DNA from: Crotophaga sulcirostris
Lineage: Eukaryota; Chordata; Aves; Cuculiformes; Crotophagidae
Assembly: GCA_013397455.1 (NCBI GenBank)
Contig: VYZB01000120.1
Location: 1,275,461 to 1,339,460, forward strand
Direction of reading: 5' to 3'
Length of the DNA: 64,000 bases
Shown here piece by piece: positions 1-64,000 of the stretch. The translations under genes were made by a program, and so were the position numbers. The number at the start of each line of letters is the position of its first letter. The first letter of the stretch is position 1. The notes beneath the pieces are model-generated. The model saw only the letters and a list, made by a program, of their open reading frames with translations, did not search any database and was not told the DNA's origin.

Positions 1-379
1 CCCCATCCCGCACCCCCGCCCCCCGCCATCCCGCAGCTGCTTTTTTTTCGCGGTGTTTTGCTGAGCGCCCGGCCCGGGCAACAAACACAAACGTTTCCCC
101 TTTTTTTTACCAGGGGTGGTGCGGAGGGGCCAAAATGCGGGGGGAGTGAGTGTTGCAGTGGGGTGTTCTGCTTCCTTTTTATTTTTTTTATTCCTGGAGC
201 CTTGGAGCGTCACCGTTGCCTTTTTTTTTTTTTTTCTGGAGGAAACGAACCCCGTGGTTTGGCCCCCAGAGCTCATTCTTCCCAGTTTTGACCTGAAAGC
301 CTGCCCGGTTTCTGCTCCCCGTACGTGACGCTCACCCTGCTTTTTTTTCAGCCAGGGCAGGCCTCCTCCCATGAGCCAG
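1..379. other. G+C-rich unassigned DNA at the window start
   Basis: The first 40 bases are almost pure C with CpGs, and the block stays G+C-rich to about 330. No gene is recognisable. Short open frames on the plus strand (58-291, 116-328) depend on overwritten T blocks at 41, 101, 221 and 341 and have no recognisable domain. T runs at 182-189 and 229-235 lie off the 60-base grid and may be real. This could be the start of a scaffold. Confidence 0.5.
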
Positions 380-740
380 GGTTGGCACCTTTCCCTAAAA
401 TTTTTTTTACATCCCCAGCTGGAAAGAGGGGGAACCTGCAATGGTTCCCCGTTTGCCATCAAACTGCACCTGTTCTCTGCCAGGTGAAGCTAAAGGTGGG
501 CTCCATTGGAGCTGTTGGGATTTTTTTTACTCTGGCTGTGAGTCCCGCACAGGAGCAAACATTGGTGTTTTCCCTAAATCTTTTTTTTATATCCCGAAAC
601 ACAGAGAGGTGGAAGCTCCAATTGGTTCCCAGTTTGCCATCAAACTGCATCTGTTCTCTGCCAGGTGAACCTAAAGGTGGGCATCAGCGGAGCTGTGTGG
701 GCATCGCCAACTCCACTGTGCGTCCCTTGGCAGCCCCTTT
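380..740. repeat. Degenerate two-copy tandem duplication, unit about 180 bp
   Basis: The segment around 393-530 recurs at about 572-720. The shared landmark CCCTAAA is at 393 and 572. GTTTGCCATCAAACTGCA is at 451 and 632. The phrase TGTTCTCTGCCAGGTGAA follows in both copies. The offset drifts from 179 to 181 bases, so there are small indels. The copies differ at several sites, so this is an old local duplication and not an assembly echo. The period is close to three rows of 60, so overwritten T blocks fall at equivalent places in both copies (401 and 581), which exaggerates their similarity there. No coding function is evident. Confidence 0.75.
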
Positions 741-741
741 C

Positions 742-1008
742 ACAGCATCAACAGGTTGGAAAGGACCTCTGAGATCATCGAGTCCAACCTATAACCCAAC
801 ACTAACACCAACCCATCATCTTTTTTTTGGCACTAAGGGCCTCATCCAATCTCCTCTCAAACACCTCCAGGGTTGGTGACTTTTTTTTCTCCCTGGGCAG
901 CGCATTCCAATGACCAATCACCCTTTCAGTGAAAAACTTTTTCCTAACATCAAGCCTAAACTTTCCCTGACGAAGCTTGAGTCCATGGCCTATAGTTCTT
1001 TTTTTTTT
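742..1008 (-). mobile_element. CR1 retrotransposon fragment (3' part), reverse orientation
   Basis: The plus strand reads as the reverse complement of a CR1 3' region: a GGTTGGAAAGGACCTCTGAG start, a GATCATCGAGTCCAACC block, then the CTCCCTGGGCAG and AAAACTTTTTCCTAACAT blocks that avian CR1 copies share. It is colinear with the copy at 28895-29100. It is 5'-truncated, like most CR1 insertions. Two overwritten T blocks (821-828, 881-888) lie inside, and comparison with the second copy shows which bases they hide. The far end runs into the T block at 1001, so the exact boundary is uncertain. Confidence 0.9.
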
Positions 1009-1058
1009 ACGATGTCAGCCCTACCCGGCTCGGTGGGCTGGAAGGGCCAAAGCTTCAC

Positions 1059-1200
1059 CTGACAAACCCCACAACTCGTTTCCAGGCAGCTCATGTGCTT
1101 GAGCGGGTTCTCCAGAAAGTCAGGCAACGAGGAGATGGTCAAGCACGGCCGGGAGCGAGGCCACGGCTGCCTCATCCTAAGTGGTCCTAAACTGCTGTAG
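1059..1200. other. CpG-retaining G+C-rich block, possible exon
   Basis: This 140-base stretch is G+C-rich and holds several CpGs in otherwise A+T-rich DNA. Two readings are open. On the plus strand a 45-codon frame (1063-1197, stop at 1198) has a strong bias to G or C at third positions and sits behind an acceptor-like TTTCCAG ending at 1085. On the minus strand 1176-1059 is open, is preceded by TTAG and is followed by a good donor-like CAG/GTGAAG. Neither short peptide is recognisable. It could be a small exon, a UTR piece or an unrecognised repeat; a coding role is only a guess. Confidence 0.25.
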
Positions 1201-4200
1201 CATCACATTGTAAGGGGGGAGAGGGATAAATCAGAAAGCATCTGCACTTCAATTTCTAACTAAATTCCTTTAGTCTATCCCTGAGGGTCTTCTGCAAGGA
1301 TCAGTAACTGAACTTTCAGATTTCTACTACCACAAAATGTGTTACCTTTTGAAAAAAAAGGTGAACTTTTCACCTTAGCCACCTCCTCTGGCATTCAGAG
1401 GCTGAAAAAAAGACATAAAGTTTTTTTTATTTTTTTTTCCTAAAATAATGAGCAAAAGTGGTGAATTAAGATTTTAAGGCTTTTTTTTAACCAGTTCTAA
1501 CCAGTCTGTTCAAGGCGACCCTGTGGCTAAAGGTGTTTGATTTTTTTTAGTGAGAAGTATGTTAATGTTCCTCTGCTTTGAAAGGGAAATACAATAAATG
1601 CAATAAATACAAAGCCCAGCCAGAGCCTGGCTGAGGATGCCGCCAGGTACAATAAGCACTCTTCCCCTAGATATGTAGGAGGAGAGAATGGTTTTGAAAA
1701 GGGGGGAAATATTATTATTATCATTATATATAATATAATAAATATATCATCATCATCACCATAAATCAGGTGTTGCTGCTCCAGCTTAACCCACAGCTGA
1801 AGACAGTAGTCCCCAGACAACCAGGAGGAGCAGCAGCAACATCTCTACCCATTCTTTCTCTCCATACATACAATTTTGGTCTTGGTGAACAGCAGTTCTG
1901 TGAAGGAAAATAAGTGAGACTGTGCAAAATATTTCCTGGTGCATTGTTTTTTAATCTTCATTAAATGAGAGAAGGTAGAACTGAAAAAGACTGTTAAATA
2001 TGCAAAAAGCCTGAACAGGATGTTCCATCAATAAGACTTTAGTACACAGCTGATATCATAAAATGCAGGATCTCCTGAGGCCTTCTATTAAGCACCTACT
2101 CACAAGGAAGCAGGATTAAATACATTTCAGGCCAAATCCAACATGTTTTTTTACATTGCTTTTGAGAACCTCAAGTGAAGTGCCTGTTCTCTTCAGGCAA
2201 TTTTTTTTGCCCGTTAACTCTTTTTTTTGTGTAACCCTTTCTTTCTGCAAATTAATCCAATTAAAATTTTTCTTCCTCTTGTGATTGTGGAGGACAACTA
2301 ATGTTATCCTGTTTACAACATTTTTTTTCGTATGAATGTAAATGTAATATGAGGTGTACGTCCCCTTCAGACCTCACTTTTTGATTCAGATCGTGATGTT
2401 TTCCCAAACTTTTATCATTCTTGTTGCTCTCCTCAGGACACTTGAATGTGATGTCCACAGTAGGACACTGCAAACCAGCCAAACCTCACCAGTAATGAAA
2501 TTTTTTTTATGATTAACAGTGTCTAACATGTATCTTATTTGTCAATAAACCCCTTAATTAGATTTGTTCTTGTTGCAATGGCAACTTCATATTGACTCAT
2601 TGAGTAGAGGGTCAGTGCCATTTTTTTTCTTTCTTCACCAGCTAATCCCTGCATGAATTTCATACCTCCCTGAGGGCTTACCCAGCCCTTGTCCTGATCT
2701 TGTTCGTTTTGGATACTCTCCACAATTGGAGAGCATTTTTTTTTTTTTATAATTTATCAATGTACATTCTGAAGTGGCTTATTGATACTAGAATATGGAT
2801 CATTAATTTTGCGTTTTTCTTTAAAAAATAATTTCTAAATCAGTTTAACGAGGCTTAGTCAATATTTTCCTACTTTGAAAGGTGCAACGTAGAAAACTGA
2901 TGAGAAAGTAAGACAAAGTTAAATACCATTAACTCTTTAATATATGCAGGACTGTTTAGCTTATCTGTGTTATTACTTTTTTTTTTTTGCGAGCCACAAA
3001 GAGTCCAGGTATCTTGCCAGTGAAACAAACTCTAAGAATAGGGCCATTCATTTTTTACAAAATGATAACATGATCAGAAACTTTCAGAAATTTCAGAAAA
3101 TAATTCAGAAATTTTGGGTACACTTAAAGCCAATTTGTCAAATCTTTTAATAGAGTGTGATTTTTTTTTCTTTTGGTCTCCACTCTGTGCTCCCGTGCTA
3201 CACCACCTGCACCTCAGAGGCTTGCCCTGAGGCCACCAGCCTGTCCCCTGCCTGGAGTCCAGGAGTGCCATATGACATACCTACTAACCCGCGGAAGGTG
3301 CCCGTAGCAGCAGCCATCCCCCACCCAGTGGTGCCCTCATGTGTCTCCACATGTGAATTTCAAATATTGGGATTCCAAAAATTTGTTCCATTTTTCACTT
3401 TTTTTTTTAAATCTGGCGTAACCCATCTGTATGCTGTGCAGCCCCTTTTTCTGGAATTACAAATCAGTTTGGAAGTTTCATACAAATGAAGATGCATGGA
3501 GTAAAATAACTTGAGACCATACTGGCATAAACTGTGCTTTTAACTGAGTTGCAGTATCTACCAAGAAAATCCAACAACTTGTCTTAAGGTCATGGCAAAC
3601 TCCTAAGCTCAGAAATGGATTCTCTTTACCCCTTCATTTTCCAGTAAGTGGAAATTTTGGAAAAGACCTTTTTTAGTATCTATGTATTTGCATACTGCAG
3701 CTGGGGAAAGTTGGCATGCTTTCACTGATGTTATGCCTGTCTACACAAGTTGAGATTAAATTGTTATTTCAAAGGCAGTCAAGTCAGTTCAGCCTTATCT
3801 AATTTTTTTAAAGAACAGAATTTTTTTTCTGAGTATGAAGTTTTCCCGTATGTGGGCACCTGTATGTACATACGGAGGCCATTAAGATTCATGGCCAGTG
3901 CTATAATTCATTCTTATCTTTCTCTTTTTTTTTTAAAATAGTAAAGAGAAAGCATGAAACTTAACCTACAAACTCATGCGAGTTAATTGAACAAATATTT
4001 AATGTTGGAGCCCTGAGTTTGTGCAATGCCATCATCCAAGGAAACCAAATCTGCAAACTGTTGCTTCCGCACAAGTTTTGCAATGCCTTTTTTCATGTAT
4101 GCAACATTGCGTTTGTTCATTTTTTTTTCAGGGCATCTGCCCAATCTGTTCAGGAAGTTTTTTTTGAAATAATATTTCAAATAACTTCACAATATGTTTA

Positions 4201-4205
4201 TTAAG
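1201..4205. other. A+T-rich unassigned DNA
   Basis: I see no gene, RNA or named repeat here. The stretch holds an ATT/ATC simple repeat at 1709-1760 and many overwritten T blocks. T runs at 1431-1438, 2221-2228 and 3925-3934 lie off the 60-base grid. Short open frames are at chance length and mostly cross T blocks. Confidence 0.6.
1709..1760. repeat. ATT/ATC simple-sequence tract
   Basis: The tract is a run of ATT units that passes through a TATA-like stretch and ends in CAT/CATC units. It is imperfect and A+T-only for most of its length, so it is a degenerate microsatellite. Confidence 0.75.
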
Positions 4206-5208
4206 AAGTTTTAAATTAAGGGAGGGTGGGTTTAGACAGGTTTTTTTTGAGAAATTTTTTACAATGAGGGTTGTGAAACACTGGAACAGGCTGCCAAGGG
4301 AAGCAGTGGAGGCCTCCTCCTGTAAAGGTCCCTTCCAACCCAAAGAATTCTATGATTCTATGATTCATAGACCTTGATTATTTCAGTACCTAAGGCCATA
4401 GTGGATCAATATATTGCAGATACCACGTACCATGTGCTATTAGATTTTCTCAAGACACAGCCGCAGAGAGCCAGCCCAATGACTTTGTTACTCATCTTCA
4501 GCAGTCACAGCAGAAGCTGTCTCATCCCACAGCAGATGTACTTTATGTGCAATAATCAAACAATAGCAGAAACTAAGGCTGACCACGAGCCTAGTAAGGG
4601 CTGGCTCATCCTTTAATCTGCAGTGGTGCCATGTCTCCAGATGATCCTAACAGAAAACCCGTGCCCAGTGCTCCAGTAGAAGATAGACTCCCCCTGACTT
4701 GGAAGCAAATCCTTTCCCATTTATAACTCTGTTGAACGCGGTGTGGAAAAGCTGTAACAGACAGATATCTAGGAAGGTTCTTCATACAACCTCAGAAAAC
4801 AAGTGCTTTCCAACCGACGTTCCAGCTTTAGGAGAGACTCCTTTCCAGCATGTTAGAGGGAGAAAACCCTCCACCCACAAAATACAGCTGGGCTATTGTG
4901 CTCAAGAGAGGAGCCTTTCCTTACTGTGACAGCCAACCAGCTGACATCCAGGCCTACAAGATTTTAATACGTTCATTGTCTTAATGAAGAGCTGCAAATG
5001 TAATGAACATGCTCAGGGCAGAACAGTGCTCATATCCTCCAGCAGGACTGCAAAGGACTTATTACCTTAGCTTAGGGGATAATGGTGTCAGTTTGCATGT
5101 TTTGGTATTATCTGAACGCGTGTTGGTTGTTGTGTAATTATACCATGTATTAGGTAACCATTAAACAGCATGGACCGAGGCAAATTGCCGATGCTTGTGT
5201 TTTTTTTT
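2201..5208. other. Overwritten T8 blocks, group 2
   Basis: Blocks start at 2201, 2321, 2501, 2621, 2741, 2981, 3161, 3401, 3821, 4121, 4241 and 5201, in the same phase of 60. Block 4241 lies inside a CR1 copy. Confidence 0.9.
4208..4371 (+). mobile_element. CR1 fragment with internal deletion
   Basis: This plus-strand CR1 3' end reads GGTGGGTTTAGACAGG, an overwritten T block (4241-4248), then CAATGAGGGTTGTG and CACTGGAACAGGCTGCC. It jumps early to GGTCCCTTCCAACCC and ends in the ATTCTATGATTCTATGATTC tail. The copy at 56776-57160 has more than 100 extra bases between the same two landmarks, so this copy carries an internal deletion. It is non-coding today. Confidence 0.9.
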
Positions 5209-5379
5209 CCTCACAGAGTTCTCAACAGGAAGAAATATGCAGTCGTATGACTGTCCACCCTGAAAGTAAGCTTAACTATAAGTGTGGAGAAGAATTCTGA
5301 GTAGGTTTTCACCCACTTAGTGAGTCCTCCACCTTCCCCAGCAACCATTTCTGTCAGTTAGGTTTGCTGCTAGCACGCC
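4372..5379. other. Unassigned DNA
   Basis: I see no gene or recognisable repeat. The ORF at 4699-4929 on the plus strand is of chance length and has no known motif. One overwritten T block lies at 5201. Confidence 0.55.
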
Positions 5380-6520
5380 ATCTCTCATTTCAAGTTTGGT
5401 TTTAGCCAACTTCAAATTTCCAGACACCAAATAACATTGTACCTTTGATGACCAGGCTGAAAAGCCAGCCATGAGCTCTCTCCTTTGCTTGTTGCTATAC
5501 CTAGCGGTCAGTCTAATTCTCTGCAGTCTTTGATAAACGACTCACACAGCATTCCCCAAGCCCCACATTGTAAAACTCTTTTATGACCCCAAGTCTCCTA
5601 CCCTGTAGATACGGTTAATGTTGTCAAATCCCATGTGTAATACATTGTATTTGGCCCTTTTAATTTACCTGTTTGTCTGATTGTGACTCTCAATGAGATG
5701 ATTCAGCCCCACTGGGAAAAGTAGTACATAAGTATCCAATATTTACTATCCTTTGCAGACTTTACCATAATATTTTATGTTGTCTAGATCACTGATAAAA
5801 GTATTAGGCAAAAAAAAAGTGTCTCTGGGAAAAAACCCTCGTCACAATAATTTTCTTTGTTTATGCCTTTTCATTAGCAGTGACATCTGGACATCAACAA
5901 GTGAGTCAGTTTTTAATCCATGTAATGTTAATTTCATGTAATGGAAGTTCTTTTAAATCACAGTGTTATTATGGTATTGACTAAAAAGCTTTGAAGAAAT
6001 CAATGGCTGTTATGTGAACACAGTCCTCTTTAGCACTCAGAATTACATACTTTTCAAAGCAAGCAAAGAGGCACAGACACCTCCCTCAGCAGAACAGCAG
6101 CAAGATCTACCTCCTGGGATGCTGTGTTGACTGATCTTAATTATATTTTAACCTCTAATTTTTGTTAATAGGATCCCAAATTAGCAATCTCTCTGCTATG
6201 GTTATGAATGACATCATTAGTTATTCAACAGGTCCTTTCAAGCTTTTCAAAACTGATGCAACTTTTACAATGCTCTTTTGGAATTACCCACCACCCAGGG
6301 AAATGCCTTATTAGCAGCTGAAGACAGGTACTCATCTAACTGTATTAGGACTGAAGCTTAACTGGAACAGATCCTGGCCTGCTTGCTTTCTTGCAGGTAT
6401 TATTTATTCTTTTTGTCTCTTTTTCATGTGGATCGATAATCCCTTTTCTCCAAATACTGACCAGAAATCTCTTGTATTTTTTACCTACCATACTTCACGT
6501 ATACTTGATGTAGGATTCTT
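5380..6520 (-). mobile_element. Ancient CR1/L3-like LINE remnant, reverse orientation
   Basis: Several phrases appear in the order expected of the reverse complement of an old amniote CR1/L3-type reverse-transcriptase region. They are a TTTGCAGACTTTACCATAA block near 5755, then a GATCACTGATAAAAGTATTA block near 5787, an AATCCATGTAATG block near 5916, a GCTTTGAAGAAATCAATGG block near 5990 and a TGTTGACTGATCTTAATTAT block near 6124. It is far more diverged than the ordinary CR1 copies here, so its boundaries are vague and no frame survives. The assignment rests on remembered family phrasing and no alignment was run. The region is nearly free of overwritten T blocks. Confidence 0.5.
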
Positions 6521-6580
6521 CCTTTCTTTTCCTCCTAATTCTTGTTAAAAGTGCCCTTTTACTGCATTTAATCCAGTTGC

Positions 6581-7908
6581 TTTTTTTTACTCCAGCAAGT
6601 AAGTTTTTTATCTTATTCCTTTTAATCTCTGTCATTAATGTCTTTGTTTCCCACCTGAACCTCTACAAACTGATTTCCCTTTTCTCATTTCCTCATTTCA
6701 TTTTTTTTTAACTAGAGTGGCTTTCTGCCCAGTAAAAGCTTTACATGCTAATGAAATCAAGGCTATCTACATATCCAACTGGCCATCGTTGAACAACTGG
6801 CAGTTTCTCTTAAAGCCTCCTACTTCAAAGTCGTGTTCTCTTCCCATTATGCTGACAATTAATCTAAGCTTTGGGTAATTAGCTCTTTTAGAGTTTCATA
6901 GATGAATATTGGTGGATTACGTGTTTACACAAATGGAGTGTAATCAGATTCTAATCAGAAATACATAAACAGTAGAGTAATTTTTAGAGTGACAACTATT
7001 CTTTGTCAAGGAGCAGGGCATACAGTTTTAAGAGGTTTTAAGAAGAAAACAACCCTTCTTTTTTTTTTTCACTTTTTTTTTTTCCATACAAACTATCCAG
7101 CAAATGTTCTCTGGGTTGAATTTTTTTTTGGTATGTATTTTCCATCTCGAAGTTTTCGATGTAGTTCATAAGATTTAGCATTTTTTTTTTTGTCATTAGG
7201 TAAGATCTGAATGTTTTGACAACTCATATATAGGATAATATTTTTTTTATAGTTTACCCTGTAGTTTTTTAAGGCTAGAAGAGGCTACAGCAATAATCAA
7301 TTTTTTTTTGAATCAAACCAGTACCTACATCCAGGCCATATCCCCTGAAACTCATAGTATTGAGAGGTCAGATGTTACTCCTACTTCCACAACATTGTCT
7401 CAATCAGGGCAGAATTTAACGCTGCAGATGTTCATCTGCTAGGGAAGCTGTATTTTTTAAATCATATTCTTTTTGGTTTTACACAAAGCTACATTATATA
7501 TCTGTTTCTATACATGCTTTTTAAAATATTTGTTTTGTACTTTTTTTTAAACAAACTGCAAAACTCTGTCAAAAGGTAGCACACATTTTTTAACTTTTAT
7601 TTTTTTTTTACTGGAGAAGTTTTCTTGGACTCAATAGTAAGGTTGCTAAAGTTCATACTTTATGGTTTCACCTGCATCTATTTAATAATTTACAGGGTGG
7701 GAATTGCATCACTGAATTCTATTTCAACAATGCACTTAACTTTAAGCATTTGTTTAAGTTCATCGCTATTTGTCAGGCCACTTAAGTATGCCTTGAAGTT
7801 CCAGTGGAGCCTTGGTATGTTTAAATGGTTTGCTGAATAATTTTTTTTGTAAATACATGTGGTTTTTTTCTGAAACAGAGACTTATTCTGCATTTTAATA
7901 TTTTTTTT
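6581..7908. other. Overwritten T8 blocks, group 3
   Basis: Blocks start at 6581, 6701, 7061, 7121, 7181, 7241, 7301, 7541, 7601, 7841 and 7901. Five consecutive rows are hit from 7061 to 7301. Confidence 0.9.
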
Positions 7909-8440
7909 CAGTGTTTCTCCTACCAAATGTCTAAGAATGATAGCTGTTTAAGGACTTTGATTTTAAAATTACCTAGGAAAAATATGCAAATTTTTCTTTA
8001 TGATTTATCATTTGAAATACAGAACAAAGCATTGAAATATCCAGTGGCTTATAAATTATAGTAAATTTTTTAAATGTGCAAATGACTCTTATAGGGATAC
8101 ACTGAATGAATACTTAACGGATCCCTAAAGCTACTGGCACAACTTCACAGAAGTTATGGCAGAGTTTTATACCTATGCAGCACTGCTGCGAATGGATAAT
8201 GTTTAAATAATTCATTTTCTTCTACACGCAATGCACTGGCAAGCATAGGTGCCCTACCTTAGCCTCTGTTATGGTGTGAAAAAACAGCTGAGAGTTTCTG
8301 GAAGCACAAAGGTGCAAAAGTAACATAATGTAGAGTGCAATCATGTAAATTCTGACATGAAAAATGAGCATTGAAAGCAAGAGACAGCTAATCCATTTCA
8401 GTTTTTAAAAAATCCCTTTAAATAAAAAAAAAATCAAAAA

Positions 8441-9888
8441 TTTTTTTTAAGGTACAGTATAATTGTCCCAACTGCAGTGAAGTAGGTTCCCAATCAGGTG
8501 TTTTTTTTTGCCCCAGTTCCAGTTGTGCCGTCTGAGTGTTGTATCAACACACACTTGTGCTTTTTTTTAGCAAAGTCTCAGAGGGACCAGCCAGGAAGTG
8601 CAGAAGAGACGATCGAGTTGTGTGACCCTGGCAGAACATGGAACTGGAACTGAGCAACTGATTAGAGCAGAACAAGAAAGAGTTTTATTGCCAAATCAAT
8701 AAAGAGAGCAATATAAAGTGAAGTTGCATATTGGAAAGTGTTTTTTTTTTTCACATCTACATAATTCACCACTAATGTATGATTCATGTAAATGCTTTAT
8801 CGTGGATAAATCCAGCACTGCACTGGAAAGGAGCAAAGCATCTGTAGATTAACTAATAGGGTATCTGGCACTGAAGAGGGAAATCTTTTACTCAATTTTA
8901 CATATTATACTGAAGTTACATATGGAATAAAACTTTCATTTGGCAGCATCCGATTTCTAATTGTGATTTAGCTAGTCTGGACCAAATTTACAGCATGTAA
9001 GGTACAATTGTGTCTTAACTATGTTGAACTTATGCCTTTACACTTAAATGGCTGTCTACACTGTTTTACAAATATGAAGAGGCACTCATGTTGGGTACAG
9101 TCCCTGTGATTTTGTCTTTTCTCTCCTACGGTTTATTGAATGCCCATTTATTTTTTAAACTTTTTTTTTCAAAAGGATATAGCAGTTCTGCCTAAATTCT
9201 TCTTTGTTTTAAAAACTTCAATAGAGCTTAATCTGGGGAAAAGAAAACTTTAAAAAATGAAGCCATGAAACCTGTTTTGCTTTTTTTTCTTATGGAAATA
9301 TGGTAGTTCACCAGTGGAAGTTCAACTGTGGTTTACGCTAGAAAAAGCTATGTTAGATGGTATATACATGCATAATATAAATTATTCTTGTGGATAAAAC
9401 TTTTTTTTTTAAAAGCATGAATATCTTACAGTAACACATCTTAAAGGAATTGGGTAGGGTTTTTTTTTTGTAAGAATATTTCTGTTTCTTTTCAATAGAT
9501 TTTAAACTGGGTTGTGAAAACCAGCTGCAGCTAAAAATTGTAACCATATGAATTCCTAGGTAATAACAACGGTCAGCAGGATTTAGCCATTCTTATTCTG
9601 TTATTTTACCTTCCACTATCTACTTTTAAATGTACCATTGTTTTTTTTCTTGAGTTCTCCGCAAAGCAGATTCAATTCAGCAGCACTAGAATACAAAGTA
9701 TGAGTGGCACCATAATGAGTCAGGCAGTACAGATATGAAATCACTGGATAACAGAAAATGTTTTTTTTGTATAAACTAAGAGAGTTGTTGCTGTTCCTTT
9801 TACCAATCTTTCTAATAAATTTTTTTTTCCAGAAGATTACACACAGTAATTAACACAGTGGAAACCTCAGGTTTGGGCTTTTTTTTTT
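8441..9888. other. Overwritten T8 blocks, group 4
   Basis: Blocks start at 8441, 8501, 8561, 8741, 9161, 9281, 9401, 9461, 9641, 9761, 9821 and 9881, in the same phase. Confidence 0.9.
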
Positions 9889-10240
9889 CGTTGCCAAAAG
9901 CAAAAAAGATCTGGGAGACTGATTCAATCTTTTCCACACACAAGTAAAACTACCAAAGTCTTTTTAAATACTCAGTAACATCACTTTGCTTCATGATCAA
10001 TACTCTATAGCAATTTTCCGCTTCAAAGTGCAACGTAAGTGCCATGAATTCAGTATAATGTTAGAATAAAGTTTAATAGGCTACAAATTATATTCATTTA
10101 AAAGAAGGCTACCAAGTCAGAAATTACATTAAAGTAAGTCTTATTTGTGTTATTGATTAGAACTATCTACATTTTCTTTGAAGGTTCAGTGCTATGCCTA
10201 TCTAGATGGTTCCTGCCTTTTTTAACACAAGACTAACATC

Positions 10241-13200
10241 TTTTTTTTACCAGCTTATTTCTTCTACTCTTTCTCTGCCTCAGCCATGAAAGGGTTTGTA
10301 TACTTCACACCAACACCGTAGTAAAAACAAGACCCTGTACCTTTAAAGAGGCAAAGGCTCATGCCTTAATAACCTGTACAAACCTTAATCCTTCGTATTG
10401 AATATATATTAACAAATTGTCACAACAGCCTTCTTTTCCCCTTTTTCTGTTTTAATTAAGGGTGTATCTCTCTATACTAGAGGATTTTCTTATTGGCTGT
10501 CATTGCACCTGCAATAAATACAGTTAAGGTTAGTGGTAAATATTACTGTGTTCAAACTGCATCTTATGTATAGGTTTCCTGAGATGGTGTCTCATATGTC
10601 AGGGAGAAAAGGCAGCAATGGCACATCTCCCCTTAGGACAAGACACAAAGGCTGCCTGGATCACGGCCAAGCAGCTTTGGCGCACGTACCACAGGTATTT
10701 ATTCTCAGTGCATCAAGCTGTTTTTTTTCGAGAGGAGCCTAAGCAAAAGGACGACTTTATTTATAGGCTCTGCAACAAAGCTAACAAGCAATATACTAAT
10801 CCAGAGCCAGAAAGCATAGATAAAATGATGTTTTTGAGAATTTTTTTTTTCTCCAGGGGAAAGATGAATGTGGGAGACCGAGGCTCTGGGAAAAAAAAAA
10901 TTTTTTTTTTTCTCCAGATCCCAAAACATTCTGGCTGTGCTTTCTTAATGATGTAAACTGTTTTTTTTGCCTTTCTGTATCCAAAGAGGGCCACCACACT
11001 AACACGTATGTGAAATTACATGAGACAAAATGTAAGTTGTTTGCTAAAGAAAACAATTTCTAAGCAGTACTTTACTCCATTTGCTAATAATTTTCAACTT
11101 GCTTTCAGAAGGCTCTTTACTCTTCCCTGTTATGATCACCATGACAATGGGAGGTTGTCCCATGAGGTACAGAACTATCTGATTCCCATCAAAGGGGATG
11201 AATACTAAGAAATTCCACACGTACCCATGAAAGGGACTAAGGCCTAGTGCTCAAAAGCACGCACTCATTTTCTCTTTCAAATCACATGCCACTGCTTTAC
11301 TGTATTTTATAAAAACATTGCACACCCACCATATGGAATTAAAATAGCATCTGGAAATTCTCTCAGAATTTCAAGTTCCATGTAATCCTCAGCCATGTCT
11401 TTCCTATTCATACGTATACCTTGATAGCTTCCGAATTATTGTATTATTTTATGTCCCTTTTTATGCAAAGCAATATGTAGAAGATTGTCAGTCGCATTTC
11501 TTTTTTTTATTTAAATTGCCACCCTGATAGCCTTATTAATAGCATTGAAAGTAGCTCTGTGTTTCTACTCTTGCAGATAACGCTGAAGACCCTTCTTCCA
11601 GAAGAGCCTTAAACACTTGGTTTTTTTTCAGAGTCTGATTAATATTCTCGATCCTTTATAAGGATCGTTTCTGGACAAACTTTTTTTTAGACTTCTACAA
11701 CCATTTCAGTTTCCCAAAGAGACACATAAATGAAGCCTGATGTACAAGTTCTTATTTCTTATCAGATAGATCCAGAAAGAAACAACAGAGAAAGGAATAG
11801 GTTTGGACATATCATTTTATTATGCTGGAATTCCTTACAAGAGGAACTGCGGTACCATAATCTTTTTCAAATTGTCTTCTGCAGCATGTGAAATGGCAAT
11901 GAGCAGTGACTGATACTACATTTGCATTATTTACAACTCTTTAAAAGGCAGATTTAAATTATTCTTTTAGTTACTATGGTAATCTAGGAGACCTTTGCAG
12001 CCTTCAGCTTTTCTGAGTAAGGATTGAACTGTTGCTTCAAAGCACTTCCAATATTGCTACAGAAGATTATTTACGATGCTCTTTTTTTTTTTTTAATCTT
12101 TCCCTTTTATATTCCTTTTGGCTGGTAACACATTAGATTGCTGTCATCTGGAGTGGTGACTTCAATATAATAATTCTGGCATCAGATCTGTAGACAGCAT
12201 GGGTTAAAGATGCTCAGACTCTTATCCTCATGTGTAATGATGGAAACCTAGATTTGCCCAATGTCAGATCATAAAGGTACTCCTGATTAATAAAATATGA
12301 GGTAAAAATTTATTTCATTATAATGTTACATAGATTTTTCATTTTTTTAATGTCTTCATTGAAGGATTTATGTTGGAGATTTAAGTTACCCTTACAGATG
12401 CTCTTCTTCTGTTGAGACTTAAGAGAATTATTTCTAACTACTACCTCTGAACTTCACTGAATAGGACTTCGCATTGGTAAACTGCTTTAAAATATAACTC
12501 TGTTGCACAATTTTAGTGCAACCTGGATGCAAATAAACAGATTCTTTTTTTTTTAAAGAATTACATATCTATGAAAGATGATGAAGTGGAAGAGCCCTGA
12601 GATCTTATCTCACAGGGATGATGCAATGATGAAATGTGGTTTTTTTTTCAGTCATTACTGACCTGGATTTTATTTGGGTCACAGATCAAAGGATTAGCTT
12701 TTTTTTTTATTTATAGTTTACTTTTTCTTGTTTGAAGGTCAGTGGATATAATTCATATTCTTTTTTTTCTGATTAGAAATTATAATTTCAATTAAAATAT
12801 ATATTTTTACATTTTCTTCTTTTTTTTTATGTAGTCTTTGCATTCAGATCATTTTCTTTGTCCAATCTCCTGCATACACTGCATGGAAAAATTCACAAAA
12901 ATATAACAACTTATAAGTTTGTGTAAACAATTACATTGCGGTGGTAGCCACCATCTCAGAAATTCCAAGAACTTGACTTGTTTCTCTGGCATTTAAAACC
13001 ACTATCTGTGCAACATTCCAATGTAAGTAAAATTCATATTGTTAGAATTCATGCTTCTTTCCAGAGGAAGCCATTGAAATAATACATTTCATTTTTTCCA
13101 GTTCATTATAACCCATTCTTCAATTCCAATCTACTTTTACATGCCCTTTCAAGAGAAAGTATATAGAATGACACTGGGTTTAAGTTACATGACTTGTGTG

Positions 13201-13668
13201 CATCTTGCTGATCTAAAGGAAATGTTGAATCAAGTGACCAAATATAATTAGAAAATTAATTTGGCTGTGTCCACATTGATCCTTAAAGCAGCTTTGAATC
13301 AAATTCCCGATTTGTTCACACTTGCTGTACATTGCTGTATAAAAGGAACAAATTTTGTATACACAAAAATCTAAACTAAATCTGAATCCCCACACCAGGT
13401 TCTTCCCAAATGTTTTCCATCCCCATGAAGGGGTCCAAACTACAACGTCCAAACCAAACTTCAGACAGTTTCTTACATGTTTTTTTTTGATTTGGTTCAG
13501 AACACCACAGCAGACCTAGTCTGAGTCAAAACTTCAGACCTTTTTTTTTGAAGATGTAAAAGGCTCAGCATCTAATGGTAGATCTATTGATCTGCTCCTA
13601 TTTTTTTTAATTGCTGGCTGATGTGCACGTAGCCTGGGTTTTCTCTGCACATGTAGGCTTTTTTTTTT
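10241..13668. other. Overwritten T8 blocks, group 5
   Basis: Blocks start at 10241, 10721, 10841, 10901, 10961, 11501, 11621, 11681, 12641, 12701, 12761, 12821, 13481, 13541, 13601 and 13661. The apparent A10-T11 palindrome at 10891-10911 is partly made by block 10901. Confidence 0.9.
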
Positions 13669-14499
13669 CAGAAGGAGGGACATGTCTGTATGCTTTTTGC
13701 AAACCAATGTGCAAACCTGTGCACTGAGACAGCCATTGGTTGACTGAAACACAGCTACTAAACCTTGCTACAAAATGTGGTGATCATCACACTAACATCG
13801 CTATGCGGCTTCTGTGCAGCTCAGTGTGAAGGCCAGCTCATGCCTGCCCACCAAAGACCACATGCCCATCCTCAGGGCAGTCCTGCTCATGTGCTGGACA
13901 TGATTCTGCACAGGGCTTCCTTAAGACCAGGAATATCCCCCAAAGACGCCACCCCCAAACTTGGGACCTGTTCTGGTGCCCCTCAGAGGAATGTTCTAAT
14001 GATGGCATGCAAAAGTTTACAATGCTATCAGATTTCAGTCAAATCAGAACCATAGGTCACGTACAACACAGAGATGTCTGGAAAACAGATGCTCCTCATA
14101 GCTGTGGTTATCTAAATGTATGTGGTTGTTTGATTGCCTTTTTCACGTTAATGGGTAGAAATCATGGGAAAACTTCAGATAAAAGATTAAAATAATCATT
14201 GCGACTGCAGTGGGTCCGAGAAGTCCAAAGATGTTTTGCAAACACATTTAAAAATGTGGCTCTGAAACTACTGTGAGTACTTGACATAGAGTTGTCTCTG
14301 TCAATACATATAATGTTCCCCTTATTGTTGTTGATGAGATATTCAGAATAAATTTCTGAGGCTTATTTTTAAGCCTATTTATGGATTACTTCCAGCAAGT
14401 TGGTTTTACAAAACAATCCTAACAAAAAGCACACGGTGTAGCTCTTTATAGCAATATATTTCCTATTCCTCTTTTTAATGGTACTTTATAGTCCGCCTA

Positions 14500-14527
14500 T
14501 CATATCATATAAATCATATCATATAAA
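14500..14527. repeat. Perfect two-copy 14-bp tandem repeat
   Basis: The unit TCATATCATATAAA occurs twice back to back (14500-14513 and 14514-14527). It is a small A+T-rich tandem with no evident function. Confidence 0.85.
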
Positions 14528-15367
14528 AGGAAAAACACTTTCATTACTGAGACCTGACTTTCATATGAAATAACGTAACTTGATACTCTTCTGCTAGGTA
14601 GGAAAAAGAATCTTTCCTTATTAAAAAAAAATCTGGTTTCATTTCACTCTTTTTATTAACCAAAGCAAAGATGAGCAAACTTCAAACATATGTTCAGTAT
14701 TTCAGCTAAAAATCCACCAGTGTATTTGAAAAAGCCAAACTTCAAAACAGGACAAAACACAGTTCCGTGACACAACTTCCAATGGCACTTACTAAAAGAA
14801 CCGCTCACTTGGTCAGAAAACCTTGCCGTAGCCAATAATGACAATTCAAGCATACATTTAAGTCCTAAATTCCAATGCCCAACATCAGATGCTCAGCCAT
14901 CTCTACAGCCAGCATGCAAAAGAGCTTGACTTTCTTTTTTTTCTGTCTTCTAGTTGGTTTGGCTTCTTACTTGTATTCATCTCTGCCTTTCTTATCAGAC
15001 ATAGAGACATCATAAGACTAACATCTGTAACACCTTGTTCAAAAAATAGCATTATTCCTGCACAAGGGATTGGATGGTCAAGCAGCAGAATTTGCTACTG
15101 TGAGATTTATTCCTATAAACTAAATGAGGGAGATGTCAAGAAATTATTAATCTCCCTGAAAAAATAAATTCTGAGTGCAACCTTGAAATACTTCCTAACA
15201 TTTCACAGAATTTTATTTTTAAAAAATTGATCTTACTGCTTAAAACATGAAGCAAATTAAAGAAAATAAAAAAAAAAGCTTTTTTTTTTAACTCCTGACA
15301 GGTCATGTTCATTGCTCTAGAGATTCTCACTGACGCTGCTGTTAATAGCCAGAGGTTCAAAGCCATT

Positions 15368-15935
15368 ATATCATAGAGTCATAGAATCATAGAATGGTTT
15401 GGGCTGGAAGTGAGCTTAAAGATCATCTAGTTCCAACCCCCCCCTGCCATGGGCTCTGACTTTTTTTTCTAGATCAGATTGCACATAGACTCATGCAACC
15501 TGGCCTTGAACACCACCAGGGATGGGGCATCCACACCCTCTCTGGGCAACCTGTGCCAGTGCCTCACCACTCTCACAGGAAAAAATTTCTTCCTAACATG
15601 TAATCTAAATCTCCCCTCTTTCATCTTAAAACCGACACACCTCATCCTATCACTGCACTGCCTGATAAAAAGCCCCTCCCCAGTTTTCCTGTAGGCCCCC
15701 TTTCAGTACTGAAAGGCTTCTATAAGGTCTCTCCAGAGCCTTCTCTTCTTTAGGCTAAAGAAGCCAAACTCTCTCAGCCTCTCCTTGTATGGGAGGTGCT
15801 ACAACCCTCTGATTGTTTTCATGGCCCTCCTCTGGACTTGCTCTAACAGCTATGTCCTTCACATGCTGAGGACTCCAGAACTGAATGCAATACTCCAGGT
15901 GAGGTCTCACCTCATTATATGGCTCAGGTCTTTTT
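15368..15935 (-). mobile_element. CR1 retrotransposon, about 570 bp of the 3' part, reverse orientation
   Basis: It begins with the inverted tail ATAGAGTCATAGAATCATAG and GGTTTGGGCTGGAAG. It continues through CCTGCCATGGGC, CAACCTGGCCTTGAACACC, CACCAGGGATGGGGCATCC, CTCTGGGCAACCTGTGCCAG, AATTTCTTCCTAACATG and CTCTCAGCCTCTCC, and ends near the ATACTCCAGGTGAGGTCTC block. It is one of the two longest CR1 copies in the window. The T block at 15461-15468 replaces eight bases whose identity the copy at 47262 predicts. 5' truncation is normal for CR1. Confidence 0.93.
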
Positions 15936-15964
15936 AAAGAGATGTACAGAAGCAGAAATGTCAC
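15755..15964 (-). pseudogene. Remnant of CR1 ORF2 C-terminal region
   Basis: Read on the minus strand, this short open frame keeps the phrase VRPHLEYCIQFWSPQ, which matches the conserved segment of CR1 ORF2 downstream of the reverse-transcriptase core. The rest of the peptide departs from the family, which points to frameshifts. In the intact element the protein copies CR1 RNA into DNA at a nicked target. Here only a broken scrap remains inside the larger CR1 copy, and the catalytic residues are absent. It is not a functional gene. Confidence 0.75.
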
Positions 15965-18900
15965 AGAGGCATTCTAAGATGTACAGAAGGAGAAGGTGGT
16001 TTGTTCTAGTGCAACTCAACAGTGAAAAAAGAACTACTTACGAATAAAAAAGGACCTCTTGCTCTCGGCAGTTCTTCAAACACTTGCTGCACAAATGTAA
16101 GCCCTCTCTTGCTGCTTTTGAGAATGAGTCTTCAATCAGTCAAGATAATTCTGTTGGAGGCAAGCAAAAATTAATACCACCTAGTCCTAATGTGACCTCA
16201 AGGACTGGACTCCTGCGTGCAGCTCTGCCCACCCATGGTTAAGAGAGAAGTGTTGAAATTCCAGCAGTTGCAAATGACATTCAGATAATCCAGGGAATGG
16301 AGAGCCTTTTTTAGGAGAGGAAAAGATTTTGGATTTCTTAGTTTAGCAGAAGGGTGGGAATTTTTTTTATGTCACGTGCTTGGGCTTGTTCCAAGCTGTG
16401 TGAATTCTGACCAGCACGCCAGTGCACACGTGTTAGCTGGCTAATGGGCAAAATGAACAGATCAAAGTCATGCTGGAGCCTTTTTTTTAGTGCAACAGTA
16501 GCTTGCTGGTGTGGCTGTCTACCTAGCAAACTTTTAGTTCTTTTTTTTTCATAAAAATTTAGTATCTGAACTGTCAAGCCCTCTGACAAGTTTAGCTAAA
16601 CCTGAGCCATGGCTTGTCAAATATTGAGGCAAGAGCAGACTGAAACGCACCGACTGACAGGCAGAGAGGCAGAATCAATAGTTTCTTAGGAAAGCAGATG
16701 TGGACACCTTATTAAAAATGTATAGTGACAGTAAACATATCTTAAACAAGGAAACAATGGTGAGACAGAAAGGTAAGGGATTTTTTTTAGAGATTTGCAT
16801 GTGTTGAATAAGCCAAGAAAGAAAACAGCTCTTGTGACTTTGATCAGATGGAACAATGTATTACATTTTCAGCTTCTCCATTTAACAAATATAGAATGCA
16901 TGCAGGAACAAGTACATAAAAGATACAATAAACAGCATACTATATTATTATTTCAGATTACAACAATCATAGTTAAAAGGATTGTACTAAGGGAAAAAAA
17001 CCTGCAATGTGGTTAGTGAGCCTAGTTGCAACACAATCTGCCTGTTATTGGTGTTACATTTTAGCATTTAAACACTCATTTTCAGAAGACTAGTTCACCA
17101 AGATACCCATGTAAAGAAAGAGATGGTTGTCTCTGAAGACTTTTTTTTCCTCACTTCTTAAAGAACGTAGACACTTAATTTAGGAATGGTGATTCAACAG
17201 GCATCTAAAATTGAGGTACAGGTCAAATATGCAAAATGTGTGAATAGAACAGTGAAGTATTTTTTTTTATGCTTGTTGTTTTTTTTTTAATCAATATCTT
17301 ATTGATTGCAAGAAAACAGTTACTTTTATTATTTTTTTACATGTACACAGCAAACAACACCCTTTGCCTGTCCTTGGCATCCTATAGTGTAGATCCCTCC
17401 CACACACATTCAACATTTCAACATCCCAGTGAAAAATTTCAATCTAGTTAAGGAGTTGGCTTTGAAGGCTGATAAAAGGATGAAATAGATTTAACTTTCA
17501 GCTGCTGTCATTCATGCATTTCCATAAGAAAATGTTGGGGTTTCCTCCCTTACATGTTGTGAGGGATTTCAATTCCTTTTCAGTCACATACATTTACAGG
17601 AAGCAAGTCAACTTAAAAGACTACACAGACCACCTGAATGGAAGGACTTGTAGTTAAGAATTAAATTCTATTTGAAATGCTCAGACATTGTTGTTCTTTG
17701 GTTATGGCTTATAATTAGCAAGACCCGTTGGTGACACCTTTTTTTTTTGGCTAGGGCTTACTTGGCACTAGGCATCGATTGCAACAGGTTGTCAGTAACT
17801 TACAGACAGATTTTCTCAAGGGAATGAAGGCAAAGGGAAATGGTAAAGAAAAATTTTATGAGAGGTGCGGGAGTCCTGTACCACCTGCAACTGGAGGTCT
17901 CCCAGGAGGGATGGCTTCTACACCATTTGTGTGGAGTGGCATGGCTTCTGAGACATACATGCACAGCAGAGAACTGAAAAAAAAAGGAGTGCAAGGTATT
18001 CAATGTCACTTATGGTCAACTAGAAGGAGGAGTGCTGCATCACATCAGTCAGCAGGGTGATGTATGCAACACTTCAGGTGGCTGGGAGACATCTTTCCCC
18101 AAAACTCTGCAGATGGCAACTTCTCTGCCTGGCCACAGCACACAAAAAGAACTGAATTCCATTGTGGGAGCTTGCCAGTGGCCCTTGTCTTCTGGATTTC
18201 TACCAGAAAATATGAGAGAATAGCAGCAAACATACTGTGTTCATCTGACAAACATGTCCCCATGAAGAAATCATATGGAATCTCAGAACTGCAACTTGAC
18301 AGAGTTTTTACAGAGGTGGGGACTCCTTTTCCACAAAATTCTGACTCCTAAAAAAAAGAAAAAGAGAGAAAGAAAAAGGGACAAAATAAGGAACTCTACC
18401 CTTTTCTCATCTCTTTATTCAGTTCACTGGTATAGAGATGAGCCTGGCTTTTCATTTTGGGCTGTTTTTCAGTCTAGTTCTCACCAGGAAGCCTGTCTAA
18501 TCTAAGAACTGCCTTAGACTGACTCCAGGCCAGTAGGTGGATCTGGTCAGGAAGAGCAGTAAGTTGCTGTAAAGGCCCACTGAACTGGACCACCTTTCAA
18601 GATCAGGTATACCCATCACCATAATTATGGAATGGTTTTTCAAGTGAGCGTGATGTATTTCAAGGAATATAATGTATTAAATACTCACAGTATCCTAGCT
18701 CTTTTGTGAGATGTTAGAGAGTGCATAGTCTTGCCATATTGACTGGATGATCCAATATAATGAAAACCTTCGATTTCTAACATCTGTAACAATGTCTCTG
18801 TTTCAGGAATTTGTGTCAATGGTATATACTTGCTGTGTTTTGGATTAGTGGTCCAAGTGATATCCTTTCGAAGTGTTACCAGACAGAATAATAATAGCTC

Positions 18901-21184
18901 ATTGTTGTAGATGGCAGCAGGCATAAACAGTAGGAGACATTAATTATCACCCTTTGGGTTTACAGCAGCAGAAACCACCATTAAAAGAAAAAGAAAAAAC
19001 TCTGCATACAAGATAACTTCACTGTCAAATCTTCACTTCCTACCAAAAGGTGACCTAAAAAGTAAAATAAAGTTGAGATTACCCCAAACGTGATTTTTTT
19101 TAATGAAATACAAAGACAATCTGGAAAAGTATCTGGAAAAGATCTGCCTATTGGTTACATTTTAAATTCTGATGTGTAATGTGCAGAGAACAAAAGGGAT
19201 GATAACCTAAGATATATCAAGAAAATGAGCAGAAAAAAAAGGAAAGGACTTACTCAGATTCAGTTTTTGCCTATCTACTAGTAGTGACAAGTCCAGAGTA
19301 AACTGAGACAAAAGAGTAGATGGCACAAAGCATAAAATATCACTTCCATCTCTTTTAAAATACCAAAACCAAAGTAGCCACATTATCTTTTGCTTGGTGC
19401 AACAGTAGGCTGATATCAAGCCTTGTTTGCCTTAATTGCATTCTCTTATTTTCATTATTATATTAATAAATCTGCTTTTTTTTTTTTTAATATTTTGGAT
19501 ATTATTTCAGGAAAGGTTTTCACCAGTGTAGTGATTTTTGTTTTTTTTTCAATTCATAGCAGTTGAAGTAGTATTGCAATCATTACAAGTGTAAGTTTCT
19601 TTTTTTTTATCCCACTTCCCAACTCTTACTATTTCTGTGATTAGACAATTTTTGTCAACGTTTTAGAAAAGGTAATAAGAAGATCACGTTAGCTCTGAAG
19701 CCTCCCTAAGAAAGATATGGATTAGGGAATCTTCTCTCAAAAGAAAATGTGATTAAACCTGATGTTATAAGAATACACTAGCAACATTTAAAAATGATTG
19801 AGATAGAATTGAACTGAAATCATGTAATGCGACTTTACTCTGGAGATCTTTCAATGCCAAATCTGCATCTTGAAATAATCCTGCAATAATTCTGGTTTAG
19901 CAGTTTCATCTATTTTAGATTTATTATCTGTAATCCTGAAGTTGACCAGAGGTGTTTGCTATAAAGGCTGCAAAGAAGCCATTTGGGAAAGAGCATGTAT
20001 TAAAAGCAAAATCTTCTATCCTGCAGAAGATCTGACACTGATCCAATTGACCCGTCACAGTATAAACAAATTGCTGCTATACTGCATCAGCTTTTCCAAA
20101 ACCGACCTCTGTGATTTATTGGATTGTGTGTTTGTGATCTCATCCTCTAGGTTTCAAGGCTAATGATTCTTCATATGCCTATTGCTGGAAGTTTCTAATA
20201 TTTTTTTTTATGTATCTGACATATGATATATACCAAACCAATCCAATTTGATTTTTAATGCAGCACCCCAGCTCTGCTTTTCAGCGAAATCTAATACCAA
20301 TATTTGGATGAAAATTCTTGAAATCACCCTTCTGATGGGATTCCAGGAAGGAGAATTCTGGGGCATGGAGAGGCACACATAGCAAACCGTCTTGCGATGG
20401 TGGGCTTCAGGTGAGGTGTTCGTCATCAGTCAGTTCACTGATAACAGCTATATCTGCACAAAGCTTGTCCTAAAAAAGCCATAATTTGTCCTTCCTAAGA
20501 AAGGGTGTAAATCAGAGTGCTTACCAGTTTAAGGTGGCATTGTTGCTAAAAGAAGGGGTCCCCAGTCTCCTCAACTCTCTACAGCTTATTCCCACCCCTG
20601 CGCTACAGTCACCCTTTTGTGGACACAGCTGCTTCTCCAGCTACGTGTTCAGTCAGATGGGAGACTGGGTCAGGTTGTGTGTTAGCTTACAGCCCAGTTT
20701 GTTCCCTAGCCTAGGTCATGGCATAAACATACAAATATGTACAGCTATAAAGCAGGGAGTGAGCAGCTGGGGACTAGGGAAAGCTTACTCTGGCTTAAAG
20801 AGTTCCTCAGATTACAGACTTGGCTAGGAATCACACACAGTCATGGCTACTTAGGATGGTCAAGTCCTGAAAAGACCCCTAGGAACATGAGAGGGACTTA
20901 CCCTAGTGAGGTAAACAGATAGTATAACAGCAGGCTAAGCTCAATGTTGCCAGATAACGCACATGTGAAGGGAAATCTGGAATTATTTGGGATTCTTATT
21001 CAGAAGGACACCTGCTTACCACTTGGGACAGGTCAAGTGAAAGCCTTTCTTCAGTACATAACTACATTCAGAAACAAAACCTGGCATTAGATTGCCCAAG
21101 AATGACACAGAAAAAGCACCAAAAATACTACATACCAATTATATTAGAAGAAAACAAGTTGCAGAAATGATTCTGCCATCAGTC
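15936..21184. other. Unassigned A+T-rich DNA
   Basis: I see no gene or clear repeat. Overwritten T blocks occur at 16361-17748 and 19481-20208. T runs at 17279-17288 and 19094-19101 are off the grid. An A/G-rich low-complexity stretch lies near 18350-18385. Overlapping small frames at 17779-18351 have no recognisable motif and are at chance length. Confidence 0.55.
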
Positions 21185-21510
21185 AACAGAACACAGCACA
21201 AAACAGGTTGTGGGTATTGAGAGGAAGGCAGCAAGAATGATTAGGAGTATAGAAAAAAAACATGCATGAATAGATTGAAATTTTTTTTATTGTTCATTTC
21301 ACAAAGCAGACATTTAAAAGAGAACATGATAATAGTATTTAAAGTAAGAAATGGTACAGGCAAGGTAGATAAAAAGCTTTGTTGAGACAGGTTTGTTCCC
21401 TGGCTCAACACAGACTAGGGAGGCATTCAGTGAAATTGCAAGGTAGCAAATTAAAAAGCTGATAAAAGATAGCATTTTTTAGCGCAATATGTAATTAGAA
21501 GTCGTGGTGC
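21185..21510 (+). mobile_element. Ancient CR1/L3-like LINE remnant (ORF2 C-terminal and 3' region)
   Basis: The order of phrases matches the sense strand of old amniote CR1/L3-type elements. AGGCAGCAAGAATGATTAG is followed by GAACATGATAATAGTATTTA, then ACACAGACTAGGGAGGCATT, TGAAATTGCAAGGTAGCA and TTTTTTAGCGCAATATGTAA. It is strongly diverged and has no tandem tail, unlike the young CR1 copies. One overwritten T block (21281-21288) falls inside. The family name is from memory of the consensus style, not an alignment. Confidence 0.58.
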
Positions 21511-22319
21511 TGATGCAAGGGGTGGGGTGTATGGAGTAATTTGCGGTTACTTACCTCTCAGTGAAAGAATACGTTACTTATTTTTTTTAGCATGCAGGAT
21601 GAGGTAAAAATCATGAAGTGAGGCAGTTACAACTGATTGCCACCAGCTGCTGACTTACAGTGGCTTGCTCTCCACCCTGACTTGTAACCATCCACCTCTT
21701 GTCTTGCTGAAGGATTCGTAATTTGACAAAACAGCAAGATTCCCGTCTTCTGATTAATGCGTCAGGTGTCTATTCAAAGGAAGTCAAATACATTCATTTT
21801 ATGAGATTAAGTGTATGCAAGCGTAAAATTGTGTAGAAAGGGATTTCCTAAAACAGAATGATCTATAAAGGGTCTTTCACAACATACGCAAGACATACAT
21901 CACCACAGAAAATATCTGTTCTGTTTCAGAAGAGATAAACTGTCATGTCTAAAGATTTGGGCCAATTTGATGCACCTTACTCTCAGTATGGAGCTGAGGT
22001 GACAGCTTCTGTTTTCCCACTGTTGGGCAAGCAGCGTAGACCAATACATGAAATCATCAAAATAAATCACTTTGGAAACAAGATCTAAAGCTGTATTTGT
22101 CAGAATTAAATAAAAAATCTGCACATAAAACACTTCATGGGGAAAAAAAGCGCAACATTTCAAAGCAGACTGTTGACAAGTGACATTATCCTGTCACCTA
22201 CTAAAGACTAATGACTTGCAGAACACAACAATGCTGGATGCAGCTATATTTCACTGGTGGGATTTTGGCTCCCCCAGTCTCTTGCTATCAAAACGTGTCC
22301 ATGAGACTGTGACAGAGTC
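21511..22319. other. Unassigned DNA
   Basis: I see nothing recognisable. One overwritten T block lies at 21581. The minus-strand frame at 21900-22163 has no known motif. Confidence 0.5.
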
Positions 22320-22740
22320 ACCACACCAGACATTCCTTAAGGAAGGTTTTGCCACACATGAGAGTACACTGGTCCCCAACCTGTGTCAGGTCGCCCTTTC
22401 CACCACCAAACATCACACCAAGAGGGCCACTGATCCCTGAGACACTCCCGTCTGGGGATGATCAGGAGGAGGGAAGGAAGGGGCAGTCTATGGTGATACT
22501 GTGGTGGGGGTCTCCTTCCCCTCATGGTGGGCAGTTGGCCCCAGTGGGGAGGCTGGTGCACAACATGGCTCCTTGCCAAGGAGCACCGGACTGGCTGGTG
22601 GACCTCTGCTACCCTGGGGTGCCACAGGCTGTGTGGGAGGGTACCACATAGGCTGCACTTGGGGTCAAGCCATGAGGGCATGAAGGTGCAGGTTTCCTTG
22701 CCAACGAGCATGATCTCTGCTCCCTGATACAGTCTTTGAG
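22320..22740. other. G+C-rich block of unknown nature
   Basis: This block is clearly richer in G and C than its surroundings, with runs such as GGGAAGGAAGGGGC and CCTCATGGTGGGCAG. Open frames on both strands (plus 22349-22651, minus 22337-22804) follow from the low stop-codon density of G+C-rich sequence and show no domain I recognise. It may be a decayed repeat, an LTR-like piece or a local regulatory island. It holds no overwritten T block. Confidence 0.4.
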
Positions 22741-23024
22741 GCTCAGTGTTGAAGAATTCTGCAGAACGCATCAGGAAAATGACACTGAGGTGTGCAGTTT
22801 TCAAGTGAAAGATGTATTGTGCCCAACCACCCTAAATAAAAATGTAACACTTGTATTCATGGTACAGGTGGAGAAGAGAATGCCACATGATACAGTTGGG
22901 GTTCAACATAAAATCATGGGGTGGTTTTAATTCATTTTCTTGGAGCTGACAACCCCTTTGAAAGAAAGGAAAACTGAGTAGTTACTATAATTTTAGTCAC
23001 AAATTTACTACTTTTGTTCGTTGT

Positions 23025-23041
23025 TTGGTTGGTTGGTTGGT
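23025..23041. repeat. GGTT microsatellite
   Basis: The tract has four GGTT-type units in a row, flanked by T/G-rich DNA. It is short and imperfect at the edges. Confidence 0.8.
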
Positions 23042-24940
23042 TTGTTTTAAGAGGAAGCAGGGACTCAGAGAAGCAGTAGCTTTTTTTTGGTTTTCTCCCA
23101 TTTTAAGGTCCTTCACTGTCCTGTCAGCTCTGCCCGTATGTTCTCTAAAACTATTTTCCTCTTTAGTGAGCTGGCTCTACCAGGCCAGCCATGCTGCTCC
23201 CACTCAGTCGCCTGCACTGATCCATCCTTCAGCCATGAAAGTCACTCTTCCCCCTGCCTGATCCAAAAATCAATTATGGCAGCACATAGTTTGCATTATT
23301 TTGGAATTACTGCTATCTCTTTTTTTTTCATAGCCTTACATAGACCATTCAACTCTTCTTTTCCTTAGTCAAATTTTTCACCTCTAATAATGTTTGGATT
23401 TTATTCTGTTGTGTTATTCTATGTTTGGTGATTTGGCTTAGGAAGAAGGACAGTTACGCAGTCTAGTTATGGTCATATTTTTGCCTTCCTATGATATGAT
23501 TTTCAATACATATTTTCTGGTTTTCCCCTTCCATACCATTCATGAAGGATACAGCAGTTCTGTGGAAATTTGTGTATGTGATATGCAAGGTGATCCCACA
23601 CTCTTGTAAGTATCTAAGCATCTTCATTTTTATCAGGTCTTCAACAGGGCTGAAAACACTTGAGATTATGTGCTTGGTTATTAGCATAGTCACAGCCAGA
23701 TTATATTACTTTAATTTGGTAGCAGTTTGTTGACACTCTGTGAGAACATAAGCAGGAGACAAGACAAGCATTTAGCAAAGTCCCTGCAATTGGATACAGA
23801 TTTTTTTTACTGTCCATAGAAGGTTAGGACCTATTTGTCAAAGAGCTCACCAAATCATTTTTTTTTTTCAAGGTCAAAAACCCTAGGAAATGAACCAGAA
23901 AACAATCTAAATTGACAAGGACATTTTTCTACAGGGATCTAGGGAGCTGTTTGCGCAGAACAAGCATCTGCCTGGAAGGCTACAGAAGATTGTGCAAGAG
24001 TATGTCCTGGGGTTTTTTTTCATGGCAAAGCTTTGCCAAACTAGGTACCTGTATAGTCCTTATAGTGTTTCGAGAATGACAAACCCTTCTAAATTATCCT
24101 TTGTCTTGACTGTTAAAATTTTCTTTAATCTCTGAACGACGTTTTGACAAAATGATCTTGTATTCACAGATTACTAGGGGAAAAGTTATACCCAGATTTC
24201 CAGTATTTTTGGTACACAGGGTAATGGTAATAGAAGAATTGCAGAATTGGCACCCCAAAGTTCTCAAACCTCAAATTTGAGGGGAAATACCCAGACAGGA
24301 GAAGAGACAGCTCGCTTGGTACTGATGGTGCCTGTGCCAAGTTGTCTCAAGTTCGTGGAAATGTCGGCAGTCGTACTGAACAGTACCTCTATATTTACTG
24401 GGTGAAGAGACAAGAGGGAGGACAAAATAGTAGTAAATCCAAATAACCTATTTGTAAATGTAGAGTTCATCACATTCACTTTTTAACAGCTTTTGTTAAA
24501 TAGTATTAGCTACACAAAAGTGCTCAGAATTGATGTTATTCTGGGCATGTTTTTCTCTGAGGAAAGCTGAAGACCATTTTGGCTCCTAACCTCAGTGCAT
24601 GTCCTGTCACTGTTGTGAAGGAGAGTTACAATAAGTCAGTGAAGTCAAGCAGAAAATACTGGGCATAAGTGTGAAAGATAAAAAGAAATCCAGTGTTTCT
24701 CCACATAGCTAAAATGAACCAACACTGTTCGCTAGTTGAAAAAAAGCTGCTTGTTATGTCAGCAGAAGCACAAGGCTTGAAGTTTACCAAGAGAACCAAA
24801 GCAGAGACAAATGTTAAGCTGCCTAAATTTTTAATGTCAACACAACTTACATTCAATAATCGAGTATGAGACTGACCTAATGAGACAGGCGATAACCATA
24901 TTTCAAGTTCAGTGGTTCTCAATAACAGCGCTGGAAGAAT

Positions 24941-25788
24941 TTTTTTTTGGTTGGAGACAACAAGGCTATTTTTAGAAGCGCTAATATTAGGGAAGTGATT
25001 AGAAATAAAGATGGTTTTCTCATGTAATAAGTATCTTTCTCAACCAACAGTGTAATTCCCTTTTTTTTGAGACAATACTGTGCACCAGAAGTTGGGACCA
25101 AAAGGTCATATAGGATCACATTTTTTTTAAGCAAGAAGCAAAAAATCTGCTTTCCTGCTTGAGGAAAGAGAACAAGGGATTTTTTTTTTGAGATTTTCTA
25201 TAGTGTAATTAGGAATAAACTGTCTGGTCCTTTGGTCAGGGAAAATAAAGGGAGCCCAAGAAGTAGGCTAGAAAACTTAAGATAGGACATACGAAGGAGA
25301 AGACTCTGACTGGCAGTTAATGAAGGGTAAGGCAGGAGACTTCACTGGGGCCATAGCCAGTTTTTTTTTAGAGGCTGTAGAAAGTTCTTGACCTAGAGCC
25401 TCGACTTAAAATTAATCTGAAGGATACAGCTGTGGCTAGTGGCATAACACGGTGAAGTTCCGCACACATGATTGAGACTCTTTTTTTTAGACCACTTTTT
25501 GTGGAAAGAAAACTCTGACTGTGAGTTTTATTTGGAGGAGAGTGAACCCAGAAAAATATTTTCACTTGAGCCTCAAAAATAAATATTGTTTCTGTGTGAC
25601 TTTTTTTTCTAAACCTTAAGTGGATGTATGGAGGGTTTGGTTTCACTGAAGACATAAAATTTTTTTTTTGCAACGATCAATATTTTTGAAGAGAAATTAA
25701 AACTATCTAGATGTGTCTGGCATCCTTGGTTTATTGAACTTAAGATGAGGTTTAAATTAATCTATCAATATTTTGTGATCTTTTTTTT
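24941..25788. other. Overwritten T8 blocks, group 8
   Basis: Blocks start at 24941, 25061, 25121, 25181, 25361, 25481, 25601, 25661 and 25781: nine hits in fifteen rows. Confidence 0.9.
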
Positions 25789-27760
25789 ACAACTATGAAA
25801 CCCTTACATGCATTCATCAGTGGAAACATTAATAGTGACTAGTACTGATAAAAATTGGGTACTGTAATGGGACTATATGTAACAAATAAATTCTCTTGAT
25901 CCAAATGAATGTGAAATATTGCTGGGTTTTTAGTAATACCCTGTGGGATGTAGAAGAGCATTCCTGCTGGTATGCTATACTGTTCTGTGATCAATAAAAG
26001 CTGAGAACATGAGACTGGATAAATAAAACTGTCCATATAATTCATGTATTCTCTTCTCTTACATTGCTCCTATGTACCTCTGAACTTCTGTGCTCCCACT
26101 GCAGTGCCGTAACTGTTTCACAATTTTATCATTTCCTATTTTGTTCTGCCTTCTCCCTTGTCGTTTTGTAGTGTGTGAGGGACAGAGGAGAAGGGAAATA
26201 ATGTTGTGGTTTTGTCAAATGGCTACAACTGGCGGAAAAAAACCCAAACCCACTAACCAAAACAAATATACTAGCTCTTATCAGTGACCCATTGCAAGAG
26301 CAATAGGATGGGAAGGAGACCTTGAGCTACTAACAAAGTGGTGTTCTCTACGTACACTTATTCTAGCTGTGTCAGCTCATCAAAATCCAAAGCACTTTTA
26401 ACACAAAATCCTATGTCTGCTAAAACCTCATACTATGCAAAATGACATTTGCCAGCCAAAATATTCATGTGCCTTCCCTTTTTCCTTGGTTTTCCACTGA
26501 CACTCTTTTGCCAGTCACGTTTTCTCATCTGTGTGCTAATGTGTGAGTGATTTAGTGTTCCCCCACTACGTGGCATGTCTACTCCAGAAAATGATGTCCT
26601 TTGGTGACATTTTACTTTTGGGCCTTCAAACAACAGAGTCTGGTGAAAATGTGCAAAGTGTCAGATCGGTGTCATCTCCAAGACAGCTCATTTTCAGTGC
26701 CCATTTAACCAGGTGGAAATGGCCATGCTTTAATGGAGATGAAATGGTCAAGTTCAATTAGATCACTGGTTCTCACGAATGTAATAGCCCCTCCATGTTC
26801 AGCATTTATTTCAACACATTTAGTAAATCTCATTGCCTATAAATTAATCCAGTTCTCAGTGTAAGTTGTACTGTGATACTGATTAGCATAATTGTGACCC
26901 ACTGGGGAGCAATGATAGCTGATGACTGCATATAGTCTGCAGTAGCTTTGTAGGAAGGAATACGTTGAAGGTGTTCAATCAGCTGGAGTAAACAGGCTGG
27001 TAACCCTGGAGGAAGCAACAGATTTTCCAAACTTCACTACTGAAGATCCTTACCATTTAAAAAATATCCTAGAACAAATACATGACTTAAACTCCATGCA
27101 AAGCAATTAGTTCAAAAACTCGCTTACATATCTCTAAATAAGTATATATCCTGCATTTAACATTTACTGACCTCTGAAGTAAAGACCAATGAAGAGCTTA
27201 AAATACAGTTAATTTGCTGTTGCAGTAGTTTGTCAATTCCTGGTACAAGTTCTTCAAAGGTGGAACAGCTATATTTAAAGTAATTTGAAAAGATTCATGA
27301 TTGCTAGGAGTGTTCTGGAAGCCCTGGGCATGGTGAAAGCTAAAATGTTGCCTTCTTAGTTTTATACAGTGAAAGACAACTGAATTCAATCCTTCCTTAT
27401 GTAGGTATTTATTTTTATAATTATGGTATCACAGAAATAGATTTGGGAGGGGGAGAGAGCTGCTATTTTGAAAAGATTTATATCTCTGGCAAACTGAGAG
27501 CAAGGGTAGGGAAACAAGGAAGTTTCTGTCAGTGGGATTTCAGACTGTTAGGACTCACTGAATGGATGGCAAAAAAACATAACTGGAGAAGATGGAAAAT
27601 ATTTAAGTATTGTACATTGGTCAGTACGTTACATAGTTCCTTTACCCAATGCTCCATGGAATTAAAAACAACAAACATTGTTTGGGTTTTGCTTCTGAAC
27701 CACTGTGTTCACTGAGCACAAATGGTGAGCCACTTTTTAGAGACAGGGCATACATAGCTG

Positions 27761-30700
27761 TTTTTTTTGTGTGTACACAAGTACACAAACAATCCCTATC
27801 TCCTCCTCCACAGGCACGTTCACTCCAGATTTTTCTGTTCTGCTGAATGTGCAATGTGGTAGTTGCTGTACAAGAGCTAATTTTTTTTAAGTTTTGAATT
27901 CGATAGTGCCAGACCAGATAATAATTCGCTCCAGTGCAGAGTCAAAATACGTTTCTGAGTCACTTACTATATGGAATGGGTGAAGGAAGCTTCATTCTTC
28001 CCTCTGTTTGAAGACTCAGCTTTGGTGTATTGAAAGAGAGCGGAAGTTTGTCCTGTATCTCCTGCAAATTCTAGTTTAATGTCTAAATCAAGTCCTGCAT
28101 ATGCCAAACTCCAAAAAGTTCACACCAACTCATTGAAGTCATCTAAATGAGGTACTTTCAGTGAAAGCTTAGTCACCCATTTTTTTTTTGGGGAAAGTGG
28201 AGAGAGACAGCCCTCTAGAGGTGTCTATTTTTACCCTGTTGAGATGAATTCCCTTCTGGAGATAGCACTGTAGGAAACGTTAAGGATCTGCATTCTCATT
28301 CAAGTATTTCTGTTAAGTAGCTAAAGTGAGAGAGGATGAATTTTTCCCAGAGCTCTCAAACACAAATTCCCTCCCTGGGATTTCTCTTATCCACATCTTT
28401 GAACTGTTGCTTCAAGGTGTCTTCAGTCACTTTAAGGTTTCTTACAGAATTTATTGCAGGCAGAAGACTTACACACACCTTTCCCAGCATCCCATCATCA
28501 TCTGCAACTTCAGGACTCCTGAAGTGAACATAATGAGGAAGCCTTTGGGTCCAGGTCAGAGTGACGTGTGAACAAAGGTGCTGTTAAGCAACCAGCAAGA
28601 CTCATTATAGGTTTTGCAGGGCAAGGGGTGGGCAGCAGTGATATTAAAACGTATGTTGTTCTGGAATGCTTTTGTGTAGTCCTTATTCTCTGTGATCAGA
28701 TCCTCGAAGGCTCCCAGCTTATATTTCAGTGTCTGAACTTCTACCAAAACCCAATTGTCCTATGGACACTAAGTTCAAGGTTTTTTTTAGCTTCTGATCT
28801 GTTTATGAAAGGTCTTGTTTACAGGCATGTAAATAACGCATTTTTTTTTTATTTAATAAGGAGGATAAATTTTAGTTCTGTTTCCTGTATCACAGTATCA
28901 TTTTTTTTCAGTATCACAGTATTACAGTATCACAAGGTTGGAAGGGACCTCTGAGATCATTTTTTTTTACCTATAAGCCAACACTAACACCATCCCATCA
29001 TCTAAACCATGGCACTCAGTTTTTTTTTCAGTCTTTCTTTAAACACATCCAGGGTCGACGACTCCACCACCTCCCTGGGCTTTTTTTTCCAGTGGCAATA
29101 CTGTATTAACAGTAAACAGCTGCTGTTTGGTATTCCTTGTGCAAATGGTGAATCCCACAGGGCAAGACAAATAATACAAGGCAGATTAAATTAAGTTGAA
29201 TTTTTTTTTGCACTGTTGGAGCAGTACAAGATGGTAAGAGTGCGATTCAGGTCCACAAAAAGACTGAAAGAGAGGAATGATAATACTTGTAAATCACACT
29301 TCAAAAACAGAGTAAGTTTTTTCCTTCTGCATCAACCTGACTTGAAAGTTCAAATTACTTTTAATGAAAGTTGGGCTGCATAAAGAGTCTTGAAAAATGT
29401 AACCTGTACTCTTAAGGCTTTGATAAAGAAATAAAAGCCTTAAAAAATGTACAAGCATAAAACATTGTCAGACAGTCGCTTAATCTAGTATGGAAATAAT
29501 GATTTGGAGTATCACCATAGCCTGACTATACAAAAGTGCTTGCTTTAATGCCGAGTACTGTAGAAGAATGCTGGGGACTGATGCAGTTCTGACTTTAGTC
29601 CAGGAAAAACATTCCACTGTCTTCAGCGAAAGCTGAACTGAGGCCTTGATTCTGAGATAAGAGGGTGGTCTTTCTCACCCAAGGTAAAAATGCAGTCTGA
29701 GTTGTAGTCAACTTGACTTTATTTTTTCTTTTTGTGGTTTTTCACTTTGTAGATGCCCTTCCAGACTTTTATCTATTCTACGAGTCCCACGAGACAAGAA
29801 CATTCACACTAATTTCATGGAATGGACTGAGAAGTTTCAGAAGGCTCTCTGAGAAGCACTTTATGCCTCTGGCTAAAATCTGAAGTACAAATCTACAAGA
29901 GAATAGGGAATTAAGGTAAGAAAAAGAAAAAGTGAAGAATGATACAAGAGAAAAGCATAGCAACAGCAACAAAAACACATTTACCTCTGAAGCCATGGGC
30001 TATTACATTTTATTCTCTGTAGAGAGAAGAAAGAATTAGATTTTTTTTTAGGTGCCTTCAACTGAAAAGTATGGAAGTAAGGGACTGGAAAGAGATATTG
30101 ATAGCTCTTAATAATCACTTTTCTAGAAAGGCAACAGGAAGTTCATCCTATAATGAACAGAAAACTGCTTGCCCAAAGTCACCATCTTTTTAAGAGGAAC
30201 CTCATTACTTTTTTTTTTCATTTTTTTTAGAAATCCCATATATACAAAGCTTAAACAAACAACAACAATAAAGGATAATATTTTTTTTGTTTTTTATCTA
30301 TCCACTTATTTCTGAAGGTCTCCATCGCAGCAACATCTAATTTTTTTTGGGTCCCAGCCAGACTTTCAAAACATCCATGGAACCTGCTAGTGTTTCTCTT
30401 TTTTTTTTGTAATAGATATTATCATTTCCTATCACAAATTGTTTCAGTCTGGAATTTGACTTTTTTTTCATGCATTTTTATCACTTTGCACTGGTATATA
30501 TGCGCTGTATTAGTTTTTAGTTTTTTTTGTGAAAGGAAAAGTAGTTAGATAAAAATGAATGGTGTTTATTTTTCTTTGATTTTTTTTTACAGCAAATAGT
30601 GTGAATTTGGGTAGACAAAGAAGCCTGTGATTCCATTTTGGGTGAGATTAACTGCTAAGTAACACTAAAGCTTACACAATAGTCTAGAAAACTGCTATCA

Positions 30701-31608
30701 GACTAAAAGGATAATAAAATGTTTTGGACAGAAATCCAAACAATGGTGAACAATGAATATCTAGCGATCTATAATTCTGACAAAGGTTTTTCTTTGAGGC
30801 TACGTGTTAGAATTACATGCACATACACATGTTCAAAATACTGCAGTACTCAGCATGATTTATGTACTTGATAAAATGCCTCAGAGTAGCACAAAAATAG
30901 AATTGCACCAGGTGCACAACAAACAGACATACTACTTTTAAAAAACTCAAGTAAGCCAACTGGAGTGGGAGCCAATGAGAGCAGATGACATACATATTTA
31001 TTTTGAAAGCAACCAGAATGCCTCAACCTTCTTCAGTCACAACTATCTAAACTAAGTAATGGTAGTGCCAGATTCAGCTAGTTCTGGTTATGGCTCTGTT
31101 ATCAGGTGAGAGTAATTCTTTTACTCAGGCCAGCTTTCTCATTTCTCATGGCTGTCATTGTTTGCCTTCTTTGTCCATGGTTAGATAAACATGGGGTTTC
31201 CTAAAGCCACAACATAAGTTCATGTAACTGTATGTCCAAATTTTTTTTCAGAGAAGTCTGCAAATCCTGCTCCAGTAGCCCCAGGCTCCAAGGACACAAG
31301 AAAATAAGCAAGTGACACAAAGAAGAGAGTTGATACAAAGTCCAAGGAAAGGGTACATGGTTTTTTTTGAGGAGCTGAAGGACAAATATGACTCCTCCGG
31401 CCAGCATAGTGGCATTTTGAAAGAGGTAGACTGCAATTCTGAATTAAAACTGGACATTCCTTCTCAATAATTTTCCCTGAGCAAAGAAAAATATCTTTGA
31501 ATATTGGGATTTGGATTGTAGATTATAATGTGGATGTTCATTTTTTTTATGGTAAGATTGAAGAATTTTAATTCGTCAGAAGGAAGTAAATTTACAGAAC
31601 TTTTTTTT
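27761..31608. other. Overwritten T8 blocks, group 9
   Basis: Blocks start at 27761, 27881, 28181, 28781, 28841, 28901, 28961, 29021, 29081, 29201, 30041, 30221, 30281, 30341, 30401, 30461, 30521, 30581, 31241, 31361, 31541 and 31601. This is the densest group and it ends at the N gap. Blocks 28961, 29021 and 29081 are shown by comparison with 742-1008 to be in-place replacements. Confidence 0.92.
28895..29100 (-). mobile_element. CR1 fragment (3' part), reverse orientation
   Basis: It starts with several TATCACAG units, a variant of the CR1 tail, then AAGGTTGGAAGGGACCTC, an ACACTAACACCATCCCATC block, CATCCAGGGTCGACGACTCC and CACCTCCCTGGGC, and stops near 29100. It is colinear with 742-1008 and has four overwritten T blocks (28901, 28961, 29021, 29081). 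The two copies repair each other and show that each block hides exactly eight bases. Confidence 0.9.
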
Positions 31609-31619
31609 TTTAAATAGTC
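29101..31619. other. Unassigned DNA with the densest run of overwritten T blocks
   Basis: I see no gene or repeat. From 30221 to 30588 seven consecutive 60-base rows carry a T block, which is not compatible with natural variation. The last block (31601-31608, inside a longer T run) lies about 10 bases before the N gap. The run at 30209-30218 lies off the grid. Confidence 0.6.
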
Positions 31620-31644
31620 NNNNNNNNNNNNNNNNNNNNNNNNN
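31620..31644. other. Assembly gap of 25 N
   Basis: There are 25 consecutive N characters. A round number of N usually marks a gap of set or estimated size between contigs in a scaffold. The character of the sequence changes here: the 60-base T grid is abundant before the gap and nearly absent after it. Confidence 0.98.
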
Positions 31645-34239
31645 ATAAATATATAAATATCAAAGTATAGTCAATGGTAGAAAACAGGGGAACAGGATAA
31701 GATGGTGAGAAAAACGATTTCCCAGAATCTAATTCTAGCATCAGAGTAACTAACATTCAGCAAAATGGAAATTCTACTGATGTAAAATGGTCATTACGTA
31801 AAAGTTTTAAGGGACATAAGTATCCTGTCTGACAGCTGTAAGGACAGCATACTGTTTGGTCAATTTGATATCCTGACTTTCAGAATTTATGGATGGTGAA
31901 AACATTTGCTGATAAACAACTTGGCTGACTGTGGAGGCACTTTGTAGTGAACACAAACAGCTGCATAGGTCGGGACTGGAGAGGAGAGTCAGACAAGAAG
32001 AGAAAATACATAAACAAACAAGCAGATCTGGACGTGACATAGAAAAAACAGCAATCAAAGGGTTTATATGAACAGAGAAAGACGTTTGGGGGCTGTGATA
32101 GGTAGGTACAGGAATCAGACAGAAGAAGAAGCTGCTGTCATGGAAGTGCCTTAACCATGATGCAGTGATTTTACCTTGAAAACAACTTGAGGGTGTTGGG
32201 GGAGAAGGTTAGGAACCAGAAGGACATCAGCAAGAGAAGAATTGAACAAAAAGGGGTAGAGACCTAGAGGTACAGTGAGATCGGCAGTGTACAAAGCAAA
32301 CACTGTTCATATATTCAGAAAGCAAACTGTTGATATCGATTTCAGTTGATGTGGTGCCTTGGCTATGAAAAGGTATCAAAATGGAGACCCATTTAATGAT
32401 GTAGATCTCTCCTAGAACTGTGGTAGCATACTTTTGTCGATTAGCATTTTAATGAGTCGTAACAAAATATAATATGCAGATGTAATCTGTGCACAAATGC
32501 TTGAGGAAATGAAAGAGTAAAAACCATTGCATAATTTCAGCTTGGAAAAGTTATTGCACAATTCAGATGTCAAAACCATGCAAATAGAGATGCCTTGGTC
32601 CTGCTAGGTTAATGTTCAATTTGTTCTATTACCATTTCAAATATCAAACACAAGCAATAATATTTCTGATTTGGATATCTAACCTTTATTCCAGTAATTT
32701 CTCTTCTGGATAAAAGGAAGCCTAGAGCTAAAGAACCCTAGTTGAGAATAAAGATCTTCACCTAATTCTGTGATTAGACAAAGATCTTCAAATAATAAAT
32801 CTGACAATATTTTCCCTTAAACCAGTATTTTCAGGACAAAAAGGTCTGCTCCATAGACCTTCAACTCCTAATTTGTTGAACATAGCCATTCTCAAATCCT
32901 GAATTGCTTTAGGACAACAGATAGTAAAGCTGAGAATAATTTTTTACCAATTTTTTCTCAATAAGAAAACTTAAATTTATTGATACCTCAATGATGTCTG
33001 GATTCTGACCACAACACAGTGACCCCCAGTTAAAGTTATGTCAGTCAGCTCCTAAGAAGAACAAAAATATCCTGATTAAAAAAAGGAAACTTTTAAAATA
33101 ATCTCCCCCCCCGATATCTGATTTGCATGCTTCATCAAAGTATAAACTGATTTTGAAGTCAGTTTTCCATACAGTTGGCAAAGTTTTTTTCTTGCACAAT
33201 GATATTTAATGTTCCCAACAACAGTATGAAGAGAAGAGAATACAAAGTACCAAATCAGGAAACAGAGAGTTGGGTAAATAGGGAATTTAAGACAAGGAGC
33301 CATTAAGCACACTCCCTTTACTTCAGAAGTGAGTCCTTTTCAAGGACAAGGGAAAAACAAAATGTACAATTCAGCTCCGTGGCGGTAGGTGTAACATTTT
33401 AATAGCTGGCACAGTGCCTGTATCTGATGCGGTCGTTCAAATAGGCAGATGCTGGATTGGATAAACGGAAGGGCATATAAGGACACGGAGTCTAGCTCCT
33501 CGCTGCATTTATTATCACAATATCTCACTGACTGCAGAACGTGAGAAGAAAGTTCCCTGCATGTTAAGAGAGGCTCTATACTGACAACCCGAGGCGGAGG
33601 TTTTTGTTGTGATTAATGGAACTAAAGTCATAGAACTGTAATGTTCTGTGCCCAACTTTTAAAATTTACTGATGAAGAAACATCTCTGCCCCCCCCAAAT
33701 ATCAACTCAAATTTAACTACATGATTTATATTCTTACACGGGTAATCTTATATTAACCCATTCTTTGTTAGCAGGCATTTTAAATCCTGCACACTTTCAT
33801 TTTTATACAAAAGTGAAATACTTTTTTTTTGGACTGGGTGTGGTGGATGGCTTGGGTGATTAGAGACCCCGGGTCTGTATTTCCATGTTCGATGCCATCC
33901 TACAGCACCCAACTGGTAAAGCCTGGCAATCAGCAGACTGATGACAAGAAAACTCAACATTTTAGAGAGGAAAGATGTCAGATTTTCCTTTTTGTTTATA
34001 ACGTTTTAGGGTTGACATTAACTTTTGTCTCAACCAAGCCACTGGGGATACTATTTTTCTTTAAAAAATGAAAGACTCTCTATTTCTGGGTATGATTCTT
34101 CATATAAATTTGAGTGCATGTGAAAATAGAATCTATTTTTTAACCAGTGTGTATTGTTTTAGTCTTTGTTGGTAGCACACTACACATTTTATGTATGTGT
34201 GATGTCATTGTTACTAAAAAATGTCTCAAGAGAAAAGCT
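31645..34239. other. Unassigned A+T-rich DNA
   Basis: I see no gene or named repeat. A short exact echo AAAGATCTTCA occurs twice near 32750-32790. The T run at 33822-33830 is one base off the grid and may be natural. Small frames at 31807-32058 and 33076-33312 have no known motif. Confidence 0.55.
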
Positions 34240-34740
34240 CTAACCGTATCACCCAGTTTCTAAGGAGAGATGCTCAGATTTGCAGAGCTGCGGAGCACTG
34301 GCTTGTGCTCGGTGAATTACAGTGGCAGAGGGTGTGATACCAGTTGCCCAGGTACAAAAACCAGCTTCTTAGAAAGTACATCCTCAAATATCTGTTGCTG
34401 CCATGAACAACGTCACAGGTGTCCATGAGTCAGCACTGCGGTCCATCCTATTTTAACGCAGAGACTGAACCAAAAAACTTCCGCAAGAAAATAACGCAGC
34501 ATGCAACCGCAGCTGCAATGTGTGCAGAGATCCTCCCAATGGCTCAAAAAATGAATTAAAAAGGAAAGAAAATGTTTATTTGCCTGTGCAGCCCTGTTTT
34601 TTTGGTGATTTTTTTTTTTTTCTCGGTGAGTAATGACTGCTCCCTGCTACTTGATAGCCAAGGCTGGCAGCACTATGGCAACGGGGCTGCTGGAAGGGCG
34701 GAGGGGAAAAGTCGCTTAGCAACTGGAAGCTTTAGACAGG
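34240..34740. promoter_or_regulatory. CpG-retaining block with Sp1-like, RFX-like, CRE-like and AP-1-like sites
   Basis: This block keeps more CpGs than its A+T-rich surroundings, mainly at 34410-34510 and 34681-34720. Visible motifs are ACGTCA at 34410-34415, TGAGTCA at 34426-34432, GGCAAC at 34677-34682, GGGCGG at 34696-34701 and GTCGCTTAGCAAC at 34711-34723, which fits the RFX X-box pattern with one mismatch. Sp1 plus X-box sites are typical of promoters of ciliary genes, but each motif is short and can arise by chance. No first exon or direction of transcription can be assigned. Confidence 0.25.
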
Positions 34741-35849
34741 CAAGGCTGGTTTAAAGCATAGCAGTTAGAAAAACAAAAAATCAACAAAAAAGGTAACCAA
34801 ACTCCCCCTCTCAACAAATCTACAGTTGCTACCATCGGAAACGATGAGATGATTAAAATACAGATCACAAGAGTTAAGAATTTAGAAGAAAATAAGAAAA
34901 AAAAAGGCATTGCAAAGCCAATAAAACAAGGAGATAACAGCTGAAGGAAGGGGAAGTAGAGATGTTTTACTCTGATCATCCGAGATGCAAGATTCATCAA
35001 CGTAAATAATAGCCCAAACTATTCCCTGGGAGATTATAGCACTGTTCTGCAAAGCAGAACTCCATAGGCAGCATTTCCCTGGGCCCCGAGCTTTGGTGGG
35101 GAGTCCAGAGGGGCTCAGTGGGTACAGCCCTGAGCCCCCACACAGCCCCTGCGCAGAGGTCCCATAGACTGCTGGTGCCTAGAGCCTGCTGGCAGCAGGG
35201 CCACCACTCCTTGGGGAGGTGGAAGGAGCAGCGCCTGCGTAGTCTTGCTTCTGCTCATTATTATTTATAGCTTCCTCCAGCATGATAAGGACTCTACAGA
35301 CAAGGAAAAAAAAATATGAAAAGTTATCCAGTGCACCAATTCAGATTTTTAGTAATAATTTTCCAGAGATGTTTTTCCAGTGCTCCAGGCACCCTAACAC
35401 TTCATTAATAATGCAGTAAAATCCCAGCAACATTACATTAATCACTCCAGTGGGAACCTAGCCAGTCAGGCACCTCTTTTTCAGTCCTTCACCCCCAGCC
35501 TTCTCTAAGCAGTGTCTCAAACAGACGTCTTTCACTGTATGCTTGGAAAGCTGCCCAATTTGAGCTATTTTGGACTAACAAAGGGACAATTTCATCCAAA
35601 GACACAGAACCCCCACAGAGCTGCTGCCCTCCACTTCTCTAGTGCAATGGGGGTTGGGTGTCTCTGTTGACCATCACCCAGGTAGGAAAACATGAGAAGA
35701 GAAACTAAGATGGTCTAACCCTCCCTCTTAAATTCTACCTAGAGACCGACAGGGAACTAACTCCCATTTTCAGGTAAGAGGAGTCACAGACTCCTTGCAA
35801 AGTGTGGGATCCAGTGACTGAGCTGCTACATTCTGTGTACACCACTGGG

Positions 35850-35924
35850 TTTGGTTTTGGTGTTTGGGGATTTTTTTGTTTATTTGTTTTGTTTGGTGGT
35901 TGTTGTTTGTTTTTTTTTTTTAAT
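35850..35924. repeat. T/G-rich low-complexity tract
   Basis: The tract consists of GTTT, TGTTTG and finally a T12 run. It is a simple low-complexity stretch with no clear unit. Confidence 0.7.
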
Positions 35925-36049
35925 GCAGAGAAATCAGTTTACTACTGGAAAAGCCTGATCCAGCAAAAATGAAAATAGATGCTGGGAATGTGTCAGCCTA
36001 GTCAAATAGCTGCATAGTCAAGTTGCAGGCAGGCTGGCAGGCAGATCTG

Positions 36050-36262
36050 GATGGCATATTTTTTTTCCAGCCAAGCAACCCAACCGGCAGCCAGAAGGAA
36101 GGCACTGCCTGAGCTCCGGTCGCCCTGTGCCCTGGCCAGCCCTGGCATTTGGTCCTGCCCTGGCTACCTGCCTGTTCCCTCGGACCCCGCGACAGCTGCT
36201 GACGGGCAGTCAGCTCTCCGGCTGCAGCCTCGCCACCTCTTAGGCTCCAGGGCTCCTGGCTG
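36050..36262. other. G+C-rich block behind an acceptor-like T run
   Basis: A natural T8 run (36059-36066) followed by CCAG leads into about 190 bases of G+C-rich sequence with several CpGs. The plus-strand frame 36051-36263 stays open but its peptide is Ala/Pro/Leu-rich and matches nothing I know. It could be an exon, a CpG-rich regulatory patch or an unrecognised repeat. Confidence 0.25.
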
Positions 36263-39200
36263 AACCAGTGCTTTTAGGGCTTACAATGCTACAGGATTTT
36301 TGTGTTCACGTTTACCAGCAGCATTGTCTCCCTAGTAGATAATGCTGACTAAATTGATACTTTACAAAGGCACAAAGGAGTCAGCTTGTGACTGATACAC
36401 AATACTGGTTAACAAGACACATACAATGGTGGTATTAGTGGGAGGAAAGAAAAGCTCAACTTTCTGTCAGTCATAGGTTCATTAGAAAGTAAAGAGTTGT
36501 TAGCAGGCAGAAAAGCTCTTTACATGCGTGAAAATGGTACCAGTTCTGAAAAAAATAAGAAAGGAAAAATTGATCTTGCTTTAATGCTGACGGAACTAAC
36601 TTAAACTGTCTTCCTTCAAGTAACCTTTTTTAAATAGGATTCTGAAATATGTGCATTAATAGAACAAGATCTATGAAAATCCCATTTTATTTTGTTAAAA
36701 ATGCTCTCAAAGCATCCCAGATAGGCTTTGGCCGGAGGTTGATACTGTCGACGTGAAACTTCTTGAGGAACATCATACATTATTGTAACACTAATAACCA
36801 GTAAAAGCTTCTAGAGTTTTAAGAACTAGATAATATGAAAGGTACATTATCTTTTCCTTTAATCTCTTCTAATGTTTTTTCTAGAGTTCAAGAAGGTCTT
36901 ACAGTCAGAGGATGTGAGAAGGTGGTATATAAATGCTTTAAATCCTCCAGTCACACATAGAGAAAAGAGGATAATTGTTGCAGACAGTCTGCTAATTTTT
37001 CTTCCGATAAAGTTCAGTGATTATTGGATTTAAAAGTTTGAGAGACATACCAGCATGTCCTAATAGCTAGGTGTTTATTTCATCTTTTTTTTCTTTCCAA
37101 CAGCTTTGTGCTCATTGGATGAACTGTCAGAGACTCCAGTGTGGCCTGGAGTCCTGCTCTTTTATTGCTGCATTTTTGCTCTCTTGCTATTTTTTTGCTG
37201 ACTAGTTCTACAAACCTTATTGCAGTTCTGTTTGTCTTGGAGCAGAAATGGCAAAATGCAACCCATCTCACTCACATGATACCACAACTCAAACAGCCAC
37301 AGATTTTAACATGGTCCATGGAATAAGATACCACACTCAGTCTAGGAAGAATCCTGATACAACTGTGAATAAGTAGATTCACTGATCTCTCTACACTCTC
37401 ATTCCCCTCTCCACTTGAAAAAAGTCCCAAAGGTAGACAAATGCAGGTATTAAAAACATCAGTGTAAGACATGAATATTGTGAAGTGTATGGGCATTATC
37501 TTTGCCTGGGTTGCTGGCTGTCAGTGACACCAAGAAGCTACTGGATTAAGCTATATAAGATGTAAGGGTTAGTTTTGCCTTACTTTGTATGCCGTATATT
37601 GCAGCAAATAATGTATATTTTGGTAAGGACAGGCAAATGAATTAGTATTTTGATAAATAGTAACTTTTGGGAAAAGATAGTGGTAGTATCTAGTTGTCAC
37701 ATATTTCTTACCATTTGTTTCCTTTAATAATATTCTACATTATGTATGCCCTTAGAGGACAAATAAAAACAAAAATATGGAAAAATGAATGTAATCTATG
37801 CAACTGAAGATTGTTGTGACATGCGAAAGCAAGCTAGGCTTGCTCAGGCCATCTGTTTTCTTTGCTAAATTTTGAGTGTTTCACCTTGAAAGCTTAACAG
37901 TCTTCACCAGAAATTTCTTGTGCCCCAAAAAGCCTGACCATTTTCTTCTTCTTGATGCAGGGACACTATCATGATTGTCATCCCTAGGAAAACCTGTCAA
38001 GACAAATGTGTTGCCCGAGTACCATCTAGTGGAGGGAATGCTGCAGAGAGGTATAAATGAACATGCCGGACCCACCACCTCTCATGGGACCTTCCTAGAC
38101 TCCCTCTTTCATCCGCTTGTCCACTGCTTTCTGTGCTGCTGTAATCACATCCATTGTCGAGCGCTTGCTCCAAAAGCAATTGCAGAATTTGCAGAAAAGA
38201 AAAGAAATTATGTGAGGTGAGAGCCAAGCCCAACAGGGCTATGTTGGGTCTTAGGGGAAAGAAAATGCAAGCCTAATAAATAGTTGTCTTCAAGTTGTGC
38301 AGAGACTTTTTCAAGGCTCTCTCTCCCTGAGTCCCACGGAGACTACCTAGGACTGAAATACCTTTTAATAATACAGACCAGCAAGCTTAAGAACATTTTG
38401 AAATTTTACTCTATTTTCTGAAGAAATTTATAGGCAAACCACACGTCAGTGATGCCACCTGTTTCTTATTTGACAGCAACCATCTGGACAGCAAATACTT
38501 TAGAGTCCAGAAAGTCATTGCAGTCTGCAAGGCAAGATAGAGAGCTGTAATTTAAATGCCCAAATGTCAACCACAATATAAAGAATTATATGTGGCCCAA
38601 GGGTGGGATGCATAAAAAGGAAAGCACGCCCATAGCAATAAGCCTTGCATTAGAGGAAACAGTGATTAAATATGCAATGTATGGGCCTGAATGGCCTCCT
38701 TCTCACCGTCTTTCTGTTTGCAACCAGCACCAGACAAATGAGAAAGTCTTTCCAGAGATTAAATTGACTTAGAGGTGGAGTAAGCAAAGTAAAAGTAGCA
38801 AAAAGCAGAGCAAACGCACCTCATGACCTCATTCTTTCACACCCCTTGGACAGCAGTGAAGTAAACAGCCTGTGCACGCAGCTCAAAAGCAGCTGACTTC
38901 TGGCTGCTGGCCACTAATCTGACTCTCTCCTTCTCCTAATCATCCTCCTCGGTGTCCTGTCAGTCTCTTGTTTACCTTTTCTTCATTTCCTTCTACCCAC
39001 CTCTCAGTTTCTTTGGTTCCTAAAGATTAAAATAAAATGAAAAAGTAAAACCAGAAAGAGCGGTAGGAGAGTTAAGGCCTGTATCGCACTGCAGCAGGGC
39101 AGTGCTCTGCATAAGAATAAAATTCGGTAGAGACTATAGGGCAGTAAGGCAAGAATAGGGAAAACGTTGGGAGCTGGAGCGTATAATTTACTTTTGGAAG

Positions 39201-42200
39201 GTGGAGTACTGAGCCAGGCAGAATAAAAAAGCAATGTCTTTTAGTGCTGCTTGACTAGCTGGCAAACCTCCCATCTTCAGGCTGAGTGCTAATTTTTAAA
39301 CTATGCAAAGTGTCTCCTGGGACCAGGGAGTGTATCTGTAAATGAGACCCAGGGGAGAGTGGGCAGGCTTCACTGATGGGCACTAAGCACAAGAGAAGTG
39401 TCTCAAGGTAGCAGTGAGGCAAACAAATCAACGACCCTTTATTTGCATTCTCCTTACAACAGTAGGGGCCACAAGACAGTGATCAAGAGAAGAATTACCA
39501 GTGACAAAAAGACAAGAGACAGCAAGGTAGCAGTGTTCTCTGTAGTCTTAGGCTGTAGCTGTAGCATGCATTAATTATGATTTGTATGAGAGTACCAAGA
39601 TATTTTGGAATCACACCAGAGTATCTGATGCTTTTATCAGGAGGTGGAGTAGAAGGTCTTTCCCATGTAATTCTCCCAAACATAGGTATCCAAGTATGAG
39701 TGTGTTATTTCCCTGGATGTTGTCTATGCTCCATCTCACTGAAACAGGCAACCCTACCTGATGCCTGCAGTCCCCCAGAAGACTTTAACTAGGCCTCCAC
39801 TGCCTTGAGCACCAAGGGAGCGTGTGCCTTCAGCACCCATCTCCATGCTGGAGGACCTTGAGGGACAAGCCCAAACCAACATCGCGTGTAGCCTCAGTAG
39901 TGCATAGAGATGCTAAAAACCTAGCACAGTTATCATCTAGACAAAAATCCTCACTGCACATACATCTCACACCTAAACTACATGACTTTATATGAAAATA
40001 TCCAGCTAGATTCGTGCCTTTGCAAACCATGCCCAAAGACCTGCATAGAGAAAAGGCCTAAAGAGAATGACCTCATAACTCCCAAGAACATGGATCTAGA
40101 GATGATGACATGGTCATGGGTATCAATGCTACTGTCTGTGCAGCCATTCAATATCCATAAAACTTAACCAGAATGAGGAGGAGGGTGTTCAAGTAAGCAC
40201 AGGCAAAAGGAAGAGAGCAGGAAGACCCCATCTGTCTGCCATGCGATGAGTCCCATGGCTCTACCCTGCTGTGTCTGTAAGCTGCACTGCCAAGTGAATG
40301 GATAGCCTTATGCTATTTCCAGTGTCTTGCTGGGAAAAGGAGAGGACATTCGAGATCAATAATAGAGCTCTGGCTAAGTTTGCTGAGCGACTGCTGGCAT
40401 GTGCCATGCTGCTCATTGGCAAGATCTGAGAATGTTTCCAAAAGCACTCTGCTCACTGGGAATTGGTTTTAATGGTCTGGAATTGGCTGCAGAATGTCCT
40501 GTATGAGAAGTTTTCTTCCATCTCCTATCACAAGTCACTGCATTTGGCAGAGAGAAAACACAATGTTCCCACAGGAGCATGAAAACCCAGGGATCTCTGC
40601 CCAGGGTTGGTATAAAAGATTTCTCTCAAATCATGGTGTTCTCCCTGCCTCTGTTCCTCTCTTCTAAGAAGGGAGCGGTGCCTGTTTTGTCCCAGACTGC
40701 AGGCAAGAGAGTCCTCAGTCAAATCAGTTTCTATAAGATCCTGTCCTGCAAATGCCAGCCTCTCACTAGAAAAGCACCCGGAGGGCTCTTTGTGCTTGAG
40801 AGTGAAAGACTGTGTGTTGCACAATGTCTTCTTCTTGCCTAACAGAGATTACAGTATATTTAGCCTAGCCCACATGGTTAATGCTTTCAGCTCATCATTA
40901 CTCAGCATTTGAAACACTGGGCTTCTGGGATGGAAAAAAGCAGTGGTAGAAATGTGGGCAACATTTTGGAGCTTCTTAAGCTCCTTGGACACCAAAATAG
41001 AGACTAAATCTCAGGCTGAACTGTGGAGAGTTGTGCAGCACAGAAAGCAGCATTGTATCACTGGTTCAAGCCAATGGGGAATGGACTTGTCTGCTGAGCT
41101 CCTGGCTCTGAGCAATGCCTGGACTGGCTTCTGCAAACTAGTTCACTCCAGACCAACATGGACAAGACTGCACCAAATGCAACTCCTTCCATCCTACACA
41201 ATCTTCCAATGCTATCCCAGCAGGTTTTACACCCTCAGATATGCCATACACATATGCAGCTTCGTGTTACAAAGCCACCACTCTGGCAAGCTACTACACA
41301 GGTTATACATTACTTCAGATGTCTTGAACTGGGAAAAAAACACATGAAAAGAAGCGTTTTCCATTGGACTGTGTAGGCACCACATAGGATGAGACAAGTC
41401 ACAGGAACAAGAACTATGTAGCAGGGACCCATCTGTGCTTACCCCTTGGCCTCAGCACTGAGGATTAGCTCCTGGCTCTCCTCTATTTAGCAGTGTAGCC
41501 ACAGGGTCTAAGTAACCTTCTCCAGCCCTATCACAGCTAGAGTCATAATAACATAATCCTATTATTCTTAATATAGCACAAGCTTAGGAAATCATCGCCA
41601 AATTCAGCCATCTTCCATAAGTACACTTTCAGACTCTTTGAAGGATAAGATTCAGCATTTCTGAAGAAAAATTTCATGTTGGTTTAGATCCATATCCTGC
41701 AGCAGTAACTACATTGTAGGTCAAAGAATATATAGAGGTGTGCTTCTTGTTTCTTCCAATGTCTCTTATATTAAAGGAGATTGTAGGCTGCTCTTTTTTT
41801 TTTTTTTTTCTACCAAGAAAAAGTGTGATGTGGCATGCATATGGCTATGATATAGATGGGGTGTTTGGAATTACCAGAAAGACCATATTTACTATGCGTT
41901 TCAAGAGCTCTTCAACTGAAATAATAAATCATACATCATGGGCCAAACAGTGTTCTCTTTATACTGTGGCAGCCAGACAAATTAATTCATAAAAGTAGAG
42001 CCAGAAGGATTTGGCCAAACACTTATTTACCTTAATGAGGAGTTAAAAAAAAAAAGAAGATACTTTGGGAAGATTGTAGATTGATAGCATGAAATGCCCA
42101 TAACCAATAGTAAAATTCTACTCAGTTAAATGGATGCCATCTGTGTATTCTGGCATTTAGTAACCTGAACAGCTTTTAATATATTTCGACTTAGAAGCAA

Positions 42201-42489
42201 AACTAGAACCGTTAAAGCTTCCAGAAATCATAAAAGAGAATTAAAGAATATGAATTCACAATTTTGGCCCTCATATTTCACATTTGTAACTCAAACTTTG
42301 TTCCATGACATTATGGCAGAAACAAGAAGAGGGACTACGGTTACAGCAGCCAGAAAATGTCTGTGTCATTGACAAGGATTGAGGAAAGAAACAGGAGAAA
42401 ATGGCTACAAGAGGCTCAGTGCCAGAATAGAGCCCAATAGGCAGCCGTGATATGGATCCAGCCTGTTGTAGGCTTGCCTGAGTCTGGGT

Positions 42490-42612
42490 CATAGAATAAT
42501 AGAATCATCGAAACATAGAACCACAGAAACACAGAATTACAGAATGGCCTGGGTTGGAAAGGACCTCAAAGATCGTGTAGTTCCACTCCCTTGCCATGGG
42601 CAGGGATTACAA
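42490..42612 (-). mobile_element. Short CR1 3' end, reverse orientation
   Basis: It opens with an expanded inverted tail (ATAGAATAATAGAATCATCG and further CATAGAA/CACAGAA units), then GGCCTGGGTTGGAAAGGACC, CAAAGATCGTGTAGTTCC and CCTTGCCATGGGCAGGGA. Only about 120 bases remain before the similarity ends. Confidence 0.92.
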
Positions 42613-43309
42613 CTGGACTTTGTTTTATTACATAAAACTGCTGGACTTTGCATTGTAATGTAGAAACTGTTTCTTTCATCATAGTTGTTTGCATTTGTAA
42701 TATGAGCTTCTAGTAACTTGATTCACTTATGAACCAAATACAAGTTGGTCTGATCTATGTTGTAGGAACATGAGTTTAACTTACATGCCCACTTAAATCC
42801 CCATGCTTACCTTAGCTGAAGTAGGTTAAATTGACTTTCCTTAAGTCTTTTTTAATTCCTTTTGCTAAATGGAAACACAGAAAAAAATTCATTTTGGGTC
42901 ACATTTCTTTGGGAAAAAATAATAAACCAGTGGTATGGAGCATCATTTTTTTGAAGAAAATCATATTGGAAGCTGGTACTATTTAAAGCCTCAGTTAATG
43001 CAAAGCACTAATTCCAAACACTTACCGAAGTGCAGCTGGTTTTCAGAGGAAGGCTGGTAACTGTTTATAGAAATCTAGCAACAATATGTAATAGTTTTAT
43101 ACTTAGCAGAGAGCCAAGAAAATACCACTAGTGTTTGAAACTGAAGGGGTAATGTGCCTATTGCCTATCTCAACTGAATTTGATCCAGAACACTGAAGTT
43201 AACATAGTTACTCTATAAGGAAAATAAAAGGGGGTGCTTTGAAACAAAAAGAAGTCCAGACCTTGAATTTCATTTCTCTCTAGCTGACTATTCTCCAAGA
43301 GCATCATAC

Positions 43310-43469
43310 CTTTTTTTTTCAAATGCACATGAGGGAGCCAAAAACTGGCAATGTCTGTGACTTGCGTGCTTCTCGGTACTGTCCAAATCACTGCGCGCTT
43401 CTTTGCTTTAGGCTGGTAGGGGTTTGGTGGTGACGGATGGCGGCAGATCCAGCCATAATCAAACGTGAC
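43310..43469 (-). other. Candidate 160-base exon
   Basis: On the minus strand a TTGCTCTGCAG acceptor-like sequence precedes 43469. The next 160 bases, with several CpGs, are open in one frame for 53 codons and end in AAAG followed by a GTATGA donor-like sequence at 43309. The peptide contains VTFDYGWICRHPSPP and an AKKRAVIWTVP stretch, neither of which I recognise. Another frame begins with an ATG in fair context but stops after 22 codons. The end of the exon lies in an A9 run, so the donor is less convincing. It could also be a UTR or lncRNA exon, or chance. Confidence 0.25.
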
Positions 43470-45941
43470 CTGCAGAGCAATGGAGGTCTGATTGTACAAA
43501 GGGTTTAAAGCAAAAGTAGGTCTGTCTCAAATAGAGGTAGATGGGTTGCATTTCACTTGTAGGAGCTTTTTTTTTAAACTAAAAAATAGATTTTATTCAA
43601 AGTACCAGAAAACACATTTTAAAAAATAACATTTTCAGTTTTTTTCCTGAGGAAAAGAGAACTGGTTATATCCACAGAGGAAATGAGGCACTAGAGTGCT
43701 CTGTGTTCCACTGAATAACTAACATAAAATGCTTTAACATTCATTGCAGATGAACTGGGACCCAGGCTGCTATTATACCATATAATTACCAAGGAAGCAA
43801 CTGGCTTCAGTTTCCAAGAACTAAGGGCAAGTTGTAGCATCATGAATGACACATCAAAAGAGCCTGCAATGAAAGCCTGATTTATGGCAACTCAGTGTTA
43901 ATGGCAAAAATTATCTTCCTGGTTTGCATTGAGCTAGGTTGGAAAGCCCTAAACAAGATGGACAATCTGTCCAAAAGTCTGCGAGTATCAGATATTTTAG
44001 GAAGTAAATTATAAAAAGGATTCTACAAGGTATTTTGTGAAAATATTGACTGCTCTAAAACTCTTAAAAACCCCATTGCTGTGTACCCATGCTGAATAAA
44101 CAACATAGTCATTTATGAACTTTGCACTGAAGTTGTAAACATTAAGTATTGACACAGTAGTTGTGCTATACTTCATGTATGATAACAAAATATTAATCTT
44201 GGGAAAAACAACCCTTCAAAGCTGTAAGCCTTGGCCCTGCATACTTTGGGGGAGAGGGAGTTCCATTGAATTTGCTAAAATGTTGGTTGAACTCTGCAAA
44301 GGCAGAGGGACAGACATCATAATTTCCCTCCTGCTAGCTAAAGGTTTTTATGAGGATGTTGAAAATACGAAATGCTTTGTTGAATAGTTGGTACTAATGT
44401 CTGTTTTAGGAGAATAGAGGAAGTGTGGCTGTCCCTTTTCGTGCTGTCTGGATAACTTTAGTCAAAGAAGGACTCCATAAACAACTGCCATGCACAGGAT
44501 TTAGTATGCAGAATGCTATTTAAGCAGTTAATTTAAATGTGAGATAGTGCCCTACACATTCAAAAGGGTTTTTTTCTTTCTTACCCTCCGGTTTCCAAAA
44601 AGGGTCTTTGTCAAGATGCAGTTTATAATGTCTCATACAACATATTTTAATAGAATAACTGAGACGGGTTGTTCATCATTTGAAAATTAAGGGGCCCCAC
44701 AACCATCATCATAAATGCTGTATTACCTTTGAGGTTTGGCAGGTTTTTAAGGTCACCTCACTTTAAATTTGAAAATGCTTGCTCACATTCAAGTCTTCCT
44801 GCCAGGAGGACTCAATTCATTAATTTGCACTTATATGGATGGCTATTTTACCATTTCTTTAACTGAACTTTTATGCTGGCTGCCTGCTGTGTCCTGAGTG
44901 CTGTGAGCATTTCAGAAAGTAGGTGCATGCTGTGAAAGCAGTCCTCTCTGTAAATAATGTTCCAATTAATAAGACAATTATACAGCATTGCAGTACTTTT
45001 GGTGTTCTCTGTTACTGCAGCGCTGGTCAGAGCACAATACATAAGAGAGCATCAACATTTTCATATAAGTCCTTCTCTCCAGAAGCTTAGAGATTCATAC
45101 CACTGAAAATTCAATAGCGAAGAAACAGAAAGATGTGCATTTTACAGTGTTTTTCTATAAAATTGTTTATAGATTATATGAGTAAATTAAAATGAGAAGA
45201 GGGGATTTGGTTTAGATTCTTTTTTTTTATGAAATGCTTTCTATTTTATGGGTTGTAAGAGTAAAACCAGAATGGAAATGTATCTTCGGTTACATTTTAA
45301 TATGTTTACTATAACTTTCCAAAGGCATTTTAAACTGAAGTTTTACAGGTCATTAATCTGTTATATCAGTGGCTCCTGGAATGGCTGTAGACTGTAATTG
45401 CTAAGGTCCAAAACACAAGCTGTAAGGGCTGGGGTAGAATTTAGCTGTCCAACACAAAATATCCTGCAGCCCCCCTGCTGAACTGCTGTGTCACCCCAAG
45501 GGTGCCTGCGGTCTACAGCTGCTTTGCTCTTTAAGTTCCCCAAATGTTTTGCTTCTCAGAAAGAGTTTCTGTCTAAAGCATTTGGTACCTATGTCTTTTC
45601 TCATCCCAGACTGATGCAAGAAGTTTGCTTCCAGGCCCCAACACTGTAAGGGAGCCTCAGACTACCTCTCCTAGGTAATGATGCCCTAAACAGTTATCAA
45701 AATCCCACTACTGCTTTATTTTAAGAAGATTTTATCTTTTTCCCATATCACAGGTTTCTTATCAGAGAACTAATGGAAGAAGGAGTATGTCCAGGGTAAG
45801 GCCAAGAAATAAATGAAAAAAAAGAAAGCGGAAAGAACAGACCTTACAGCCCAGTGACATATACACAGGAGGCAACAGTCCTGTGTCTATGCATAAAATA
45901 CTGATACAATCTTCCTTCATGTTCTCCTGTAAGTACATTTC

Positions 45942-45985
45942 TATATACAAATATACACACATATATAAATGTGTATATATAAATG
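45942..45985. repeat. TA/CA-rich simple tract
   Basis: The tract has imperfect TATA, CACA and GTGTATATATAAA units. It is a degenerate dinucleotide repeat. Confidence 0.65.
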
Positions 45986-47261
45986 CACATTCATTTTTAA
46001 TGCGTTAAAATGTTATGAGAGTACTATAAAGTGTATTTCAAATGTAATCAACATTAAAATTACTACTCTAAGTAATACCAGTATCAGTTTTCCATGCTTC
46101 TGTTGCAGTTCATCCAGCCATTATGAACATTTTAGTTCTGTAAGATGGAGAATGTCTCTTTTGTACATTTGGGTGAATTCTAACACATTGGAGGTCTAAT
46201 ACTCCAATCTTTCAGCTCTGTGATAATATTTAATAAGTATCAATTTTGCTTGTCTTGTGCACATATGTGGTTATTCATTTTTCAGATTATCAGTTTGGAA
46301 ATCCTGCTCCTTTCTGACGTTATTAGCTCTTACGGCCTTTTTGCAGGTTATTTACCACGGCTTAGATTTTACATTATATAAAATACAGAATACAAACTTC
46401 AGAGACTTTTCCAATCTACTTGATGTAAAATCCACTGGAGAAATTCCTGTCCTCAGCACCATTTGCCTGACAGGATGAATCTGTCCTTTAAGTTGACCGT
46501 CAGCCAAACCACATGAATTTGCACTATTGTTGTCAAAAGATGGGGGAAAAAATAGCTGTTCATGTGCCTGCATTCACTTTTCAGGAGTGTGCCAAGGTCA
46601 GCTACTAAACCCAAGCTGTGACCTTCCTCCTGAATTCAGTTTAGGTGCCTGGAGGGGGGATGGGGTCTCCACACCTGAGATGAGTATCTCAACTGCTATT
46701 ACACCCCAGACTGGACCCATCCGTTAGTAAAGGCAGTAGTATTTTAACATTAAGTGGAATTGCTTACTATAGGATGAGGTGATTGCAGCCTGGATGTTAC
46801 TGACTGCATTGTCCAGTTTTCCATCCCCCATGGAAACAACGGGGATTGTTTGTTCAGCTGTACTGAAGTGAAACCTCTCCTGACTTCAACATTCCTGCTG
46901 ACCACAGAGTGTGGGCAGACTAGAAAGACACCTTGTCATTTGTGTATATTTATGAAATGCTTTTTTTTTATACTGGATCAGTATGGTGAAACCTTGAGGG
47001 GAAAAAGAGACCTGTACATTACTGATAACACAAGAAGCCAGGGAAGTGGAAGAACTAGCAAGCCAGTCCTTTCCTGAGTTGCAGAGAAGGTTTTTCCTCT
47101 CAGTCATAGTGACAGTCGCTGAAGCTCATCATGTTTTAGTACCTTGGTTCCCAGCTCAGGATATCTGTGCTACAACACATGCGGACTGCATTATGCTTAC
47201 CTGCAACTTCATAGCAATAGCTCAGTTTGAATAGGGGATTTATATAACTTCTGTGTTTTAG

Positions 47262-47386
47262 AGATGTTCAGGGCCAGGTTGGATGGGGCCTTGAACAGCC
47301 TGGTCTGGTGGGAAGTGTCCCTGCCCATGGCAGGGTAGGGTGGATCTTTAAGGTCCTTCCCAATGCAAACCATTCTATGATTCTGA
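47262..47386 (+). mobile_element. CR1 3' end, plus orientation
   Basis: The order is GATGTTCAGGGCCAGGTTGG, GGGGCCTTGAACAGCCTGG, a GGGAAGTGTCCCTGCCCATG block, GGATCTTTAAGGTCCTTCC and a short ATTCTATGATTCTGAA tail. Its reverse complement predicts the eight bases hidden at 15461-15468. It is 5'-truncated to about 125 bases. Confidence 0.93.
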
Positions 47387-49854
47387 ATTGTATTATTTGA
47401 AACATTACTTTGTGAGGCAACGGATGAAGGTCTGTCAACAGACTGTGTGAACTGCTAGCACGAGACTAAGACAAAATATGGGCCATTTACAGATTGTTGG
47501 TAATGAGTTTAATCTACTCACGCCTACAAAATGTAAATTAAGGTTTTCATTAGGCTGTCTGGGAGTGTAAGATGTTCCCTCTTTTGGGTGCCCAACATAG
47601 TGCAAAGGAGGTGCACTGGTTTCAGTAGGGCCTGAACGAGAGGAAAGGAGATTGTGGGGAGGAGAAAAGGAGGAATCACAATGCAGCAGGAGAGACAAAT
47701 AGACCTTGATAATGTGATCTTTCTCCATTGGAAACATTTCTTCTCCTAGTATATCACCTCTTCCTGTTTCTGTTGGTGTAAAATAGCTACTGCATGTAGG
47801 AAATGAAAGTGTATAGAGGAAGCCAGGTTTCCCATTCCTGGGGGGTGTGGGAAAGCATGGAGGTACTCGGATTGGGAGCATTTCCACATGTGTATGGCCA
47901 TTGGGAAGTGGGTGAGGAGGAGGAGGTGTGCCTACAAACCAGGTTGTCCTGCAGGTTGTCAGGAGAGATTAATTTCCTTGCTGTAGAATTTAGGTGAAAA
48001 AATGTTGTGACAAATAAAGAAGTTTGGGGAAGGAAGGTTGAGTGAGGCAACTTCCACCACCGACGTCCTCGCCACCAGAAACCAGCAGGGAGCAATGATG
48101 GCTCTGTCCTTGTCACATGAAAAACTCTGCTGTCCTGCAGACTAATGACTAGTGACTAATGAGGTTTATCTCTGGCAGCCAGGGCTCAAACACTATTTTG
48201 GGTGCCAACCATCACATCATGTAGTAATTTTACAGAAGGGTGTCATGCACAAATCCCAATGCCTGTTATGGAGGTTGATGTGGCTGGAAGTGCTGAGCAG
48301 AATGGCTATTTTTGTGCTGTTCCTGTTACACAGTTGAACAGCTGGCTCTGTGCTCTGACAGACACTCAGGAAAGTCCAGCGTGGCTTAAGAGTGAGAGGG
48401 CATTGGACAAGAGAAATTCTGCACGAGACACTGCGATGCCCCAACCAGGTTTTCAAGACCCCTGAATTTCTTTTGGTAGTGTATGAAAGAAGCTATAGAA
48501 GCAGAAGAGATAGTAAGAGCTTGCCTCTGATATAACTTTTTCATTTCAATGTTATAGTATTATTCTGGAAGGAGTTACTATGAGAGCTATAAATTCATAT
48601 AAGCTTTTTAAAGGAAATCCCAGTTTTCTGATGAGCTGTGTGGAGAGAGATGGTTATATTGGGTCAGTTGTGTGATTACTCCCCAACGCTCTACTTTGCT
48701 CAGCCTTTACAGTAAGTTAAAGACCTTTGCCAAGAAAGCAGGCCAAAATGAGGGTGAAGACTGATTACAAGGAAGTTATTTATAACAACCATAAAATTAA
48801 GTCTTATCAAGTGACAGCATTATCCCGTGGTAATAGACAAATTCTTCTTTGTTCGGAAAAGCTAATTTGGATATAAAAAATTCAGGCTGACAACTGAAGC
48901 ATGATGGCTGATATGCGCATGATGACTTGTTTTCCAAGGTTTAGAGCTTTTATTGCAGCTCTCTAAGCTCAGATGAACAGTTTACGTGCCCAACCAGTGG
49001 CCCAAAACATAAGAAGTTTGCAAATCTCAATGTTTTCAGCAGCTCCATTTCAGGCTGTTGAAAACCATTAGCAATGCACCATGATAACTGGTTAAAAGAA
49101 AAACATACTATTCAAACAAATCTCCATTACACTGTCTTCTTTATTTTTGTACTTCTTTTGTGGCTATTATGGGGATTTGTGTGTTTTTTCTCTATTTTCT
49201 GAGTCTCTCCATTATCAAGAGGTAGAAAGTGACTGCCTAAATGGACTTTTTTATTATTTGAATTGTACACAGGTTGAGCACTGTGCACAGAACATGGAAA
49301 CAGCACATAGTGGTGCTGATTTTATTTGCAATTAAGCGGTGTGGAGCCGTAAACTAAGTTCAGCTACAGCTCCTGCAAATATCACAATGATATCTTATGT
49401 CTGCTTCTTGCTCACAGGCAAATAACCTTCACCTGGGCCAAATAAACTGCAAGGATTATGTCCTGTGCACCAACAACAAATAAATATGAAAGTGTAAGAG
49501 TAGGAAGTTTATTAGACTGAGATCCACATAATGAATGGCATCATAATGAAGCTTTTAATATTTAAACTGGAAATGAAAACAAAATGATAGAAAAATGCTG
49601 AGCAGGCTGCCAAAATAAATTTTTCAAAGGCAAGATGAAACCTTCCCTGACTCCCCTGTGGCAATAGCCTCCCTGAGGTCACCACTACCTCCTCCAGACA
49701 TGATGAGGAGTGAGGTGTTAGGGCTTTCTCACAGTAAAAATCAGCCAGATTCCACAGGAGGGTTGATGAAGTGGTGGGCAGCCAGGCTGTGCTGCGAGGA
49801 GGGGAGTAGAATTCAGCTGGGGAGAGAGGAAGAAATCCAGCCTGTCTCCTAGAT
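47387..49854. other. Unassigned DNA
   Basis: I see no gene. The 150-codon minus-strand frame at 47435-47887 has no recognisable domain and is about the longest expected by chance. The stretch around 48800-49080 is unique-looking, with nothing decisive. Confidence 0.5.
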
Positions 49855-50010
49855 GCCCAGAAAGGACAAGAGGAGACATAGCTACTGGTGGCAGCAAGGA
49901 AAAATGCCAGTGGGATGTAAGGAAAAAAAATTTTCCTCATGGAGGTAGTTAAGCATTGGAGCTGTGTGGTCTGTCCTTGGAGACGTCCAAAATTAGACAG
50001 GTGTGCAGAA
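49855..50010 (+). mobile_element. Diverged CR1 fragment, plus orientation
   Basis: GAAAGGACAAGAGGAGACAT, GGATGTAAGGAAAAAAAATT, GGTAGTTAAGCATTGGAGC and CTGTCCTTGGAGACGTCC follow the order of the CR1 3' region, with about 15 bases missing after GCATTGGA. It is older than the tail-bearing copies and ends before the tail. It underlies part of the 190-codon minus-strand frame at 49512-50084, which is therefore not a gene. Confidence 0.6.
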
Positions 50011-51471
50011 AACTGGGATAATGAACAAAGTGAGGGACCCAGCAGCGCTACGGTCCTTAACTCTGCACTTGCACCCAGCTGCATTAGGTGTACAGATGTT
50101 GCTTAAAAATACTCTACCCTGTGGCAGCACGGCACTGGCAAATATTTCTGGTGTTGAGCTGGCCTTAGCCCCTTACGCCTGTGCGGTGCCGACTGACCAG
50201 TCAGACTCTGAAGGTCAGAATATCCTGTAAACTGCATAGGATCCGTGATGCCTTTTAGCTCCTGCCAAGTCACTTGCTCGTGACTGCAGGGGGAAATAAA
50301 TGCGTGCCCTTGGCAGCTGCCTGGCTTTCACTAGGACACAGCATTTAATCACATGCTAGGCATAGCATTTGGTACAACAAGGTTTTCTCCTCCCCAGAGA
50401 ACTTTTTTGGTAGTTCTTTTGCAGTACTGCTTTTTGGTAGTTCTTTTGCAGTTCTCCTCCCAGTCTCAACACTCATTTCGGTGCTTATTTCACTTCAGGA
50501 AATCTTTAGCATTCCACTAACTCTACCTTTTGATTTTCCTCTGTGAAACTTCAGACTAAGTTTTTAAGAGAGAAGTTATTGGTGTAATACTAGCAGCTTC
50601 AAGTTACTTTTTTAGTATTTGCTTTTAACAGAAGCAAAAAAAACCTAGACTGGGACGGGACAGTTTTCCAGCAAAACCACCTAGAGAAAAAAATTGCAGT
50701 GCTTTCTGCGTAGGCTAGAGTTTAGTGAATGAGGTTAGTAATTAAAAACAGCTGAGAATATCTTTTTGGAAAAAAAGTCTTTTTATCTTGAAAATATTAC
50801 AGTATGAGCAGTATGAGCAGCCCACTGGAAAGTATTTTAAACCATGGTATGTAAAGTTCACACAGTATAAGAAAGGCATTAAACAGGAACGTCAGTTCCA
50901 TTGAAAGATATGGAGCTGGTCAACAATGAAATTGGTGATTTGAAAGCACTGATCAGAAATATCCAATTGTCTGCATTTAAAAAACCATACACTCCTTAAA
51001 AGACAGCAAGTGATCAAAGAGCGTTCCAGCTATAGTTTATTCCATTCTAGCTGCATGTTTGTAACATTTCATTGATTTTTGTAACATCATCTTGACTCAT
51101 TGAAAATTCCAGCCTTGTTCTCTGCTGAAAAGCATGTATAATTTATGTAGATTTTATATACACCTGTGGAATTCACAGTTCTGATGGATATGGGTCCGGC
51201 AAAGAGTAAAGTCAGGGCCCTGAATTTTAGGAAAGCAAACTTCCAGCTCTTCAAGGTGTTAGTCAACAGGACCCCTTGGGAAACTGTCCTCAGGGAGAAA
51301 GGAGCAGAACAGAGCTGGCAAACCTGTAAGGACACTTTCCATAAAGCACAAGTACTCTCAGTCCCCAGGTGTAAGAAATCAGGAAAGCAGGGCAAGCCAT
51401 GGGTATAGCTGAGTTGAGACCTGATGGTCAAACTTTAGGGCAAGAAGAAAATGCATAGGCAGGGGAAGCAG
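50011..51471. other. Unassigned DNA
   Basis: Only the small direct repeat at 50403-50452 and a doubled AGTATGAGC phrase near 50800-50820 stand out. No gene is recognisable; frames at 51087-51431 and 51166-51408 overlap on opposite strands and lack known motifs. Confidence 0.5.
50403..50452. repeat. Two-copy direct repeat with a 27-bp period
   Basis: TTTTTGGTAGTTCTTTTGCA occurs in both copies, starting near 50404 and 50431, with near-identical ends. The copies are almost identical, which implies a recent local duplication. Confidence 0.85.
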
Positions 51472-51545
51472 GGAAGTGTTAGGTATATGGTTGGACTTGA
51501 TGATTTTAAAGGTCTTTTCCAACCTAAATGATTCGGTGTGATTTT
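51472..51545 (+). mobile_element. CR1 3'-terminal scrap, plus orientation
   Basis: GTTGGACTTGATGATTTTAA and GGTCTTTTCCAACCTAAATG are the last part of a CR1 element, followed by a decayed tail. Only about 70 bases are left. Confidence 0.85.
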
Positions 51546-51626
51546 GCTTCTGAAGCTTAAGCAGAATTGTTAGATGAGCTTTGAGCAGGGAAAATATGGG
51601 AAAAAATACCTCTTCTGAAATAAAAA

Positions 51627-51668
51627 TACAAATATATACACATATAAACATATATCATATATATACAC
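51627..51668. repeat. TA/CA-rich simple tract
   Basis: The tract has mixed ATATA, ACACAT and CATATA units. It is a degenerate dinucleotide repeat. Confidence 0.65.
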
Positions 51669-52334
51669 CTTACTGATTTTTCTCAACTACTATTTAGTCA
51701 AAGTGACTAGGGAAAGGTACTGAAAATTGGCCAGAATATAGCCAAAAAGAGGGATTTTTGGCACTCTGGTGTATATTGTCTTATTTCATAGTGATGATCC
51801 TTTAAAAAAATTTAAAAAGTGGTTTGTTCGTTTTTTTCAATACAATACATATTTTGTTTTGTATGAATTAGCCATGCATTGATCCCAAGGCCCCAGCACT
51901 TATGTGCATGTGGCTCACTGTACAGCTTACTTTTCCTTCATCTATCATGTGCTCAGCAAGGTACGAAGTAGGCTGTTTTAGATGACAGCAGGTAAGACAA
52001 GGCTGATGGCAAGCTCACATTCATATCAGTAGAAGCACAAATAGTTGCAAAGAGAGATGGGGAAAAAAAAGCCCTTTCCAGCAATTTTTTGTTCATGTCC
52101 ATATTTACTGTTCTGGGATTTTTCCCTTTGAGCTCCTAGCAATGAGGGATATTGTGGGAATTACTATTGTTGGGTAATTTTTTTAATAAAACAATTAACA
52201 TGGTAATAGTAGTGGGGTTGTTTTTCCCTATACCAATACCAACTTTCTTCTGTTTTTTAATCTGAAATCAGGGCTGGTGTGGAATGGGAAGCTATGGTCA
52301 TAAGCATTGATATCAAGTTTCTGCCACCTCCTGA

Positions 52335-52425
52335 CCTGGTGGTCAGCAGGCTACAGTGCTCACTTGGGAAGCTGGGAAACTGGGTTTAAACTTCTGGCAC
52401 TGCCACCAGGGTTTTAAACCCAAAT
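52335..52425 (+). mobile_element. Possible old tRNA-derived SINE (MIR-like)
   Basis: TGGTGGTCAGCAGG at 52337-52350 resembles a Pol III A box, and GGGTTTAAACTT at 52382-52393 resembles a diverged B box at tRNA-like spacing. CTTCTGGCACTGCCACC follows, in the style of old amniote MIR-type SINEs. It is diverged and has no clear tail. Chance resemblance is possible. Confidence 0.35.
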
Positions 52426-55400
52426 ATCTTGCCTCTCAGAAATGCGTTGTACCCTCCTTGTTATGAGATACAGAGGATGGAGCAGGGGAAATGCTCTCAA
52501 ATCCTCTTGTCAATGGCACAAGACCTTGAGTGGTTGGGCATCCAGCAAAGCAAGGAGGAAGGGCAACCACCTTGTGCCCACGTGAGCAGTCAGCCCTCCC
52601 CCACGAGCAGCTATGCTTTTTCTTCCTTCCTTTCCCAAAGACTTTTTAACAAAATGGAACTGTGCTGCAGGAGGGACTGGCAACCAGCCAGCCTTAGAAA
52701 TATTGCTCAGGTAGCAGAGGCAGGCAGATATAAATCTTCCTTAGGGCAGCCAGCTGTGCCCTCCCTGAGCCATTGGGTAAAAGGTAGCAGGAGCAGGTCA
52801 GCTTTTGGGAGATTTTTGGAAATACAGTATAGCCTTTAATTTCTTTTGCTAGTCTTGATGATAAAAAAATGTAGTTTAATGTTTTATATTAAAACATACT
52901 TAAGGCTTTTTTTTTTCATTTACTTGTTGAGCATACCCTCGAGCTGTGAAAAGTAAAAGAGGATTAAGATGTGTCTCAGGATCTTTTTTTTTTTTTCAAA
53001 AAAAAGCACCTTGCAAGATTTGAAGGAAAACCCTTACAATTACTGCCAAGAATATAGTCCATTAAGTGTTTGCATAGCACCAAGTGGTGCCTGAACTCTT
53101 CCCTAATGACTAAGTTGTGTGGAGACCATTTGCTACATACAAATTTGTCTATCCAAGGGAATTACCTCAATAGGAAGTTTCTAAAATGCATTTTATTACA
53201 TTTTTTTTGGTGATGTTTGATCAATTTTCTGTCTTCATTGCTGAAGTCACAGTGAAGAACAGAGTACCTGTACTGGGATGGATCTGGTGAGAACAGCATG
53301 GTTGATATTTGCAGCAAGGTGTGTCTTCAGCAAGTCAATTGTAGGGTCTTTTCACAGCCTGCAGGAACTGAGGTTTACCTTCACCATAAAGGGCTCACAG
53401 TGTCCCATCTCCTCTCAGGACCTGTCATGATCCTTACCTTAGTGGTTCAGCGGCCTAGCACTTGAGGATGAGTTTCACTGAAGCACCCTGAAGACAGGAC
53501 AGACTCTCTCACCATGAGCTGCTGTTGAGTGTACAGTCATTGTAAGTAGAAGATGGCACAGATGAGCTGTTTGCAGTTGTCTTTGCTGCTGAGGAGCTGT
53601 TTTATGTTCTGTATTAATATACTAAAAGGGAGCACATAAAGCTCAGGGTTATTGTCCTTCAGCATGGTAAATGTGCGTATAGCTACAGCACATGTTTATA
53701 CAGGCATTACAGTCTGTTTCAAGAAATATAGAAAAGAACACTCTTGCATGACACTTTATAATCACATAGTTGATTCAAAATACATCTAGAAAGCCCAGTT
53801 TTTCTGTCCTTCCAAACTTCTGCTCACAGTAAAGAAAAGTGTGAGGCCAGCAGAAGTCTCCCATATAATTTGTTTGCCTGACAGGCACGTGGCTGTGCAG
53901 TGAGCTGATAATCAAAGGCTTTGGTTCAGAGCAGCCATAATCATTCCAATATCTCCATAAAAACACACAAACCTTTTAGAAATAATTCATGCTTGAGCCT
54001 ATGTCTCCCAAGGAGGCTTATGGGTGTTCTGTATTTTTTAAGGATGAAGACGTTACCACTTAGCAGCAAGGCTTCAGAGCACAGCAAATCTGGTGTCAAA
54101 ACTTGGATCAAAAATCAGGTATTCCAAATTCCTATGCTTGATGTGGCAAGCATAACAAAAAAAATACAAAAACAAAGGGAAAAATACTTTTAATTTTGAA
54201 TGCAAACAGGCAGCAGAAAGCTGGGCATACAGGTGGGTAGGTGTTGAATTTCCAAAATTCACAAGCCAAAGCCTGCTGCTTGCCAGCTGCATCTGGTATG
54301 TGCTGGTTGTAAATTTTCATCCCACCTGAACAAACATGGCACATCCTAAATCCTTCAATTAATAAATAGATATGAGACAATCCCTGCAATTAGAAGGCTG
54401 ATCACACATTTGCTTCTGCCTCTAGACTACTTAGGCCAGGAAAAATAGGCTCATGGTGCTGGAAACAAGAGCTGGTGCTGATGAAAGGGGTTCCCAAAAT
54501 GAAGTAGCAGTCTCAGAAAGAAGAAGGGAGCCTGGCAAAAAGAAGGCAAAGATCTTGCCAGAGGAATAACCTGGCAGTGGGGCAAGATGCAGGGGAGCAG
54601 ACAGCTTGTGGCCCATGATGCCTGAGACTGTTAAGGAAGAGCAACAGCATGGCATGAACCAACCTGACTTTCTGATTGACCATCCTGGGTCAGCAGTAAC
54701 CTCCCTGCTGACATGAATGGTGACACCTTGTGACTATAGTGCTCGAGGCAGCAAGGGAGTGTGTGCGTCAAATGAAGTTAAAACTCTTGCCTCTGTTTTA
54801 AGAAATTAAGAGTTAAACAGAGACACTACAGGCTGTTGTTCACTGTGTCTCACCCGTGACGGCATCCTGTTTTCAAATTATCCTTTTCAGCCAAACAAAA
54901 TTTCCAAAGAATGTAAATGACTGGATCCATGAGGTTTCCCTAACCCCCTTGGTTTAATTAGACCTGTACAGCTGCCAATGATTTATTCTCTCCTGACACA
55001 CTACCATCCTCTTGCATAATCTCCTAGGTGGATGCAAGTCACTGTTATGAAAGAAGCCATACATTGCCTTCCTCTGGAGAAACTCAAGAACTGCCAGACA
55101 GACATACACCCCTGTCACTGTCCTTGCTAGGGTTTATTAATAACACTGGTAACTTGATAAATCATAGATTTTTCAAAGTTTCTTCTAAAAACAAGCATTT
55201 AATGCTTGACTGATACCTCTGTTGGAGTGGGTATGGGGGGAATTCAGAAAGAAAGGAGTCTGTGTATTAGTGAAATGTCTCGCCTTCAGCATCTCACTCA
55301 AGTGATGTCCCAGTTGTGTAATTCCTGCATTCTGCCTCACTTTTGAAATCACATATCCTCAGCAGGCATTAATAATAAAGACAATTTGTGTCTCTTTTTG

Positions 55401-55616
55401 TAAACCCCTTCTGGTCTTGTACAGTGAAACCGAGTTTCTAGGGATCCAGAAAAAACTGGAAGCATTTATGTAGCTGTTACATCAAAACAGTGGATTTTTT
55501 TCTGGCAGAAAAATTATCTTAAAAGTCTGTAAAATGGCCACTATTTGAAAGACTGTCTGATTTAGGCAGGGGACTATCAGCCAGAATTCTAGTAGACATC
55601 AGAAATTACTGTAATT

Positions 55617-56140
55617 TCATAGAATCATTAAAGTTGGAAAAGACCTCTAGGATCATCCAGTCCAGCCTAACACCACCATGCCTATTAAACCATGTCCCAA
55701 AGTGCCACATCTACACATTTTTTGAACACCCCCACGGATGATGACTCCACCACTTCGCTGGGCAGCCTGTTCCAATGGTTCACCACTCTTTCACTAAATA
55801 AATTTTTCCTAGTACCCAATCTAAACCTCCCCTGGTGCAACTTGAGGCCATTTCCTCTCATCCTATCACTTGTTACTTGGGAGAAGAGACCAGTGCCCAC
55901 CTCACCACAACCTCCTTTCAGGCAGTTGTAGACAGTGACAACGTCTCCCCTCAGTCTCCTTTGCCCCAGGCTAAACAACCCCAGTTCCCTCAGCCACTCC
56001 TGATAAGACTAGTGTTCCAGAACCTTCACCAGCTTTGTTGTCCTCTTCTGAACATGCTGCAGCAGCTTCATGTCTTTCTTGTGCTGAGGGACACAAACCT
56101 GAAGACAGTATTCGAGGTGCAGCCTCATCAGTGCCACACA
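55617..56140 (-). mobile_element. CR1 retrotransposon, about 520 bp, reverse orientation
   Basis: It opens with TCATAGAATCATTAAAGTTG and GGAAAAGACCTCTAGGATC. It runs through GACTCCACCACTTCGCTGGG, CTGTTCCAATGGTTCACC, AATTTTTCCTAGTACCCAAT, GGTGCAACTTGAGGCCATTT, CTGAACATGCTGCAGCAGC and GTATTCGAGGTGCAGCC. It is among the longest and best preserved CR1 copies here and includes an ORF2 remnant. No T block falls in it. Confidence 0.95.
55685..55978 (-). pseudogene. CR1 ORF2 C-terminal remnant, 97 codons open
   Basis: The minus strand stays open for 97 codons and keeps CR1 ORF2 tail phrases in order: [46 protein letters not shown] and [14 protein letters not shown]. In intact CR1 this region follows the reverse-transcriptase domain at the end of ORF2. 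The endonuclease and catalytic parts are absent because the copy is 5'-truncated, so it cannot move by itself. The preserved frame suggests a fairly young insertion. Confidence 0.85.
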
Positions 56141-56775
56141 TTGCTAAAAAGTGATGTTCACATTGAAAGTTGTCACCCCTGTGAGAGCAATTTATATGGG
56201 AACCTTCAGGGAACCTCATTCTTATTTATCCAGAAAAAATCCCAAGAAATAGCACAGGTACTCCCACAGACTGCAACTTTGCCAACATTTTACCTCTGTC
56301 TGTGTACTGGTCCAGTCTCTCAAGATACTCAAGAGGGCTGAACACGTTATTAAAAAATGAAAGGCATAGTGACACATATGACTGTGGTATGAATTTCTCT
56401 ACAGCCTTCCAAAAGATCCAGTCCTTAGGGATAACAGCAATGAGGTGGTTGCACAGCTGTCAGAGAGCTGCTGAGCAGAGGAACACAGGATTTGCCTGCA
56501 TAGCCCAGGCTGGCAGCCTTCCATTGCCAGACATTACACTGTCACAGATATTGGAGCGGGTTCGATTTGTTCTTCACACACAACGTGGACGGCCAAGAAA
56601 TTCTCTTTCAGCCACTCAGTACCCGGATTTACTGTTAAGCTCCCACTGGTTTACGTTGGGTAATTCTGCATAACTTAGTAGTCCCTCAACACACATTTCA
56701 AAGACTGAGCTAAAAAAAATTCAAAAAATTGTATCCCCCTGCCTTGAAACATATCTTTTTTTAAGGAAAATACAC
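56141..56775. other. Spacer between two inverted CR1 copies
   Basis: The first 30-100 bases may still be diverged CR1. The rest is not recognisable. The plus-strand frame 55835-56341 begins inside the CR1 copy and is an antisense accident. The frame at 56302-56673 has no known motif. Confidence 0.5.
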
Positions 56776-57162
56776 AACATCTTTCCTGGAAAAGAGAAGG
56801 CTCCAGAGAGACCTTATTACAGCCTTTCAATACTTAAAGGGGGCTTATAAGAAAGATGAAGAGAAGCCTTTTACCAGGGCTTGTAGCAATAGTACAACAA
56901 ATGGCAATTGCTTTAAACTGAAAGAGGGTAGGTTTAGATTAGACATAAGAAAAATTCTTTATGATGAGGGTGGTGAGACACTGGAACAGGTTGCCCAGAA
57001 AAGATATGAATGTCCTATCCCTAGAAGAGTTCAAGGTCAGGTTGGATGAGGCTTTAAGCAACTTGATCTAGCGGAAGATGTCCCTGCTGTGGGAAGGGGG
57101 TTGGACTAGATGATCTTTGAGGGTCCCTTCTAATCCAAACCATTCTGTGAGTCTATAAAAGC
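56776..57162 (+). mobile_element. CR1 retrotransposon, about 385 bp, plus orientation
   Basis: GAAGGCTCCAGAGAGACCTT, ATACTTAAAGGGGGCTTATA, GGTAGGTTTAGATTAGACAT, GAGGGTGGTGAGACACTGG, AACAGGTTGCCCAG, GGTCAGGTTGGATGAGGC and TTGGACTAGATGATCTTTGA follow the CR1 3' order. It ends in an ATTCTGTGAGTCTATAA decayed tail. It lies in inverted orientation to the copy at 55617. Confidence 0.95.
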
Positions 57163-58361
57163 TATGGCTGTCTACATAGACATATTTTTATCTGAAAATA
57201 AAGTTTTCATTCAGTAGCAGTTATGACCAGCAGTCACTCCCCACCGCCTTATCCCCCTCCAAATAGCTCCATCATTTCAGTGCTGAAACCAAACTCTATA
57301 CCTTAGGCAAGAGTGACATCTACTGTCTGTCACCACCAGCAGCCCCAGAGCTGATGCATCACTATCCCACTGGCTGCCCTTCAACCTCCCCAGATTGTAA
57401 AGACATAGGTGGAGGTAAACTCCACGCATTTCTGCCTTCAGGTCTTCAGTCCATATTGTCAATTAAAATGAATGAGAGTCAGCGTTTTACTAAATATTAG
57501 TAAATCACCCAAACTTCTGGTTGATAAAAAAAATATTATGTTTGGAATTGTTAGTACCAAAGTTAGAACATATGCAAACAAAGCAGTACTACTAGCAACT
57601 CAAAAAATTAATACATAGAGAAGGTGGGAGTTCTCAGGAATTGGGCATACGTAACCAGCCAGGCTAATCCTCCTTCATTTTGAGGAGTAGTCTGCAGGGG
57701 GTGAGAATCCAGACCGTGAAATCAAACTCAAATCAAACACGCTATTTGAATGGTGAAACTTTTTGATATTGAAAATAGATTGCAATCTAACCCATGAACA
57801 CAGATCTCAAAGCATCCCCACCAGGACTTTTGTGTGTTCTCAGCCTTGTCCTACAGTGAAATATCACAATGCAGGCTGAAAGAAAGCATTCCTGCTAAAC
57901 ACAAGCTTGACAATCTGCTTATCAGAAAGTTTTTAAGCCTCAAGTCAAATGAATAATTTCAGGATACAAATTTCTCTTTCAATCCAGGCTGCTCTCTGCA
58001 TGGGAATGCTGGAGTGCATATCTACACACAGCCATACATGCCCAAATACTAAGTATGGAAAAGGAATGTGAAGGACTGCACTGTCTTTAGGACTAATAGA
58101 ATGTAAAAAAGGAAAACTAAAATATTTCAGCTAACAACTTCAGTTTTGCAGTCTTCGAGACTCCTGGGGAACAGGGATCAGACAGACTGATGTACCTCAT
58201 TGGTAAACGCAACACTCTAGCTGTGGAAAAGGATTTGCCAAGCTGTAGGGTAGTTCTGTTATGTCATGATTTGTCTTTCCTGAAGCAGTAGGATACTTAA
58301 ATGCTTCTTGCTCTTGAAATGATGGGTCTTTGACTACCCTTGACTTTTACAGCTGGAGACT
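57163..58361. other. Unassigned DNA
   Basis: I see no gene, RNA or recognisable repeat in this stretch. Confidence 0.5.
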
Positions 58362-58620
58362 TCAGAGCATCATAGGACCTTGAAATTAAACAGATTGGAA
58401 GGGACATCAGGAGGTGTCTAGTACAACTGGCTACTCAAAGCAGGGGTGGCTTTAATTTCAGACTAGGTTTCTCAGGGTTGTGTCCAGCTGGGACTTGAAG
58501 ATCTCCAGGGATGGTACCTGCACAGCCTCTTTGGGTGGTCTGTCCTACTGCCCAGCTGTCTTTATGGATAAAAGGTTTCTTGTTATACTCTTTTATCATG
58601 CTCTCCAAATTCTTCTTCCC
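58362..58620 (-). mobile_element. Diverged CR1 fragment of another subfamily, reverse orientation
   Basis: CATCATAGGACCTTGAAAT, GATTGGAAGGGACATCAGG, GTCCAGCTGGGACTTGAAGA, TCTCCAGGGATGGTACCTGC and CAGCCTCTTTGGGTGGTCTG give the reverse complement of a CR1 3' region. The TCCAGCTGGGACTTGAAGATCT phrasing differs from the other copies, which points to another, older subfamily. Confidence 0.82.
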
Positions 58621-61600
58621 ACAAAGTTTGACTGGATGACATTTTCAGTATTTAGCCACAAAAAGGCAGCAATGGAGGGAATAATGGAAAACATAGGCCT
58701 TTGCAAACACCAGCTGGCCTGCTGGGCATGGAAGGGGGAATAATACATAGACACCAGAAGACTGGCACAGGTGCTACTTACGACTAAAACGTTAGACAAG
58801 AGGTGACCATCATGCCTGGATATGTACTGTCATCTGCTCTTCCACAGCTCTTGCTCAGTGTTTGGTAACTGGCTTCTGAGCTGGATGAGCATGTCATATG
58901 CAAGAGTTTTATTCCTGTCTTCTAGTGAAAGGGCATAAGGGTAAAGGTGATCCATGGCAATGTTTGCTTTTTCCTGGGCTACTCTTCACACAGCATGAGA
59001 TCTTATGGGATTCCCGAGACCTATCTTCCTCCCTTCCCAGACAGCTTCATCCTTCAATTCCCTGCCTCTCTGTTGGCCTCCACTGCCTCCTTCTTGCCTT
59101 TCTACATTCATGCTGGTCTTGTTTTGCCTAAGCAGGACCTCTGCAGCTAAAGAAAAGCAGCAGTGTTCATCCTTAACTATTACGAATGGCACATGTAAGT
59201 AACTCACCTGCAAACTCAGTAAAGGGAAGGGAAACGAGGAAACGACTTTGGAGGAGTCAACCGAGCTTCAGAAAGATCAATTAGTAACACCCACTCTTGG
59301 CAGAACACACACCTGAAAGATAAGAGAAACCTTCAACACAGTGTAGTACAAACAGGGAAGGAGGATTTTCTCAATGCCACATCAGACAGATAGAAAGAAA
59401 TGTCAAACTCTTGAAAGCTGAAATGAAAGCAGAGAATAAAACTAGGAAGCATGAACTTCTGGTTAAAACACAGATTGTGGGCCCCTAAGTGTGATATATG
59501 ATAACCTGTCCCTGAAATATATATTCTGTAGTAGTTGCCTAATTTGCCATAGCACTATAATCCCACTGAACTCGTGTTACAAGTGCTACAAATAAAGCAT
59601 ACCAAAGTCTAATGCAACGTTTATGTCTCCTGTTTTACAAGGTCCCATGGGTATTTTTGGCATTCCTCATTTTTTTTGTTTCATTCCAATAAAGTATTAC
59701 AAAACACATGGGAAAATAAGTTGGGAACAAACGTGCATCTTTGGAATACATACATCTGACTTGCAGAGCTGCCATGCACCCCTCCAGCACCCATCCAGCA
59801 TGTACCCATCTACCTTGCCAAGTCCTGCAAGCAAACCAGTGCTCCCCCTGGGGCAAAAATGGTATGCCAAGATAAAACAACAGAGGTATTAGCATCAGGT
59901 TTTAGCAGTCTGAGTTTCCTGTTAACTGTAGGAAGGAAGTGCTCAGTGCAGGAAGGGGCAATGAATGGCCAGAAGAATGTGTGGTTTAGATGCTTCAGTG
60001 GTGAAAATTGCCAAGCAGTCAACTCCTGTGGAACAGCTGCACCCTGGGAATTTTATGCAGCATCGAAGGAAAAGGAAAGTTTGTCCCAGAAGAAAAACTT
60101 TGGGCATATATGAAAATATATGCATGTGTTGTGCTTGTTTGAAATCAGCTTGGTGACAATTTGTTGATGCATTTCAATGGTGGGACTTAAAATGGCTCCA
60201 TTGCCTCCATTGCAAATACAAAACTATCTGCAGGAAAAAGAGGGGAGAAACAGGGAGGAAAGAAGCACACAGCCAATAAAGTCAGGAGAGAAATTTGTTA
60301 GAGGAATCAAGAGCAATTAGTTTCCAATCCCTGTTGATGCCTATAGCACCTTTGAAAACCTCCTGTCAAAATGAAACCTGGCAAATTTATTCTAGATAAC
60401 ATCCTTGAAGTCTTCAGTTATAAGGGACCTAAAACATCAAGGCAAAGTCAAAGAAATTTCAAAGACAAACATTCTTTGCATAGGATGAAAATGGCTCAGA
60501 GTTGTACATAGAGAGATTACACAATGGATAACGTGGAATTTGTGTAAAAACACGTTAAAAATATTTAAATTTGAGCAAAGAATCCACACTGACTAAATTA
60601 TTTAAGAAAAACTCTTTCCAATGAGAAAAAAACAATTTAAGTTTTGTTGGGAGAGACAGAAAAGGAATCCCATTTATTTTCTGACAGAAGGTGGCAATCT
60701 CTGACAACTGGATCACCTTAAGATATTTTACTATGACAAATATTTTGGAAGCAAGCTGAGGACAACATAGCACAGTATGGTCAGACCTGAGAAGCAGGAG
60801 AGACACTCTGACAAGGCTTATGTTGTGGAGGCTTTCCTCACTGATGTTGCATGGTGTTGCTTTGCTGCATGACTTTACTGCTCTATATGATAAAAGTGGG
60901 CAGAATAATACTTTCCTTGTGTTGTTGCTGGTGCAGCAGCAGAATGTTTTTTATTCGTGATCCTGAGAATCCATTCATCACAATCCTCCTTCTGTCTGCC
61001 TTTTCCACCCTTGGTAATGGTTTCCTAGTCCTGGACATCTATTCACATTCGTCTTTCTACCATGGTGATGAGAAAGATTTCCTCCATTTCTAGATTTTTC
61101 AAGAGGATAAGGATACAACAGCCCCCTCTCCTCCCCTCCCCTGGCAGGACAAAGAGTGTTCACAATCCTCACTTGAGTCTCCAGTCATTATAAGCAGAAA
61201 TACCTATGTAATCAGTGGATGAAGGGACAGAGACTCCCCAAAGCAGCAAGGATTCTCTGACTGCTGCAGGAAAATATTAGGGTTTAGGAGGGTCAAGTGT
61301 GCAGAATAGGCCACCTTTGACATCCCTCAGCAGTATCCTATAGGGTAGTTTGGGCAGAGCTGACCGGTGCATGCCCACTGGGAATGCCTGGGATTTCTGC
61401 AAGGCTGGTACCGCAAGCAGAAACATGGCTCCAGCCACATCGCTCAAGGTATGGAAACCCAGGGCAGAGGTTGGAGGACCTCATGTTCTACCCAATAAAG
61501 CCAGTGGGAGAAAAAGAATAGGCTGGAGAGGCCCAGATGGTATTGTAGAATGCCCTAAGCTACCAAATTAATTGGGAAGAAGTACAGAAGGTGATTGGTT

Positions 61601-64000
61601 TAAATAATATTTAAATACTTCCACAGAAACAAAACGGACATTGCTAAACAGGCTTCGCTCTCCTTATAGCGAAGACAAGTATGAAGAAGTTGAAAGGCTG
61701 GAAGCAAAAACTAGAGAGTCATATTAAAGCCTAAGGATGTGATTTCAACTGTGGGCATGGTTCATCTTCAGAACAAGTTATCAAAATAATAAGAGGATTC
61801 TCCTTCTCTCTTCCAATCAAGATTGTCCCCCTGTAGTGTTAATTACAAGTTAATGGGAATTCTGAGCTAAATCCTATAACCTGGGTGTACAAGGCCACGA
61901 GGATACAACCGTGTAATTTCCTAGAGGTCCTTCTAGCCTTTAACACCTGTGACTCTCTCCTGCAAAGTTGCATGATGGCATAATATCACACTGCTCTGCG
62001 ACAGTACCAAGATTTATACAAAAGACACTCAATGTTGGTTTAAAAATTCCAAAGCTGAAGAATCTACCGTATTACTACAGGGATTTGTTTTAGTAGCTAC
62101 TCGTTTTCACTGAGAAATATAACTTGTGGCTTCACTGCCATAGTTCCAGCTATGCTGATGCCCGGATTCACTTCCCATGTATATGGTCATGGCTATCTTC
62201 CATTCCTGCTTGAATCTCTTCTTGAATAAAGTAACAAGAGAATCCCTAAAGCCTCAAAAGTCACTCAAGGCACATCACCTCCCAATACTCCATTCATTCC
62301 CGAAGGTCTTTTGCAGTTCCTCCCAGTTTTTCAAACTCTTTTCCTGAACAACAAACACTAAGCCTAAGCACTAAAGTAATGATCCAGTGTTCATATAATT
62401 TGAATTGTAATTCCAGAGCAGTAGCCATTCTTCCTCAAATATATACCAGTGCAGACAAATATCGAAAAAATGAACAATAAAAAAAATAATTAAAAAAACT
62501 GAGCAATGAACTTGATATCCATTATATATTGTCAGGAACTTCTAAATAAAATGCAGAAATTTCTTCACCTATGTGTGTAGGGATAAACTGGGACTCCGTT
62601 TTTTTTCTTGCTTCATACCCCTGGTCTCTGCATGACCTTTCATATGCCTTTTGCAAAGGGTGTTTTTGCACTTTGCAGAATGTACAGTTTCCATGATGCA
62701 GAGTACTGAAATTATTACTATTTGTTAGCTAGTCACACAATAAAAAGTGATTTCAACTCTTTCTATAAACAATGGTGGTTCATACCAACTGTTACTGAGT
62801 TCGCAATCGTCAGTTTATTTTTTAATATTTGTATTTAGAAGTCCAAAATTGATGTTCACATCCAAGGTTGATGTGTCCAAACTTATACCAGAAAGAGTTA
62901 AGGAGAACAGATTATGTATGACCAGTAAGTTGGAAGTCATTCATGAGAGGATGGCAGATACTGAAAGCATCAGGTAAAGAAACAGGACAGTTATGTAATC
63001 GTATAAAAATTCATATTTACTAAATAATTCAAGCCTGATTCACCATTACATTATGCAGTACATAATTGTTCATGTTTCCAAGTTCACATCTCTTATCATC
63101 ATGAGAAAGTAAATAATAGCTTCAAATGAGATCTGAAATTCAGTGTTGGAAAACATTCAAGTTCTTTTCAGTCTCATCTAAACATTTCCCTCTCAAGATA
63201 AGAACTTTCCTACCTGTTCACAGAAGTTTGCAAATATTTAATACAAAATCCAATCTGGAATGCTTATGCTTTTGAAACTGTTTTCTTCTTAGGGAAAAAT
63301 AAATAAGTAACAAAAAACCCCAGGGAAGCCTTGAACTGGTGTAAGGATCACTGCTTTGAAACAAAGTGAAAGTCAGAGCAAAGTTAGCTCAAGAGTTAAA
63401 ACCTTTTGAAAAGGAAGGGGGAGAAAAGATCAAGGAAAACGTGTAAAAACTGGCTCTGTAGGAGATCTCTGCAATGTCATAGTCTCAGCAAGCACCACAC
63501 ACTGGAAAGCTAAGTCACTCCATAAAACCTTTAACTCCTACACCATAATTACCCTGGCACCTCTGGGTAGGCCCATGGTCCTGGCAGGTCACTGTGCAAA
63601 AGAAGTAATACCCTTGTCATCGAACATCTTAGAAGGTGCCTGTGCCCTTCTTCCCTCTCTGAAGGGAGAGGAGATTTCTGCTGGCTCCTTTTTGAGGATT
63701 TGCCATCACATTTAAGGAAGTGTTGGTCTTTATTTTATGTTCTGCTTTATTTTCTGGATACTTGCAGATTGTAAAATGCTCCAGAAAACACAGCAGGTTG
63801 GGTAGTTTTTCAAACCACTTGCAAAGGGAACACATGGTTTCGCTTCCTTCCTAGGTTTCTTCAGTCCTCTGACCTCTGGACATGGCATGCCAGCAGAAAA
63901 GCTGGCCAGAATATTTGTCTGGCAGAGTCATGCAATCCTTTTCTCTGGCAAGGCTGTCCTCCAGACAGGTTGCCCTTACAAGCACATGGTATTGGATACC
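58621..64000. other. Unassigned DNA to the window end
   Basis: I see no recognisable gene, RNA or clear mobile element in 5.4 kb. Frames of 60-90 codons on both strands are at chance length. A C/T-rich tract lies near 61120-61145. T runs of 7 or 8 at 59669 and 62598 are off the grid. Confidence 0.5.

Follow-up and report, generated by a model that had tools for sequence, protein, structure and literature searches.

Sixty characters per line is the width of FASTA and GenBank flat files. The corruption of a line-wrapped file or buffer has several traits in common with the pattern that we describe here: a pitch of 60, a fixed field of eight characters, a total length that does not change, and a drop in density at a gap. 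The titles and the first parts of the abstracts listed by our literature searches hold no mention of such an artefact.

In other public sequence, A tracts that lie exactly 60 bases apart, at the same pitch as the T blocks of the window (the whole stretch of DNA analysed, 64000 bases long), are found in a contig of Mucilaginibacter psychrotolerans (locus L042) and in the chromosome of Candidatus Bostrichicola ureolyticus (locus L039). These are true 60-base tandem repeats, with about seven units at L042:1198-1565 and about four units at L039:1285-1473, and each unit contains an A8 or A9 tract. In both cases the whole 60-base unit recurs, over a few units, whereas the window repeats only the eight bases, in rows that otherwise differ.

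The pattern T8-N52-T8-N52-T8, which is matched 23 times in the window (some matches overlap) and 0 times in 100 shuffles of it, has exact matches in at least 118 stretches of the genome_contigs collection and in 7 of the viral_contigs collection, neither of which covers birds or other vertebrates. In these 125 loci, the T runs of 8-20 bases were counted by phase on both strands, runs longer than 20 being dropped; it is important to note that the pattern itself forces three runs in phase. Five loci (L039, L042, L069, L113 and L114) were inspected and the remaining ones were judged by their counts alone. The largest shares of runs on one phase among all locus-strands are 7/8 for L042 and 4/5 for L113, whose four tracts lie within 190 bases, and then come values of at most 3/5; in L039, 5 of the 12 runs are on one phase. 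Regarding the 12 highest in-phase counts, 11 belong to loci of 8-23% GC, with 31-64 runs distributed over many phases, and the twelfth belongs to L042. Among the 125 loci matched by the pattern, no grid comparable to that of the window was seen.

Phase and extent of the T8 blocks

The window contains a single gap of 25 N, at 31620-31644. When rows of 60 bases are counted from its first base, columns 41-48 are occupied by T8 (TTTTTTTT) on the forward strand in 114 of the 527 rows that precede the gap, about one row in five. The grid extends over positions 41..31608: the first block is at 41-48, and the last one, at 31601-31608, belongs to a T run (31601-31611) and is 11 bases ahead of the gap. 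This recount agrees with the original prediction, which gave 114 blocks in about 527 rows and mentioned about a dozen T runs off this phase; we count 127 pre-gap runs of at least eight T, 114 of which cover columns 41-48, while 13 are off phase. Tabulated modulo 60, as the original prediction had proposed, the phases in this window are concentrated at one value. Random phases would put 4.0 of the 127 runs in phase, and the Poisson probability of the observed count is about 5e-120.

The phase modulo the line width is constant for these 114 of the 127 pre-gap runs, and it does not drift across indels and insertions. The grid had been said to run without drift over 31 kb and across CR1 insertions, and indeed we find that the phase is held where interspersed repeats, the longest of about 370 bases, intervene.

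The blocks are all-or-none. Over the 527 rows, the field of eight columns holds eight T in 114 rows, seven T in 1 row and six T in 4 rows. Before the gap, column 40 is a T in 31/114 affected rows versus 129/413 other rows, and column 49 is a T in 28/114 affected rows versus 115/413 other rows. The frequency of T on either side of the block is therefore that of the background, which shows that the block consists of eight bases with sharp edges and that the longer runs are made of a block and of T that were already there. Runs of at least eight A number 10 before the gap, which is close to the 13 off-phase T runs; the latter thus look like natural background, and the excess concerns only one phase and one strand.

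No 60-base repeat underlies the grid. Tandem Repeats Finder detects 6 arrays in the window, none of which has a period of 60. When the blocks are masked, lags 40-80 have a mean identity of 0.2668 (sd 0.0026) and lag 60 has 0.2652. Lag 60 is thus at background level, which means that nothing besides T8 recurs every 60 bases. On the basis of the array search and of the lag identity, a tandem repeat of period 60 is rejected, since its units would not be alike outside the T tract. A search for other k-mers locked to the grid, with the blocks masked, gave a best phase-corrected p of 0.002 among 865 5-mers and 2509 6-mers and of 0.16 among 223 8-mers, about what is expected for that many tests. Natural poly-T tracts or transposon tails are also rejected: they are expected to be of variable length, on any phase and on both strands, and what is seen is a length of 8, a single phase and no excess of A runs of eight or more.

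Replacement of bases inside interspersed repeats

The window contains interspersed repeats that are about 65-84% alike, at 15381-15747 and 56792-57156 (on opposite strands), 742-986, 28924-29080, 55667-55870, 47265-47384, 42522-42601 and 4249-4298. From the look of these repeats and from the original prediction, we take them to be CR1-like and the DNA to be vertebrate-like.

Some of the copies served as internal controls for an overwrite. We masked every in-phase block, 118 in all (114 on the left of the gap and 4 on its right), and aligned it, together with flanks of some 120 bases, to the remainder of the masked window at an E-value threshold of 1e-3. For six of the 118 blocks (those starting at 821, 881, 4241, 15461, 28961 and 29021), an alignment to another copy spans the block, and the other 112 blocks have no such alignment. 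The six blocks give 11 alignments, which are not independent, as a single pair of copies accounts for 4 of them. Opposite T8 there are exactly eight ordinary bases of the other copy in 10 of the 11, and six bases in the remaining one. An insertion would leave no base opposite the block; that eight are seen shows that T8 stands in place of other bases and adds none. The insertion of T8 is therefore rejected, as the other copies hold bases opposite the block in 11 of the 11 alignments. The idea, put forward in the original prediction, that an eight-character field was overwritten in a file with 60 characters per line is supported by the replacement of eight bases in 10 of the 11 alignments, over six blocks.

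The clearest case is the pair of CR1-like copies at 742-898 and 28924-29080, whose alignment is free of gaps and amounts to reciprocal proof of an overwrite. The blocks of the first copy (821 and 881) and those of the second (28961 and 29021) fall at four different positions of the repeat, and each copy has ordinary bases under the T8 of the other. Opposite the block at 821-828, the copy 28924-29080 has eight ordinary bases, in register. The block at 881-888, in the same repeat, faces eight ordinary bases in three copies (28945-29080, 55700-55856 and 15490-15617). In the second copy, the block at 28961-28968 is in a run that starts with a T at 28960 and faces eight ordinary bases of copy 742-898, and the block at 29021-29028, in a run that starts with a T at 29020, faces eight ordinary bases in two other copies.

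The two remaining blocks lie in other stretches of repeat. The one at 15461-15468 faces eight ordinary bases in two other copies, one of which aligns with a 3-base gap about 20 bases upstream. The block at 4241-4248 provides the exception mentioned above: six bases are opposite to it in 56912-57003, and eight in another copy.

Two other repeated regions contain blocks. The segments 390-519 and 569-701 are duplicates (83% identical, with an offset of about 180 bases) and carry T8 at the matching place, at 401 and 581; since an offset of 180 equals 3 x 60, these segments do not discriminate between the possibilities, and either T8 could be natural. A 16-base tandem repeat found by Tandem Repeats Finder at 28887-28934 also holds a T8 block, which is half a period long, so that replacement and insertion are not separable there.

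Regarding coding sequence, the window has 59 open frames of at least 90 amino acids, of which 7, after trimming, were compared with Pfam (5 of these 7 lie after the gap), and none of the 7 has a match; the frames that were searched thus provide no exon usable as a second test of the overwrite. There is no Rfam match at the gathering score in the window.

Affected rows and the boundary at the gap

The affected rows are clumped. In the 526 whole pre-gap rows, 113 of which are affected, there are 44 adjacent affected pairs, against 24.0 +/- 3.9 in 20000 shuffles, and the correlation extends over about three rows. One run comprises 7 affected rows, for which the shuffles give 0.01.

The features of the rows yield nothing firm, and there is no clear sequence trigger. 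Affected rows are like the others in GC, A and T content, longest homopolymer and CpG (p from 0.225 to 0.886); their trinucleotide variety is marginally lower (31.2 versus 31.9, p 0.048 among 6 features). Rows that belong to repeats according to self-comparison are affected in 7/16 cases, versus 106/510 for the others (Fisher p 0.056). A trigger was sought in 172 columns around the block, and of the 8 most different columns, 6 belong to the T8 fields of adjacent rows, which the clumping predicts; the other 2 have p values of 0.004 and 0.006, as expected from 172 tests. Regarding a periodicity of the affected row numbers, the best p is 0.011 among 128 moduli.

The density of blocks falls from 114 in 527 rows before the gap to 4 in 539 rows with a full field after it. 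If the rate of affected rows is allowed to change once, the likelihood peaks at the gap, for a change between row indices 526 and 527; this improves on no change by about 72 log units, and indices 527 to 535 are within 2 log units.

Beyond the gap, 4 of the 15 runs of at least eight T are in phase, compared to 0.73 expected (P 0.007), an observation which is absent from the original prediction. The block at 41801-41808 is inside a T16 run (41794-41809) and is probably a natural T tract. Those at 45221-45228 (part of a T9 at 45220-45228), 46961-46968 (part of a T9 at 46961-46969) and 53201-53208 (a T8) may be there by chance or may be a rare continuation of the grid. If the four runs are part of the artefact, then the grid is in the coordinates of the scaffold, not in those of the contig, and something else must account for the abrupt fall in density. 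As regards a boundary of the underlying record, the change point adjoins the gap, yet there are four in-phase runs beyond it; on the left, the record ends beyond the window.

Origin of the grid and its consequences

The T8 blocks are almost certainly a data-processing artefact, the overwrite of one field of eight characters in lines of 60 characters, and not biology. A fixed pitch of 60 bases, held over 31.6 kb without drift and with no 60-base repeat beneath it, is a property of a line-wrapped record. We suggest that a program that held the sequence as lines of 60 characters overwrote, at a fixed offset, a field of eight characters, which would be one 64-bit word. About a fifth of the lines would have been hit, the field would have come out as T, and the length would have stayed the same. 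The error would have arisen at a time when the piece that precedes the gap formed a contig record by itself, and characters that were blanked or could not be read may have been given T as a default base. Clumped rows without a clear trigger are more readily explained by an intermittent error of memory or buffer than by a base-dependent rule. If the first base of the window starts a line, the offset of 40 would be a multiple of 8. The step at which the error occurred may be the assembler, later file handling, or something after the archive.

One candidate for this step is a software fault, so far undescribed, which, as the assembly is made, would silently overwrite a single 8-byte field in each 60-character line of selected contigs; we consider the case for and against it to be evenly balanced.

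A masking step that acts line by line, in which eight characters at a fixed column are set to N or to a placeholder and later become T in a step that knows only four bases, would lead to the same eight-base replacement at a fixed column, and some two-bit codings do store N as T. However, the 25 N of the gap survive as N, which shows that no general N-to-T step ran on the final record, and such a rule would not obviously give clumped affected rows; we therefore consider this explanation rather unlikely. The original prediction had left the choice between an overwrite and a per-line masking later turned into T: the replacement that both imply is borne out, and the window alone cannot separate the two.

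Slightly less probable still is a change that arose later than the public archive, when the window was handled, be it accidental or planted as a control. Phase 41 is a 0-based offset of 40, which is a multiple of 20 (a chance of 3 in 60) and of 8, as would be seen in a grid anchored at the first base of the window or at round window starts, although this is arithmetic and not a test. Against this explanation, the second half of the window is nearly clean, with the switch at a contig gap, and the 125 pattern-matched loci of the two other collections show no comparable grid.

Last, real T tracts (a tandem repeat, the poly-T tails of transposons, or phased T tracts) do have natural counterparts among the 13 off-phase T runs and the 10 A runs found before the gap, and 390-519 and 569-701 share a T8, which cannot discriminate. 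Against such tracts, there is no period-60 array and no identity at lag 60, the length is fixed at 8 with background flanks, eight bases are replaced inside repeats at unrelated repeat positions, and the phase does not drift across the longest interspersed repeats. The probability of this explanation is negligible, and we judge that the two CR1-like copies, each with ordinary bases under the blocks of the other, already refute it.

The grid is an artefact, of interest only for data quality. That it affects every other reading upstream of 31620, as had been claimed, was an overstatement: the blocks amount to 912 of 31619 bases, and the rows contain no other phase-locked anomaly. With as many as 912 false positions over 31.6 kb, the T-A skew nevertheless goes from -0.016 to +0.031, and false T8 could disrupt exons and primers and mislead motif searches and estimates of repeat age. 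If the fault did occur during assembly, a public vertebrate assembly would contain affected contigs with roughly 2-3% of their bases false, and the fault would be detectable, from the phase of homopolymers modulo the line width, in other scaffolds or in assemblies made with the same program. This test is cheap, and it could be run on whole archives to find other damaged contigs.
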